Part shown: one piece after another, positions 1 to 64,000 of the stretch
How positions within the stretch are numbered: position 1 is the first letter of the stretch
Layout: each line of letters starts with the position of its first letter
From: Hirudinaria manillensis
Lineage: Eukaryota; Annelida; Clitellata; Hirudinida; Hirudinidae
Reading direction: 5' to 3'
Length of the DNA: 64,000 nt
NCBI GenBank assembly: GCA_034509925.1
Contig: CM067537.1
Span: 3,355,001 to 3,419,000, forward strand
Made by a program: the position numbers and the translations under genes
The notes under the pieces: model-generated
Told to the model about the DNA's origin: nothing
Database searches by the model: none
Seen by the model: the letters and a program-made list of their open reading frames with translations, nothing else

Positions 1-807
1 AAAAAGTTTTCTGGAACGTTACGGAGCTCCTTAAACAAATTGTCTCTGAGTTACTGCGGTCCTGGGAATTGCTCCCAGTAACTTACAATGTTTTGCTTTG
101 CTTCTTTCGGTCGCTTTCGTCGGTTCATTTTTAACAAAATAACGACAGTAAACTTCATTCTTTTAAGTGGATATGGTAACTCCCTTTTTACGTTTTACAA
201 TCACAGTTGACATTTTTCGAGGCACGACAAACTTTCTTTATGTGCAGCCTTTTCGCCTATTTTGTTATTATTGTGCTATTGTGTTGTGTTGTTTTTACGT
301 TTCGGTGTCTGTGTATCTTAGTTTCTATCTCAGTGTTCATTTTCATGGATGAAATAACATATCAAGGTTTAACTATTCAACTGACAGTTTAATTAGTCTT
401 GGTTAACGAAATAAACAATTCGTTTATCTCGTTCAATCCATTTTGCAAGGCAAAATTCATGTCGTCACCAAGACGTTATAAGACCTTCCTGAATAACCAC
501 CTCGTTATGACCAATTGTAATCATTGCAATCAACGATGTTTAACGGTACTTGTAATTAATTTAATGCTAATTAATATTTAATAAATTAATATTTACAAAA
601 CTTATTTTAAACAAGTACCTGACAGAAATTTATCGCCGATTCACATATTTAATGAGGTTCGACTTGATGAGGCTTAGGATTTATCGATGGCTGAGCTACA
701 GGTCAAATAATGGAGGCGAATTGGGCCCAAGACAACAACGAAAGTAATGTTAATGATAAAATAACAATGATACATAAGTAGTTGTCATAAATATTAATAT
801 TGGGTGA

Positions 808-810
808 TTA

Positions 811-842
<32 letters not shown>
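808..842. repeat. (TTA)n microsatellite
   Basis: About eleven consecutive TTA units with one TTG interruption. Confidence 0.9.
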
Positions 843-1190
843 TCGATGAATAAATGGAAATTAAACCAGTTATTCTAACTTATTAATCCACATATGCAAG
901 CAAGCAATCAACGAGCATTTAATCAGATCATTAACAAAACATAAACAGAGCATCAGACATTGGCTCATCGACGAACGCAAAGAATACACAAAGCATGGAA
1001 AACAATCATCACAGGACAAAAGCAAAGCAATCCTCCTCCTCTCAGATAAACCGATGAAAGGGACGTTGCTTCAGAGGATGGAAACTGCATTGAATCAGTC
1101 ATCGTGCATTCCACGTGATACCTAATGAGGTGCATCGGTAGTAGGACAGGAGACAATGCCCTGTTTCAAAACGCTGTTCCCTCTCATTTC

Positions 1191-1280
1191 TCTCATTCTC
1201 TCTCTATCTATCTCTATCTCTATGTCTACCCGTCTATCTGCCTATCTATATACCTGTCTGTCTGTCTATCTATCTTTCTC
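1191..1280. repeat. Imperfect TCTA/TCTG/TCTC microsatellite
   Basis: A pyrimidine-rich tetranucleotide tract of interleaved tcta, tctg and tctc units. The reading frame across it encodes only a Tyr/Leu/Ser repeat and is not a gene. Confidence 0.85.
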
Positions 1281-2115
1281 GGCATTCCCAATCGGAGATT
1301 GTATCTTACCACGTATGTACCTCTGTTAATGATTGAAAACGAAGCGGGCATCCATCTCTGCGGAGGAAAAGAATATTCAGAGTAGGCAGCGAATATTGGC
1401 CAAGGATTGCTCCTACAATGATCTCTTTATGCTCGTCGTACGTCGTTCCATTGAAAGTTGAAGCGTTGTCGGAGGGGCTTTTAAAGGTTGATGGTTAATT
1501 TAATCTCCACCGGCATACCTCGACGTATCCTCGGGTCTCTTGAATGACCGAAGTTGCACGTGGAATAGGTTTTTTTGCGTCCCAGACCGAGCAGGGGATA
1601 TTTGCATTCTAAAGGATTCAGAGGGGTATTGACTGTGATTAGTTTTTCTTTTTTTATTTATTTATTTGTAAAAATCGAGGAATTGGAATCATCGTGGTTG
1701 TATTTCTGTTTTGTATTTCTGCAAACCGTGGTGGTTGAAACAGGAGTGTAACAAACCATCGACAATTTATTTTAATTTATTGTTATTTATCGGACCATCC
1801 AGACAATCCACTATAGCTAGATAACTAATGACCAGGGCAGTGACTAAGACAGCATCTCTCGAGCCAAAACCATGACATTTGCATAATTTACATTTACATA
1901 ATACACGTATGCATTATGCATTTTATTCGTCCATTTTATCAGTTGCTGATTTTATTTCCATTTAAAAGAAGATATTTTAATAATCACTTAAAATCCACCT
2001 AGCTGGAAATAAAAAAAAAATCCATGAAAGCTGCTAGAATAATGTTTAACAATAACCGCCCATCCAGCACACACAAACAGCTTTAAATCGATCGTTCAAA
2101 TTTTAACACGTCCAG

Positions 2116-2920
2116 GTAAAGCGCGTCATCTGCGAATGGCTCGCTTGGAGTCTTCGCATGTCAAGGCCGGGCAGAGACCTGAGCAGAAAGGTCCTCCTGA
2201 GAAAGGCAAGACTGAGGGAGCTCGAAGCAAAAACACCTCCGTCTTTGAGTCTCATCTCGAACGTCAAAGACCTGGACAATCACATTCCCCTGCAGAACTC
2301 GGAGTTCTTCCTCGGCTCCAACTTCAGGTCTGTCAGCATGGAGGCCGAGAGTACGGGTTCTTCGCATAACGTGGCATCGTGTCTGGGTCACGACACCCAC
2401 AGAAGGTACCTGGGTGGAGCCATGGGCTGCCACCACGGACACGTGAATCTCAACATCAGAAACGAATTGCTGGCCATTCTTAACGAACTGAGATTCATCA
2501 CGAAAAGGATGAAGGTCCTCTTTATTTATTGACCGTTAAAAAGTTCCTACAGCCATTCCCCTCTGATATTTTTTATAATTACAGTGTTATTTCGGTTTTA
2601 TTTTAAAAAATGGTTCTATTACATAAACTGTTCTTTGTTGATTTGTTTCTATTTTTTAATTAATTAATTATTGCTAATTAACATATGTCAGTACATTATA
2701 TATTGCCACGTAATTAATTGGTGTAATATTCTAGGAGGATTCAGACAAAACCGACGAAACAAACGACTGGAAATTCGCAGCCATGGTCATCGACAGACTC
2801 TGTTTCTGGATCTTTTCCACCTACCTCTTCGTCACCACCACGGCCATCTTCCTGTCCCCGAGTTTCGATTACAGACCCAGTGTCAGCTCCATGGATGAGG
2901 TCAATCAGACGGTCTTGTGA
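2116..2920 (+). CDS. Nicotinic acetylcholine receptor subunit, last two exons
   Basis: This is the 3' end of a pentameric Cys-loop ligand-gated cation channel subunit of the plasma membrane. Exon A (2116-2514) follows a tccag acceptor. It opens with KRVICEWLAWSLRM, matching the start of the M3-M4 cytoplasmic loop, and ends with the amphipathic helix before M4 (IRNELLAILNELRFITKRMK). Exon B (2735-2920) follows a ttctag acceptor and reads DETNDWKFAAMVIDRLC, the hallmark sequence leading into M4. It then gives the hydrophobic M4 segment and a short extracellular tail ending at TGA 2918-2920. Both exons are phase 0 (133 and 61 codons). The donor after 2514 (gtcctc) is weak; read-through would give a stop seven codons later, a possible alternative end. 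The ligand-binding domain and M1-M3 must lie upstream of the window. The loop resembles alpha7-type subunits, but alpha versus non-alpha cannot be decided without the N-terminal part. Confidence 0.9.
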
Positions 2921-3517
2921 GGTCCTTGCGGGGCAGGCGAGAAGGGTATTATTTTTTTACTGGAGCACGGGTCACCTTAAGCGCGTTTTTGTGCTGAAAT
3001 CTCCGGAACTCGTTGCAATTTCGGGCCTCGTCGTTGAAAGGCGTTGTTCGGTGTTTCTGACGAGATGTCACGACTTTGGACTTTGTTTTTTTTTGCTGCC
3101 ACGAGTCGTACGGCGAGGGAACTGCGAATCATTTTTGGTAATTTTTTTTGTTTTTTATTCCTACATCCGGGTACTTCACCCCTCTCCATTTTCCTCTACA
3201 TCCTCCTCTTACTCTTTCTTATCATCTCCCTGGTAGGACCCTCGAAAAGTCGATGGATTTCGTTTTGCATTTTCGTTTGTCATGCTCCGAAAGTTAGGTT
3301 ACCATGTATCGATTTAGAAATCTCATCGTTCGTATCAGTTTTTTTTTTGTGTAAACATTCGATGAGTTAGTTAGAAATCATTCACGCGCCGATTGATTAT
3401 TAATGGATTGATTCATTAATTAATTAATTAATGATTAACTAGTTTATTCATTGTTAATGTTACTTTATCAATTGCCGATGCATTATTTCATTCGCAGGAC
3501 GGTTTGTAAGTGAACGA

Positions 3518-3535
3518 CCCTAACCCTAACCCTAA
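3518..3535. repeat. Interstitial telomere-like CCCTAA x3
   Basis: Three perfect CCCTAA units, the complement of TTAGGG, stand alone in intergenic DNA. This is too short to be a telomere. Confidence 0.8.
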
Positions 3536-3733
3536 GGAATGGCAGATGTTTTAATAAGTGTTAATCAATAATTGTTAACCAATACCTGTTGACCAATAAT
3601 TGTTAACTTCTCTAATTGAAGGGATTTTTTATGGCATAAAAGCGTCTCATTTGGTAGTTAACGAAGTGGAATAACTTCCAAAATCTGGGCCTGCATGTTT
3701 ATTTTATCATTCGAATGAAACAAACAGTTTTGT

Positions 3734-3739
3734 AATAAA
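3734..3739 (+). terminator. AATAAA, possible poly(A) signal of the receptor gene
   Basis: A canonical hexamer about 0.8 kb after the receptor stop codon, on the same strand. Usage is inferred only from position. Confidence 0.35.
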
Positions 3740-4002
3740 TACAAATATTATTTGACCATCCATGAGTTTTATTACTTAACTTATAATAACATATTTTTAA
3801 TTTATAATTAATTCACGATGAGGACGAATCATTATCATAATTAATTAACAAGAAACAATTAATAATAATAATAAAAATAATAATATTATTACTAAGGCCC
3901 AGTAACATTGCCATTCTATTCGAATGAGAATGAAGTGGATTCTGAAAAGGAGATGGAAATTATATTAGGGCCAAAAGAGCCGGTGGAGGTGTGGTTGGAG
4001 AT

Positions 4003-4088
4003 GATAGTGATGGATGTGATGATGATGGATGGAGGTGGTGATGACGATGGAGTTGATATGGTTAGTGGTGATGATGATGATGATGATG
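4003..4088. repeat. ATG/GAT-rich low-complexity tract
   Basis: Repeated gatgat/gatgga units, ending in a run of GAT triplets at 4069-4088. The frame encodes Met/Asp/Gly-rich low-complexity peptide and is not treated as a gene. Confidence 0.7.
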
Positions 4089-5298
4089 CGTGTATTTCCG
4101 CTGCGGCACCTTCATCTGATACGTAATCTGAGACTAACTTGTTTCACCTAACACTTTAATTATCCGGCATTTTTGACACGGTTACAATATTTTTTATAAT
4201 TATTTATTGGTTAAAGTAAATAAAATGATTTTTAAAATTTTATTATGAACCAGTTTATGGATTTAATCCAATTAAATCGAAAAACAAAATTAACTTTGTT
4301 TATAAGGAAACTATCAGTTGAAATTCACATATTTATGGCATTCCATGACTATTGTCTTCTGTGGAACTATTAATGATCTAGGTCGACACGTCCTTAATAA
4401 CTTTGTTAAGAGTCTCCAATAGTCCTTTAAAATATATTTACCGAAAATAGTGATCGGATAAAATCTAGAAACAAGAGTATCGCCAGTCGGCCGGTTCCAT
4501 CGGAGCAAAACGCTCTGGAGTGATGAATTGACTTTCGTAACTGGAAGTGCTGTCTCAGCAATTATTGTCGGGAATAGGGAGATTAAGCAGGATTTGGCAA
4601 AGGAAGCATTTCATCCAAACATTGGCGAGGTCGACCACTGAGATGGCGACCACCTAGACACAACGCATCGTTAATTGCTGCCCGTTAGAAACGCATTGCT
4701 AAGAACTGGCTTCAAACGCATTGATTAGTTTTTAAAGTTTTCAAATATTTGGTACCACCTTCTTCGTCATTGTTAAATCTAGTTCTGAGAAGGTCTTAGT
4801 GTGACACGCACTCATTATTCTGGAGTCAGATAACAATATTATTAATTAATATTGAAATTAGTTTTAACAATTGAGTTATGTTATTAATTAATTTAAACAA
4901 TCGGAAGCTCCTACTCAATGGCATCAAGTCATTGTGCAATTCTTGATCTCCAAGTAGCGAAAAAGCTAAAATTTAAAAAATTTGAGTTTATATTTTGCTA
5001 ATAATAATAAAAAAATAAAATCAAGTTTGTAACGAAGTTACTGAACAACTCAATTATGCAATTATTCGACCTGATTTGTAATCCTACGCTCTAATCCAGG
5101 TAGATTTCTGCGGAGATCAATAGCTCGATGCAAGTTCCTATCGAAGCATCCTAACCATGTAAACAACTAATTTAAAGAACTTCCAAGCATGGAACAACCG
5201 TAATAGCAACAAGACACGTAACAACCGATCTGGCCCGTCAGTTAATAAATTACCAAACTGCTTTTATTAAATACCACAGTTAAGCGAACCGTCTCCCA

Positions 5299-8200
5299 AT
5301 GGACGTTCAGCCACAAACCTCTGAAGTTGAAGACGAAGAAGAAGATTGCTCGAGTCTGGAATCGAGTTTAACGGAGATGGACTGGCTGTCGCAACTGAAC
5401 GTCGGAGGAGTCTTGGCCACCATCACCACGTCCCAGATGAGTTCGGCTGACGGTTCTTCCATCATCTTCCAAATGGATGACGAACCGAAAAACGAAAACA
5501 ACAATTCAAAAAGCAGAGATTCCACTTCACAAGCTAAGCCTCCTTACAGCTACACTAATCTGATAACTGCTGCTATAAACAGTTCTCCTAGCAAAAGGAT
5601 GACTCTTTCTGAAATATACCAGTGGATATCTGATAATTATCCCTATTATCAAAATGCAGGGTATGGTTGGAAGGTTAGTTTAAGCTGTAAAATGTGATTA
5701 ATGTCACTTTAATAAGAAGATTTTTGGATAAATGTATTTGGCCAGTAAATGATATTTAAATGTATTAATTAGAGTATAACTTGATAATTTGTCACTTTAT
5801 TATGGAGATATACTATGAAATGACTAATATGACGTTTAGATGTAATTTTATTAGTTTTATTTTTAACTTTTTAATTAATATGCGAGGTAATTATGTTTGC
5901 CAGAATTCAATCAGGCACAACTTGTCACTGAACAAACATTTTGTGAAGCAATCTCGCATGAAGGATGACCCGGGAAAAGTAAGTCCACTAATAAATTAAT
6001 TAACAATTGAATGCCAAATAGAAGATGCACTGATGAGTACATTAATAATAAATGCAAGAATCACTAATGATCCTCGAATATTATCACAATGTTTAAGTTT
6101 TAACTTTGATATTTGAAAATTGATGCCTGTCAGGTCTAAGTTGGAGTTTGTGGATTATTTAAACCCATTTTCTCTGCACAGGGATCCTATTGGGCACTTT
6201 GTGACCAACCTGCAAACTCCCAAAATTCATCCAAACTTCCCCAGAAAAAAAACAAGCAACAATTTGCCCAGCGACAGGTGTCTCTGCAATGATTTGTATT
6301 TACAATCGCTTCTGTCCACATTATTATTTGCAAAACTTTGCATTGGAAACCATTTGTATCTGCAACCATGCTGCTTATGTAATGGCCATTTGTAATTCAA
6401 ATTATTTCATTCATTATTTGTGAAGCCTTCTAATATTATTAATAATAATTAATATACAAATATATTAATGTAATCATTGATAATTAAGAAACTAAATTAT
6501 GCCGCTCCAAGTTGATTTCCTAACTTAAAATGTAGATTGAACAAATGAAAGCTGATGGAATATCAACTGCAGAATCCATGTTGCCAGTGAGAAAGAATTT
6601 ATTAAAATTATGTTTGTAAGGAATTTGTAAACAGATATTTTTATCTGTTAACCTGTAAATTTAGAGATTTAATAATTAATAATTTAAAAAACACCACAAA
6701 CTTTGTTTAATTCTATGTATATCAATTCCGGAATAAATGTGTACGTTTGTTACATTCATTGAATTATTTATTACACTTGTGATATTTATTATGAATAACC
6801 CAACTATTATAATTATTACAACCAATTATTATATTTATTATAATCGACTGCAGTTCCAAAGCCTTGAAAACAACTCAAGGTTTGCCATTGCATCAGCAGA
6901 AACAGTGGACCTGAGTACTGTGACAGAAGCCGATCTGCTCGAAGCGATCAGATCCATTTACAAGAACCAGTCGGATGCTCTCACAGGTTTGTCTTTATGA
7001 ATTAATGTATTATTGTTATTGTTGTTGTTATTATTATTATTATAATTATTTTTGTTATTAATATTAATATTATTATTATTATAATTATTTTTGTTATTAT
7101 TATTAATATTATTATTATTATATTAGTTGGTTTATGATAACATTATGATATTTACATTATTTTCTAATTGATACTAAAAAATGTATATTATATCCCCAGG
7201 AGCAAAAACTCTTACAATTTATGATTAAATATATAAATTGCAATTTATATTTTGAAGGAATTTATATTTATTATATGAAATCATGTAGTCATTTTAACAT
7301 TTACTTTCAGCTGAGTCTGACATTTCTCAGTTGACATTGAAAGATTATTTCCACAAGTTCTGTCAGGAAAATCTCAATGAGCAACAACTTGTTGAAGGTA
7401 AGGTCAACCCCACCTTAGATTTGAAACCATTCATGATCACCCTCATACATCATCCAACCAATTCTTTGCCCATCATGTGGGGCGTTCAACTTCCACCTGG
7501 AACAGACTTCCTCCCTCTATCTGCTCTCAGTATTCATTGGCTCTCTTTAAGTGCCAATTGAAGATTTATTTGTTCAGCATTTTGTATTTGAATGGAGACC
7601 CAAGGCAGCTGAAAATGATCATTACTTTATATCTGTCTTAAAACTGATAATAAGAATAATGACCATTATATGTATGATAAACAATGGAGTTGTGATTTAG
7701 ATGTTAATATTCACAACTGTATAATTGTTATCTGCTAATTAATCAATAGGTTCATCAGAAAACAGCATCATTGTCAATGACCAGCACAACAACCTCATTG
7801 AAGTGGTGACCGTCCTCTCAAACAACAACATCAACTTCTCTTCTCAGAACCATGCTGAACAATTCAACTTGTTCAATAATGGTCAGACCCCTTCCTTTCA
7901 AACCCAACAACAACAACACACATATGATGTCATTGGACTTCCTGATGTCAGTGCCACCTTGATACCTGGTGAGACATACCTTAACTGTGCAGGCAACATT
8001 CCAGGTGGGTTGTAACTTTATTGTTAGTGTAATATTTAATAACAGATAAGATATTATTACTTCTGCTATTAGCCTAAAAAGTTACATTTGTGATAACCTT
8101 ATATCATACACAATACATGATAATATCCTTATAAATTGTCTCAGCAGTAATAGGCATTAATGGTTGATAAGAAAACCTGAATAAGCATTAATGACTTAAT

Positions 8201-8882
8201 TGTAGAAAACTGTGCATCGGAAAACTTTATTTCTCAAAATGATTTGATGGTTGCTATGCAACATTTTAACCAAAATCAGGTGCAAAGCTTTCAACAAGTG
8301 AGCCATTTTTTTTTAATTTTTACAAATTTTAGGATAAAGCAGAGGTTCCTGAGGCTATTTGTAAGGCCCATGGGTGGTTCGCTGTCATGGATTGTTCTCT
8401 GGTAGCCCACCATGCAGTAGGGTAGCTTAGGGCAGTATTCATAGTTGAATAAGGTCCCTGGTAGGTGCCCATGGAACCCCAGAAAATTTCTTATTACAAA
8501 ATTCAAATAATTTTCCAATTTATTTGTGTGCCTTAATGGCCAATTAAAAAAGATCAAATTTTTTACTTTACTTTTTCCTTCATAGAATCACGTTACTGCT
8601 AGTTATCCTAGTTTAAATATTTAATCATCACATTTGCTGTAATGTAATTTGAATGTTAATCAATTTAGAATGATGCTCTTACATTACTTCTGAAAGTTGG
8701 GGAACTCTGCTTTAAAGAAACTCACAATTTATGTAAAATGCAAATGACTAAATGTCTTGTTCTTCTAGCAAGAAACATCCTCATTTGAATGTGATGTAAA
8801 CATCATACCCTCCTTCAGTCAAATGATTGAGGGCATTGACCTCGAAAACATATCCTGGGATACCAATGAAGACATCCTCTAA
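5299..8882 (+). CDS. foxj2/3: Forkhead transcription factor, FOXJ2/3 type, nine coding exons
   Basis: A nuclear DNA-binding transcription factor. Coding exons read as 5299-5673, 5904-5978, 6182-6277, 6536-6586, 6854-6986, 7311-7397, 7750-8004, 8206-8297 and 8769-8882. All introns are GT-AG, the phases agree, and the total is 1278 nt, about 425 aa. The N-terminus carries ESSLTEMDWLSQL, which I recognise from vertebrate FOXJ2/FOXJ3 just before the forkhead. The forkhead spans about residues 80-165: PPYSYTNLITAAINSSP, then recognition helix 3 NSIRHNLSLNKHF in exon 2, then DDPGK/GSYW across the exon 2-3 junction. Exon 5 (ETVDLSTVTEADLLEAIRSIYK) resembles the conserved mid-protein motif of FOXJ3. 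Exon 7 is Gln/Asn-rich. The acidic C-terminus (IDLENISWDTNEDIL, stop 8880-8882) resembles the FOXJ3 end. Start ATG 5299 begins the first in-frame acidic segment. Exon 4 (51 nt) is the least certain. The protein is shorter than vertebrate FOXJ3 (about 620 aa). Confidence 0.88.
7003..7126. repeat. TTA/TTG-rich simple repeat within a forkhead intron
   Basis: Imperfect ttattg/ttatta units in the intron between exons 5 and 6. They include a roughly 50-bp segment repeated twice (ataattatttttgttatta core). Confidence 0.8.
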
Positions 8883-9546
8883 ACTCATCATTTTGAAATG
8901 TTTTGTTTTTAGTTCTTTGTTTATGACTCAGTTTGGTTATTTACTTTTTATGCTGATGCTTCACCTTCTTCTATGCAACTACTTTATTTTATTTCATTTT
9001 ACAACATTTGTTTGGAAATCTTTCAGAGGCAGAGAAATATTACCTAGCACAGAATTACTGTCTGTAGAGGTAAAATTTTCCACAACTTCAAAATTTAAAA
9101 ACGGCCCCGGAAAAAGAAAGATCATTTTTAAGCTATTCTGCATTGCTCTGCAATATTTTCATCTTGAATAGAATTTTTTGCGATATATTGTTTTAGCAAC
9201 TCTGTCATTATGCAATGAAATGTTGGTGTTTTACATGTACGACCATCGCAAATGTACAAGTGTCATTCTGTTGCATTTTTCAACATTTCCAGCAAAATAC
9301 TCAAACTTTCCTGAGATTTTGCATGTAGTGATATTATAAAATCCATGCAATTCAAAGTATTTATAGCACTGCTGTTTTAATGGGTGATCTCATTCTCTTT
9401 TGAATATTTGATTTTGATTTACAGTCAACATATGTCCAGGTAACCCTAGATGCTGTGTAGTTCATTATTTATATCATTTAGTTTATTGTTAGCTGCTACA
9501 TCTGCTGAGACTCTATTGTACCTCAAAGTGTATTTGCGAGTGAAAC
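8883..9546. other. Forkhead 3'UTR and intergenic spacer
   Basis: AT-rich sequence after the forkhead stop. No canonical AATAAA is found within the first 650 bases. Nothing else is recognisable before the duplicated flanking block begins near 9547. Confidence 0.45.
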
Positions 9547-10426
9547 GACACGAGGAAATCCATTGATGTTACGTTGCATACTGCGTCATGGTACAAAATG
9601 TGCAAACATTCCTAGCCCACATTTATCCGAGCCGAACGAACCTCCGTCTCTGTGGCACCAACCTGAGCCGAATCACTTTCTTCGTCGAGCCCTCCATAAA
9701 TTGCATTTGATATTTTTAGTAAATTAGATTTGTTCACCACGACCATCGTTGTTTTGATCAATAAAACCAAGATATTATCAAAAACAAGCATCGTTACTCC
9801 TAAAGGTTCCAGGTGCATCTAACGCCTCCAGATGCAACTATTTTTCCTCATTCAGTCTTGGTAATTTCCTTCAGTAGATAGAATAAAGATTGGTTGCAAA
9901 ATGGTTTTAAAGACTCCAATCTCAGAAGCTTATCATCCTCTAATGGCCAGATCCAAACCATGGTAAATGGAGAATTTAATGAGGAACACCCAAGTGTCTC
10001 AAACCTGAAACAACACATCAGAACCAACAAATTTATTTTGAGTGTCAGATATCATAGAACGAGTCAATGAATGAATTAATAAAACGCTAAAAACTCCGTG
10101 AACACCATCATAGTGCCAGGCAAATATCAAGGTCAATCCAATAATACATAAATAGCAACCACCATATCACAAGCACAGCACAAACATTCCCGCGAAGATA
10201 CAATTACACAAATTAACCACTCTGACTCCACATTAAAATTCATCCAAAAAATCCAGCCTTTCCATTGGTTCGACTTTTGAATTATTTTCCATACTCCGAC
10301 CATATTGTTGAGCCTTCATGCATCGAATTCAACAAACAAATCACTGTTAAAACACTGTCGCAGACAACAAATCAGTAACTGATTTGATTGATCAATGATA
10401 GAAATTTGATGTAAACTATACGCCAC
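9547..10426. repeat. Array-flanking block, left copy
   Basis: About 880 bp that recur with few differences on the other side of the array (59405-59477 joined to 61991-62819). Shared landmarks include aatccattgatgttacgttg, the segment around the aggtgcatctaacgcctcc motif, and the distal gaaatttgatg. Homology stops exactly where the LTR begins at 10427. In this copy the site ttcctagcc is uninterrupted, so it records the empty site of the transposon present in the right copy. Confidence 0.85.
9848..10004 (-). CDS. Possible terminal exon of an unknown protein (duplicated at 62200)
   Basis: Not recognised. On the minus strand a ttgtttcag acceptor-like site is followed by an open frame of about 50 codons (SPFTMVWIWPLEDDKLL in the middle), ending at TGA. 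The same frame occurs at 62200-62382 with an identical conceptual product. The one nucleotide change I see there is synonymous (AGG/AGA). It could be a 3' exon of a decayed or real minus-strand gene, or chance openness within a young duplication. Confidence 0.2.
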
Positions 10427-10578
10427 TGTTGTAGGATTGTATGTGTCTTTGGTTCGTGTACCTCGACGACGAGACACGATTTTTCGATTGTGAGTCGCTC
10501 GTGTTTTCGTTCGTATTGTGTCGTGTTGAGGTGATTTTAATAAATCGTTTAGATCTCGATATTTTTAGAGTCATAACA
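10427..10578 (+). repeat. 5' LTR of the Gypsy relic
   Basis: Begins TG exactly at the break of homology with the right flanking block and ends CA before the primer-binding region. At about 152 bp it is short. The 3' boundary is inferred from the ...taaca / tatttggcgacg transition. Confidence 0.6.
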
Positions 10579-10592
10579 TATTTGGCGACGAG

Positions 10593-11643
10593 GATGGCTA
10601 CTGAGGATAAATTTTTGACCATGATGACGATGTTAATGGAAGAAATTAGACGACGCGACGATGAACGTCGCGAAGAAGAGACTCGCGGAGACGAGGAGAA
10701 CCGTCGAAGGGAAGAGGCATTGTTGCAATTGCTCCAGACCCTGAAACCTCAGTATAAAGAAGCCATACAGACAGTAAATCAGATCAACTCCCGGAGCTCA
10801 TGAGACAGATATCGCAATTCAGTTATGATCCTGAGTATGGGGCGCCCTTTTCCAAGTGGATGGGACGATTTGAAGCGGTTATAGGGAATCACGCAATGCA
10901 GTTGTCGCATGCAGACAAGACAGGCTCACTCGTGTCGAAGCTGAATGAAGAGGCATACCAGATCTACGGATCACATCATGCTACTGTCTCCAAGTAATTT
11001 GTCTTACGAGCAAACGGAGGAAGCTTTGGAGGACATATTCGGAGACGAAGTTTCCGTGTTCAAGAGGAGAGTCGACGCCATGCGCTTGAACAACGGCACC
11101 ATGACGTTCCATAAACATGGTGCGATGATAAATAGAATGGTGACGCTGGCTCGGATCGACACTCTAACAGTGGAAAATTGCAGATGTCTGATCTACATAA
11201 CTGCGTCAACTGGATCCAGGTATGCCGACATCAGAACTAGAATGCTGTCCAAGCTGGAGAAGCGGCACGGATGCACTCTGCAAGACATGGTAAATGAGTG
11301 TGAGAACATTGTCAGTCTGAGGAAAGACGCCGACATGGTAGACGGTACTCAGGCTGTGAATGCAGTACAAAGAGGATACCAGAGGAAGAAGACTCGACAT
11401 ATTCTCCCCAGCAAAGAGAATCCTCGAGAATCGTCCAAGGGTACCTGCTTCATATGTGGATCCTTATCGCATATCAAGAAGGATTATTCACATAATGACT
11501 GCCACAGAAAGGAAATAAAATCCAAAGGTCGAGTCAGAAAATTAGCACAGACCTCAGGACCAATCGCAGGTAGGCTGAAGTTACTTTCGGAGAAAACAAG
11601 GCTAGGATGCAGTTGGACTCTGGGGCAGATGTCAAAATCATAA
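10593..11643 (+). pseudogene. Retrotransposon gag, frameshifted
   Basis: Gag-like coding sequence spread over three frames. A charged N-terminal coiled-coil-like stretch (10593-10803) carries many Glu/Arg. A shift near 10795 leads to the capsid-like part, and another near 10990 leads to the longest piece (to about 11600). That piece ends in a zinc knuckle starting CFICGSLSHIKKD, in which the usual spacing is degenerate. At least two frameshifts make it non-functional as it stands. Confidence 0.75.
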
Positions 11644-11888
11644 GCAGAGACACATGGGAACAGATAGGTTCGCAATCTCTGGAAGAAACAACGACTTCAC
11701 TGCGAGCTGCAAATGGCACGCCAATAGAGGTCCTGGGCCAATTTGATGTTGAATTCAACTGCGCAGAATTCAGGCCACGGTCGTCGCTGAAAGCGTCGAT
11801 CAACTGTTGGGCATCGAGTGGATGAACTTCTATAGAAGGCCTTCAATGCCATCTGTTGAAAGATTGAGCAGATGTCAGAAAAAGATAT
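11607..11888 (+). pseudogene. Retrotransposon aspartic protease, broken
   Basis: The retropepsin active-site signature LDSGADVKIIS is visible at the start, in a different frame from the upstream gag. A further frameshift near 11780 separates it from VDQLLGIEWMNF. The open stretch ends at TAA around 11888, immediately before sequence of the tandem array. Confidence 0.7.
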
Positions 11889-11997
11889 AATAAAATGTTC
11901 TTATTCATAAATCATCGTATATAAATGAATTTCAACAAATTTTAAAAAAATAATAAAAAAACGTCAAATAATACTGAAGCGAGGGTTGAATAAGAAC

Positions 11998-12714
11998 GTG
12001 CAGCAGGCAGCCGACGAGTTTGATGGCGTGGACTATAGTAGAGCGAAGAAGAAGGCTAGACGTCCACTGCCAGAAAATTACCTTTGCCACGGATGCGGGT
12101 CGTTCGGACATTACATCGAAAACTGTCCGAGAATGCAAAACAGAAATAAAGACGAAAGCGTAAAAAAATTGAAACTGACCACAGGCATTCCAAAGAGCTT
12201 TCTGACGGAAGCGGACGACGTCAACGCACCGGGCGTTCTCCTCACTAGTTCCGGCAAACTTGTCGTGCCTAAGGCCGAGGCGCAGACGATTAAAGTGAAG
12301 GATGGCAATCAGGACGAGACTCCGGAACACTTTTACTGCGGCATATGCAGACAAATACAGACCGATTCGGTTTACTTGCCGTGTTGCATGAATTCCGCGT
12401 GCGATTTCTGCGCAATCACGGAACTGCTTCGCACCGAGAAGTGCAGCTTCTGCAAAAAGACCGGAGTCTCGGTGGCCGAAGTGACGCCAAACGAGGAACT
12501 GAGGATTGCCATCCTGAACAATCACGTACTAATTCCAAATATAAAGGACTTATTGACGGCGAACAAGTCCAAATTAAAAGCCGAGCAGGCTGTTCAAAAT
12601 GGAATTACCGCCCGGCCCGTGGAAAGCGAAAGTAGAGGGAACGCCAGAGGGAAGAGAAAGTGCGAAGAGACGAACAACTGTCCGGCCTCGAAGAAATGCA
12701 AGAAGATGCCTTAG
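11998..12714 (+). pseudogene. RBBP6-like array copy 1, 5'-truncated edge copy
   Basis: Matches codons 122-359 of the array gene, with the zinc knuckle and RING-like part intact. Promoter, 5'UTR, start codon and the whole DWNN domain are missing. Distal promoter sequence (cgagggttgaata) is joined directly to mid-coding sequence. Codon 122 ATG reads GTG here, and the first in-frame ATG is Met167, after the knuckle. Position 189 is Phe. The upstream spacer (11895-11990) is more diverged than in interior units, as expected at an array edge. Confidence 0.85.
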
Positions 12715-12851
12715 AAGACGCAAGACCCAAGAGACACGTGTTCCGGCAAGCCAATAATTTCAAGCCGGTCGTTCGAGAGAGATACTAACGAAATCTTACC
12801 TGTATGTAATTCCATTTTTTATATTTATGCCCTTTTTAATTATAAATTAAA

Positions 12852-12878
12852 AATAAAATTCTTAAAATAAAAAAAAAA
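12852..12878 (+). terminator. Poly(A) signals and A-run, copy 1 (repeated after each copy)
   Basis: AATAAA at 12852-12857 and 12866-12871 lead into a 10-A run at 12869-12878; another AATAAA lies at 12906. The equivalent block after copy 2 is at 14346-14372. Each unit repeats it. Confidence 0.6.
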
Positions 12879-12963
12879 TTTCTTATTCATAAATCATCGT
12901 ATGGAAATAAAATATAAAAAAAATAACATAACGTCAAATAATACTGACGCGAGGGTTGAATAA

Positions 12964-13069
12964 CACGTGCAAAGCGCGTTGGCCAGCCGTAGCCCGCACG
13001 CGCGCGCTCATTTGCATATGAATGCCCGCCGAACGTATATAAGGCCGAAAGCGCAACGAATAGTCATTC
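12964..13069 (+). promoter_or_regulatory. Array gene promoter (copy 2; repeated before each copy)
   Basis: In order: E-box CACGTG (12964-12969), a CG-alternating stretch cgcacgcgcgcgc (12996-13008), octamer ATTTGCAT (13010-13017), TATATAAG (13036-13043), and initiator TCATTC (13064-13069) with A+1 at 13066. The TATA T to A+1 distance is 30 bases, the canonical RNA polymerase II spacing. This leaves a 63-base 5'UTR before ATG 13129. The layout is the same before all intact copies I checked, before the right-edge stump (TATA 59313) and at the window end (TATA 63964). Confidence 0.85.
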
Positions 13070-13128
13070 TCTTCCCGGACGTCCACGAGTCAACATCTAG
13101 CTCCGCGCTCACCCGAATTATCACGAAA

Positions 13129-14208
13129 ATGTCGTCAGTGGTTCATTACAAATTCCAAAGCTCCTTGGATTCGGATGTCGTCCGTTTCGACGGACTCGAA
13201 ATCTCTGCGAGAAATTTAAAATTGAAAATCGCAGATGCAAAAAACTTGCAAAAATACCTGCTGCAATATGACTTGATGGTTAAGAATCCTGAGGCAGACA
13301 AAATTTACGAAGATGACGGCATGATCCCGAGAAATTCGTCGGTCGTTGTGTCGAGGATACCGATGGACGAGGAAAAACTTTGCAAAGCTCCTGTTAATAA
13401 ATCGACAGAGAAGCAGGCAGAGGTGGATTGGGGCTTCCTACGGCAAACTGCCGAATCGGACCTGAGCGAGGAGGAGAAATTGAAGAGAACGATGCAGCAG
13501 GCAGCCGACGAGTTTGATGGCGTGGACTATAGTAGAGCGAAGAAGAAGGCTAGACGTCCACTGCCAGAAAATTACCTTTGCCACGGATGCGGGTCGTTCG
13601 GACATTACATCGAAAACTGTCCGAGAATGCAAAACAGAAATAAAGACGAAAGCGTAAAAAAATTGAAACTGACCACAGGCATTCCAAAGAGCCTTCTGAC
13701 GGAAGCGGACGACGTCAACGCACCGGGCGTTCTCCTCACTAGTTCCGGCAAACTTGTCGTGCCTAAGGCCGAGGCGCAGACGATTAAAGTGAAGGATGGC
13801 AATCAGGACGAGACTCCGGAACACTTTTACTGCGGCATATGCAGACAAATACAGACCGATTCGGTTTACTTGCCGTGTTGCATGAATTCCGCGTGCGATT
13901 TCTGCGCAATCACGGAACTGCTTCGCACCGAGAAGTGCAGCTTCTGCAAAAAGACCGGAGTCTCGGTGGCCGAAGTGACGCCAAACGAGGAACTGAGGAT
14001 TGCCATCCTGAACAATCACGTACTAATTCCAAATATAAAGGACTTATTGACGGCGAACAAGTCCAAATTAAAAGCCGAGCAGGCTGTTCAAAATGGAATT
14101 ACCGCCCGGCCCGTGGAAAGCGAAAGTAGAGGGAACGCCAGAGGGAAGAGAAAGTGCGAAGAGACGAACAACTGTCCGGCCTCGAAGAAATGCAAGAAGA
14201 TGCCTTAG
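13129..14208 (+). CDS. RBBP6-like: RBBP6-like DWNN/zinc-knuckle/RING protein, array copy 2 (reference description)
   Basis: 359 aa, intronless. DWNN ubiquitin-like domain at residues 3-79 (VHYKFQSSLDSDVVRFDG; PRNSSVVVSRIP). CCHC knuckle with C151, C154, H159 and C164. RING/U-box-like domain with C235, C238, C250, C251, C255, C258, C270 and C273, the all-cysteine pattern of RBBP6. TGIPKS between them is also family-typical. A short basic tail (about 320-359, KRKCEE, KKCKK) replaces the long RS/Rb/p53-binding C-terminus of animal RBBP6, so the layout resembles yeast Mpe1. Family roles: nuclear subunit activating pre-mRNA 3'-end cleavage, and E3 ubiquitin ligase. Start ATG 13129 lies 63 nt after the predicted TSS, with A at -3. 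The open frame runs further upstream only through the promoter. Leu at 189; codon 30 is TTA. TATA 13036. The next start is 1494 bp away. Confidence 0.93.
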   Translation: MSSVVHYKFQSSLDSDVVRFDGLEISARNLKLKIADAKNLQKYLLQYDLMVKNPEADKIYEDDGMIPRNSSVVVSRIPMDEEKLCKAPVNKSTEKQAEVDWGFLRQTAESDLSEEEKLKRTMQQAADEFDGVDYSRAKKKARRPLPENYLCHGCGSFGHYIENCPRMQNRNKDESVKKLKLTTGIPKSLLTEADDVNAPGVLLTSSGKLVVPKAEAQTIKVKDGNQDETPEHFYCGICRQIQTDSVYLPCCMNSACDFCAITELLRTEKCSFCKKTGVSVAEVTPNEELRIAILNNHVLIPNIKDLLTANKSKLKAEQAVQNGITARPVESESRGNARGKRKCEETNNCPASKKCKKMP

Positions 14209-14622
14209 AAGACGCAAGACCCAAGAGACACGTGTTCCGGCAAGCCAATAATTTCAAGCCGGTCGTTCGAGAGAGATACTAACGAAATCTTACCTGTATG
14301 TAATTCCATTTTTTATATTTATGCCCTTTTTAATTATAAATTAAAAATAAAATTCTTAAAATAAAAAAAAAATTTCTTATTCATAAATCATCGTATGGAA
14401 ATAAAATATAAAAAAAATAACATAACGTCAAATAATACTGACGCGAGGGTTGAATAACACGTGCAAAGCGCGTTGGCCAGCCGTAGCCCGCACGCGCGCG
14501 CTCATTTGCATATGAATGCCCGCCGAACGTATATAAGGCCGAAAGCGCAACGAATAGTCATTCTCTTCCCGGACGTCCACGAGTCAACATCTAGCTCCGC
14601 GCTCACCCGAATTATCACGAAA

Positions 14623-15702
14623 ATGTCGTCAGTGGTTCATTACAAATTCCAAAGCTCCTTGGATTCGGATGTCGTCCGTTTCGACGGACTCGAAATCTCT
14701 GCGAGAAATTTAAAATTGAAAATCGCAGATGCAAAAAACTTGCAAAAATACCTGCTGCAATATGACTTGATGGTTAAGAATCCTGAGGCAGACAAAATTT
14801 ACGAAGATGACGGCATGATCCCGAGAAATTCGTCGGTCGTTGTGTCGAGGATACCGATGGACGAGGAAAAACTTTGCAAAGCTCCTGTTAATAAATCGAC
14901 AGAGAAGCAGGCAGAGGTGGATTGGGGCTTCCTACGGCAAACTGCCGAATCGGACCTGAGCGAGGAGGAGAAATTGAAGAGAACGATGCAGCAGGCAGCC
15001 GACGAGTTTGATGGCGTGGACTATAGTAGAGCGAAGAAGAAGGCTAGACGTCCACTGCCAGAAAATTACCTTTGCCACGGATGCGGGTCGTTCGGACATT
15101 ACATCGAAAACTGTCCGAGAATGCAAAACAGAAATAAAGACGAAAGCGTAAAAAAATTGAAACTGACCACAGGCATTCCAAAGAGCTTTCTGACGGAAGC
15201 GGACGACGTCAACGCACCGGGCGTTCTCCTCACTAGTTCCGGCAAACTTGTCGTGCCTAAGGCCGAGGCGCAGACGATTAAAGTGAAGGATGGCAATCAG
15301 GACGAGACTCCGGAACACTTTTACTGCGGCATATGCAGACAAATACAGACCGATTCGGTTTACTTGCCGTGTTGCATGAATTCCGCGTGCGATTTCTGCG
15401 CAATCACGGAACTGCTTCGCACCGAGAAGTGCAGCTTCTGCAAAAAGACCGGAGTCTCGGTGGCCGAAGTGACGCCAAACGAGGAACTGAGGATTGCCAT
15501 CCTGAACAATCACGTACTAATTCCAAATATAAAGGACTTATTGACGGCGAACAAGTCCAAATTAAAAGCCGAGCAGGCTGTTCAAAATGGAATTACCGCC
15601 CGGCCCGTGGAAAGCGAAAGTAGAGGGAACGCCAGAGGGAAGAGAAAGTGCGAAGAGACGAACAACTGTCCGGCCTCGAAGAAATGCAAGAAGATGCCTT
15701 AG
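14623..15702 (+). CDS. RBBP6-like: RBBP6-like protein, array copy 3
   Basis: Intact 359 aa. Phe189, codon 30 TTA: the family-like residue at 189. TATA 14530, predicted TSS 14560. The next start is 1494 bp away. Confidence 0.92.
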   Translation: MSSVVHYKFQSSLDSDVVRFDGLEISARNLKLKIADAKNLQKYLLQYDLMVKNPEADKIYEDDGMIPRNSSVVVSRIPMDEEKLCKAPVNKSTEKQAEVDWGFLRQTAESDLSEEEKLKRTMQQAADEFDGVDYSRAKKKARRPLPENYLCHGCGSFGHYIENCPRMQNRNKDESVKKLKLTTGIPKSFLTEADDVNAPGVLLTSSGKLVVPKAEAQTIKVKDGNQDETPEHFYCGICRQIQTDSVYLPCCMNSACDFCAITELLRTEKCSFCKKTGVSVAEVTPNEELRIAILNNHVLIPNIKDLLTANKSKLKAEQAVQNGITARPVESESRGNARGKRKCEETNNCPASKKCKKMP

Positions 15703-16116
15703 AAGACGCAAGACCCAAGAGACACGTGTTCCGGCAAGCCAATAATTTCAAGCCGGTCGTTCGAGAGAGATACTAACGAAATCTTACCTGTATGTAATTC
15801 CATTTTTTATATTTATGCCCTTTTTAATTATAAATTAAAAATAAAATTCTTAAAATAAAAAAAAAATTTCTTATTCATAAATCATCGTATGGAAATAAAA
15901 TATAAAAAAAATAACATAACGTCAAATAATACTGACGCGAGGGTTGAATAACACGTGCAAAGCGCGTTGGCCAGCCGTAGCCCGCACGCGCGCGCTCATT
16001 TGCATATGAATGCCCGCCGAACGTATATAAGGCCGAAAGCGCAACGAATAGTCATTCTCTTCCCGGACGTCCACGAGTCAACATCTAGCTCCGCGCTCAC
16101 CCGAATTATCACGAAA

Positions 16117-17196
16117 ATGTCGTCAGTGGTTCATTACAAATTCCAAAGCTCCTTGGATTCGGATGTCGTCCGTTTCGACGGACTCGAAATCTCTGCGAGA
16201 AATTTAAAATTGAAAATCGCAGATGCAAAAAACTTGCAAAAATACCTGCTGCAATATGACTTGATGGTTAAGAATCCTGAGGCAGACAAAATTTACGAAG
16301 ATGACGGCATGATCCCGAGAAATTCGTCGGTCGTTGTGTCGAGGATACCGATGGACGAGGAAAAACTTTGCAAAGCTCCTGTTAATAAATCGACAGAGAA
16401 GCAGGCAGAGGTGGATTGGGGCTTCCTACGGCAAACTGCCGAATCGGACCTGAGCGAGGAGGAGAAATTGAAGAGAACGATGCAGCAGGCAGCCGACGAG
16501 TTTGATGGCGTGGACTATAGTAGAGCGAAGAAGAAGGCTAGACGTCCACTGCCAGAAAATTACCTTTGCCACGGATGCGGGTCGTTCGGACATTACATCG
16601 AAAACTGTCCGAGAATGCAAAACAGAAATAAAGACGAAAGCGTAAAAAAATTGAAACTGACCACAGGCATTCCAAAGAGCCTTCTGACGGAAGCGGACGA
16701 CGTCAACGCACCGGGCGTTCTCCTCACTAGTTCCGGCAAACTTGTCGTGCCTAAGGCCGAGGCGCAGACGATTAAAGTGAAGGATGGCAATCAGGACGAG
16801 ACTCCGGAACACTTTTACTGCGGCATATGCAGACAAATACAGACCGATTCGGTTTACTTGCCGTGTTGCATGAATTCCGCGTGCGATTTCTGCGCAATCA
16901 CGGAACTGCTTCGCACCGAGAAGTGCAGCTTCTGCAAAAAGACCGGAGTCTCGGTGGCCGAAGTGACGCCAAACGAGGAACTGAGGATTGCCATCCTGAA
17001 CAATCACGTACTAATTCCAAATATAAAGGACTTATTGACGGCGAACAAGTCCAAATTAAAAGCCGAGCAGGCTGTTCAAAATGGAATTACCGCCCGGCCC
17101 GTGGAAAGCGAAAGTAGAGGGAACGCCAGAGGGAAGAGAAAGTGCGAAGAGACGAACAACTGTCCGGCCTCGAAGAAATGCAAGAAGATGCCTTAG
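16117..17196 (+). CDS. RBBP6-like: RBBP6-like protein, array copy 4
   Basis: Intact 359 aa. Leu189, codon 30 TTA. TATA 16024, predicted TSS 16054. First of three consecutive copies (4-6) indistinguishable at the variant sites tracked. Confidence 0.92.
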   Translation: MSSVVHYKFQSSLDSDVVRFDGLEISARNLKLKIADAKNLQKYLLQYDLMVKNPEADKIYEDDGMIPRNSSVVVSRIPMDEEKLCKAPVNKSTEKQAEVDWGFLRQTAESDLSEEEKLKRTMQQAADEFDGVDYSRAKKKARRPLPENYLCHGCGSFGHYIENCPRMQNRNKDESVKKLKLTTGIPKSLLTEADDVNAPGVLLTSSGKLVVPKAEAQTIKVKDGNQDETPEHFYCGICRQIQTDSVYLPCCMNSACDFCAITELLRTEKCSFCKKTGVSVAEVTPNEELRIAILNNHVLIPNIKDLLTANKSKLKAEQAVQNGITARPVESESRGNARGKRKCEETNNCPASKKCKKMP

Positions 17197-17610
17197 AAGA
17201 CGCAAGACCCAAGAGACACGTGTTCCGGCAAGCCAATAATTTCAAGCCGGTCGTTCGAGAGAGATACTAACGAAATCTTACCTGTATGTAATTCCATTTT
17301 TTATATTTATGCCCTTTTTAATTATAAATTAAAAATAAAATTCTTAAAATAAAAAAAAAATTTCTTATTCATAAATCATCGTATGGAAATAAAATATAAA
17401 AAAAATAACATAACGTCAAATAATACTGACGCGAGGGTTGAATAACACGTGCAAAGCGCGTTGGCCAGCCGTAGCCCGCACGCGCGCGCTCATTTGCATA
17501 TGAATGCCCGCCGAACGTATATAAGGCCGAAAGCGCAACGAATAGTCATTCTCTTCCCGGACGTCCACGAGTCAACATCTAGCTCCGCGCTCACCCGAAT
17601 TATCACGAAA

Positions 17611-18690
17611 ATGTCGTCAGTGGTTCATTACAAATTCCAAAGCTCCTTGGATTCGGATGTCGTCCGTTTCGACGGACTCGAAATCTCTGCGAGAAATTTA
17701 AAATTGAAAATCGCAGATGCAAAAAACTTGCAAAAATACCTGCTGCAATATGACTTGATGGTTAAGAATCCTGAGGCAGACAAAATTTACGAAGATGACG
17801 GCATGATCCCGAGAAATTCGTCGGTCGTTGTGTCGAGGATACCGATGGACGAGGAAAAACTTTGCAAAGCTCCTGTTAATAAATCGACAGAGAAGCAGGC
17901 AGAGGTGGATTGGGGCTTCCTACGGCAAACTGCCGAATCGGACCTGAGCGAGGAGGAGAAATTGAAGAGAACGATGCAGCAGGCAGCCGACGAGTTTGAT
18001 GGCGTGGACTATAGTAGAGCGAAGAAGAAGGCTAGACGTCCACTGCCAGAAAATTACCTTTGCCACGGATGCGGGTCGTTCGGACATTACATCGAAAACT
18101 GTCCGAGAATGCAAAACAGAAATAAAGACGAAAGCGTAAAAAAATTGAAACTGACCACAGGCATTCCAAAGAGCCTTCTGACGGAAGCGGACGACGTCAA
18201 CGCACCGGGCGTTCTCCTCACTAGTTCCGGCAAACTTGTCGTGCCTAAGGCCGAGGCGCAGACGATTAAAGTGAAGGATGGCAATCAGGACGAGACTCCG
18301 GAACACTTTTACTGCGGCATATGCAGACAAATACAGACCGATTCGGTTTACTTGCCGTGTTGCATGAATTCCGCGTGCGATTTCTGCGCAATCACGGAAC
18401 TGCTTCGCACCGAGAAGTGCAGCTTCTGCAAAAAGACCGGAGTCTCGGTGGCCGAAGTGACGCCAAACGAGGAACTGAGGATTGCCATCCTGAACAATCA
18501 CGTACTAATTCCAAATATAAAGGACTTATTGACGGCGAACAAGTCCAAATTAAAAGCCGAGCAGGCTGTTCAAAATGGAATTACCGCCCGGCCCGTGGAA
18601 AGCGAAAGTAGAGGGAACGCCAGAGGGAAGAGAAAGTGCGAAGAGACGAACAACTGTCCGGCCTCGAAGAAATGCAAGAAGATGCCTTAG
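17611..18690 (+). CDS. RBBP6-like: RBBP6-like protein, array copy 5
   Basis: Intact 359 aa. Leu189, codon 30 TTA. TATA 17518, predicted TSS 17548. 1494 bp to the next start. Confidence 0.92.
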   Translation: MSSVVHYKFQSSLDSDVVRFDGLEISARNLKLKIADAKNLQKYLLQYDLMVKNPEADKIYEDDGMIPRNSSVVVSRIPMDEEKLCKAPVNKSTEKQAEVDWGFLRQTAESDLSEEEKLKRTMQQAADEFDGVDYSRAKKKARRPLPENYLCHGCGSFGHYIENCPRMQNRNKDESVKKLKLTTGIPKSLLTEADDVNAPGVLLTSSGKLVVPKAEAQTIKVKDGNQDETPEHFYCGICRQIQTDSVYLPCCMNSACDFCAITELLRTEKCSFCKKTGVSVAEVTPNEELRIAILNNHVLIPNIKDLLTANKSKLKAEQAVQNGITARPVESESRGNARGKRKCEETNNCPASKKCKKMP

Positions 18691-19104
18691 AAGACGCAAG
18701 ACCCAAGAGACACGTGTTCCGGCAAGCCAATAATTTCAAGCCGGTCGTTCGAGAGAGATACTAACGAAATCTTACCTGTATGTAATTCCATTTTTTATAT
18801 TTATGCCCTTTTTAATTATAAATTAAAAATAAAATTCTTAAAATAAAAAAAAAATTTCTTATTCATAAATCATCGTATGGAAATAAAATATAAAAAAAAT
18901 AACATAACGTCAAATAATACTGACGCGAGGGTTGAATAACACGTGCAAAGCGCGTTGGCCAGCCGTAGCCCGCACGCGCGCGCTCATTTGCATATGAATG
19001 CCCGCCGAACGTATATAAGGCCGAAAGCGCAACGAATAGTCATTCTCTTCCCGGACGTCCACGAGTCAACATCTAGCTCCGCGCTCACCCGAATTATCAC
19101 GAAA

Positions 19105-20184
19105 ATGTCGTCAGTGGTTCATTACAAATTCCAAAGCTCCTTGGATTCGGATGTCGTCCGTTTCGACGGACTCGAAATCTCTGCGAGAAATTTAAAATTG
19201 AAAATCGCAGATGCAAAAAACTTGCAAAAATACCTGCTGCAATATGACTTGATGGTTAAGAATCCTGAGGCAGACAAAATTTACGAAGATGACGGCATGA
19301 TCCCGAGAAATTCGTCGGTCGTTGTGTCGAGGATACCGATGGACGAGGAAAAACTTTGCAAAGCTCCTGTTAATAAATCGACAGAGAAGCAGGCAGAGGT
19401 GGATTGGGGCTTCCTACGGCAAACTGCCGAATCGGACCTGAGCGAGGAGGAGAAATTGAAGAGAACGATGCAGCAGGCAGCCGACGAGTTTGATGGCGTG
19501 GACTATAGTAGAGCGAAGAAGAAGGCTAGACGTCCACTGCCAGAAAATTACCTTTGCCACGGATGCGGGTCGTTCGGACATTACATCGAAAACTGTCCGA
19601 GAATGCAAAACAGAAATAAAGACGAAAGCGTAAAAAAATTGAAACTGACCACAGGCATTCCAAAGAGCCTTCTGACGGAAGCGGACGACGTCAACGCACC
19701 GGGCGTTCTCCTCACTAGTTCCGGCAAACTTGTCGTGCCTAAGGCCGAGGCGCAGACGATTAAAGTGAAGGATGGCAATCAGGACGAGACTCCGGAACAC
19801 TTTTACTGCGGCATATGCAGACAAATACAGACCGATTCGGTTTACTTGCCGTGTTGCATGAATTCCGCGTGCGATTTCTGCGCAATCACGGAACTGCTTC
19901 GCACCGAGAAGTGCAGCTTCTGCAAAAAGACCGGAGTCTCGGTGGCCGAAGTGACGCCAAACGAGGAACTGAGGATTGCCATCCTGAACAATCACGTACT
20001 AATTCCAAATATAAAGGACTTATTGACGGCGAACAAGTCCAAATTAAAAGCCGAGCAGGCTGTTCAAAATGGAATTACCGCCCGGCCCGTGGAAAGCGAA
20101 AGTAGAGGGAACGCCAGAGGGAAGAGAAAGTGCGAAGAGACGAACAACTGTCCGGCCTCGAAGAAATGCAAGAAGATGCCTTAG
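19105..20184 (+). CDS. RBBP6-like: RBBP6-like protein, array copy 6
   Basis: Intact 359 aa. Leu189, codon 30 TTA. TATA 19012, predicted TSS 19042. Confidence 0.92.
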   Translation: MSSVVHYKFQSSLDSDVVRFDGLEISARNLKLKIADAKNLQKYLLQYDLMVKNPEADKIYEDDGMIPRNSSVVVSRIPMDEEKLCKAPVNKSTEKQAEVDWGFLRQTAESDLSEEEKLKRTMQQAADEFDGVDYSRAKKKARRPLPENYLCHGCGSFGHYIENCPRMQNRNKDESVKKLKLTTGIPKSLLTEADDVNAPGVLLTSSGKLVVPKAEAQTIKVKDGNQDETPEHFYCGICRQIQTDSVYLPCCMNSACDFCAITELLRTEKCSFCKKTGVSVAEVTPNEELRIAILNNHVLIPNIKDLLTANKSKLKAEQAVQNGITARPVESESRGNARGKRKCEETNNCPASKKCKKMP

Positions 20185-20598
20185 AAGACGCAAGACCCAA
20201 GAGACACGTGTTCCGGCAAGCCAATAATTTCAAGCCGGTCGTTCGAGAGAGATACTAACGAAATCTTACCTGTATGTAATTCCATTTTTTATATTTATGC
20301 CCTTTTTAATTATAAATTAAAAATAAAATTCTTAAAATAAAAAAAAAATTTCTTATTCATAAATCATCGTATGGAAATAAAATATAAAAAAAATAACATA
20401 ACGTCAAATAATACTGACGCGAGGGTTGAATAACACGTGCAAAGCGCGTTGGCCAGCCGTAGCCCGCACGCGCGCGCTCATTTGCATATGAATGCCCGCC
20501 GAACGTATATAAGGCCGAAAGCGCAACGAATAGTCATTCTCTTCCCGGACGTCCACGAGTCAACATCTAGCTCCGCGCTCACCCGAATTATCACGAAA

Positions 20599-21678
20599 AT
20601 GTCGTCAGTGGTTCATTACAAATTCCAAAGCTCCTTGGATTCGGATGTCGTCCGTTTCGACGGACTCGAAATCTCTGCGAGAAATTTGAAATTGAAAATC
20701 GCAGATGCAAAAAACTTGCAAAAATACCTGCTGCAATATGACTTGATGGTTAAGAATCCTGAGGCAGACAAAATTTACGAAGATGACGGCATGATCCCGA
20801 GAAATTCGTCGGTCGTTGTGTCGAGGATACCGATGGACGAGGAAAAACTTTGCAAAGCTCCTGTTAATAAATCGACAGAGAAGCAGGCAGAGGTGGATTG
20901 GGGCTTCCTACGGCAAACTGCCGAATCGGACCTGAGCGAGGAGGAGAAATTGAAGAGAACGATGCAGCAGGCAGCCGACGAGTTTGATGGCGTGGACTAT
21001 AGTAGAGCGAAGAAGAAGGCTAGACGTCCACTGCCAGAAAATTACCTTTGCCACGGATGCGGGTCGTTCGGACATTACATCGAAAACTGTCCGAGAATGC
21101 AAAACAGAAATAAAGACGAAAGCGTAAAAAAATTGAAACTGACCACAGGCATTCCAAAGAGCCTTCTGACGGAAGCGGACGACGTCAACGCACCGGGCGT
21201 TCTCCTCACTAGTTCCGGCAAACTTGTCGTGCCTAAGGCCGAGGCGCAGACGATTAAAGTGAAGGATGGCAATCAGGACGAGACTCCGGAACACTTTTAC
21301 TGCGGCATATGCAGACAAATACAGACCGATTCGGTTTACTTGCCGTGTTGCATGAATTCCGCGTGCGATTTCTGCGCAATCACGGAACTGCTTCGCACCG
21401 AGAAGTGCAGCTTCTGCAAAAAGACCGGAGTCTCGGTGGCCGAAGTGACGCCAAACGAGGAACTGAGGATTGCCATCCTGAACAATCACGTACTAATTCC
21501 AAATATAAAGGACTTATTGACGGCGAACAAGTCCAAATTAAAAGCCGAGCAGGCTGTTCAAAATGGAATTACCGCCCGGCCCGTGGAAAGCGAAAGTAGA
21601 GGGAACGCCAGAGGGAAGAGAAAGTGCGAAGAGACGAACAACTGTCCGGCCTCGAAGAAATGCAAGAAGATGCCTTAG
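20599..21678 (+). CDS. RBBP6-like: RBBP6-like protein, array copy 7
   Basis: Intact 359 aa. Leu189; codon 30 is TTG, an isolated occurrence of the TTG variant among TTA neighbours. TATA 20506, predicted TSS 20536. Confidence 0.92.
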   Translation: MSSVVHYKFQSSLDSDVVRFDGLEISARNLKLKIADAKNLQKYLLQYDLMVKNPEADKIYEDDGMIPRNSSVVVSRIPMDEEKLCKAPVNKSTEKQAEVDWGFLRQTAESDLSEEEKLKRTMQQAADEFDGVDYSRAKKKARRPLPENYLCHGCGSFGHYIENCPRMQNRNKDESVKKLKLTTGIPKSLLTEADDVNAPGVLLTSSGKLVVPKAEAQTIKVKDGNQDETPEHFYCGICRQIQTDSVYLPCCMNSACDFCAITELLRTEKCSFCKKTGVSVAEVTPNEELRIAILNNHVLIPNIKDLLTANKSKLKAEQAVQNGITARPVESESRGNARGKRKCEETNNCPASKKCKKMP

Positions 21679-22092
21679 AAGACGCAAGACCCAAGAGACA
21701 CGTGTTCCGGCAAGCCAATAATTTCAAGCCGGTCGTTCGAGAGAGATACTAACGAAATCTTACCTGTATGTAATTCCATTTTTTATATTTATGCCCTTTT
21801 TAATTATAAATTAAAAATAAAATTCTTAAAATAAAAAAAAAATTTCTTATTCATAAATCATCGTATGGAAATAAAATATAAAAAAAATAACATAACGTCA
21901 AATAATACTGACGCGAGGGTTGAATAACACGTGCAAAGCGCGTTGGCCAGCCGTAGCCCGCACGCGCGCGCTCATTTGCATATGAATGCCCGCCGAACGT
22001 ATATAAGGCCGAAAGCGCAACGAATAGTCATTCTCTTCCCGGACGTCCACGAGTCAACATCTAGCTCCGCGCTCACCCGAATTATCACGAAA

Positions 22093-23172
22093 ATGTCGTC
22101 AGTGGTTCATTACAAATTCCAAAGCTCCTTGGATTCGGATGTCGTCCGTTTCGACGGACTCGAAATCTCTGCGAGAAATTTAAAATTGAAAATCGCAGAT
22201 GCAAAAAACTTGCAAAAATACCTGCTGCAATATGACTTGATGGTTAAGAATCCTGAGGCAGACAAAATTTACGAAGATGACGGCATGATCCCGAGAAATT
22301 CGTCGGTCGTTGTGTCGAGGATACCGATGGACGAGGAAAAACTTTGCAAAGCTCCTGTTAATAAATCGACAGAGAAGCAGGCAGAGGTGGATTGGGGCTT
22401 CCTACGGCAAACTGCCGAATCGGACCTGAGCGAGGAGGAGAAATTGAAGAGAACGATGCAGCAGGCAGCCGACGAGTTTGATGGCGTGGACTATAGTAGA
22501 GCGAAGAAGAAGGCTAGACGTCCACTGCCAGAAAATTACCTTTGCCACGGATGCGGGTCGTTCGGACATTACATCGAAAACTGTCCGAGAATGCAAAACA
22601 GAAATAAAGACGAAAGCGTAAAAAAATTGAAACTGACCACAGGCATTCCAAAGAGCCTTCTGACGGAAGCGGACGACGTCAACGCACCGGGCGTTCTCCT
22701 CACTAGTTCCGGCAAACTTGTCGTGCCTAAGGCCGAGGCGCAGACGATTAAAGTGAAGGATGGCAATCAGGACGAGACTCCGGAACACTTTTACTGCGGC
22801 ATATGCAGACAAATACAGACCGATTCGGTTTACTTGCCGTGTTGCATGAATTCCGCGTGCGATTTCTGCGCAATCACGGAACTGCTTCGCACCGAGAAGT
22901 GCAGCTTCTGCAAAAAGACCGGAGTCTCGGTGGCCGAAGTGACGCCAAACGAGGAACTGAGGATTGCCATCCTGAACAATCACGTACTAATTCCAAATAT
23001 AAAGGACTTATTGACGGCGAACAAGTCCAAATTAAAAGCCGAGCAGGCTGTTCAAAATGGAATTACCGCCCGGCCCGTGGAAAGCGAAAGTAGAGGGAAC
23101 GCCAGAGGGAAGAGAAAGTGCGAAGAGACGAACAACTGTCCGGCCTCGAAGAAATGCAAGAAGATGCCTTAG
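22093..23172 (+). CDS. RBBP6-like: RBBP6-like protein, array copy 8
   Basis: Intact 359 aa. Leu189, codon 30 TTA. TATA 22000, predicted TSS 22030. Confidence 0.92.
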   Translation: MSSVVHYKFQSSLDSDVVRFDGLEISARNLKLKIADAKNLQKYLLQYDLMVKNPEADKIYEDDGMIPRNSSVVVSRIPMDEEKLCKAPVNKSTEKQAEVDWGFLRQTAESDLSEEEKLKRTMQQAADEFDGVDYSRAKKKARRPLPENYLCHGCGSFGHYIENCPRMQNRNKDESVKKLKLTTGIPKSLLTEADDVNAPGVLLTSSGKLVVPKAEAQTIKVKDGNQDETPEHFYCGICRQIQTDSVYLPCCMNSACDFCAITELLRTEKCSFCKKTGVSVAEVTPNEELRIAILNNHVLIPNIKDLLTANKSKLKAEQAVQNGITARPVESESRGNARGKRKCEETNNCPASKKCKKMP

Positions 23173-23586
23173 AAGACGCAAGACCCAAGAGACACGTGTT
23201 CCGGCAAGCCAATAATTTCAAGCCGGTCGTTCGAGAGAGATACTAACGAAATCTTACCTGTATGTAATTCCATTTTTTATATTTATGCCCTTTTTAATTA
23301 TAAATTAAAAATAAAATTCTTAAAATAAAAAAAAAATTTCTTATTCATAAATCATCGTATGGAAATAAAATATAAAAAAAATAACATAACGTCAAATAAT
23401 ACTGACGCGAGGGTTGAATAACACGTGCAAAGCGCGTTGGCCAGCCGTAGCCCGCACGCGCGCGCTCATTTGCATATGAATGCCCGCCGAACGTATATAA
23501 GGCCGAAAGCGCAACGAATAGTCATTCTCTTCCCGGACGTCCACGAGTCAACATCTAGCTCCGCGCTCACCCGAATTATCACGAAA

Positions 23587-24666
23587 ATGTCGTCAGTGGT
23601 TCATTACAAATTCCAAAGCTCCTTGGATTCGGATGTCGTCCGTTTCGACGGACTCGAAATCTCTGCGAGAAATTTAAAATTGAAAATCGCAGATGCAAAA
23701 AACTTGCAAAAATACCTGCTGCAATATGACTTGATGGTTAAGAATCCTGAGGCAGACAAAATTTACGAAGATGACGGCATGATCCCGAGAAATTCGTCGG
23801 TCGTTGTGTCGAGGATACCGATGGACGAGGAAAAACTTTGCAAAGCTCCTGTTAATAAATCGACAGAGAAGCAGGCAGAGGTGGATTGGGGCTTCCTACG
23901 GCAAACTGCCGAATCGGACCTGAGCGAGGAGGAGAAATTGAAGAGAACGATGCAGCAGGCAGCCGACGAGTTTGATGGCGTGGACTATAGTAGAGCGAAG
24001 AAGAAGGCTAGACGTCCACTGCCAGAAAATTACCTTTGCCACGGATGCGGGTCGTTCGGACATTACATCGAAAACTGTCCGAGAATGCAAAACAGAAATA
24101 AAGACGAAAGCGTAAAAAAATTGAAACTGACCACAGGCATTCCAAAGAGCCTTCTGACGGAAGCGGACGACGTCAACGCACCGGGCGTTCTCCTCACTAG
24201 TTCCGGCAAACTTGTCGTGCCTAAGGCCGAGGCGCAGACGATTAAAGTGAAGGATGGCAATCAGGACGAGACTCCGGAACACTTTTACTGCGGCATATGC
24301 AGACAAATACAGACCGATTCGGTTTACTTGCCGTGTTGCATGAATTCCGCGTGCGATTTCTGCGCAATCACGGAACTGCTTCGCACCGAGAAGTGCAGCT
24401 TCTGCAAAAAGACCGGAGTCTCGGTGGCCGAAGTGACGCCAAACGAGGAACTGAGGATTGCCATCCTGAACAATCACGTACTAATTCCAAATATAAAGGA
24501 CTTATTGACGGCGAACAAGTCCAAATTAAAAGCCGAGCAGGCTGTTCAAAATGGAATTACCGCCCGGCCCGTGGAAAGCGAAAGTAGAGGGAACGCCAGA
24601 GGGAAGAGAAAGTGCGAAGAGACGAACAACTGTCCGGCCTCGAAGAAATGCAAGAAGATGCCTTAG
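23587..24666 (+). CDS. RBBP6-like: RBBP6-like protein, array copy 9
   Basis: Intact 359 aa. Leu189, codon 30 TTA. TATA 23494, predicted TSS 23524. The downstream AT tract is 4 bp shorter (1490 bp to the next start), the first of four consecutive length variants. Confidence 0.92.
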   Translation: MSSVVHYKFQSSLDSDVVRFDGLEISARNLKLKIADAKNLQKYLLQYDLMVKNPEADKIYEDDGMIPRNSSVVVSRIPMDEEKLCKAPVNKSTEKQAEVDWGFLRQTAESDLSEEEKLKRTMQQAADEFDGVDYSRAKKKARRPLPENYLCHGCGSFGHYIENCPRMQNRNKDESVKKLKLTTGIPKSLLTEADDVNAPGVLLTSSGKLVVPKAEAQTIKVKDGNQDETPEHFYCGICRQIQTDSVYLPCCMNSACDFCAITELLRTEKCSFCKKTGVSVAEVTPNEELRIAILNNHVLIPNIKDLLTANKSKLKAEQAVQNGITARPVESESRGNARGKRKCEETNNCPASKKCKKMP

Positions 24667-25076
24667 AAGACGCAAGACCCAAGAGACACGTGTTCCGGCA
24701 AGCCAATAATTTCAAGCCGGTCGTTCGAGAGAGATACTAACGAAATCTTACCTGTATGTAATTCCATTTTTTATATTTATGCCCTTTTTATTAATTAAAA
24801 ATAAAATTCTTAAAATAAAAAAAAAATTTCTTATTCATAAATCATCGTATGGAAATAAAATATAAAAAAAATAACATAACGTCAAATAATACTGACGCGA
24901 GGGTTGAATAACACGTGCAAAGCGCGTTGGCCAGCCGTAGCCCGCACGCGCGCGCTCATTTGCATATGAATGCCCGCCGAACGTATATAAGGCCGAAAGC
25001 GCAACGAATAGTCATTCTCTTCCCGGACGTCCACGAGTCAACATCTAGCTCCGCGCTCACCCGAATTATCACGAAA

Positions 25077-26156
25077 ATGTCGTCAGTGGTTCATTACAAA
25101 TTCCAAAGCTCCTTGGATTCGGATGTCGTCCGTTTCGACGGACTCGAAATCTCTGCGAGAAATTTAAAATTGAAAATCGCAGATGCAAAAAACTTGCAAA
25201 AATACCTGCTGCAATATGACTTGATGGTTAAGAATCCTGAGGCAGACAAAATTTACGAAGATGACGGCATGATCCCGAGAAATTCGTCGGTCGTTGTGTC
25301 GAGGATACCGATGGACGAGGAAAAACTTTGCAAAGCTCCTGTTAATAAATCGACAGAGAAGCAGGCAGAGGTGGATTGGGGCTTCCTACGGCAAACTGCC
25401 GAATCGGACCTGAGCGAGGAGGAGAAATTGAAGAGAACGATGCAGCAGGCAGCCGACGAGTTTGATGGCGTGGACTATAGTAGAGCGAAGAAGAAGGCTA
25501 GACGTCCACTGCCAGAAAATTACCTTTGCCACGGATGCGGGTCGTTCGGACATTACATCGAAAACTGTCCGAGAATGCAAAACAGAAATAAAGACGAAAG
25601 CGTAAAAAAATTGAAACTGACCACAGGCATTCCAAAGAGCTTTCTGACGGAAGCGGACGACGTCAACGCACCGGGCGTTCTCCTCACTAGTTCCGGCAAA
25701 CTTGTCGTGCCTAAGGCCGAGGCGCAGACGATTAAAGTGAAGGATGGCAATCAGGACGAGACTCCGGAACACTTTTACTGCGGCATATGCAGACAAATAC
25801 AGACCGATTCGGTTTACTTGCCGTGTTGCATGAATTCCGCGTGCGATTTCTGCGCAATCACGGAACTGCTTCGCACCGAGAAGTGCAGCTTCTGCAAAAA
25901 GACCGGAGTCTCGGTGGCCGAAGTGACGCCAAACGAGGAACTGAGGATTGCCATCCTGAACAATCACGTACTAATTCCAAATATAAAGGACTTATTGACG
26001 GCGAACAAGTCCAAATTAAAAGCCGAGCAGGCTGTTCAAAATGGAATTACCGCCCGGCCCGTGGAAAGCGAAAGTAGAGGGAACGCCAGAGGGAAGAGAA
26101 AGTGCGAAGAGACGAACAACTGTCCGGCCTCGAAGAAATGCAAGAAGATGCCTTAG
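25077..26156 (+). CDS. RBBP6-like: RBBP6-like protein, array copy 10
   Basis: Intact 359 aa. Phe189, codon 30 TTA. TATA 24984, predicted TSS 25014. The AT tract after the gene reads gccctttttttaatt, 5 bp shorter (1489 bp period). Confidence 0.92.
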   Translation: MSSVVHYKFQSSLDSDVVRFDGLEISARNLKLKIADAKNLQKYLLQYDLMVKNPEADKIYEDDGMIPRNSSVVVSRIPMDEEKLCKAPVNKSTEKQAEVDWGFLRQTAESDLSEEEKLKRTMQQAADEFDGVDYSRAKKKARRPLPENYLCHGCGSFGHYIENCPRMQNRNKDESVKKLKLTTGIPKSFLTEADDVNAPGVLLTSSGKLVVPKAEAQTIKVKDGNQDETPEHFYCGICRQIQTDSVYLPCCMNSACDFCAITELLRTEKCSFCKKTGVSVAEVTPNEELRIAILNNHVLIPNIKDLLTANKSKLKAEQAVQNGITARPVESESRGNARGKRKCEETNNCPASKKCKKMP

Positions 26157-26565
26157 AAGACGCAAGACCCAAGAGACACGTGTTCCGGCAAGCCAATAAT
26201 TTCAAGCCGGTCGTTCGAGAGAGATACTAACGAAATCTTACCTGTATGTAATTCCATTTTTTATATTTATGCCCTTTTTTTAATTAAAAATAAAATTCTT
26301 AAAATAAAAAAAAAATTTCTTATTCATAAATCATCGTATGGAAATAAAATATAAAAAAAATAACATAACGTCAAATAATACTGACGCGAGGGTTGAATAA
26401 CACGTGCAAAGCGCGTTGGCCAGCCGTAGCCCGCACGCGCGCGCTCATTTGCATATGAATGCCCGCCGAACGTATATAAGGCCGAAAGCGCAACGAATAG
26501 TCATTCTCTTCCCGGACGTCCACGAGTCAACATCTAGCTCCGCGCTCACCCGAATTATCACGAAA

Positions 26566-27645
26566 ATGTCGTCAGTGGTTCATTACAAATTCCAAAGCTC
26601 CTTGGATTCGGATGTCGTCCGTTTCGACGGACTCGAAATCTCTGCGAGAAATTTGAAATTGAAAATCGCAGATGCAAAAAACTTGCAAAAATACCTGCTG
26701 CAATATGACTTGATGGTTAAGAATCCTGAGGCAGACAAAATTTACGAAGATGACGGCATGATCCCGAGAAATTCGTCGGTCGTTGTGTCGAGGATACCGA
26801 TGGACGAGGAAAAACTTTGCAAAGCTCCTGTTAATAAATCGACAGAGAAGCAGGCAGAGGTGGATTGGGGCTTCCTACGGCAAACTGCCGAATCGGACCT
26901 GAGCGAGGAGGAGAAATTGAAGAGAACGATGCAGCAGGCAGCCGACGAGTTTGATGGCGTGGACTATAGTAGAGCGAAGAAGAAGGCTAGACGTCCACTG
27001 CCAGAAAATTACCTTTGCCACGGATGCGGGTCGTTCGGACATTACATCGAAAACTGTCCGAGAATGCAAAACAGAAATAAAGACGAAAGCGTAAAAAAAT
27101 TGAAACTGACCACAGGCATTCCAAAGAGCTTTCTGACGGAAGCGGACGACGTCAACGCACCGGGCGTTCTCCTCACTAGTTCCGGCAAACTTGTCGTGCC
27201 TAAGGCCGAGGCGCAGACGATTAAAGTGAAGGATGGCAATCAGGACGAGACTCCGGAACACTTTTACTGCGGCATATGCAGACAAATACAGACCGATTCG
27301 GTTTACTTGCCGTGTTGCATGAATTCCGCGTGCGATTTCTGCGCAATCACGGAACTGCTTCGCACCGAGAAGTGCAGCTTCTGCAAAAAGACCGGAGTCT
27401 CGGTGGCCGAAGTGACGCCAAACGAGGAACTGAGGATTGCCATCCTGAACAATCACGTACTAATTCCAAATATAAAGGACTTATTGACGGCGAACAAGTC
27501 CAAATTAAAAGCCGAGCAGGCTGTTCAAAATGGAATTACCGCCCGGCCCGTGGAAAGCGAAAGTAGAGGGAACGCCAGAGGGAAGAGAAAGTGCGAAGAG
27601 ACGAACAACTGTCCGGCCTCGAAGAAATGCAAGAAGATGCCTTAG
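26566..27645 (+). CDS. RBBP6-like: RBBP6-like protein, array copy 11
   Basis: Intact 359 aa. Phe189 with codon 30 TTG, one of the rare TTG/Phe combinations. TATA 26473, predicted TSS 26503. Period 1489 bp, with a different deletion in the AT tract from copy 10. Confidence 0.92.
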   Translation: MSSVVHYKFQSSLDSDVVRFDGLEISARNLKLKIADAKNLQKYLLQYDLMVKNPEADKIYEDDGMIPRNSSVVVSRIPMDEEKLCKAPVNKSTEKQAEVDWGFLRQTAESDLSEEEKLKRTMQQAADEFDGVDYSRAKKKARRPLPENYLCHGCGSFGHYIENCPRMQNRNKDESVKKLKLTTGIPKSFLTEADDVNAPGVLLTSSGKLVVPKAEAQTIKVKDGNQDETPEHFYCGICRQIQTDSVYLPCCMNSACDFCAITELLRTEKCSFCKKTGVSVAEVTPNEELRIAILNNHVLIPNIKDLLTANKSKLKAEQAVQNGITARPVESESRGNARGKRKCEETNNCPASKKCKKMP

Positions 27646-28054
27646 AAGACGCAAGACCCAAGAGACACGTGTTCCGGCAAGCCAATAATTTCAAGCCGGT
27701 CGTTCGAGAGAGATACTAACGAAATCTTACCTGTATGTAATTCCATTTTTTATATTTATGCCCTTTTTATAATTAAAAATAAAATTCTTAAAATAAAAAA
27801 AAAATTTCTTATTCATAAATCATCGTATGGAAATAAAATATAAAAAAAATAACATAACGTCAAATAATACTGACGCGAGGGTTGAATAACACGTGCAAAG
27901 CGCGTTGGCCAGCCGTAGCCCGCACGCGCGCGCTCATTTGCATATGAATGCCCGCCGAACGTATATAAGGCCGAAAGCGCAACGAATAGTCATTCTCTTC
28001 CCGGACGTCCACGAGTCAACATCTAGCTCCGCGCTCACCCGAATTATCACGAAA

Positions 28055-29134
28055 ATGTCGTCAGTGGTTCATTACAAATTCCAAAGCTCCTTGGATTCGG
28101 ATGTCGTCCGTTTCGACGGACTCGAAATCTCTGCGAGAAATTTGAAATTGAAAATCGCAGATGCAAAAAACTTGCAAAAATACCTGCTGCAATATGACTT
28201 GATGGTTAAGAATCCTGAGGCAGACAAAATTTACGAAGATGACGGCATGATCCCGAGAAATTCGTCGGTCGTTGTGTCGAGGATACCGATGGACGAGGAA
28301 AAACTTTGCAAAGCTCCTGTTAATAAATCGACAGAGAAGCAGGCAGAGGTGGATTGGGGCTTCCTACGGCAAACTGCCGAATCGGACCTGAGCGAGGAGG
28401 AGAAATTGAAGAGAACGATGCAGCAGGCAGCCGACGAGTTTGATGGCGTGGACTATAGTAGAGCGAAGAAGAAGGCTAGACGTCCACTGCCAGAAAATTA
28501 CCTTTGCCACGGATGCGGGTCGTTCGGACATTACATCGAAAACTGTCCGAGAATGCAAAACAGAAATAAAGACGAAAGCGTAAAAAAATTGAAACTGACC
28601 ACAGGCATTCCAAAGAGCCTTCTGACGGAAGCGGACGACGTCAACGCACCGGGCGTTCTCCTCACTAGTTCCGGCAAACTTGTCGTGCCTAAGGCCGAGG
28701 CGCAGACGATTAAAGTGAAGGATGGCAATCAGGACGAGACTCCGGAACACTTTTACTGCGGCATATGCAGACAAATACAGACCGATTCGGTTTACTTGCC
28801 GTGTTGCATGAATTCCGCGTGCGATTTCTGCGCAATCACGGAACTGCTTCGCACCGAGAAGTGCAGCTTCTGCAAAAAGACCGGAGTCTCGGTGGCCGAA
28901 GTGACGCCAAACGAGGAACTGAGGATTGCCATCCTGAACAATCACGTACTAATTCCAAATATAAAGGACTTATTGACGGCGAACAAGTCCAAATTAAAAG
29001 CCGAGCAGGCTGTTCAAAATGGAATTACCGCCCGGCCCGTGGAAAGCGAAAGTAGAGGGAACGCCAGAGGGAAGAGAAAGTGCGAAGAGACGAACAACTG
29101 TCCGGCCTCGAAGAAATGCAAGAAGATGCCTTAG
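28055..29134 (+). CDS. RBBP6-like: RBBP6-like protein, array copy 12
   Basis: Intact 359 aa. Leu189, codon 30 TTG. TATA 27962, predicted TSS 27992. One base lost in the downstream AT tract (1493 bp period). Confidence 0.92.
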   Translation: MSSVVHYKFQSSLDSDVVRFDGLEISARNLKLKIADAKNLQKYLLQYDLMVKNPEADKIYEDDGMIPRNSSVVVSRIPMDEEKLCKAPVNKSTEKQAEVDWGFLRQTAESDLSEEEKLKRTMQQAADEFDGVDYSRAKKKARRPLPENYLCHGCGSFGHYIENCPRMQNRNKDESVKKLKLTTGIPKSLLTEADDVNAPGVLLTSSGKLVVPKAEAQTIKVKDGNQDETPEHFYCGICRQIQTDSVYLPCCMNSACDFCAITELLRTEKCSFCKKTGVSVAEVTPNEELRIAILNNHVLIPNIKDLLTANKSKLKAEQAVQNGITARPVESESRGNARGKRKCEETNNCPASKKCKKMP

Positions 29135-29547
29135 AAGACGCAAGACCCAAGAGACACGTGTTCCGGCAAGCCAATAATTTCAAGCCGGTCGTTCGAGAGA
29201 GATACTAACGAAATCTTACCTGTATGTAATTCCATTTTTTATATTTATGCCCTTTTTAATTATAATTAAAAATAAAATTCTTAAAATAAAAAAAAAATTT
29301 CTTATTCATAAATCATCGTATGGAAATAAAATATAAAAAAAATAACATAACGTCAAATAATACTGACGCGAGGGTTGAATAACACGTGCAAAGCGCGTTG
29401 GCCAGCCGTAGCCCGCACGCGCGCGCTCATTTGCATATGAATGCCCGCCGAACGTATATAAGGCCGAAAGCGCAACGAATAGTCATTCTCTTCCCGGACG
29501 TCCACGAGTCAACATCTAGCTCCGCGCTCACCCGAATTATCACGAAA

Positions 29548-30627
29548 ATGTCGTCAGTGGTTCATTACAAATTCCAAAGCTCCTTGGATTCGGATGTCGT
29601 CCGTTTCGACGGACTCGAAATCTCTGCGAGAAATTTAAAATTGAAAATCGCAGATGCAAAAAACTTGCAAAAATACCTGCTGCAATATGACTTGATGGTT
29701 AAGAATCCTGAGGCAGACAAAATTTACGAAGATGACGGCATGATCCCGAGAAATTCGTCGGTCGTTGTGTCGAGGATACCGATGGACGAGGAAAAACTTT
29801 GCAAAGCTCCTGTTAATAAATCGACAGAGAAGCAGGCAGAGGTGGATTGGGGCTTCCTACGGCAAACTGCCGAATCGGACCTGAGCGAGGAGGAGAAATT
29901 GAAGAGAACGATGCAGCAGGCAGCCGACGAGTTTGATGGCGTGGACTATAGTAGAGCGAAGAAGAAGGCTAGACGTCCACTGCCAGAAAATTACCTTTGC
30001 CACGGATGCGGGTCGTTCGGACATTACATCGAAAACTGTCCGAGAATGCAAAACAGAAATAAAGACGAAAGCGTAAAAAAATTGAAACTGACCACAGGCA
30101 TTCCAAAGAGCTTTCTGACGGAAGCGGACGACGTCAACGCACCGGGCGTTCTCCTCACTAGTTCCGGCAAACTTGTCGTGCCTAAGGCCGAGGCGCAGAC
30201 GATTAAAGTGAAGGATGGCAATCAGGACGAGACTCCGGAACACTTTTACTGCGGCATATGCAGACAAATACAGACCGATTCGGTTTACTTGCCGTGTTGC
30301 ATGAATTCCGCGTGCGATTTCTGCGCAATCACGGAACTGCTTCGCACCGAGAAGTGCAGCTTCTGCAAAAAGACCGGAGTCTCGGTGGCCGAAGTGACGC
30401 CAAACGAGGAACTGAGGATTGCCATCCTGAACAATCACGTACTAATTCCAAATATAAAGGACTTATTGACGGCGAACAAGTCCAAATTAAAAGCCGAGCA
30501 GGCTGTTCAAAATGGAATTACCGCCCGGCCCGTGGAAAGCGAAAGTAGAGGGAACGCCAGAGGGAAGAGAAAGTGCGAAGAGACGAACAACTGTCCGGCC
30601 TCGAAGAAATGCAAGAAGATGCCTTAG
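29548..30627 (+). CDS. RBBP6-like: RBBP6-like protein, array copy 13
   Basis: Intact 359 aa. Phe189, codon 30 TTA. TATA 29455, predicted TSS 29485. Pairs with copy 14 at the tracked sites. Confidence 0.92.
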   Translation: MSSVVHYKFQSSLDSDVVRFDGLEISARNLKLKIADAKNLQKYLLQYDLMVKNPEADKIYEDDGMIPRNSSVVVSRIPMDEEKLCKAPVNKSTEKQAEVDWGFLRQTAESDLSEEEKLKRTMQQAADEFDGVDYSRAKKKARRPLPENYLCHGCGSFGHYIENCPRMQNRNKDESVKKLKLTTGIPKSFLTEADDVNAPGVLLTSSGKLVVPKAEAQTIKVKDGNQDETPEHFYCGICRQIQTDSVYLPCCMNSACDFCAITELLRTEKCSFCKKTGVSVAEVTPNEELRIAILNNHVLIPNIKDLLTANKSKLKAEQAVQNGITARPVESESRGNARGKRKCEETNNCPASKKCKKMP

Positions 30628-31041
30628 AAGACGCAAGACCCAAGAGACACGTGTTCCGGCAAGCCAATAATTTCAAGCCGGTCGTTCGAGAGAGATACTA
30701 ACGAAATCTTACCTGTATGTAATTCCATTTTTTATATTTATGCCCTTTTTAATTATAAATTAAAAATAAAATTCTTAAAATAAAAAAAAAATTTCTTATT
30801 CATAAATCATCGTATGGAAATAAAATATAAAAAAAATAACATAACGTCAAATAATACTGACGCGAGGGTTGAATAACACGTGCAAAGCGCGTTGGCCAGC
30901 CGTAGCCCGCACGCGCGCGCTCATTTGCATATGAATGCCCGCCGAACGTATATAAGGCCGAAAGCGCAACGAATAGTCATTCTCTTCCCGGACGTCCACG
31001 AGTCAACATCTAGCTCCGCGCTCACCCGAATTATCACGAAA

Positions 31042-32121
31042 ATGTCGTCAGTGGTTCATTACAAATTCCAAAGCTCCTTGGATTCGGATGTCGTCCGTTT
31101 CGACGGACTCGAAATCTCTGCGAGAAATTTAAAATTGAAAATCGCAGATGCAAAAAACTTGCAAAAATACCTGCTGCAATATGACTTGATGGTTAAGAAT
31201 CCTGAGGCAGACAAAATTTACGAAGATGACGGCATGATCCCGAGAAATTCGTCGGTCGTTGTGTCGAGGATACCGATGGACGAGGAAAAACTTTGCAAAG
31301 CTCCTGTTAATAAATCGACAGAGAAGCAGGCAGAGGTGGATTGGGGCTTCCTACGGCAAACTGCCGAATCGGACCTGAGCGAGGAGGAGAAATTGAAGAG
31401 AACGATGCAGCAGGCAGCCGACGAGTTTGATGGCGTGGACTATAGTAGAGCGAAGAAGAAGGCTAGACGTCCACTGCCAGAAAATTACCTTTGCCACGGA
31501 TGCGGGTCGTTCGGACATTACATCGAAAACTGTCCGAGAATGCAAAACAGAAATAAAGACGAAAGCGTAAAAAAATTGAAACTGACCACAGGCATTCCAA
31601 AGAGCTTTCTGACGGAAGCGGACGACGTCAACGCACCGGGCGTTCTCCTCACTAGTTCCGGCAAACTTGTCGTGCCTAAGGCCGAGGCGCAGACGATTAA
31701 AGTGAAGGATGGCAATCAGGACGAGACTCCGGAACACTTTTACTGCGGCATATGCAGACAAATACAGACCGATTCGGTTTACTTGCCGTGTTGCATGAAT
31801 TCCGCGTGCGATTTCTGCGCAATCACGGAACTGCTTCGCACCGAGAAGTGCAGCTTCTGCAAAAAGACCGGAGTCTCGGTGGCCGAAGTGACGCCAAACG
31901 AGGAACTGAGGATTGCCATCCTGAACAATCACGTACTAATTCCAAATATAAAGGACTTATTGACGGCGAACAAGTCCAAATTAAAAGCCGAGCAGGCTGT
32001 TCAAAATGGAATTACCGCCCGGCCCGTGGAAAGCGAAAGTAGAGGGAACGCCAGAGGGAAGAGAAAGTGCGAAGAGACGAACAACTGTCCGGCCTCGAAG
32101 AAATGCAAGAAGATGCCTTAG
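31042..32121 (+). CDS. RBBP6-like: RBBP6-like protein, array copy 14
   Basis: Intact 359 aa. Phe189, codon 30 TTA. TATA 30949, predicted TSS 30979. Confidence 0.92.
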   Translation: MSSVVHYKFQSSLDSDVVRFDGLEISARNLKLKIADAKNLQKYLLQYDLMVKNPEADKIYEDDGMIPRNSSVVVSRIPMDEEKLCKAPVNKSTEKQAEVDWGFLRQTAESDLSEEEKLKRTMQQAADEFDGVDYSRAKKKARRPLPENYLCHGCGSFGHYIENCPRMQNRNKDESVKKLKLTTGIPKSFLTEADDVNAPGVLLTSSGKLVVPKAEAQTIKVKDGNQDETPEHFYCGICRQIQTDSVYLPCCMNSACDFCAITELLRTEKCSFCKKTGVSVAEVTPNEELRIAILNNHVLIPNIKDLLTANKSKLKAEQAVQNGITARPVESESRGNARGKRKCEETNNCPASKKCKKMP

Positions 32122-32535
32122 AAGACGCAAGACCCAAGAGACACGTGTTCCGGCAAGCCAATAATTTCAAGCCGGTCGTTCGAGAGAGATACTAACGAAA
32201 TCTTACCTGTATGTAATTCCATTTTTTATATTTATGCCCTTTTTAATTATAAATTAAAAATAAAATTCTTAAAATAAAAAAAAAATTTCTTATTCATAAA
32301 TCATCGTATGGAAATAAAATATAAAAAAAATAACATAACGTCAAATAATACTGACGCGAGGGTTGAATAACACGTGCAAAGCGCGTTGGCCAGCCGTAGC
32401 CCGCACGCGCGCGCTCATTTGCATATGAATGCCCGCCGAACGTATATAAGGCCGAAAGCGCAACGAATAGTCATTCTCTTCCCGGACGTCCACGAGTCAA
32501 CATCTAGCTCCGCGCTCACCCGAATTATCACGAAA

Positions 32536-33615
32536 ATGTCGTCAGTGGTTCATTACAAATTCCAAAGCTCCTTGGATTCGGATGTCGTCCGTTTCGACGG
32601 ACTCGAAATCTCTGCGAGAAATTTAAAATTGAAAATCGCAGATGCAAAAAACTTGCAAAAATACCTGCTGCAATATGACTTGATGGTTAAGAATCCTGAG
32701 GCAGACAAAATTTACGAAGATGACGGCATGATCCCGAGAAATTCGTCGGTCGTTGTGTCGAGGATACCGATGGACGAGGAAAAACTTTGCAAAGCTCCTG
32801 TTAATAAATCGACAGAGAAGCAGGCAGAGGTGGATTGGGGCTTCCTACGGCAAACTGCCGAATCGGACCTGAGCGAGGAGGAGAAATTGAAGAGAACGAT
32901 GCAGCAGGCAGCCGACGAGTTTGATGGCGTGGACTATAGTAGAGCGAAGAAGAAGGCTAGACGTCCACTGCCAGAAAATTACCTTTGCCACGGATGCGGG
33001 TCGTTCGGACATTACATCGAAAACTGTCCGAGAATGCAAAACAGAAATAAAGACGAAAGCGTAAAAAAATTGAAACTGACCACAGGCATTCCAAAGAGCC
33101 TTCTGACGGAAGCGGACGACGTCAACGCACCGGGCGTTCTCCTCACTAGTTCCGGCAAACTTGTCGTGCCTAAGGCCGAGGCGCAGACGATTAAAGTGAA
33201 GGATGGCAATCAGGACGAGACTCCGGAACACTTTTACTGCGGCATATGCAGACAAATACAGACCGATTCGGTTTACTTGCCGTGTTGCATGAATTCCGCG
33301 TGCGATTTCTGCGCAATCACGGAACTGCTTCGCACCGAGAAGTGCAGCTTCTGCAAAAAGACCGGAGTCTCGGTGGCCGAAGTGACGCCAAACGAGGAAC
33401 TGAGGATTGCCATCCTGAACAATCACGTACTAATTCCAAATATAAAGGACTTATTGACGGCGAACAAGTCCAAATTAAAAGCCGAGCAGGCTGTTCAAAA
33501 TGGAATTACCGCCCGGCCCGTGGAAAGCGAAAGTAGAGGGAACGCCAGAGGGAAGAGAAAGTGCGAAGAGACGAACAACTGTCCGGCCTCGAAGAAATGC
33601 AAGAAGATGCCTTAG
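32536..33615 (+). CDS. RBBP6-like: RBBP6-like protein, array copy 15
   Basis: Intact 359 aa. Leu189, codon 30 TTA. TATA 32443, predicted TSS 32473. The downstream tract is the tatccca variant and 7 bp shorter (1487 bp period), shared with copy 16. Confidence 0.92.
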   Translation: MSSVVHYKFQSSLDSDVVRFDGLEISARNLKLKIADAKNLQKYLLQYDLMVKNPEADKIYEDDGMIPRNSSVVVSRIPMDEEKLCKAPVNKSTEKQAEVDWGFLRQTAESDLSEEEKLKRTMQQAADEFDGVDYSRAKKKARRPLPENYLCHGCGSFGHYIENCPRMQNRNKDESVKKLKLTTGIPKSLLTEADDVNAPGVLLTSSGKLVVPKAEAQTIKVKDGNQDETPEHFYCGICRQIQTDSVYLPCCMNSACDFCAITELLRTEKCSFCKKTGVSVAEVTPNEELRIAILNNHVLIPNIKDLLTANKSKLKAEQAVQNGITARPVESESRGNARGKRKCEETNNCPASKKCKKMP

Positions 33616-34022
33616 AAGACGCAAGACCCAAGAGACACGTGTTCCGGCAAGCCAATAATTTCAAGCCGGTCGTTCGAGAGAGATACTAACGAAATCTTAC
33701 CTGTATGTAATTCCATTTTTTATATTTATCCCATTTTTAATTAAAAATAAAATTCTTAAAATAAAAAAAAAATTTCTTATTCATAAATCATCGTATGGAA
33801 ATAAAATATAAAAAAAATAACATAACGTCAAATAATACTGACGCGAGGGTTGAATAACACGTGCAAAGCGCGTTGGCCAGCCGTAGCCCGCACGCGCGCG
33901 CTCATTTGCATATGAATGCCCGCCGAACGTATATAAGGCCGAAAGCGCAACGAATAGTCATTCTCTTCCCGGACGTCCACGAGTCAACATCTAGCTCCGC
34001 GCTCACCCGAATTATCACGAAA

Positions 34023-35102
34023 ATGTCGTCAGTGGTTCATTACAAATTCCAAAGCTCCTTGGATTCGGATGTCGTCCGTTTCGACGGACTCGAAATCTCT
34101 GCGAGAAATTTGAAATTGAAAATCGCAGATGCAAAAAACTTGCAAAAATACCTGCTGCAATATGACTTGATGGTTAAGAATCCTGAGGCAGACAAAATTT
34201 ACGAAGATGACGGCATGATCCCGAGAAATTCGTCGGTCGTTGTGTCGAGGATACCGATGGACGAGGAAAAACTTTGCAAAGCTCCTGTTAATAAATCGAC
34301 AGAGAAGCAGGCAGAGGTGGATTGGGGCTTCCTACGGCAAACTGCCGAATCGGACCTGAGCGAGGAGGAGAAATTGAAGAGAACGATGCAGCAGGCAGCC
34401 GACGAGTTTGATGGCGTGGACTATAGTAGAGCGAAGAAGAAGGCTAGACGTCCACTGCCAGAAAATTACCTTTGCCACGGATGCGGGTCGTTCGGACATT
34501 ACATCGAAAACTGTCCGAGAATGCAAAACAGAAATAAAGACGAAAGCGTAAAAAAATTGAAACTGACCACAGGCATTCCAAAGAGCCTTCTGACGGAAGC
34601 GGACGACGTCAACGCACCGGGCGTTCTCCTCACTAGTTCCGGCAAACTTGTCGTGCCTAAGGCCGAGGCGCAGACGATTAAAGTGAAGGATGGCAATCAG
34701 GACGAGACTCCGGAACACTTTTACTGCGGCATATGCAGACAAATACAGACCGATTCGGTTTACTTGCCGTGTTGCATGAATTCCGCGTGCGATTTCTGCG
34801 CAATCACGGAACTGCTTCGCACCGAGAAGTGCAGCTTCTGCAAAAAGACCGGAGTCTCGGTGGCCGAAGTGACGCCAAACGAGGAACTGAGGATTGCCAT
34901 CCTGAACAATCACGTACTAATTCCAAATATAAAGGACTTATTGACGGCGAACAAGTCCAAATTAAAAGCCGAGCAGGCTGTTCAAAATGGAATTACCGCC
35001 CGGCCCGTGGAAAGCGAAAGTAGAGGGAACGCCAGAGGGAAGAGAAAGTGCGAAGAGACGAACAACTGTCCGGCCTCGAAGAAATGCAAGAAGATGCCTT
35101 AG
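34023..35102 (+). CDS. RBBP6-like: RBBP6-like protein, array copy 16
   Basis: Intact 359 aa. Leu189, codon 30 TTG. TATA 33930, predicted TSS 33960. Same tatccca 3' tract as copy 15. Confidence 0.92.
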   Translation: MSSVVHYKFQSSLDSDVVRFDGLEISARNLKLKIADAKNLQKYLLQYDLMVKNPEADKIYEDDGMIPRNSSVVVSRIPMDEEKLCKAPVNKSTEKQAEVDWGFLRQTAESDLSEEEKLKRTMQQAADEFDGVDYSRAKKKARRPLPENYLCHGCGSFGHYIENCPRMQNRNKDESVKKLKLTTGIPKSLLTEADDVNAPGVLLTSSGKLVVPKAEAQTIKVKDGNQDETPEHFYCGICRQIQTDSVYLPCCMNSACDFCAITELLRTEKCSFCKKTGVSVAEVTPNEELRIAILNNHVLIPNIKDLLTANKSKLKAEQAVQNGITARPVESESRGNARGKRKCEETNNCPASKKCKKMP

Positions 35103-35508
35103 AAGACGCAAGACCCAAGAGACACGTGTTCCGGCAAGCCAATAATTTCAAGCCGGTCGTTCGAGAGAGATACTAACGAAATCTTACCTGTATGTAATTC
35201 CATTTTTTATATTTATCCCATTTTTAATTAAAAATAAAATTCTTAAAATAAAAAAAAAATTTCTTATTCATAAATCATCGTATGGAAATAAAATATAAAA
35301 AAAATAACATAACGTCAAATAATACTGACGCGAGGGTTGAATAACACGTGCAAAGCGCGTTGGCCAGCCGTAGCCCGCACGCGCGCGCTCATTTGCATAT
35401 GAATGCCCGCCGAACGTATATAAGGCCGAAAGCGCAACGAATAGTCATTCTCTTCCCGGACGTCCACGAGTCAACATCTAGCTCGCGCTCACCCGAATTA
35501 TCACGAAA

Positions 35509-36588
35509 ATGTCGTCAGTGGTTCATTACAAATTCCAAAGCTCCTTGGATTCGGATGTCGTCCGTTTCGACGGACTCGAAATCTCTGCGAGAAATTTGAA
35601 ATTGAAAATCGCAGATGCAAAAAACTTGCAAAAATACCTGCTGCAATATGACTTGATGGTTAAGAATCCTGAGGCAGACAAAATTTACGAAGATGACGGC
35701 ATGATCCCGAGAAATTCGTCGGTCGTTGTGTCGAGGATACCGATGGACGAGGAAAAACTTTGCAAAGCTCCTGTTAATAAATCGACAGAGAAGCAGGCAG
35801 AGGTGGATTGGGGCTTCCTACGGCAAACTGCCGAATCGGACCTGAGCGAGGAGGAGAAATTGAAGAGAACGATGCAGCAGGCAGCCGACGAGTTTGATGG
35901 CGTGGACTATAGTAGAGCGAAGAAGAAGGCTAGACGTCCACTGCCAGAAAATTACCTTTGCCACGGATGCGGGTCGTTCGGACATTACATCGAAAACTGT
36001 CCGAGAATGCAAAACAGAAATAAAGACGAAAGCGTAAAAAAATTGAAACTGACCACAGGCATTCCAAAGAGCCTTCTGACGGAAGCGGACGACGTCAACG
36101 CACCGGGCGTTCTCCTCACTAGTTCCGGCAAACTTGTCGTGCCTAAGGCCGAGGCGCAGACGATTAAAGTGAAGGATGGCAATCAGGACGAGACTCCGGA
36201 ACACTTTTACTGCGGCATATGCAGACAAATACAGACCGATTCGGTTTACTTGCCGTGTTGCATGAATTCCGCGTGCGATTTCTGCGCAATCACGGAACTG
36301 CTTCGCACCGAGAAGTGCAGCTTCTGCAAAAAGACCGGAGTCTCGGTGGCCGAAGTGACGCCAAACGAGGAACTGAGGATTGCCATCCTGAACAATCACG
36401 TACTAATTCCAAATATAAAGGACTTATTGACGGCGAACAAGTCCAAATTAAAAGCCGAGCAGGCTGTTCAAAATGGAATTACCGCCCGGCCCGTGGAAAG
36501 CGAAAGTAGAGGGAACGCCAGAGGGAAGAGAAAGTGCGAAGAGACGAACAACTGTCCGGCCTCGAAGAAATGCAAGAAGATGCCTTAG
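35509..36588 (+). CDS. RBBP6-like: RBBP6-like protein, array copy 17 (5'UTR deletion)
   Basis: Intact 359 aa. Leu189, codon 30 TTG. One C is missing in the 5'UTR (agctcgcgctc instead of agctccgcgctc, near 35484). This breaks any upstream extension of the frame but leaves the 359-codon gene untouched, supporting ATG 35509 as the true start. TATA 35417, predicted TSS 35447. Confidence 0.93.
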   Translation: MSSVVHYKFQSSLDSDVVRFDGLEISARNLKLKIADAKNLQKYLLQYDLMVKNPEADKIYEDDGMIPRNSSVVVSRIPMDEEKLCKAPVNKSTEKQAEVDWGFLRQTAESDLSEEEKLKRTMQQAADEFDGVDYSRAKKKARRPLPENYLCHGCGSFGHYIENCPRMQNRNKDESVKKLKLTTGIPKSLLTEADDVNAPGVLLTSSGKLVVPKAEAQTIKVKDGNQDETPEHFYCGICRQIQTDSVYLPCCMNSACDFCAITELLRTEKCSFCKKTGVSVAEVTPNEELRIAILNNHVLIPNIKDLLTANKSKLKAEQAVQNGITARPVESESRGNARGKRKCEETNNCPASKKCKKMP

Positions 36589-37002
36589 AAGACGCAAGAC
36601 CCAAGAGACACGTGTTCCGGCAAGCCAATAATTTCAAGCCGGTCGTTCGAGAGAGATACTAACGAAATCTTACCTGTATGTAATTCCATTTTTTATATTT
36701 ATGCCCTTTTTAATTATAAATTAAAAATAAAATTCTTAAAATAAAAAAAAAATTTCTTATTCATAAATCATCGTATGGAAATAAAATATAAAAAAAATAA
36801 CATAACGTCAAATAATACTGACGCGAGGGTTGAATAACACGTGCAAAGCGCGTTGGCCAGCCGTAGCCCGCACGCGCGCGCTCATTTGCATATGAATGCC
36901 CGCCGAACGTATATAAGGCCGAAAGCGCAACGAATAGTCATTCTCTTCCCGGACGTCCACGAGTCAACATCTAGCTCCGCGCTCACCCGAATTATCACGA
37001 AA

Positions 37003-38082
37003 ATGTCGTCAGTGGTTCATTACAAATTCCAAAGCTCCTTGGATTCGGATGTCGTCCGTTTCGACGGACTCGAAATCTCTGCGAGAAATTTGAAATTGAA
37101 AATCGCAGATGCAAAAAACTTGCAAAAATACCTGCTGCAATATGACTTGATGGTTAAGAATCCTGAGGCAGACAAAATTTACGAAGATGACGGCATGATC
37201 CCGAGAAATTCGTCGGTCGTTGTGTCGAGGATACCGATGGACGAGGAAAAACTTTGCAAAGCTCCTGTTAATAAATCGACAGAGAAGCAGGCAGAGGTGG
37301 ATTGGGGCTTCCTACGGCAAACTGCCGAATCGGACCTGAGCGAGGAGGAGAAATTGAAGAGAACGATGCAGCAGGCAGCCGACGAGTTTGATGGCGTGGA
37401 CTATAGTAGAGCGAAGAAGAAGGCTAGACGTCCACTGCCAGAAAATTACCTTTGCCACGGATGCGGGTCGTTCGGACATTACATCGAAAACTGTCCGAGA
37501 ATGCAAAACAGAAATAAAGACGAAAGCGTAAAAAAATTGAAACTGACCACAGGCATTCCAAAGAGCCTTCTGACGGAAGCGGACGACGTCAACGCACCGG
37601 GCGTTCTCCTCACTAGTTCCGGCAAACTTGTCGTGCCTAAGGCCGAGGCGCAGACGATTAAAGTGAAGGATGGCAATCAGGACGAGACTCCGGAACACTT
37701 TTACTGCGGCATATGCAGACAAATACAGACCGATTCGGTTTACTTGCCGTGTTGCATGAATTCCGCGTGCGATTTCTGCGCAATCACGGAACTGCTTCGC
37801 ACCGAGAAGTGCAGCTTCTGCAAAAAGACCGGAGTCTCGGTGGCCGAAGTGACGCCAAACGAGGAACTGAGGATTGCCATCCTGAACAATCACGTACTAA
37901 TTCCAAATATAAAGGACTTATTGACGGCGAACAAGTCCAAATTAAAAGCCGAGCAGGCTGTTCAAAATGGAATTACCGCCCGGCCCGTGGAAAGCGAAAG
38001 TAGAGGGAACGCCAGAGGGAAGAGAAAGTGCGAAGAGACGAACAACTGTCCGGCCTCGAAGAAATGCAAGAAGATGCCTTAG
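37003..38082 (+). CDS. RBBP6-like: RBBP6-like protein, array copy 18
   Basis: Intact 359 aa. Leu189, codon 30 TTG. TATA 36910, predicted TSS 36940. First of five consecutive copies (18-22) alike at all tracked sites and spaced exactly 1494 bp, suggesting recent block duplication. Confidence 0.92.
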   Translation: MSSVVHYKFQSSLDSDVVRFDGLEISARNLKLKIADAKNLQKYLLQYDLMVKNPEADKIYEDDGMIPRNSSVVVSRIPMDEEKLCKAPVNKSTEKQAEVDWGFLRQTAESDLSEEEKLKRTMQQAADEFDGVDYSRAKKKARRPLPENYLCHGCGSFGHYIENCPRMQNRNKDESVKKLKLTTGIPKSLLTEADDVNAPGVLLTSSGKLVVPKAEAQTIKVKDGNQDETPEHFYCGICRQIQTDSVYLPCCMNSACDFCAITELLRTEKCSFCKKTGVSVAEVTPNEELRIAILNNHVLIPNIKDLLTANKSKLKAEQAVQNGITARPVESESRGNARGKRKCEETNNCPASKKCKKMP

Positions 38083-38496
38083 AAGACGCAAGACCCAAGA
38101 GACACGTGTTCCGGCAAGCCAATAATTTCAAGCCGGTCGTTCGAGAGAGATACTAACGAAATCTTACCTGTATGTAATTCCATTTTTTATATTTATGCCC
38201 TTTTTAATTATAAATTAAAAATAAAATTCTTAAAATAAAAAAAAAATTTCTTATTCATAAATCATCGTATGGAAATAAAATATAAAAAAAATAACATAAC
38301 GTCAAATAATACTGACGCGAGGGTTGAATAACACGTGCAAAGCGCGTTGGCCAGCCGTAGCCCGCACGCGCGCGCTCATTTGCATATGAATGCCCGCCGA
38401 ACGTATATAAGGCCGAAAGCGCAACGAATAGTCATTCTCTTCCCGGACGTCCACGAGTCAACATCTAGCTCCGCGCTCACCCGAATTATCACGAAA

Positions 38497-39576
38497 ATGT
38501 CGTCAGTGGTTCATTACAAATTCCAAAGCTCCTTGGATTCGGATGTCGTCCGTTTCGACGGACTCGAAATCTCTGCGAGAAATTTGAAATTGAAAATCGC
38601 AGATGCAAAAAACTTGCAAAAATACCTGCTGCAATATGACTTGATGGTTAAGAATCCTGAGGCAGACAAAATTTACGAAGATGACGGCATGATCCCGAGA
38701 AATTCGTCGGTCGTTGTGTCGAGGATACCGATGGACGAGGAAAAACTTTGCAAAGCTCCTGTTAATAAATCGACAGAGAAGCAGGCAGAGGTGGATTGGG
38801 GCTTCCTACGGCAAACTGCCGAATCGGACCTGAGCGAGGAGGAGAAATTGAAGAGAACGATGCAGCAGGCAGCCGACGAGTTTGATGGCGTGGACTATAG
38901 TAGAGCGAAGAAGAAGGCTAGACGTCCACTGCCAGAAAATTACCTTTGCCACGGATGCGGGTCGTTCGGACATTACATCGAAAACTGTCCGAGAATGCAA
39001 AACAGAAATAAAGACGAAAGCGTAAAAAAATTGAAACTGACCACAGGCATTCCAAAGAGCCTTCTGACGGAAGCGGACGACGTCAACGCACCGGGCGTTC
39101 TCCTCACTAGTTCCGGCAAACTTGTCGTGCCTAAGGCCGAGGCGCAGACGATTAAAGTGAAGGATGGCAATCAGGACGAGACTCCGGAACACTTTTACTG
39201 CGGCATATGCAGACAAATACAGACCGATTCGGTTTACTTGCCGTGTTGCATGAATTCCGCGTGCGATTTCTGCGCAATCACGGAACTGCTTCGCACCGAG
39301 AAGTGCAGCTTCTGCAAAAAGACCGGAGTCTCGGTGGCCGAAGTGACGCCAAACGAGGAACTGAGGATTGCCATCCTGAACAATCACGTACTAATTCCAA
39401 ATATAAAGGACTTATTGACGGCGAACAAGTCCAAATTAAAAGCCGAGCAGGCTGTTCAAAATGGAATTACCGCCCGGCCCGTGGAAAGCGAAAGTAGAGG
39501 GAACGCCAGAGGGAAGAGAAAGTGCGAAGAGACGAACAACTGTCCGGCCTCGAAGAAATGCAAGAAGATGCCTTAG
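38497..39576 (+). CDS. RBBP6-like: RBBP6-like protein, array copy 19
   Basis: Intact 359 aa. Leu189, codon 30 TTG. TATA 38404, predicted TSS 38434. Confidence 0.92.
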   Translation: MSSVVHYKFQSSLDSDVVRFDGLEISARNLKLKIADAKNLQKYLLQYDLMVKNPEADKIYEDDGMIPRNSSVVVSRIPMDEEKLCKAPVNKSTEKQAEVDWGFLRQTAESDLSEEEKLKRTMQQAADEFDGVDYSRAKKKARRPLPENYLCHGCGSFGHYIENCPRMQNRNKDESVKKLKLTTGIPKSLLTEADDVNAPGVLLTSSGKLVVPKAEAQTIKVKDGNQDETPEHFYCGICRQIQTDSVYLPCCMNSACDFCAITELLRTEKCSFCKKTGVSVAEVTPNEELRIAILNNHVLIPNIKDLLTANKSKLKAEQAVQNGITARPVESESRGNARGKRKCEETNNCPASKKCKKMP

Positions 39577-39990
39577 AAGACGCAAGACCCAAGAGACACG
39601 TGTTCCGGCAAGCCAATAATTTCAAGCCGGTCGTTCGAGAGAGATACTAACGAAATCTTACCTGTATGTAATTCCATTTTTTATATTTATGCCCTTTTTA
39701 ATTATAAATTAAAAATAAAATTCTTAAAATAAAAAAAAAATTTCTTATTCATAAATCATCGTATGGAAATAAAATATAAAAAAAATAACATAACGTCAAA
39801 TAATACTGACGCGAGGGTTGAATAACACGTGCAAAGCGCGTTGGCCAGCCGTAGCCCGCACGCGCGCGCTCATTTGCATATGAATGCCCGCCGAACGTAT
39901 ATAAGGCCGAAAGCGCAACGAATAGTCATTCTCTTCCCGGACGTCCACGAGTCAACATCTAGCTCCGCGCTCACCCGAATTATCACGAAA

Positions 39991-41070
39991 ATGTCGTCAG
40001 TGGTTCATTACAAATTCCAAAGCTCCTTGGATTCGGATGTCGTCCGTTTCGACGGACTCGAAATCTCTGCGAGAAATTTGAAATTGAAAATCGCAGATGC
40101 AAAAAACTTGCAAAAATACCTGCTGCAATATGACTTGATGGTTAAGAATCCTGAGGCAGACAAAATTTACGAAGATGACGGCATGATCCCGAGAAATTCG
40201 TCGGTCGTTGTGTCGAGGATACCGATGGACGAGGAAAAACTTTGCAAAGCTCCTGTTAATAAATCGACAGAGAAGCAGGCAGAGGTGGATTGGGGCTTCC
40301 TACGGCAAACTGCCGAATCGGACCTGAGCGAGGAGGAGAAATTGAAGAGAACGATGCAGCAGGCAGCCGACGAGTTTGATGGCGTGGACTATAGTAGAGC
40401 GAAGAAGAAGGCTAGACGTCCACTGCCAGAAAATTACCTTTGCCACGGATGCGGGTCGTTCGGACATTACATCGAAAACTGTCCGAGAATGCAAAACAGA
40501 AATAAAGACGAAAGCGTAAAAAAATTGAAACTGACCACAGGCATTCCAAAGAGCCTTCTGACGGAAGCGGACGACGTCAACGCACCGGGCGTTCTCCTCA
40601 CTAGTTCCGGCAAACTTGTCGTGCCTAAGGCCGAGGCGCAGACGATTAAAGTGAAGGATGGCAATCAGGACGAGACTCCGGAACACTTTTACTGCGGCAT
40701 ATGCAGACAAATACAGACCGATTCGGTTTACTTGCCGTGTTGCATGAATTCCGCGTGCGATTTCTGCGCAATCACGGAACTGCTTCGCACCGAGAAGTGC
40801 AGCTTCTGCAAAAAGACCGGAGTCTCGGTGGCCGAAGTGACGCCAAACGAGGAACTGAGGATTGCCATCCTGAACAATCACGTACTAATTCCAAATATAA
40901 AGGACTTATTGACGGCGAACAAGTCCAAATTAAAAGCCGAGCAGGCTGTTCAAAATGGAATTACCGCCCGGCCCGTGGAAAGCGAAAGTAGAGGGAACGC
41001 CAGAGGGAAGAGAAAGTGCGAAGAGACGAACAACTGTCCGGCCTCGAAGAAATGCAAGAAGATGCCTTAG
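39991..41070 (+). CDS. RBBP6-like: RBBP6-like protein, array copy 20
   Basis: Intact 359 aa. Leu189, codon 30 TTG. TATA 39898, predicted TSS 39928. Confidence 0.92.
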   Translation: MSSVVHYKFQSSLDSDVVRFDGLEISARNLKLKIADAKNLQKYLLQYDLMVKNPEADKIYEDDGMIPRNSSVVVSRIPMDEEKLCKAPVNKSTEKQAEVDWGFLRQTAESDLSEEEKLKRTMQQAADEFDGVDYSRAKKKARRPLPENYLCHGCGSFGHYIENCPRMQNRNKDESVKKLKLTTGIPKSLLTEADDVNAPGVLLTSSGKLVVPKAEAQTIKVKDGNQDETPEHFYCGICRQIQTDSVYLPCCMNSACDFCAITELLRTEKCSFCKKTGVSVAEVTPNEELRIAILNNHVLIPNIKDLLTANKSKLKAEQAVQNGITARPVESESRGNARGKRKCEETNNCPASKKCKKMP

Positions 41071-41484
41071 AAGACGCAAGACCCAAGAGACACGTGTTCC
41101 GGCAAGCCAATAATTTCAAGCCGGTCGTTCGAGAGAGATACTAACGAAATCTTACCTGTATGTAATTCCATTTTTTATATTTATGCCCTTTTTAATTATA
41201 AATTAAAAATAAAATTCTTAAAATAAAAAAAAAATTTCTTATTCATAAATCATCGTATGGAAATAAAATATAAAAAAAATAACATAACGTCAAATAATAC
41301 TGACGCGAGGGTTGAATAACACGTGCAAAGCGCGTTGGCCAGCCGTAGCCCGCACGCGCGCGCTCATTTGCATATGAATGCCCGCCGAACGTATATAAGG
41401 CCGAAAGCGCAACGAATAGTCATTCTCTTCCCGGACGTCCACGAGTCAACATCTAGCTCCGCGCTCACCCGAATTATCACGAAA

Positions 41485-42564
41485 ATGTCGTCAGTGGTTC
41501 ATTACAAATTCCAAAGCTCCTTGGATTCGGATGTCGTCCGTTTCGACGGACTCGAAATCTCTGCGAGAAATTTGAAATTGAAAATCGCAGATGCAAAAAA
41601 CTTGCAAAAATACCTGCTGCAATATGACTTGATGGTTAAGAATCCTGAGGCAGACAAAATTTACGAAGATGACGGCATGATCCCGAGAAATTCGTCGGTC
41701 GTTGTGTCGAGGATACCGATGGACGAGGAAAAACTTTGCAAAGCTCCTGTTAATAAATCGACAGAGAAGCAGGCAGAGGTGGATTGGGGCTTCCTACGGC
41801 AAACTGCCGAATCGGACCTGAGCGAGGAGGAGAAATTGAAGAGAACGATGCAGCAGGCAGCCGACGAGTTTGATGGCGTGGACTATAGTAGAGCGAAGAA
41901 GAAGGCTAGACGTCCACTGCCAGAAAATTACCTTTGCCACGGATGCGGGTCGTTCGGACATTACATCGAAAACTGTCCGAGAATGCAAAACAGAAATAAA
42001 GACGAAAGCGTAAAAAAATTGAAACTGACCACAGGCATTCCAAAGAGCCTTCTGACGGAAGCGGACGACGTCAACGCACCGGGCGTTCTCCTCACTAGTT
42101 CCGGCAAACTTGTCGTGCCTAAGGCCGAGGCGCAGACGATTAAAGTGAAGGATGGCAATCAGGACGAGACTCCGGAACACTTTTACTGCGGCATATGCAG
42201 ACAAATACAGACCGATTCGGTTTACTTGCCGTGTTGCATGAATTCCGCGTGCGATTTCTGCGCAATCACGGAACTGCTTCGCACCGAGAAGTGCAGCTTC
42301 TGCAAAAAGACCGGAGTCTCGGTGGCCGAAGTGACGCCAAACGAGGAACTGAGGATTGCCATCCTGAACAATCACGTACTAATTCCAAATATAAAGGACT
42401 TATTGACGGCGAACAAGTCCAAATTAAAAGCCGAGCAGGCTGTTCAAAATGGAATTACCGCCCGGCCCGTGGAAAGCGAAAGTAGAGGGAACGCCAGAGG
42501 GAAGAGAAAGTGCGAAGAGACGAACAACTGTCCGGCCTCGAAGAAATGCAAGAAGATGCCTTAG
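41485..42564 (+). CDS. RBBP6-like: RBBP6-like protein, array copy 21
   Basis: Intact 359 aa. Leu189, codon 30 TTG. TATA 41392, predicted TSS 41422. Confidence 0.92.
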   Translation: MSSVVHYKFQSSLDSDVVRFDGLEISARNLKLKIADAKNLQKYLLQYDLMVKNPEADKIYEDDGMIPRNSSVVVSRIPMDEEKLCKAPVNKSTEKQAEVDWGFLRQTAESDLSEEEKLKRTMQQAADEFDGVDYSRAKKKARRPLPENYLCHGCGSFGHYIENCPRMQNRNKDESVKKLKLTTGIPKSLLTEADDVNAPGVLLTSSGKLVVPKAEAQTIKVKDGNQDETPEHFYCGICRQIQTDSVYLPCCMNSACDFCAITELLRTEKCSFCKKTGVSVAEVTPNEELRIAILNNHVLIPNIKDLLTANKSKLKAEQAVQNGITARPVESESRGNARGKRKCEETNNCPASKKCKKMP

Positions 42565-42978
42565 AAGACGCAAGACCCAAGAGACACGTGTTCCGGCAAG
42601 CCAATAATTTCAAGCCGGTCGTTCGAGAGAGATACTAACGAAATCTTACCTGTATGTAATTCCATTTTTTATATTTATGCCCTTTTTAATTATAAATTAA
42701 AAATAAAATTCTTAAAATAAAAAAAAAATTTCTTATTCATAAATCATCGTATGGAAATAAAATATAAAAAAAATAACATAACGTCAAATAATACTGACGC
42801 GAGGGTTGAATAACACGTGCAAAGCGCGTTGGCCAGCCGTAGCCCGCACGCGCGCGCTCATTTGCATATGAATGCCCGCCGAACGTATATAAGGCCGAAA
42901 GCGCAACGAATAGTCATTCTCTTCCCGGACGTCCACGAGTCAACATCTAGCTCCGCGCTCACCCGAATTATCACGAAA

Positions 42979-44058
42979 ATGTCGTCAGTGGTTCATTACA
43001 AATTCCAAAGCTCCTTGGATTCGGATGTCGTCCGTTTCGACGGACTCGAAATCTCTGCGAGAAATTTGAAATTGAAAATCGCAGATGCAAAAAACTTGCA
43101 AAAATACCTGCTGCAATATGACTTGATGGTTAAGAATCCTGAGGCAGACAAAATTTACGAAGATGACGGCATGATCCCGAGAAATTCGTCGGTCGTTGTG
43201 TCGAGGATACCGATGGACGAGGAAAAACTTTGCAAAGCTCCTGTTAATAAATCGACAGAGAAGCAGGCAGAGGTGGATTGGGGCTTCCTACGGCAAACTG
43301 CCGAATCGGACCTGAGCGAGGAGGAGAAATTGAAGAGAACGATGCAGCAGGCAGCCGACGAGTTTGATGGCGTGGACTATAGTAGAGCGAAGAAGAAGGC
43401 TAGACGTCCACTGCCAGAAAATTACCTTTGCCACGGATGCGGGTCGTTCGGACATTACATCGAAAACTGTCCGAGAATGCAAAACAGAAATAAAGACGAA
43501 AGCGTAAAAAAATTGAAACTGACCACAGGCATTCCAAAGAGCCTTCTGACGGAAGCGGACGACGTCAACGCACCGGGCGTTCTCCTCACTAGTTCCGGCA
43601 AACTTGTCGTGCCTAAGGCCGAGGCGCAGACGATTAAAGTGAAGGATGGCAATCAGGACGAGACTCCGGAACACTTTTACTGCGGCATATGCAGACAAAT
43701 ACAGACCGATTCGGTTTACTTGCCGTGTTGCATGAATTCCGCGTGCGATTTCTGCGCAATCACGGAACTGCTTCGCACCGAGAAGTGCAGCTTCTGCAAA
43801 AAGACCGGAGTCTCGGTGGCCGAAGTGACGCCAAACGAGGAACTGAGGATTGCCATCCTGAACAATCACGTACTAATTCCAAATATAAAGGACTTATTGA
43901 CGGCGAACAAGTCCAAATTAAAAGCCGAGCAGGCTGTTCAAAATGGAATTACCGCCCGGCCCGTGGAAAGCGAAAGTAGAGGGAACGCCAGAGGGAAGAG
44001 AAAGTGCGAAGAGACGAACAACTGTCCGGCCTCGAAGAAATGCAAGAAGATGCCTTAG
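42979..44058 (+). CDS. RBBP6-like: RBBP6-like protein, array copy 22
   Basis: Intact 359 aa. Leu189, codon 30 TTG. TATA 42886, predicted TSS 42916. Last of the uniform 18-22 block. Confidence 0.92.
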   Translation: MSSVVHYKFQSSLDSDVVRFDGLEISARNLKLKIADAKNLQKYLLQYDLMVKNPEADKIYEDDGMIPRNSSVVVSRIPMDEEKLCKAPVNKSTEKQAEVDWGFLRQTAESDLSEEEKLKRTMQQAADEFDGVDYSRAKKKARRPLPENYLCHGCGSFGHYIENCPRMQNRNKDESVKKLKLTTGIPKSLLTEADDVNAPGVLLTSSGKLVVPKAEAQTIKVKDGNQDETPEHFYCGICRQIQTDSVYLPCCMNSACDFCAITELLRTEKCSFCKKTGVSVAEVTPNEELRIAILNNHVLIPNIKDLLTANKSKLKAEQAVQNGITARPVESESRGNARGKRKCEETNNCPASKKCKKMP

Positions 44059-44472
44059 AAGACGCAAGACCCAAGAGACACGTGTTCCGGCAAGCCAATA
44101 ATTTCAAGCCGGTCGTTCGAGAGAGATACTAACGAAATCTTACCTGTATGTAATTCCATTTTTTATATTTATGCCCTTTTTAATTATAAATTAAAAATAA
44201 AATTCTTAAAATAAAAAAAAAATTTCTTATTCATAAATCATCGTATGGAAATAAAATATAAAAAAAATAACATAACGTCAAATAATACTGACGCGAGGGT
44301 TGAATAACACGTGCAAAGCGCGTTGGCCAGCCGTAGCCCGCACGCGCGCGCTCATTTGCATATGAATGCCCGCCGAACGTATATAAGGCCGAAAGCGCAA
44401 CGAATAGTCATTCTCTTCCCGGACGTCCACGAGTCAACATCTAGCTCCGCGCTCACCCGAATTATCACGAAA

Positions 44473-45552
44473 ATGTCGTCAGTGGTTCATTACAAATTCC
44501 AAAGCTCCTTGGATTCGGATGTCGTCCGTTTCGACGGACTCGAAATCTCTGCGAGAAATTTAAAATTGAAAATCGCAGATGCAAAAAACTTGCAAAAATA
44601 CCTGCTGCAATATGACTTGATGGTTAAGAATCCTGAGGCAGACAAAATTTACGAAGATGACGGCATGATCCCGAGAAATTCGTCGGTCGTTGTGTCGAGG
44701 ATACCGATGGACGAGGAAAAACTTTGCAAAGCTCCTGTTAATAAATCGACAGAGAAGCAGGCAGAGGTGGATTGGGGCTTCCTACGGCAAACTGCCGAAT
44801 CGGACCTGAGCGAGGAGGAGAAATTGAAGAGAACGATGCAGCAGGCAGCCGACGAGTTTGATGGCGTGGACTATAGTAGAGCGAAGAAGAAGGCTAGACG
44901 TCCACTGCCAGAAAATTACCTTTGCCACGGATGCGGGTCGTTCGGACATTACATCGAAAACTGTCCGAGAATGCAAAACAGAAATAAAGACGAAAGCGTA
45001 AAAAAATTGAAACTGACCACAGGCATTCCAAAGAGCCTTCTGACGGAAGCGGACGACGTCAACGCACCGGGCGTTCTCCTCACTAGTTCCGGCAAACTTG
45101 TCGTGCCTAAGGCCGAGGCGCAGACGATTAAAGTGAAGGATGGCAATCAGGACGAGACTCCGGAACACTTTTACTGCGGCATATGCAGACAAATACAGAC
45201 CGATTCGGTTTACTTGCCGTGTTGCATGAATTCCGCGTGCGATTTCTGCGCAATCACGGAACTGCTTCGCACCGAGAAGTGCAGCTTCTGCAAAAAGACC
45301 GGAGTCTCGGTGGCCGAAGTGACGCCAAACGAGGAACTGAGGATTGCCATCCTGAACAATCACGTACTAATTCCAAATATAAAGGACTTATTGACGGCGA
45401 ACAAGTCCAAATTAAAAGCCGAGCAGGCTGTTCAAAATGGAATTACCGCCCGGCCCGTGGAAAGCGAAAGTAGAGGGAACGCCAGAGGGAAGAGAAAGTG
45501 CGAAGAGACGAACAACTGTCCGGCCTCGAAGAAATGCAAGAAGATGCCTTAG
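44473..45552 (+). CDS. RBBP6-like: RBBP6-like protein, array copy 23
   Basis: Intact 359 aa. Leu189, codon 30 TTA. TATA 44380, predicted TSS 44410. Confidence 0.92.
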   Translation: MSSVVHYKFQSSLDSDVVRFDGLEISARNLKLKIADAKNLQKYLLQYDLMVKNPEADKIYEDDGMIPRNSSVVVSRIPMDEEKLCKAPVNKSTEKQAEVDWGFLRQTAESDLSEEEKLKRTMQQAADEFDGVDYSRAKKKARRPLPENYLCHGCGSFGHYIENCPRMQNRNKDESVKKLKLTTGIPKSLLTEADDVNAPGVLLTSSGKLVVPKAEAQTIKVKDGNQDETPEHFYCGICRQIQTDSVYLPCCMNSACDFCAITELLRTEKCSFCKKTGVSVAEVTPNEELRIAILNNHVLIPNIKDLLTANKSKLKAEQAVQNGITARPVESESRGNARGKRKCEETNNCPASKKCKKMP

Positions 45553-45965
45553 AAGACGCAAGACCCAAGAGACACGTGTTCCGGCAAGCCAATAATTTCA
45601 AGCCGGTCGTTCGAGAGAGATACTAACGAAATCTTACCTGTATGTAATTCCATTTTTTATATTTATGCCCTTTTTAATTATAAATTAAAAATAAAATTCT
45701 TAAAATAAAAAAAAAATTTCTTATTCATAAATCATCGTATGGAAATAAAATATAAAAAAAATAACATAACGTCAAATAATACTGACGCGAGGGTTGAATA
45801 ACACGTGCAAAGCGCGTTGGCCAGCCGTAGCCCGCACGCGCGCGCTCATTTGCATATGAATGCCCGCCGAACGTATATAAGGCCGAAAGCGCAACGAATA
45901 GTCATTCTCTTCCCGGACGTCCACGAGTCAACATCTAGCTCGCGCTCACCCGAATTATCACGAAA

Positions 45966-47054
45966 ATGTCGTCAGTGGTTCATTACAAATTCCAAAGCTC
46001 CTTGGATTCGGATGTCGTCCGTTTCGACGGACTCGAAATCTCTGCGAGAAATTTGAAATTGAAAATCGCAGATGCAAAAAACTTGCAAAAATACCTGCTG
46101 CAATATGACTTGATGGTTAAGAATCCTGAGGCAGACAAAATTTACGAAGATGACGGCATGATCCCGAGAAATTCGTCGGTCGTTGTGTCGAGGATACCGA
46201 TGGACGAGGAAAAACTTTGCAAAGCTCCTGTTAATAAATCGACAGAGAAGCAGGCAGAGGTGGATTGGGGCTTCCTACGGCAAACTGCCGAATCGGACCT
46301 GAGCGAGGAGGAGAAATTGAAGAGAACGATGCAGCAGGCAGCCGACGAGTTTGATGGCGTGGACTATAGTAGAGCGAAGAAGAAGGCTAGACGTCCACTG
46401 CCAGAAAATTACCTTTGCCACGGATGCGGGTCGTTCGGACATTACATCGAAAACTGTCCGAGAATGCAAAACAGAAATAAAGACGAAAGCGTAAAAAAAT
46501 TGAAACTGACCACAGGCATTCCAAAGAGCTTTCTGACGGAAGCGGACGACGTCAACGCACCGGGCGTTCTCCTCACTAGTTCCGGCAAACTTGTCGTGCC
46601 TAAGGCCGAGGCGCAGACGATTAAAGTGAAGGATGGCAATCAGGACGAGACTCCGGAACACTTTTACTGCGGCATATGCAGACAAATACAGACCGATTCG
46701 GTTTACTTGCCGTGTTGCATGAATTCCGCGTGCGATTTCTGCGCAATCACGGAACTGCTTCGCACCGAGAAGTGCAGCTTCTGCAAAAAGACCGGAGTCT
46801 CGGTGGCCGAAGTGACGCCAAACGAGGAACTGAGGATTGCCATCCTGAACAATCACGTACTAATTCCAAATATAAAGGACTTATTGACGGCGAACAAGTC
46901 CAAATTAAAAGCCGAGCAGGCTAAACGGACTGTTCAAAATGGAATTACCGCCCGGCCCGTGGAAAGCGAAAGTAGAGGGAACGCCAGAGGGAAGAGAAAG
47001 TGCGAAGAGACGAACAACTGTCCGGCCTCGAAGAAATGCAAGAAGATGCCTTAG
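45966..47054 (+). CDS. RBBP6-like: RBBP6-like protein, array copy 24 (362 aa, in-frame insertion)
   Basis: Intact, but 3 residues longer. A 9-base insertion (aaacggact at 46923-46931) adds Lys-Arg-Thr after Ala319, in the basic tail beyond the RING-like domain. Phe189, codon 30 TTG, and the same one-base 5'UTR deletion as copies 17 and 27. TATA 45874, predicted TSS 45904. It is the only copy with a coding-length change. Confidence 0.92.
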   Translation: MSSVVHYKFQSSLDSDVVRFDGLEISARNLKLKIADAKNLQKYLLQYDLMVKNPEADKIYEDDGMIPRNSSVVVSRIPMDEEKLCKAPVNKSTEKQAEVDWGFLRQTAESDLSEEEKLKRTMQQAADEFDGVDYSRAKKKARRPLPENYLCHGCGSFGHYIENCPRMQNRNKDESVKKLKLTTGIPKSFLTEADDVNAPGVLLTSSGKLVVPKAEAQTIKVKDGNQDETPEHFYCGICRQIQTDSVYLPCCMNSACDFCAITELLRTEKCSFCKKTGVSVAEVTPNEELRIAILNNHVLIPNIKDLLTANKSKLKAEQAKRTVQNGITARPVESESRGNARGKRKCEETNNCPASKKCKKMP

Positions 47055-47468
47055 AAGACGCAAGACCCAAGAGACACGTGTTCCGGCAAGCCAATAATTT
47101 CAAGCCGGTCGTTCGAGAGAGATACTAACGAAATCTTACCTGTATGTAATTCCATTTTTTATATTTATGCCCTTTTTAATTATAAATTAAAAATAAAATT
47201 CTTAAAATAAAAAAAAAATTTCTTATTCATAAATCATCGTATGGAAATAAAATATAAAAAAAATAACATAACGTCAAATAATACTGACGCGAGGGTTGAA
47301 TAACACGTGCAAAGCGCGTTGGCCAGCCGTAGCCCGCACGCGCGCGCTCATTTGCATATGAATGCCCGCCGAACGTATATAAGGCCGAAAGCGCAACGAA
47401 TAGTCATTCTCTTCCCGGACGTCCACGAGTCAACATCTAGCTCCGCGCTCACCCGAATTATCACGAAA

Positions 47469-48548
47469 ATGTCGTCAGTGGTTCATTACAAATTCCAAAG
47501 CTCCTTGGATTCGGATGTCGTCCGTTTCGACGGACTCGAAATCTCTGCGAGAAATTTAAAATTGAAAATCGCAGATGCAAAAAACTTGCAAAAATACCTG
47601 CTGCAATATGACTTGATGGTTAAGAATCCTGAGGCAGACAAAATTTACGAAGATGACGGCATGATCCCGAGAAATTCGTCGGTCGTTGTGTCGAGGATAC
47701 CGATGGACGAGGAAAAACTTTGCAAAGCTCCTGTTAATAAATCGACAGAGAAGCAGGCAGAGGTGGATTGGGGCTTCCTACGGCAAACTGCCGAATCGGA
47801 CCTGAGCGAGGAGGAGAAATTGAAGAGAACGATGCAGCAGGCAGCCGACGAGTTTGATGGCGTGGACTATAGTAGAGCGAAGAAGAAGGCTAGACGTCCA
47901 CTGCCAGAAAATTACCTTTGCCACGGATGCGGGTCGTTCGGACATTACATCGAAAACTGTCCGAGAATGCAAAACAGAAATAAAGACGAAAGCGTAAAAA
48001 AATTGAAACTGACCACAGGCATTCCAAAGAGCCTTCTGACGGAAGCGGACGACGTCAACGCACCGGGCGTTCTCCTCACTAGTTCCGGCAAACTTGTCGT
48101 GCCTAAGGCCGAGGCGCAGACGATTAAAGTGAAGGATGGCAATCAGGACGAGACTCCGGAACACTTTTACTGCGGCATATGCAGACAAATACAGACCGAT
48201 TCGGTTTACTTGCCGTGTTGCATGAATTCCGCGTGCGATTTCTGCGCAATCACGGAACTGCTTCGCACCGAGAAGTGCAGCTTCTGCAAAAAGACCGGAG
48301 TCTCGGTGGCCGAAGTGACGCCAAACGAGGAACTGAGGATTGCCATCCTGAACAATCACGTACTAATTCCAAATATAAAGGACTTATTGACGGCGAACAA
48401 GTCCAAATTAAAAGCCGAGCAGGCTGTTCAAAATGGAATTACCGCCCGGCCCGTGGAAAGCGAAAGTAGAGGGAACGCCAGAGGGAAGAGAAAGTGCGAA
48501 GAGACGAACAACTGTCCGGCCTCGAAGAAATGCAAGAAGATGCCTTAG
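47469..48548 (+). CDS. RBBP6-like: RBBP6-like protein, array copy 25
   Basis: Intact 359 aa. Leu189, codon 30 TTA. TATA 47376, predicted TSS 47406. One A lost in the downstream AT tract (1493 bp period). Confidence 0.92.
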   Translation: MSSVVHYKFQSSLDSDVVRFDGLEISARNLKLKIADAKNLQKYLLQYDLMVKNPEADKIYEDDGMIPRNSSVVVSRIPMDEEKLCKAPVNKSTEKQAEVDWGFLRQTAESDLSEEEKLKRTMQQAADEFDGVDYSRAKKKARRPLPENYLCHGCGSFGHYIENCPRMQNRNKDESVKKLKLTTGIPKSLLTEADDVNAPGVLLTSSGKLVVPKAEAQTIKVKDGNQDETPEHFYCGICRQIQTDSVYLPCCMNSACDFCAITELLRTEKCSFCKKTGVSVAEVTPNEELRIAILNNHVLIPNIKDLLTANKSKLKAEQAVQNGITARPVESESRGNARGKRKCEETNNCPASKKCKKMP

Positions 48549-48961
48549 AAGACGCAAGACCCAAGAGACACGTGTTCCGGCAAGCCAATAATTTCAAGCC
48601 GGTCGTTCGAGAGAGATACTAACGAAATCTTACCTGTATGTAATTCCATTTTTTATATTTATGCCCTTTTTAATTATAAATTAAAATAAAATTCTTAAAA
48701 TAAAAAAAAAATTTCTTATTCATAAATCATCGTATGGAAATAAAATATAAAAAAAATAACATAACGTCAAATAATACTGACGCGAGGGTTGAATAACACG
48801 TGCAAAGCGCGTTGGCCAGCCGTAGCCCGCACGCGCGCGCTCATTTGCATATGAATGCCCGCCGAACGTATATAAGGCCGAAAGCGCAACGAATAGTCAT
48901 TCTCTTCCCGGACGTCCACGAGTCAACATCTAGCTCCGCGCTCACCCGAATTATCACGAAA

Positions 48962-50041
48962 ATGTCGTCAGTGGTTCATTACAAATTCCAAAGCTCCTTG
49001 GATTCGGATGTCGTCCGTTTCGACGGACTCGAAATCTCTGCGAGAAATTTGAAATTGAAAATCGCAGATGCAAAAAACTTGCAAAAATACCTGCTGCAAT
49101 ATGACTTGATGGTTAAGAATCCTGAGGCAGACAAAATTTACGAAGATGACGGCATGATCCCGAGAAATTCGTCGGTCGTTGTGTCGAGGATACCGATGGA
49201 CGAGGAAAAACTTTGCAAAGCTCCTGTTAATAAATCGACAGAGAAGCAGGCAGAGGTGGATTGGGGCTTCCTACGGCAAACTGCCGAATCGGACCTGAGC
49301 GAGGAGGAGAAATTGAAGAGAACGATGCAGCAGGCAGCCGACGAGTTTGATGGCGTGGACTATAGTAGAGCGAAGAAGAAGGCTAGACGTCCACTGCCAG
49401 AAAATTACCTTTGCCACGGATGCGGGTCGTTCGGACATTACATCGAAAACTGTCCGAGAATGCAAAACAGAAATAAAGACGAAAGCGTAAAAAAATTGAA
49501 ACTGACCACAGGCATTCCAAAGAGCCTTCTGACGGAAGCGGACGACGTCAACGCACCGGGCGTTCTCCTCACTAGTTCCGGCAAACTTGTCGTGCCTAAG
49601 GCCGAGGCGCAGACGATTAAAGTGAAGGATGGCAATCAGGACGAGACTCCGGAACACTTTTACTGCGGCATATGCAGACAAATACAGACCGATTCGGTTT
49701 ACTTGCCGTGTTGCATGAATTCCGCGTGCGATTTCTGCGCAATCACGGAACTGCTTCGCACCGAGAAGTGCAGCTTCTGCAAAAAGACCGGAGTCTCGGT
49801 GGCCGAAGTGACGCCAAACGAGGAACTGAGGATTGCCATCCTGAACAATCACGTACTAATTCCAAATATAAAGGACTTATTGACGGCGAACAAGTCCAAA
49901 TTAAAAGCCGAGCAGGCTGTTCAAAATGGAATTACCGCCCGGCCCGTGGAAAGCGAAAGTAGAGGGAACGCCAGAGGGAAGAGAAAGTGCGAAGAGACGA
50001 ACAACTGTCCGGCCTCGAAGAAATGCAAGAAGATGCCTTAG
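48962..50041 (+). CDS. RBBP6-like: RBBP6-like protein, array copy 26
   Basis: Intact 359 aa. Leu189, codon 30 TTG. TATA 48869, predicted TSS 48899. The downstream AT tract is 7 bp shorter, with the gccc rather than the tccc form. Confidence 0.92.
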   Translation: MSSVVHYKFQSSLDSDVVRFDGLEISARNLKLKIADAKNLQKYLLQYDLMVKNPEADKIYEDDGMIPRNSSVVVSRIPMDEEKLCKAPVNKSTEKQAEVDWGFLRQTAESDLSEEEKLKRTMQQAADEFDGVDYSRAKKKARRPLPENYLCHGCGSFGHYIENCPRMQNRNKDESVKKLKLTTGIPKSLLTEADDVNAPGVLLTSSGKLVVPKAEAQTIKVKDGNQDETPEHFYCGICRQIQTDSVYLPCCMNSACDFCAITELLRTEKCSFCKKTGVSVAEVTPNEELRIAILNNHVLIPNIKDLLTANKSKLKAEQAVQNGITARPVESESRGNARGKRKCEETNNCPASKKCKKMP

Positions 50042-50447
50042 AAGACGCAAGACCCAAGAGACACGTGTTCCGGCAAGCCAATAATTTCAAGCCGGTCGTT
50101 CGAGAGAGATACTAACGAAATCTTACCTGTATGTAATTCCATTTTTTATATTTATGCCCTTTTTAATTAAAAATAAAATTCTTAAAATAAAAAAAAAATT
50201 TCTTATTCATAAATCATCGTATGGAAATAAAATATAAAAAAAATAACATAACGTCAAATAATACTGACGCGAGGGTTGAATAACACGTGCAAAGCGCGTT
50301 GGCCAGCCGTAGCCCGCACGCGCGCGCTCATTTGCATATGAATGCCCGCCGAACGTATATAAGGCCGAAAGCGCAACGAATAGTCATTCTCTTCCCGGAC
50401 GTCCACGAGTCAACATCTAGCTCGCGCTCACCCGAATTATCACGAAA

Positions 50448-51527
50448 ATGTCGTCAGTGGTTCATTACAAATTCCAAAGCTCCTTGGATTCGGATGTCGT
50501 CCGTTTCGACGGACTCGAAATCTCTGCGAGAAATTTGAAATTGAAAATCGCAGATGCAAAAAACTTGCAAAAATACCTGCTGCAATATGACTTGATGGTT
50601 AAGAATCCTGAGGCAGACAAAATTTACGAAGATGACGGCATGATCCCGAGAAATTCGTCGGTCGTTGTGTCGAGGATACCGATGGACGAGGAAAAACTTT
50701 GCAAAGCTCCTGTTAATAAATCGACAGAGAAGCAGGCAGAGGTGGATTGGGGCTTCCTACGGCAAACTGCCGAATCGGGCCTGAGCGAGGAGGAGAAATT
50801 GAAGAGAACGATGCAGCAGGCAGCCGACGAGTTTGATGGCGTGGACTATAGTAGAGCGAAGAAGAAGGCTAGACGTCCACTGCCAGAAAATTACCTTTGC
50901 CACGGATGCGGGTCGTTCGGACATTACATCGAAAACTGTCCGAGAATGCAAAACAGAAATAAAGACGAAAGCGTAAAAAAATTGAAACTGACCACAGGCA
51001 TTCCAAAGAGCCTTCTGACGGAAGCGGACGACGTCAACGCACCGGGCGTTCTCCTCACTAGTTCCGGCAAACTTGTCGTGCCTAAGGCCGAGGCGCAGAC
51101 GATTAAAGTGAAGGATGGCAATCAGGACGAGACTCCGGAACACTTTTACTGCGGCATATGCAGACAAATACAGACCGATTCGGTTTACTTGCCGTGTTGC
51201 ATGAATTCCGCGTGCGATTTCTGCGCAATCACGGAACTGCTTCGCACCGAGAAGTGCAGCTTCTGCAAAAAGACCGGAGTCTCGGTGGCCGAAGTGACGC
51301 CAAACGAGGAACTGAGGATTGCCATCCTGAACAATCACGTACTAATTCCAAATATAAAGGACTTATTGACGGCGAACAAGTCCAAATTAAAAGCCGAGCA
51401 GGCTGTTCAAAATGGAATTACCGCCCGGCCCGTGGAAAGCGAAAGTAGAGGGAACGCCAGAGGGAAGAGAAAGTGCGAAGAGACGAACAACTGTCCGGCC
51501 TCGAAGAAATGCAAGAAGATGCCTTAG
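50448..51527 (+). CDS. RBBP6-like: RBBP6-like protein, array copy 27 (Asp111Gly)
   Basis: Intact 359 aa. Unique GAC to GGC change at codon 111 (Asp to Gly), in the linker between DWNN and zinc knuckle. Leu189, codon 30 TTG, one-base 5'UTR deletion as in copies 17 and 24. TATA 50356, predicted TSS 50386. Confidence 0.92.
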   Translation: MSSVVHYKFQSSLDSDVVRFDGLEISARNLKLKIADAKNLQKYLLQYDLMVKNPEADKIYEDDGMIPRNSSVVVSRIPMDEEKLCKAPVNKSTEKQAEVDWGFLRQTAESGLSEEEKLKRTMQQAADEFDGVDYSRAKKKARRPLPENYLCHGCGSFGHYIENCPRMQNRNKDESVKKLKLTTGIPKSLLTEADDVNAPGVLLTSSGKLVVPKAEAQTIKVKDGNQDETPEHFYCGICRQIQTDSVYLPCCMNSACDFCAITELLRTEKCSFCKKTGVSVAEVTPNEELRIAILNNHVLIPNIKDLLTANKSKLKAEQAVQNGITARPVESESRGNARGKRKCEETNNCPASKKCKKMP

Positions 51528-51941
51528 AAGACGCAAGACCCAAGAGACACGTGTTCCGGCAAGCCAATAATTTCAAGCCGGTCGTTCGAGAGAGATACTA
51601 ACGAAATCTTACCTGTATGTAATTCCATTTTTTATATTTATGCCCTTTTTAATTATAAATTAAAAATAAAATTCTTAAAATAAAAAAAAAATTTCTTATT
51701 CATAAATCATCGTATGGAAATAAAATATAAAAAAAATAACATAACGTCAAATAATACTGACGCGAGGGTTGAATAACACGTGCAAAGCGCGTTGGCCAGC
51801 CGTAGCCCGCACGCGCGCGCTCATTTGCATATGAATGCCCGCCGAACGTATATAAGGCCGAAAGCGCAACGAATAGTCATTCTCTTCCCGGACGTCCACG
51901 AGTCAACATCTAGCTCCGCGCTCACCCGAATTATCACGAAA

Positions 51942-53021
51942 ATGTCGTCAGTGGTTCATTACAAATTCCAAAGCTCCTTGGATTCGGATGTCGTCCGTTT
52001 CGACGGACTCGAAATCTCTGCGAGAAATTTGAAATTGAAAATCGCAGATGCAAAAAACTTGCAAAAATACCTGCTGCAATATGACTTGATGGTTAAGAAT
52101 CCTGAGGCAGACAAAATTTACGAAGATGACGGCATGATCCCGAGAAATTCGTCGGTCGTTGTGTCGAGGATACCGATGGACGAGGAAAAACTTTGCAAAG
52201 CTCCTGTTAATAAATCGACAGAGAAGCAGGCAGAGGTGGATTGGGGCTTCCTACGGCAAACTGCCGAATCGGACCTGAGCGAGGAGGAGAAATTGAAGAG
52301 AACGATGCAGCAGGCAGCCGACGAGTTTGATGGCGTGGACTATAGTAGAGCGAAGAAGAAGGCTAGACGTCCACTGCCAGAAAATTACCTTTGCCACGGA
52401 TGCGGGTCGTTCGGACATTACATCGAAAACTGTCCGAGAATGCAAAACAGAAATAAAGACGAAAGCGTAAAAAAATTGAAACTGACCACAGGCATTCCAA
52501 AGAGCTTTCTGACGGAAGCGGACGACGTCAACGCACCGGGCGTTCTCCTCACTAGTTCCGGCAAACTTGTCGTGCCTAAGGCCGAGGCGCAGACGATTAA
52601 AGTGAAGGATGGCAATCAGGACGAGACTCCGGAACACTTTTACTGCGGCATATGCAGACAAATACAGACCGATTCGGTTTACTTGCCGTGTTGCATGAAT
52701 TCCGCGTGCGATTTCTGCGCAATCACGGAACTGCTTCGCACCGAGAAGTGCAGCTTCTGCAAAAAGACCGGAGTCTCGGTGGCCGAAGTGACGCCAAACG
52801 AGGAACTGAGGATTGCCATCCTGAACAATCACGTACTAATTCCAAATATAAAGGACTTATTGACGGCGAACAAGTCCAAATTAAAAGCCGAGCAGGCTGT
52901 TCAAAATGGAATTACCGCCCGGCCCGTGGAAAGCGAAAGTAGAGGGAACGCCAGAGGGAAGAGAAAGTGCGAAGAGACGAACAACTGTCCGGCCTCGAAG
53001 AAATGCAAGAAGATGCCTTAG
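51942..53021 (+). CDS. RBBP6-like: RBBP6-like protein, array copy 28
   Basis: Intact 359 aa. Phe189, codon 30 TTG. TATA 51849, predicted TSS 51879. Confidence 0.92.
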   Translation: MSSVVHYKFQSSLDSDVVRFDGLEISARNLKLKIADAKNLQKYLLQYDLMVKNPEADKIYEDDGMIPRNSSVVVSRIPMDEEKLCKAPVNKSTEKQAEVDWGFLRQTAESDLSEEEKLKRTMQQAADEFDGVDYSRAKKKARRPLPENYLCHGCGSFGHYIENCPRMQNRNKDESVKKLKLTTGIPKSFLTEADDVNAPGVLLTSSGKLVVPKAEAQTIKVKDGNQDETPEHFYCGICRQIQTDSVYLPCCMNSACDFCAITELLRTEKCSFCKKTGVSVAEVTPNEELRIAILNNHVLIPNIKDLLTANKSKLKAEQAVQNGITARPVESESRGNARGKRKCEETNNCPASKKCKKMP

Positions 53022-53435
53022 AAGACGCAAGACCCAAGAGACACGTGTTCCGGCAAGCCAATAATTTCAAGCCGGTCGTTCGAGAGAGATACTAACGAAA
53101 TCTTACCTGTATGTAATTCCATTTTTTATATTTATGCCCTTTTTAATTATAAATTAAAAATAAAATTCTTAAAATAAAAAAAAAATTTCTTATTCATAAA
53201 TCATCGTATGGAAATAAAATATAAAAAAAATAACATAACGTCAAATAATACTGACGCGAGGGTTGAATAACACGTGCAAAGCGCGTTGGCCAGCCGTAGC
53301 CCGCACGCGCGCGCTCATTTGCATATGAATGCCCGCCGAACGTATATAAGGCCGAAAGCGCAACGAATAGTCATTCTCTTCCCGGACGTCCACGAGTCAA
53401 CATCTAGCTCCGCGCTCACCCGAATTATCACGAAA

Positions 53436-54515
53436 ATGTCGTCAGTGGTTCATTACAAATTCCAAAGCTCCTTGGATTCGGATGTCGTCCGTTTCGACGG
53501 ACTCGAAATCTCTGCGAGAAATTTAAAATTGAAAATCGCAGATGCAAAAAACTTGCAAAAATACCTGCTGCAATATGACTTGATGGTTAAGAATCCTGAG
53601 GCAGACAAAATTTACGAAGATGACGGCATGATCCCGAGAAATTCGTCGGTCGTTGTGTCGAGGATACCGATGGACGAGGAAAAACTTTGCAAAGCTCCTG
53701 TTAATAAATCGACAGAGAAGCAGGCAGAGGTGGATTGGGGCTTCCTACGGCAAACTGCCGAATCGGACCTGAGCGAGGAGGAGAAATTGAAGAGAACGAT
53801 GCAGCAGGCAGCCGACGAGTTTGATGGCGTGGACTATAGTAGAGCGAAGAAGAAGGCTAGACGTCCACTGCCAGAAAATTACCTTTGCCACGGATGCGGG
53901 TCGTTCGGACATTACATCGAAAACTGTCCGAGAATGCAAAACAGAAATAAAGACGAAAGCGTAAAAAAATTGAAACTGACCACAGGCATTCCAAAGAGCT
54001 TTCTGACGGAAGCGGACGACGTCAACGCACCGGGCGTTCTCCTCACTAGTTCCGGCAAACTTGTCGTGCCTAAGGCCGAGGCGCAGACGATTAAAGTGAA
54101 GGATGGCAATCAGGACGAGACTCCGGAACACTTTTACTGCGGCATATGCAGACAAATACAGACCGATTCGGTTTACTTGCCGTGTTGCATGAATTCCGCG
54201 TGCGATTTCTGCGCAATCACGGAACTGCTTCGCACCGAGAAGTGCAGCTTCTGCAAAAAGACCGGAGTCTCGGTGGCCGAAGTGACGCCAAACGAGGAAC
54301 TGAGGATTGCCATCCTGAACAATCACGTACTAATTCCAAATATAAAGGACTTATTGACGGCGAACAAGTCCAAATTAAAAGCCGAGCAGGCTGTTCAAAA
54401 TGGAATTACCGCCCGGCCCGTGGAAAGCGAAAGTAGAGGGAACGCCAGAGGGAAGAGAAAGTGCGAAGAGACGAACAACTGTCCGGCCTCGAAGAAATGC
54501 AAGAAGATGCCTTAG
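53436..54515 (+). CDS. RBBP6-like: RBBP6-like protein, array copy 29
   Basis: Intact 359 aa. Phe189, codon 30 TTA. TATA 53343, predicted TSS 53373. Confidence 0.92.
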   Translation: MSSVVHYKFQSSLDSDVVRFDGLEISARNLKLKIADAKNLQKYLLQYDLMVKNPEADKIYEDDGMIPRNSSVVVSRIPMDEEKLCKAPVNKSTEKQAEVDWGFLRQTAESDLSEEEKLKRTMQQAADEFDGVDYSRAKKKARRPLPENYLCHGCGSFGHYIENCPRMQNRNKDESVKKLKLTTGIPKSFLTEADDVNAPGVLLTSSGKLVVPKAEAQTIKVKDGNQDETPEHFYCGICRQIQTDSVYLPCCMNSACDFCAITELLRTEKCSFCKKTGVSVAEVTPNEELRIAILNNHVLIPNIKDLLTANKSKLKAEQAVQNGITARPVESESRGNARGKRKCEETNNCPASKKCKKMP

Positions 54516-54929
54516 AAGACGCAAGACCCAAGAGACACGTGTTCCGGCAAGCCAATAATTTCAAGCCGGTCGTTCGAGAGAGATACTAACGAAATCTTAC
54601 CTGTATGTAATTCCATTTTTTATATTTATGCCCTTTTTAATTATAAATTAAAAATAAAATTCTTAAAATAAAAAAAAAATTTCTTATTCATAAATCATCG
54701 TATGGAAATAAAATATAAAAAAAATAACATAACGTCAAATAATACTGACGCGAGGGTTGAATAACACGTGCAAAGCGCGTTGGCCAGCCGTAGCCCGCAC
54801 GCGCGCGCTCATTTGCATATGAATGCCCGCCGAACGTATATAAGGCCGAAAGCGCAACGAATAGTCATTCTCTTCCCGGACGTCCACGAGTCAACATCTA
54901 GCTCCGCGCTCACCCGAATTATCACGAAA

Positions 54930-56009
54930 ATGTCGTCAGTGGTTCATTACAAATTCCAAAGCTCCTTGGATTCGGATGTCGTCCGTTTCGACGGACTCGA
55001 AATCTCTGCGAGAAATTTAAAATTGAAAATCGCAGATGCAAAAAACTTGCAAAAATACCTGCTGCAATATGACTTGATGGTTAAGAATCCTGAGGCAGAC
55101 AAAATTTACGAAGATGACGGCATGATCCCGAGAAATTCGTCGGTCGTTGTGTCGAGGATACCGATGGACGAGGAAAAACTTTGCAAAGCTCCTGTTAATA
55201 AATCGACAGAGAAGCAGGCAGAGGTGGATTGGGGCTTCCTACGGCAAACTGCCGAATCGGACCTGAGCGAGGAGGAGAAATTGAAGAGAACGATGCAGCA
55301 GGCAGCCGACGAGTTTGATGGCGTGGACTATAGTAGAGCGAAGAAGAAGGCTAGACGTCCACTGCCAGAAAATTACCTTTGCCACGGATGCGGGTCGTTC
55401 GGACATTACATCGAAAACTGTCCGAGAATGCAAAACAGAAATAAAGACGAAAGCGTAAAAAAATTGAAACTGACCACAGGCATTCCAAAGAGCCTTCTGA
55501 CGGAAGCGGACGACGTCAACGCACCGGGCGTTCTCCTCACTAGTTCCGGCAAACTTGTCGTGCCTAAGGCCGAGGCGCAGACGATTAAAGTGAAGGATGG
55601 CAATCAGGACGAGACTCCGGAACACTTTTACTGCGGCATATGCAGACAAATACAGACCGATTCGGTTTACTTGCCGTGTTGCATGAATTCCGCGTGCGAT
55701 TTCTGCGCAATCACGGAACTGCTTCGCACCGAGAAGTGCAGCTTCTGCAAAAAGACCGGAGTCTCGGTGGCCGAAGTGACGCCAAACGAGGAACTGAGGA
55801 TTGCCATCCTGAACAATCACGTACTAATTCCAAATATAAAGGACTTATTGACGGCGAACAAGTCCAAATTAAAAGCCGAGCAGGCTGTTCAAAATGGAAT
55901 TACCGCCCGGCCCGTGGAAAGCGAAAGTAGAGGGAACGCCAGAGGGAAGAGAAAGTGCGAAGAGACGAACAACTGTCCGGCCTCGAAGAAATGCAAGAAG
56001 ATGCCTTAG
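54930..56009 (+). CDS. RBBP6-like: RBBP6-like protein, array copy 30
   Basis: Intact 359 aa. Leu189, codon 30 TTA. TATA 54837, predicted TSS 54867. Confidence 0.92.
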   Translation: MSSVVHYKFQSSLDSDVVRFDGLEISARNLKLKIADAKNLQKYLLQYDLMVKNPEADKIYEDDGMIPRNSSVVVSRIPMDEEKLCKAPVNKSTEKQAEVDWGFLRQTAESDLSEEEKLKRTMQQAADEFDGVDYSRAKKKARRPLPENYLCHGCGSFGHYIENCPRMQNRNKDESVKKLKLTTGIPKSLLTEADDVNAPGVLLTSSGKLVVPKAEAQTIKVKDGNQDETPEHFYCGICRQIQTDSVYLPCCMNSACDFCAITELLRTEKCSFCKKTGVSVAEVTPNEELRIAILNNHVLIPNIKDLLTANKSKLKAEQAVQNGITARPVESESRGNARGKRKCEETNNCPASKKCKKMP

Positions 56010-56423
56010 AAGACGCAAGACCCAAGAGACACGTGTTCCGGCAAGCCAATAATTTCAAGCCGGTCGTTCGAGAGAGATACTAACGAAATCTTACCTGTAT
56101 GTAATTCCATTTTTTATATTTATGCCCTTTTTAATTATAAATTAAAAATAAAATTCTTAAAATAAAAAAAAAATTTCTTATTCATAAATCATCGTATGGA
56201 AATAAAATATAAAAAAAATAACATAACGTCAAATAATACTGACGCGAGGGTTGAATAACACGTGCAAAGCGCGTTGGCCAGCCGTAGCCCGCACGCGCGC
56301 GCTCATTTGCATATGAATGCCCGCCGAACGTATATAAGGCCGAAAGCGCAACGAATAGTCATTCTCTTCCCGGACGTCCACGAGTCAACATCTAGCTCCG
56401 CGCTCACCCGAATTATCACGAAA

Positions 56424-57503
56424 ATGTCGTCAGTGGTTCATTACAAATTCCAAAGCTCCTTGGATTCGGATGTCGTCCGTTTCGACGGACTCGAAATCTC
56501 TGCGAGAAATTTAAAATTGAAAATCGCAGATGCAAAAAACTTGCAAAAATACCTGCTGCAATATGACTTGATGGTTAAGAATCCTGAGGCAGACAAAATT
56601 TACGAAGATGACGGCATGATCCCGAGAAATTCGTCGGTCGTTGTGTCGAGGATACCGATGGACGAGGAAAAACTTTGCAAAGCTCCTGTTAATAAATCGA
56701 CAGAGAAGCAGGCAGAGGTGGATTGGGGCTTCCTACGGCAAACTGCCGAATCGGACCTGAGCGAGGAGGAGAAATTGAAGAGAACGATGCAGCAGGCAGC
56801 CGACGAGTTTGATGGCGTGGACTATAGTAGAGCGAAGAAGAAGGCTAGACGTCCACTGCCAGAAAATTACCTTTGCCACGGATGCGGGTCGTTCGGACAT
56901 TACATCGAAAACTGTCCGAGAATGCAAAACAGAAATAAAGACGAAAGCGTAAAAAAATTGAAACTGACCACAGGCATTCCAAAGAGCTTTCTGACGGAAG
57001 CGGACGACGTCAACGCACCGGGCGTTCTCCTCACTAGTTCCGGCAAACTTGTCGTGCCTAAGGCCGAGGCGCAGACGATTAAAGTGAAGGATGGCAATCA
57101 GGACGAGACTCCGGAACACTTTTACTGCGGCATATGCAGACAAATACAGACCGATTCGGTTTACTTGCCGTGTTGCATGAATTCCGCGTGCGATTTCTGC
57201 GCAATCACGGAACTGCTTCGCACCGAGAAGTGCAGCTTCTGCAAAAAGACCGGAGTCTCGGTGGCCGAAGTGACGCCAAACGAGGAACTGAGGATTGCCA
57301 TCCTGAACAATCACGTACTAATTCCAAATATAAAGGACTTATTGACGGCGAACAAGTCCAAATTAAAAGCCGAGCAGGCTGTTCAAAATGGAATTACCGC
57401 CCGGCCCGTGGAAAGCGAAAGTAGAGGGAACGCCAGAGGGAAGAGAAAGTGCGAAGAGACGAACAACTGTCCGGCCTCGAAGAAATGCAAGAAGATGCCT
57501 TAG
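56424..57503 (+). CDS. RBBP6-like: RBBP6-like protein, array copy 31
   Basis: Intact 359 aa. Phe189, codon 30 TTA. TATA 56331, predicted TSS 56361. The downstream tract is the tatccca form, 6 bp shorter (1488 bp period). Confidence 0.92.
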   Translation: MSSVVHYKFQSSLDSDVVRFDGLEISARNLKLKIADAKNLQKYLLQYDLMVKNPEADKIYEDDGMIPRNSSVVVSRIPMDEEKLCKAPVNKSTEKQAEVDWGFLRQTAESDLSEEEKLKRTMQQAADEFDGVDYSRAKKKARRPLPENYLCHGCGSFGHYIENCPRMQNRNKDESVKKLKLTTGIPKSFLTEADDVNAPGVLLTSSGKLVVPKAEAQTIKVKDGNQDETPEHFYCGICRQIQTDSVYLPCCMNSACDFCAITELLRTEKCSFCKKTGVSVAEVTPNEELRIAILNNHVLIPNIKDLLTANKSKLKAEQAVQNGITARPVESESRGNARGKRKCEETNNCPASKKCKKMP

Positions 57504-57911
57504 AAGACGCAAGACCCAAGAGACACGTGTTCCGGCAAGCCAATAATTTCAAGCCGGTCGTTCGAGAGAGATACTAACGAAATCTTACCTGTATGTAATT
57601 CCATTTTTTATATTTATCCCATTTTTAATTTAAAAATAAAATTCTTAAAATAAAAAAAAAATTTCTTATTCATAAATCATCGTATGGAAATAAAATATAA
57701 AAAAAATAACATAACGTCAAATAATACTGACGCGAGGGTTGAATAACACGTGCAAAGCGCGTTGGCCAGCCGTAGCCCGCACGCGCGCGCTCATTTGCAT
57801 ATGAATGCCCGCCGAACGTATATAAGGCCGAAAGCGCAACGAATAGTCATTCTCTTCCCGGACGTCCACGAGTCAACATCTAGCTCCGCGCTCACCCGAA
57901 TTATCACGAAA

Positions 57912-58991
57912 ATGTCGTCAGTGGTTCATTACAAATTCCAAAGCTCCTTGGATTCGGATGTCGTCCGTTTCGACGGACTCGAAATCTCTGCGAGAAATTT
58001 GAAATTGAAAATCGCAGATGCAAAAAACTTGCAAAAATACCTGCTGCAATATGACTTGATGGTTAAGAATCCTGAGGCAGACAAAATTTACGAAGATGAC
58101 GGCATGATCCCGAGAAATTCGTCGGTCGTTGTGTCGAGGATACCGATGGACGAGGAAAAACTTTGCAAAGCTCCTGTTAATAAATCGACAGAGAAGCAGG
58201 CAGAGGTGGATTGGGGCTTCCTACGGCAAACTGCCGAATCGGACCTGAGCGAGGAGGAGAAATTGAAGAGAACGATGCAGCAGGCAGCCGACGAGTTTGA
58301 TGGCGTGGACTATAGTAGAGCGAAGAAGAAGGCTAGACGTCCACTGCCAGAAAATTACCTTTGCCACGGATGCGGGTCGTTCGGACATTACATCGAAAAC
58401 TGTCCGAGAATGCAAAACAGAAATAAAGACGAAAGCGTAAAAAAATTGAAACTGACCACAGGCATTCCAAAGAGCTTTCTGACGGAAGCGGACGACGTCA
58501 ACGCACCGGGCGTTCTCCTCACTAGTTCCGGCAAACTTGTCGTGCCTAAGGCCGAGGCGCAGACGATTAAAGTGAAGGATGGCAATCAGGACGAGACTCC
58601 GGAACACTTTTACTGCGGCATATGCAGACAAATACAGACCGATTCGGTTTACTTGCCGTGTTGCATGAATTCCGCGTGCGATTTCTGCGCAATCACGGAA
58701 CTGCTTCGCACCGAGAAGTGCAGCTTCTGCAAAAAGACCGGAGTCTCGGTGGCCGAAGTGACGCCAAACGAGGAACTGAGGATTGCCATCCTGAACAATC
58801 ACGTACTAATTCCAAATATAAAGGACTTATTGACGGCGAACAAGTCCAAATTAAAAGCCGAGCAGGCTGTTCAAAATGGAATTACCGCCCGGCCCGTGGA
58901 AAGCGAAAGTAGAGGGAACGCCAGAGGGAAGAGAAAGTGCGAAGAGACGAACAACTGTCCGGCCTCGAAGAAATGCAAGAAGATGCCTTAG
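57912..58991 (+). CDS. RBBP6-like: RBBP6-like protein, array copy 32 (last intact copy)
   Basis: Intact 359 aa. Phe189, codon 30 TTG. TATA 57819, predicted TSS 57849. Followed by a normal 3' region and the promoter of a truncated unit. Confidence 0.92.
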   Translation: MSSVVHYKFQSSLDSDVVRFDGLEISARNLKLKIADAKNLQKYLLQYDLMVKNPEADKIYEDDGMIPRNSSVVVSRIPMDEEKLCKAPVNKSTEKQAEVDWGFLRQTAESDLSEEEKLKRTMQQAADEFDGVDYSRAKKKARRPLPENYLCHGCGSFGHYIENCPRMQNRNKDESVKKLKLTTGIPKSFLTEADDVNAPGVLLTSSGKLVVPKAEAQTIKVKDGNQDETPEHFYCGICRQIQTDSVYLPCCMNSACDFCAITELLRTEKCSFCKKTGVSVAEVTPNEELRIAILNNHVLIPNIKDLLTANKSKLKAEQAVQNGITARPVESESRGNARGKRKCEETNNCPASKKCKKMP

Positions 58992-59240
58992 AAGACGCAA
59001 GACCCAAGAGACACGTGTTCCGGCAAGCCAATAATTTCAAGCCGGTCGTTCGAGAGAGATACTAACGAAATCTTACCTGTATGTAATTCCATTTTTTATA
59101 TTTATGCCCTTTTAAATTATAAATTAAAAATAAAATTCTTAAAATAAAAAAAAAATTTCTTATTCATAAATCATCGTATGGAAATAAAATATAAAAAAAA
59201 TAACATAACGTCAAATAATACTGACGCGAGGGTTGAATAA

Positions 59241-59404
59241 CACGTGCAAAGCGCGTTGGCCAGCCGTAGCCCGCACGCGCGCGCTCATTTGCATATGAAT
59301 GCCCGCCGAACGTATATAAGGCCGAAAGCGCAACGAATAGTCATTCTCTTCCCGGACGTCCACGAGTCAACATCTAGCTCCGCGAGACTCCGAAACACTT
59401 TTTA
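59241..59404 (+). pseudogene. RBBP6-like array copy 33, promoter-only stump
   Basis: Complete promoter (E-box 59241, TATA 59313, initiator A about 59343) and 5'UTR up to ctagctccgcg. This is fused to about 20 bases matching codons 228-233 (gagactccgaaacactttt), after which flanking-block sequence starts. Start codon, DWNN domain and zinc knuckle are deleted. If transcribed, it would read out into the flanking block. Confidence 0.85.
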
Positions 59405-59477
59405 AGACACTAGGGAATCCATTGATGTTACGTTGCATACTGCGTCATGATACAAAAACGTGCAAGCATTCCTAGCC
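59405..59477. repeat. Array-flanking block, right copy, part 1
   Basis: Matches 9547 onwards (aatccattgatgttacgttg and following) up to ttcctagcc, where the DNA transposon is inserted. The block resumes at 61991. Confidence 0.85.
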
Positions 59478-59517
59478 ACCAGCATCATATGAACACGACA
59501 ACAAAATGCGTGAGCAC
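59478..59517 (+). repeat. Left terminal inverted repeat
   Basis: Begins accagcatcat and ends gcgtgagcac. The inverse is at 61940-61981. Confidence 0.88.
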
Positions 59518-60149
59518 GACAACAAAGTGGATCAGAAAATAAACAAAAACAATTATTTGCATACAGCCAATCATAGGACGGAGGTGTGATTTGCATGTGA
59601 TTAGGGCGGACCTGAAATAATTTTTAATGATAAATAAATAAAAATTTAAAAAAATAATACATATATATTTATAAACCTGTTTGAGTTCATGAATGAAGCA
59701 GCCATTGTTTAAAAATATTTAAAGTATTTTAGCTCCAAGATTTTAAAATGATAATAACTTTGGGGGAAAATCAGATATTTTAACATTTGATAATGATTTA
59801 ATTGCTATTTAGAAATTAACTGATTAATCCAGGAGAAAATATTCAATGAGTAATTGCACAAGTAGTAAGGGTTTTATATGAAAACCACAATTAATGCCTG
59901 AATTTATCTTTCGCATCTTTCTAACTGGCTGAGTGCCCGAAATAAACAATTGTCCGCCATTGTTCTTGCGGGCATTCAAACTCAAATTTGAGTCAAATAG
60001 CAAGTTTTAAAAGTCCCAGAACCCTTCCTAATCAAGCAACTGTATTTTTATAAGCTGTTACATTTGAAAAGCTGCCTATTACTGCCTAATTTCAATGATT
60101 TCACCTACTAAAATTTGCGAAATAGGAGTTGTAACAAAAACCAGCAATT

Positions 60150-61280
60150 GATATGTTAAAATAAAGGTTTAATTATTAGTAATATTTTCAAAAACCGGCG
60201 TAGTTTGAAATGCATTAATAACGGAGTTATCAAACAAACTTTAAATTACAGCAACAATAACTTTGAAATTTATTTATGTCATAGATTTCGGCCTAACTAA
60301 GCTTTTGATACATTTCCAGTAAATGTATTAGGCATTAAGTAAGAGTTTTTGAAAAAAAAGACTAAAATAATATCGAGTTATTTCAATTTCAATGAAGGGA
60401 CGCGATCCATTTTAAGTCTCAAATTAATATATTGAGATGGTTTTCTGGGCCCATTTTCAGATATGTTGTGTATTAATCATACATCTCTCCGATACCAAAC
60501 TTTCGGTTCCCAATTTGTTGTGGATTTAGAGTAAATTGGAAATAACAAAGCATCGCAACTTTTGAGAATCGAGTTCGGCGAGCAAGTCCAGTGACTTGAG
60601 CTTGCGCCCTATAGGCTCTTTTTCTCAATTACGAAAATTAGAAAAAAATTAAATTCAAAATAATTTAGGCAATATATTAATAATAAGAAATATGAATGAT
60701 AAAGCCGAAGTTGGGACTTCTAAAGTGAATAGTTTTTCTTATAATCTCGAAAATATAAAATGGACGCGAAACTCTAAAAATTCTAAAACCTAAAGTTTGA
60801 TAAAATGTGTGATAAACTATCTTCAAAAAGTTCATTTTGCTATCAATAGCGAAGTTTTGTGGTAAAAATGAGCAATTTTACAAACGTTCTTTACAGACGA
60901 CCCCTGGCATGTTTTGAAAACAATTCGTCGGGGACCGGCCTGATTAATTTAAAATATGAAGTTCATTCAAAACTAATATTATATAACTCAAAATAAAGAT
61001 TTAATTGTCAGTAATGTTTTTCTAAAATTGATTTTACTTGAAAATTATTATTAACGAAATTAGGAAACATAAAGCTTTATTTTCATTCTCATAATTTTGA
61101 AATGTAGGTATGTCATGCATCTTAATATAAATAAGCTTTTGAAATACTTTTCAAAGTACTTAACAAACGTTAAATGAGAGTTTTTGGCCGAAAAGACTAA
61201 AATAATAGCGAGTTTTCTTAATTAACTTAAGCGACGCAGTTAATTTAAGGCCGAAAATTAATATTTCTCGTTAGAGTTTG
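60150..61280. repeat. Diverged internal duplication within the transposon
   Basis: The segment about 60150-60450 is related to 60975-61280, an offset of about 830 bases. Shared stretches include aagactaaaataat followed by gcgag/tcgag, gagagttttt/gtaagagttttt, and taagcttttga. Divergence is substantial. Confidence 0.55.
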
Positions 61281-61354
61281 GAGTTCATTTTTACACATGT
61301 TGAAGCCTAGAGATGTATCTTTTCATTAACGTTTCATTCGGTTTTAAATTTGAT

Positions 61355-61930
61355 TCGGTGGAACTGCTGCGTTTCGAGTTCGAAGTTGACTCAACACGCA
61401 GCGGAAGGGTCCATGTCGTTTTTGACATAATGAACAAAATAGGTGGATTTGCAAGAAAATGTAAAGGACGAAATTTGTAGAGGATAGTTTCATGATTCGT
61501 TTGATGTATTAATTTTTAAATTTGGTTCAGTGGAACTGCTGCGTTTCGAGTTAGAATAATCGCCGGCTAGCGATTTTTCCTCAACTTATAACTAGGTCAT
61601 TTCTTCCGACCCCATGTCGTATTTGGCATCGTGAACAAAATAGGTGGATTTGCAAGAAAATGTAAAGGACGAAAATTGTAGAGGATAGTTTCACGATTCG
61701 TATGATATATTAATTTTTTAAATTTGATTCGGTGGAACTGCTGCGTTTCGAGTTCGAAGTTGACTCAACACGCAGCGGAAGGGTCCATGTCGTTTTTGGC
61801 TTCGTGAACAAAATAGGTGGATTTGCAAGAAAATGTAAAGGACGAAATGTGTAGAGGATAGTTTCATGATTCGTTTGATGTATTAATTTTTAAATTTGGT
61901 TCAGTGGAACTGCTGCCTTTTGAGCGGTTT
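61355..61930. repeat. Subterminal tandem repeats of the transposon
   Basis: Four occurrences of tcrgtggaactgctgc start at 61355, 61527, 61729 and 61901, giving periods of 172, 202 and 172 bases. Between them, aataggtggatttgcaag and gtagaggatagtttca repeat three times. Confidence 0.85.
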
Positions 61931-61939
61931 CCTGAGTTA

Positions 61940-61981
61940 GTGCTCACGCACTTTTTGTTGTCGTGTTCGTATGACGCTGGT
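61940..61981 (-). repeat. Right terminal inverted repeat
   Basis: The reverse complement begins accagcgtcat and ends gcgtgagcac. It is followed directly by the second ttcctagcc. Confidence 0.88.
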
Positions 61982-61990
61982 TTCCTAGCC

Positions 61991-62819
61991 CGCATTTATC
62001 CGAGCCGAACGAACCAACATGTGCGGAATCACTTTCTTCGTCGTGCCCCCAACAATTGCATTTGATATTTTTAGTAAATTAGATTTGCTCACCACGACCA
62101 TCGTTGTTTTGATCAATAAAACAATATTATCAAAAAGAAGCATCGTTACTCCTATAGGTTCCAGGTGCATCTAACGCCTCCAGATGCAACTATTTTTTCT
62201 CATTCAGTCTTGGTAATTTCCTTCAGTAGATAGAATAAAGATTGGTTGCAAAATGGTTTTAAAGACTCCAATCTCAGAAGCTTATCATCCTCTAATGGCC
62301 AGATCCAAACCATGGTAAATGGAGAATTTAATGAGGAACACCCAAGTGTCTCAAATCTGAAACAACACATCAGAACCAACAAATTTATTTTGAGTGTCAG
62401 ATATCATATAACGAGTCAATGAATGAATTAATAAAACGCTAAAAACTCCGTGAACACCATCATAGTGCCAGGCAAATATCAAGGTCAATCCAATAATACA
62501 TAAATAGCAACCACCAAATCACAAGCACGGCACAAACATTCCCGCGAAGATACAATTACACAAATTAACCACTCTGACTCCACATTAAAATTCATCCAAA
62601 AAATCCACAGCCTTTCCATTGGTTCGACGTTTGAATTATTTTCCATACTCCGACCATATTGTTGAGCATTCAGGCACCGAATTCAACAAACAAATCACTG
62701 CCAAAACACTGTCGCAAACAACAAATCAGCAACTCAAAACCGCATTGCCAAACGGGCATTTGGTGAAACGCTGGCAAGCATCCTGAAATGCTAGAAATTT
62801 GATGCAAACTATTCACCAC
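61991..62819. repeat. Array-flanking block, right copy, part 2
   Basis: Continues the match to 9617-10426. It differs by scattered substitutions, a divergent stretch near 62013-62055, and a substituted segment with a longer insert near 62728-62790. Homology ends at 62819 (caccac), the point corresponding to the Gypsy insertion in the left copy. The minus-strand frame of 60 codons at 62200-62382 is identical in product to that at 9848-10030. Confidence 0.85.
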
Positions 62820-63600
62820 CTTTCCCAAAATCCTACATTCAGACAATGCAAAACATAAATCACTAGTTGTTTGAATGACCATAACAACGTTTTCCAACCC
62901 ATCTTGCTGCCCAAATCAAGCAAAGATCACACAGACTTTCCCTAGAAAGTCAAAGTTCAGAAATTTAAAACAATTTGAAATTCTCAATGGTGACCACTTG
63001 AAATCAATAAAGTTTCTATTACAAATTCAATTAACATTTGAAGATAACTCGTACAGGTTCAACAGGTGCACTTTAGATGATTGAGCTTCCAACGGCATCA
63101 ATGTAGACATCAACTGCTTCTTAGTAACAAAGGTAGAATTTCTCTTCTTGTGGAATGTAATGTTATGACCACTGAATTCTTCAACCTTCGTTTTCCCAGC
63201 ATGTTCCCTCCATCCCGCAACAAGAGGATTTATTATCAAAAAAAACTATACAAAAAAAAACTAATCGCGAACAAAATAACAAAAGGTCGTCTCTCCAAAC
63301 ACTCTCTAAACTCTCCACTTTGTTGAAATGTGCATCTATGACACCGCCAGTCTGTCGCACGGGATACCTTGAACATGCATACCGACAATCGCGATCAGGC
63401 CACTCGTCGACCACAATCACACTCTCACACCAGATGCACTCAACCACTCACTAATCGCAGATGCAAGACACTCAACCACACTCTCGCCCCAACTCACACA
63501 TCACAAATCGGCCATTCTTAACCCTCCAAACCTCCTGAAGAATGGCATACGTTGCCAGGTTTTAAGCAAGTTTGATGGGGAAGCCGACAGAAGATGGACA
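62820..63600. other. Spacer between right flanking block and next array
   Basis: No recognised gene. A minus-strand frame at 63027-63239 and overlapping short frames are open, but show no motif or splice context that I recognise. Confidence 0.4.
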
Positions 63601-63601
63601 C

Positions 63602-63641
63602 GAAGAGAAAGTGCGAAGATTCGAATATAAAAATACTTTAG
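63602..63641 (+). pseudogene. Decayed 3' end of an RBBP6-like unit
   Basis: gaagagaaagtgcgaaga matches the C-terminal coding tail, followed by a deletion and a diverged copy of the stop region (ctttagaatacgcaaga). No usable reading frame remains. It marks the left edge of another array. Confidence 0.75.
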
Positions 63642-64000
63642 AATACGCAAGACCGAGACATAGGGCCCCGGCCAGCCAATAATTTCAAGACGGTCGTTCG
63701 AGAGAGAGATACTAACGAAATCTTACCTGTATGTAATTCCATTTTTTATATTTATCCCTTTTTTAATTATAAATTGAAAATAAAATTCTTAAAATAAAAA
63801 AAAAAATTTCCTTATTCATAAATCGTATTGAAATAATATATAAAAAAAAAATAACATAACGTCAAATAATACTGACGCGAGGGTTGAATAACACGTGCAA
63901 AGCGCGTTGGCCAGCCGTAGCCCGCACGCGCGCGCTCATTTGCATATGAATGCCCGCCGAACGTATATAAGGCCGAAAGCGCAACGAATAGTCATTCTCT
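63642..64000 (+). repeat. Start of a second array: unit 3' region and intact promoter
   Basis: The 3' segment gatactaacgaaatcttacc and the AT tract are well conserved, with small indels in A-runs. From 63860 the promoter is essentially identical to interior units: CACGTG 63892, ATTTGCAT 63938, TATATAAG 63964, initiator A at 63994. The gene it drives lies beyond the window. Confidence 0.85.

Follow-up and report, generated by a model that had tools for sequence, protein, structure and literature searches.

The window, by which we mean the whole 64,000-nt stretch of Hirudinaria manillensis DNA that was analysed, carries a tandem array of 31 complete units of about 1,494 bp (12963-59239, plus strand), delimited by ORFs, unit identity and motif patterns, and each unit combines a promoter, a 5'UTR, an intronless coding sequence for an RBBP6-like protein and a poly(A) signal. 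Taken as a whole, the data are best explained by a co-regulated set of amplified retrogenes in which this array would supply a modulator-type RBBP6-like protein, a reading to which we assign a probability of roughly 0.5.

Extent and integrity of the array

An ORF scan of the window identified 31 ATG-to-stop intronless ORFs, all on the plus strand, with start codons from 13129 to 57912 spaced 1486-1503 bp apart, which confirmed the 31 intact same-strand copies proposed in the initial annotation. The first CDS lies at 13129-14208 and the last at 57912-58991; 30 of the 31 encode 359 aa, and only that of unit 23 is longer, at 362 aa. Complete units were 1487-1502 bp in length, mostly 1494 bp, and their pairwise identity, calculated from substitutions with gaps left out, was 0.9966-1.0 with a mean of 0.9989, so that the proposed homogenisation also held. 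Only 26 alignment columns were variable across the 31 units, among which there were 17 distinct unit sequences, 6 distinct CDSs and 4 distinct proteins. All 31 proteins close with KKMP and keep the CCHC and eight-Cys RING-like spacings, and an AATAAA lies within 220 nt past the stop codon in every unit (candidates at 14346-14365, plus strand, in the first).

The copies are arranged head to tail and homogenised, with degenerate edges, as in arrays of the ELOA3 and USP17 type. At the left edge (11882-12962, plus strand) a spacer that has diverged (78%) and a copy truncated at its 5' end, which begins within the CDS, precede the first complete unit, and at the right edge (59240-59383, plus strand) a 32nd unit is represented by its promoter and 5'UTR without a CDS. 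The interval originally given for the array, 11892-59404, holds the 31 complete units but also covers the truncated left copy and the promoter and 5'UTR piece on the right. A second, degenerate block begins at 63630-64000 (plus strand) with 3'UTR, spacer and promoter, and its rearranged and inverted fragments run past the window to about C12:3420840.

Near-identical units could also arise if a few copies had been expanded or stitched together in assembly. However, the window contains no N bases and no stretch longer than 7,584 bp is repeated exactly within the array region, whereas HiFi reads average 18.73 kb according to the available text of the matching H. manillensis assembly paper (PMC10671345), and a gross artefact is therefore unlikely. 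Unit-specific variants, namely one 9-bp insertion and several spacer alleles, likewise argue against this explanation, which we consider extremely improbable, and we are close to certain that the tandem RBBP6-like array is real.

Domain structure of the RBBP6-like protein

Pfam and PDB matches bore out the assignment of the array protein as RBBP6/Mpe1-like with a DWNN domain, a CCHC knuckle and a RING-like domain. In the first unit (plus strand throughout), the ubiquitin-like DWNN domain is encoded at 13141-13362 (PF08783, E 3.8e-19; PDB 2c7h, E 9.6e-13) and occupies residues 5-78, numbered after subtraction of 54 residues for the in-frame stretch upstream of the ATG. The CCHC zinc knuckle (residues 146-165, 13564-13623) matched PF13696 above the cut-off (E 1.5e-7), and the eight-Cys, C4C4 RING-like domain (residues 235-273, 13831-13947) matched the RBBP6 RING 3ztg in phmmer (E 1.1e-10), with Pfam RING models (zf-C3HC4_3) falling below the cut-off. 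In this RING the position of the Pro in the human CPTC is occupied by Ser. Between the knuckle and the RING lies a PSR-like stretch (13678-13785) running from a GIP motif to residue 219, in which the RNA-contacting proline of the PSR (human P195) is kept as Pro186. The arginine aligned to human R74 is also kept, and the position of human D43, which was mutated jointly with R74 in human work, is Gln in both the canonical and the array proteins of the leech. The predicted structure of the array protein, based on a 7-row alignment, was unusable (mean pLDDT 43.9).

The array protein is nevertheless a divergent short paralogue derived from RBBP6/Mpe1 and not RBBP6 itself. The aromatic residue of the PSR (human Y228, yeast W257) is absent and replaced by Ile219, 33 residues past the proline. 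At this position the canonical leech RBBP6 (L012) and L011 have Tyr, whereas all six short-clade proteins have a non-aromatic residue: Ile in the array and L009, Lys in L010 and P0006, and Asn in P0004 and P0005. In the available text of the human study, the Y228G and P195G proteins were "almost completely ineffective" (PMC8887125), and PSR mutants of Mpe1 were worse in vitro than loss of Mpe1 according to what is accessible of the yeast work (PMC9380774). Because the aromatic anchor is missing, the RBBP6-like protein is probably unable to activate the cleavage complex in the manner of RBBP6, although another residue could functionally replace Y228. The array protein also extends 86 residues beyond the RING, to residue 359, and lacks the metazoan C-terminal extension with its RS, Rb and p53 regions; RS-rich tails are present in L011 and at the L012 locus. 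Loss of the tail by itself says little, since cleavage in vitro does not require it: human RBBP6 1-335, which has no tail, is functional there (available text of PMC8887125). The original description of the gene as a cleavage/polyadenylation factor is thus unproven as to function, with both the Y228-equivalent aromatic and the long tail absent.

These features bear on whether the array simply supplies bulk RBBP6 function, that is CPSF activation, where much mRNA 3'-end formation is needed. Retention of the DWNN domain, the knuckle, the RNA-contacting proline and the C4C4 RING, together with the in vitro activity of the tail-less human protein, would fit such plain dosage amplification, but the loss of the Y228 equivalent across the short clade and its retention in L012 and L011, and an identity of only about 45-53% to canonical leech RBBP6 in aligned exon pieces, make it improbable. 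We instead propose, from these sequence features and at about even odds, that the array protein would act as a competitor or modulator and not as a plain activator; it may compete with or modulate canonical RBBP6, or it may be a stand-alone ubiquitin ligase.

Origin of the array gene

The leech genome retains a separate exon-split RBBP6 (L012), the intron-bearing gene that the initial annotation had suggested looking for. It is split at five places with a frame change at each, the fifth intron being supported by an in-frame stop as well as by its frame change, and the array gene, L009, L010 and L011 are continuous at these places. We conclude with high confidence that the array gene is an RBBP6-derived retrogene. 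Short-clade ORFs are also present in other sources (P0004, 62%; P0005, 59%; P0006, 53%), and no relatives were found among viral contigs. P0004 represents 28 clustered sequences, a hint that another array may exist outside this genome.

A solo copy of the gene lies on the same chromosome, and alignment of the first array unit to it revealed small frame-changing insertions near the 3' end, which leave the array protein about 23 aa shorter. The claim that no copy carries a stop or frameshift therefore stands for the integrity of the 31 ORFs, but not relative to the solo copy. Between the array and the solo copy, Ka/Ks was 0.13 for codons 1-233 (6 synonymous changes and 3 others), 0.47 after that and 0.35 overall, for copies that appear to exchange sequence. 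A plausible history is that a processed RBBP6 copy, stripped of introns and of most of the tail, founded a separate short gene family, whose relatives elsewhere we take to be from leeches, and that in Hirudinaria one copy already carrying the 3' frameshift was amplified into the array of about 47 kb. Unequal exchange and gene conversion would then keep the array uniform, as its patterns suggest.

Promoter of the array unit

Each unit appears to carry its own compact RNA polymerase II promoter, consisting of the octamer ATTTGCAT, an 18-bp gap, TATATAAG and TCATT. In the first unit (plus strand), the 16-mer ATTTGCATATGAATGC, which contains the octamer, lies at 13010-13025, TATATAAG follows at 13036-13043, 18 bp past the octamer, and TCATT, initiator-like by its position, is at 13064-13068, 28 bp past the start of the TATA box. 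CACGTG, presumably an E-box, is at 12964-12969 (-165 from the ATG). We take the octamer to be a POU site and TCATT to be an initiator. Both TATATAAG and the 16-mer are present in 31 of 31 units, which together with the AATAAA upheld the claim of a promoter and a poly(A) signal for each copy.

The exact 16-mer ATTTGCATATGAATGC has 53 sites in the 148-Mb genome, 34 of them at the RBBP6-like locus, in its right flank or at the solo copy and 19 in an array of genes for an acidic protein, with none elsewhere in the 148 Mb. Near-matches are not rare: when one mismatch is allowed, 22 further sites lie outside the arrays, compared with 1 for the control. The spaced pattern ATTTGCAT N8-38 TATATAAG occurs at 76 genome sites against 11 for its reversed control, and ATGCAAAT N8-38 TATATAAG at 108 against 4, control counts that may be too low because the reversed patterns contain a CpG absent from the real ones. 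For the former, 67 of the 76 sites belong to two arrays, to pieces at the edges of these or to the solo copy; for the latter, 99 of 100 fall in two arrays among the matches listed, and octamer-TATA sites beyond the arrays are, among the matches listed, at control level. A broader class formed by the octamer and TATAAAAG was rejected, as it was not enriched (71 genome sites, compared with 105 for the reversed control), three related sites on C5 being the exception. Capture of the promoter as one long block from elsewhere in the genome likewise found no support: of the 35 matches to a 251-bp promoter query, 31 lay within the array, and the remaining 4 were at the array edges, in the right-flank fragment and at the solo copy.

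Sister arrays with the same promoter type

Searching the genome with the promoter layout led to three further tandem arrays of intronless genes, an approach that would miss arrays lacking this promoter, such as the histone cluster. The first comprises 82 copies of a TFIIA-gamma-like gene (Pfam E 8e-18; PDB human TFIIA subunit 2, E 1.5e-28). The second, of C2H2 zinc-finger genes, has 33 promoter copies, some of them broken; of six units read, two have the standard 205-aa ORF, one a 209-aa variant, two end after 175 aa and the outermost is disrupted early on. A THAP domain suspected by eye in this array was not among the Pfam families listed (25 of 26). The third comprises 22 copies of an acidic orphan gene, which had no match at curated cut-off in Pfam or PDB and one chance-level PDB match (E 1). 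An identical 18-bp gap between the octamer and TATATAAG is common to three of the arrays; in the acidic array the octamer lies 36 bp and not 26 bp before the TATA box, CACGTG is lacking and there is no TCATT at the corresponding place. A three-site zinc-finger family also has the octamer-TATA promoter type.

We think it probable that the four arrays form a co-regulated set of amplified intronless genes, which one POU-type activator would switch on together, although our confidence was lowered slightly because of the CpG in the reversed control and the broken copies in the zinc-finger array. Those broken copies, the very high unit identity, the 3' frameshift fixed in every copy and the degenerate copies at both edges would also suit a neutral macrosatellite, in which a retrogene sits in a crossover-prone region, the ORFs are intact through recent homogenisation alone and the protein has no job. 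Intact short-clade ORFs in other sources, a Ka/Ks below 1 against the solo copy, and a promoter found in all 31 units and common to three unrelated arrays speak against such neutrality, which we consider unlikely. Less likely still is a selfish, drive-type array expanding in the germline through interference with its canonical relative, as with Stellate in Drosophila. If a paralogue that lacks a key contact residue is amplified, it could poison the complex of its canonical relative, and the array copies show signs of exchange, but a promoter in common with the TFIIA-gamma array fits a programme better than a single driver.

Possible function and stage of expression

Under the preferred reading of a co-regulated amplified set, many short intronless copies would allow rapid and abundant expression over a brief period. 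If the units are transcribed, the most plausible setting would be the growing oocyte, the male germ line or the early embryo, and expression of the array in the germline or early embryo has perhaps an even chance. Leeches are hermaphrodites, and the comparison of copy number between sexes that had been suggested is therefore inapplicable. More tentatively, the arrays may jointly constitute a stage-specific alternative gene-expression kit under one octamer-TATA promoter type, in which an amplified TFIIA-gamma would serve initiation and the RBBP6-like protein the control of 3' ends, alongside zinc-finger regulators and the acidic protein. If so, about 170 tandem intronless gene copies would in effect sustain a parallel basal machinery in the germ line or early embryo of the leech. 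Such a set would make it testable whether initiation and 3'-end control are exchanged for special versions in some cell type, and the octamer-TATA promoter is a convenient tool with which to look for more members and for the activator.

Comparison with known systems

Among the open-licence papers listed on RBBP6 copies, family expansion and leeches, no title or abstract start described this array, and the same held for the papers listed on tandem retrogenes or intronless copies in connection with leeches and TFIIA-gamma. Retrogenes for transcription and ubiquitin factors have been described in single tandem arrays, but only here and there; several unrelated arrays under one promoter type look new as a set, and would show that whole programmes, and not just single genes, can be scaled by tandem amplification of intronless copies. 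Relative to RBBP6 and Mpe1, as described in the available texts (PMC8887125, PMC9380774), the array protein has the same order of DWNN, zinc knuckle, PSR proline and RING, but it is short, intronless, present 31-fold and without the PSR aromatic and the C-terminal RS, Rb and p53 regions.

Histone clusters are also tandem and multi-copy, the C10 histone repeat of the leech having 9 H3 copies about 5 kb apart, fewer than the 31 of the array. In the two histone repeats read (10 kb), no octamer was found within 260 bp upstream of the histone ORFs, which led us to reject histone-like regulation of the array, and TATATAA occurred only at H2A.

The initial view that such an organisation is familiar only for histone and rRNA genes did not survive, given the precedents of ELOA3 (PMC10664989) and DUB/USP17 (PMC2874809); nor does the array stand alone, with three sister arrays in the leech genome. 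As far as the accessible text goes, the primate ELOA3 cluster likewise is a homogenised tandem array of intronless retrogenes that encode a paralogue of a general RNA polymerase II factor, with mostly intact ORFs, truncated edge copies and a multi-exon ancestral gene. It is a single array whose units each contain repeat elements, and that text mentions no sister arrays under the same promoter, whereas the leech, an annelid, has at least four arrays of different proteins with one promoter layout. The human DUB/USP17 repeats likewise hold ubiquitin-pathway genes in tandem, expanded independently in different lineages, but they encode a deubiquitinase and not a RING/DWNN protein, and the available text mentions no octamer-TATA promoter class for them. 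The oocyte TBPL2/TFIIA system, in the accessible part of its description (PMC7755920), combines specialised basal factors, TFIIA, a preference for TATA-like promoters and a germline stage, and parallels, in vertebrates, the amplified leech TFIIA-gamma under TATA promoters.

Array structure and assembly

The initial annotation had described an array of intact, same-strand RBBP6-like copies, and this was borne out by 31 intact ORFs in the window (C12:3355001-3419000), with ATGs from 13129 to 57912. The complete units span 12963-59239, are each 1487-1502 bp long and have pairwise substitution identities of 99.66-100% (mean 99.89%). Their alignment shows 26 variable columns, with 17 different unit sequences, 6 different CDSs and 4 different proteins among them. 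All 31 carry TATATAAG, the promoter 16-mer and the CCHC and RING-like cysteine spacings, and all have an AATAAA 3' of the stop. The DWNN domain and zinc knuckle of the array protein exceed the Pfam cut-offs; its RING-like domain falls under the cut-off, yet matches the solved RBBP6 RING. At the biallelic CDS sites in alignment columns 256 and 731 all four allele combinations were seen across units, which points to sequence exchange among the copies. The mitochondrial COI in this genome matches that of Poecilobdella javanica at 97% and that of Hirudinaria manillensis at 96% identity. No exact repeat in the array region exceeds 7,584 bp, and the mean read length reported for the H. manillensis HiFi assembly is 18.73 kb (PMC10671345), so the array should be resolvable with such reads.

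Both ends of the array are degenerate, with rearranged fragments, some of them inverted, on the right side. A fragment with a gag-like ORF adjoins the left edge (window 10800-11880); this ORF had no Pfam match, and its DSGAD, noted by eye, is presumably a protease-like motif. An antisense ORF of 193 aa (13438-14019, minus strand), repeated in every intact unit, is most likely a by-product of the coding strand. Elsewhere in the assembly, 4,144 bp of chromosome C9 (L023:2416-6559) are 99.7% identical to the mitochondrial contig, and represent either a recent nuclear copy or an assembly error.

RBBP6 relatives

Apart from edge fragments, our search of the genome (148,429,096 bp in 23 contigs) revealed four further RBBP6 family loci: a single dispersed copy at C12:3100007 (L009), an intronless gene of 451 aa at C7:7866504 (L010), a full-length intronless RBBP6 retrocopy of 952 aa at C7:8382940 (L011:2514-5369, minus strand), with an RS-rich tail and the PSR Tyr kept, and an exon-split gene at C7:7961655-7964689 (L012), which we take to be the canonical RBBP6. 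The pieces of the latter were placed by tblastn at L012 positions 7674-7507, 7418-7347, 5377-5282, 5240-4968, 4813-4688 and 4617-4483, and the reading frame changes at all five breaks, where the other family loci are uninterrupted. The separate intron-bearing RBBP6 that the initial annotation proposed to look for is thus present.

Beyond this genome the short clade comprised only P0004, P0005 and P0006, which we infer to come from other leeches; the next matches were distant, fungal Mpe1 among them. P0004 represents 28 clustered sequences versus 2 for P0006, which hints at multiple copies of the array-type gene in another species. The single-copy L010 has the octamer (ATGCAAAT) 92 bp before its ATG without TATATAA, so octamer use may be older than the amplification.

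The solo copy L009 is 98-100% identical to the array unit from the promoter through about unit position 870, and 62-96% identical thereafter in 100-column windows, with the minimum in the last window, which extends into the next spacer. Similarly, Ks between the two was 0.042 for codons 1-233 and 0.17 thereafter. This mosaic suggests that L009 and the array exchanged sequence across about 270 kb, and because spacer-like sequence lies on either side of it, L009 may be what is left of an older array.

Divergence of the array protein

In human RBBP6, P195 and Y228 are separated by 33 residues, and each is reported to be required for CPSF activation (PMC8887125). Taking the residue 33 positions after the conserved Pro as the Y228 equivalent, we found Tyr in L012 (across an intron) and L011. 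The array and L009 instead have Ile, L010 and P0006 have Lys, and P0004 and P0005 have Asn, so that loss of the Tyr marks the entire short clade. Yeast PSR mutants are reported to be worse than the absence of Mpe1 (PMC9380774); with the PSR aromatic residue lost, this makes it plausible by analogy that the array protein would act as a competitor or modulator. Human D43 and R74 were mutated together in the same human study (PMC8887125); D43 aligns to Gln in both the canonical and array leech proteins, and the Arg is retained. The array proteins end early: a related FKPVVRKR/KPVLRRRY tail terminates L009 and P0004, and small insertions in the array DNA relative to L009 shift the frame before TAG.

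Three further arrays

A genome search with the promoter core (octamer, 18-bp gap, TATATAAG) yielded three additional arrays. The first, at C5:1316819-1338887 (L040-L042), encodes an acidic orphan protein of 242 aa, with 22 of 22 ORFs intact over C5:1316819-1338162, units 96.0-100% identical, the exact 16-mer in 19 copies and one mismatch in the other 3, and a degenerate copy at its left edge. The second, a C2H2 zinc-finger array at C5:1061786-1108869 (part in L043), has 33 promoter copies in blocks of 11 and 22; it is not fully intact, since among the six units read a 205-aa C2H2 ORF is present in two and a 209-aa variant of it in one, two others terminate at 175 aa, and the outermost unit is disrupted early on. 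A small C2H2 family with ATTTGCATATGAATG and TATAAAAG lies at C5:2101678, 3672681 and 3674102 (L047, L048), with intact 211-aa ORFs at two sites and a degenerate third.

The third array, at C2:7857804-7922862 (part in L044), has 83 promoter copies of the form octamer-18-TATATAAG, with 82 full and one partial TFIIA-gamma C-domain. Both whole units read had an identical 102-aa ORF, whose product matched human TFIIA subunit 2 at E 1.5e-28. The genome also has an exon-split TFIIA-gamma gene, located separately on C6, and C2 carries an intronless solo copy that shares 50% identity with the array product; neither octamer nor TATATAA occurs near the start of this solo copy. The "transcription factor IIA complex" has been listed as an expanded gene family in two blood-feeding leeches, in an account of the expansion that mentions neither arrays nor promoters (PMC10087013).

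The shared promoter

The exact 16-mer occurs 53 times in the genome, 34 on C12, 19 on C5 and none elsewhere. One mismatch added 25 sites (3 in the acidic array, 22 elsewhere) versus 1 in the reversed control, ATTTGCAT N8-38 TATATAAG gave 76 sites versus 11, and ATGCAAAT N8-38 TATATAAG gave 108 versus 4, although these controls may understate the background because they hold a CpG absent from the real patterns. Of the 76 sites, 67 belong to two arrays, to pieces at their edges or to the solo copy, and the remaining 9 are not above control. The positions listed for 100 of the 108 sites place 83 on C2 and 16 on C5, with 1 elsewhere. The octamer begins 26 bp ahead of TATA in three of the arrays and 36 bp ahead of it in the acidic one. 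In three of the four, TCATT follows 28-29 bp past the TATA start; CACGTG also occurs in three of the four, within the 200 bp upstream, compared with a frequency of 0.15 per kb in 80 kb of sequence from elsewhere. The octamer was absent from the histone repeats examined. Since this pattern was the means by which the arrays were found, their having it in common is no test in itself; the evidence lies in nearly all of the listed sites falling within arrays, in the identical spacing and in the lack of the octamer from the histone repeats.

Based on these sequence patterns, we regard the RBBP6-like array as belonging to a putatively co-regulated group of amplified intronless genes, among which several are paralogues of gene-expression factors. 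As single arrays, ELOA3 and USP17 are the nearest precedents; oocyte TBPL2/TFIIA offers a functional parallel only.
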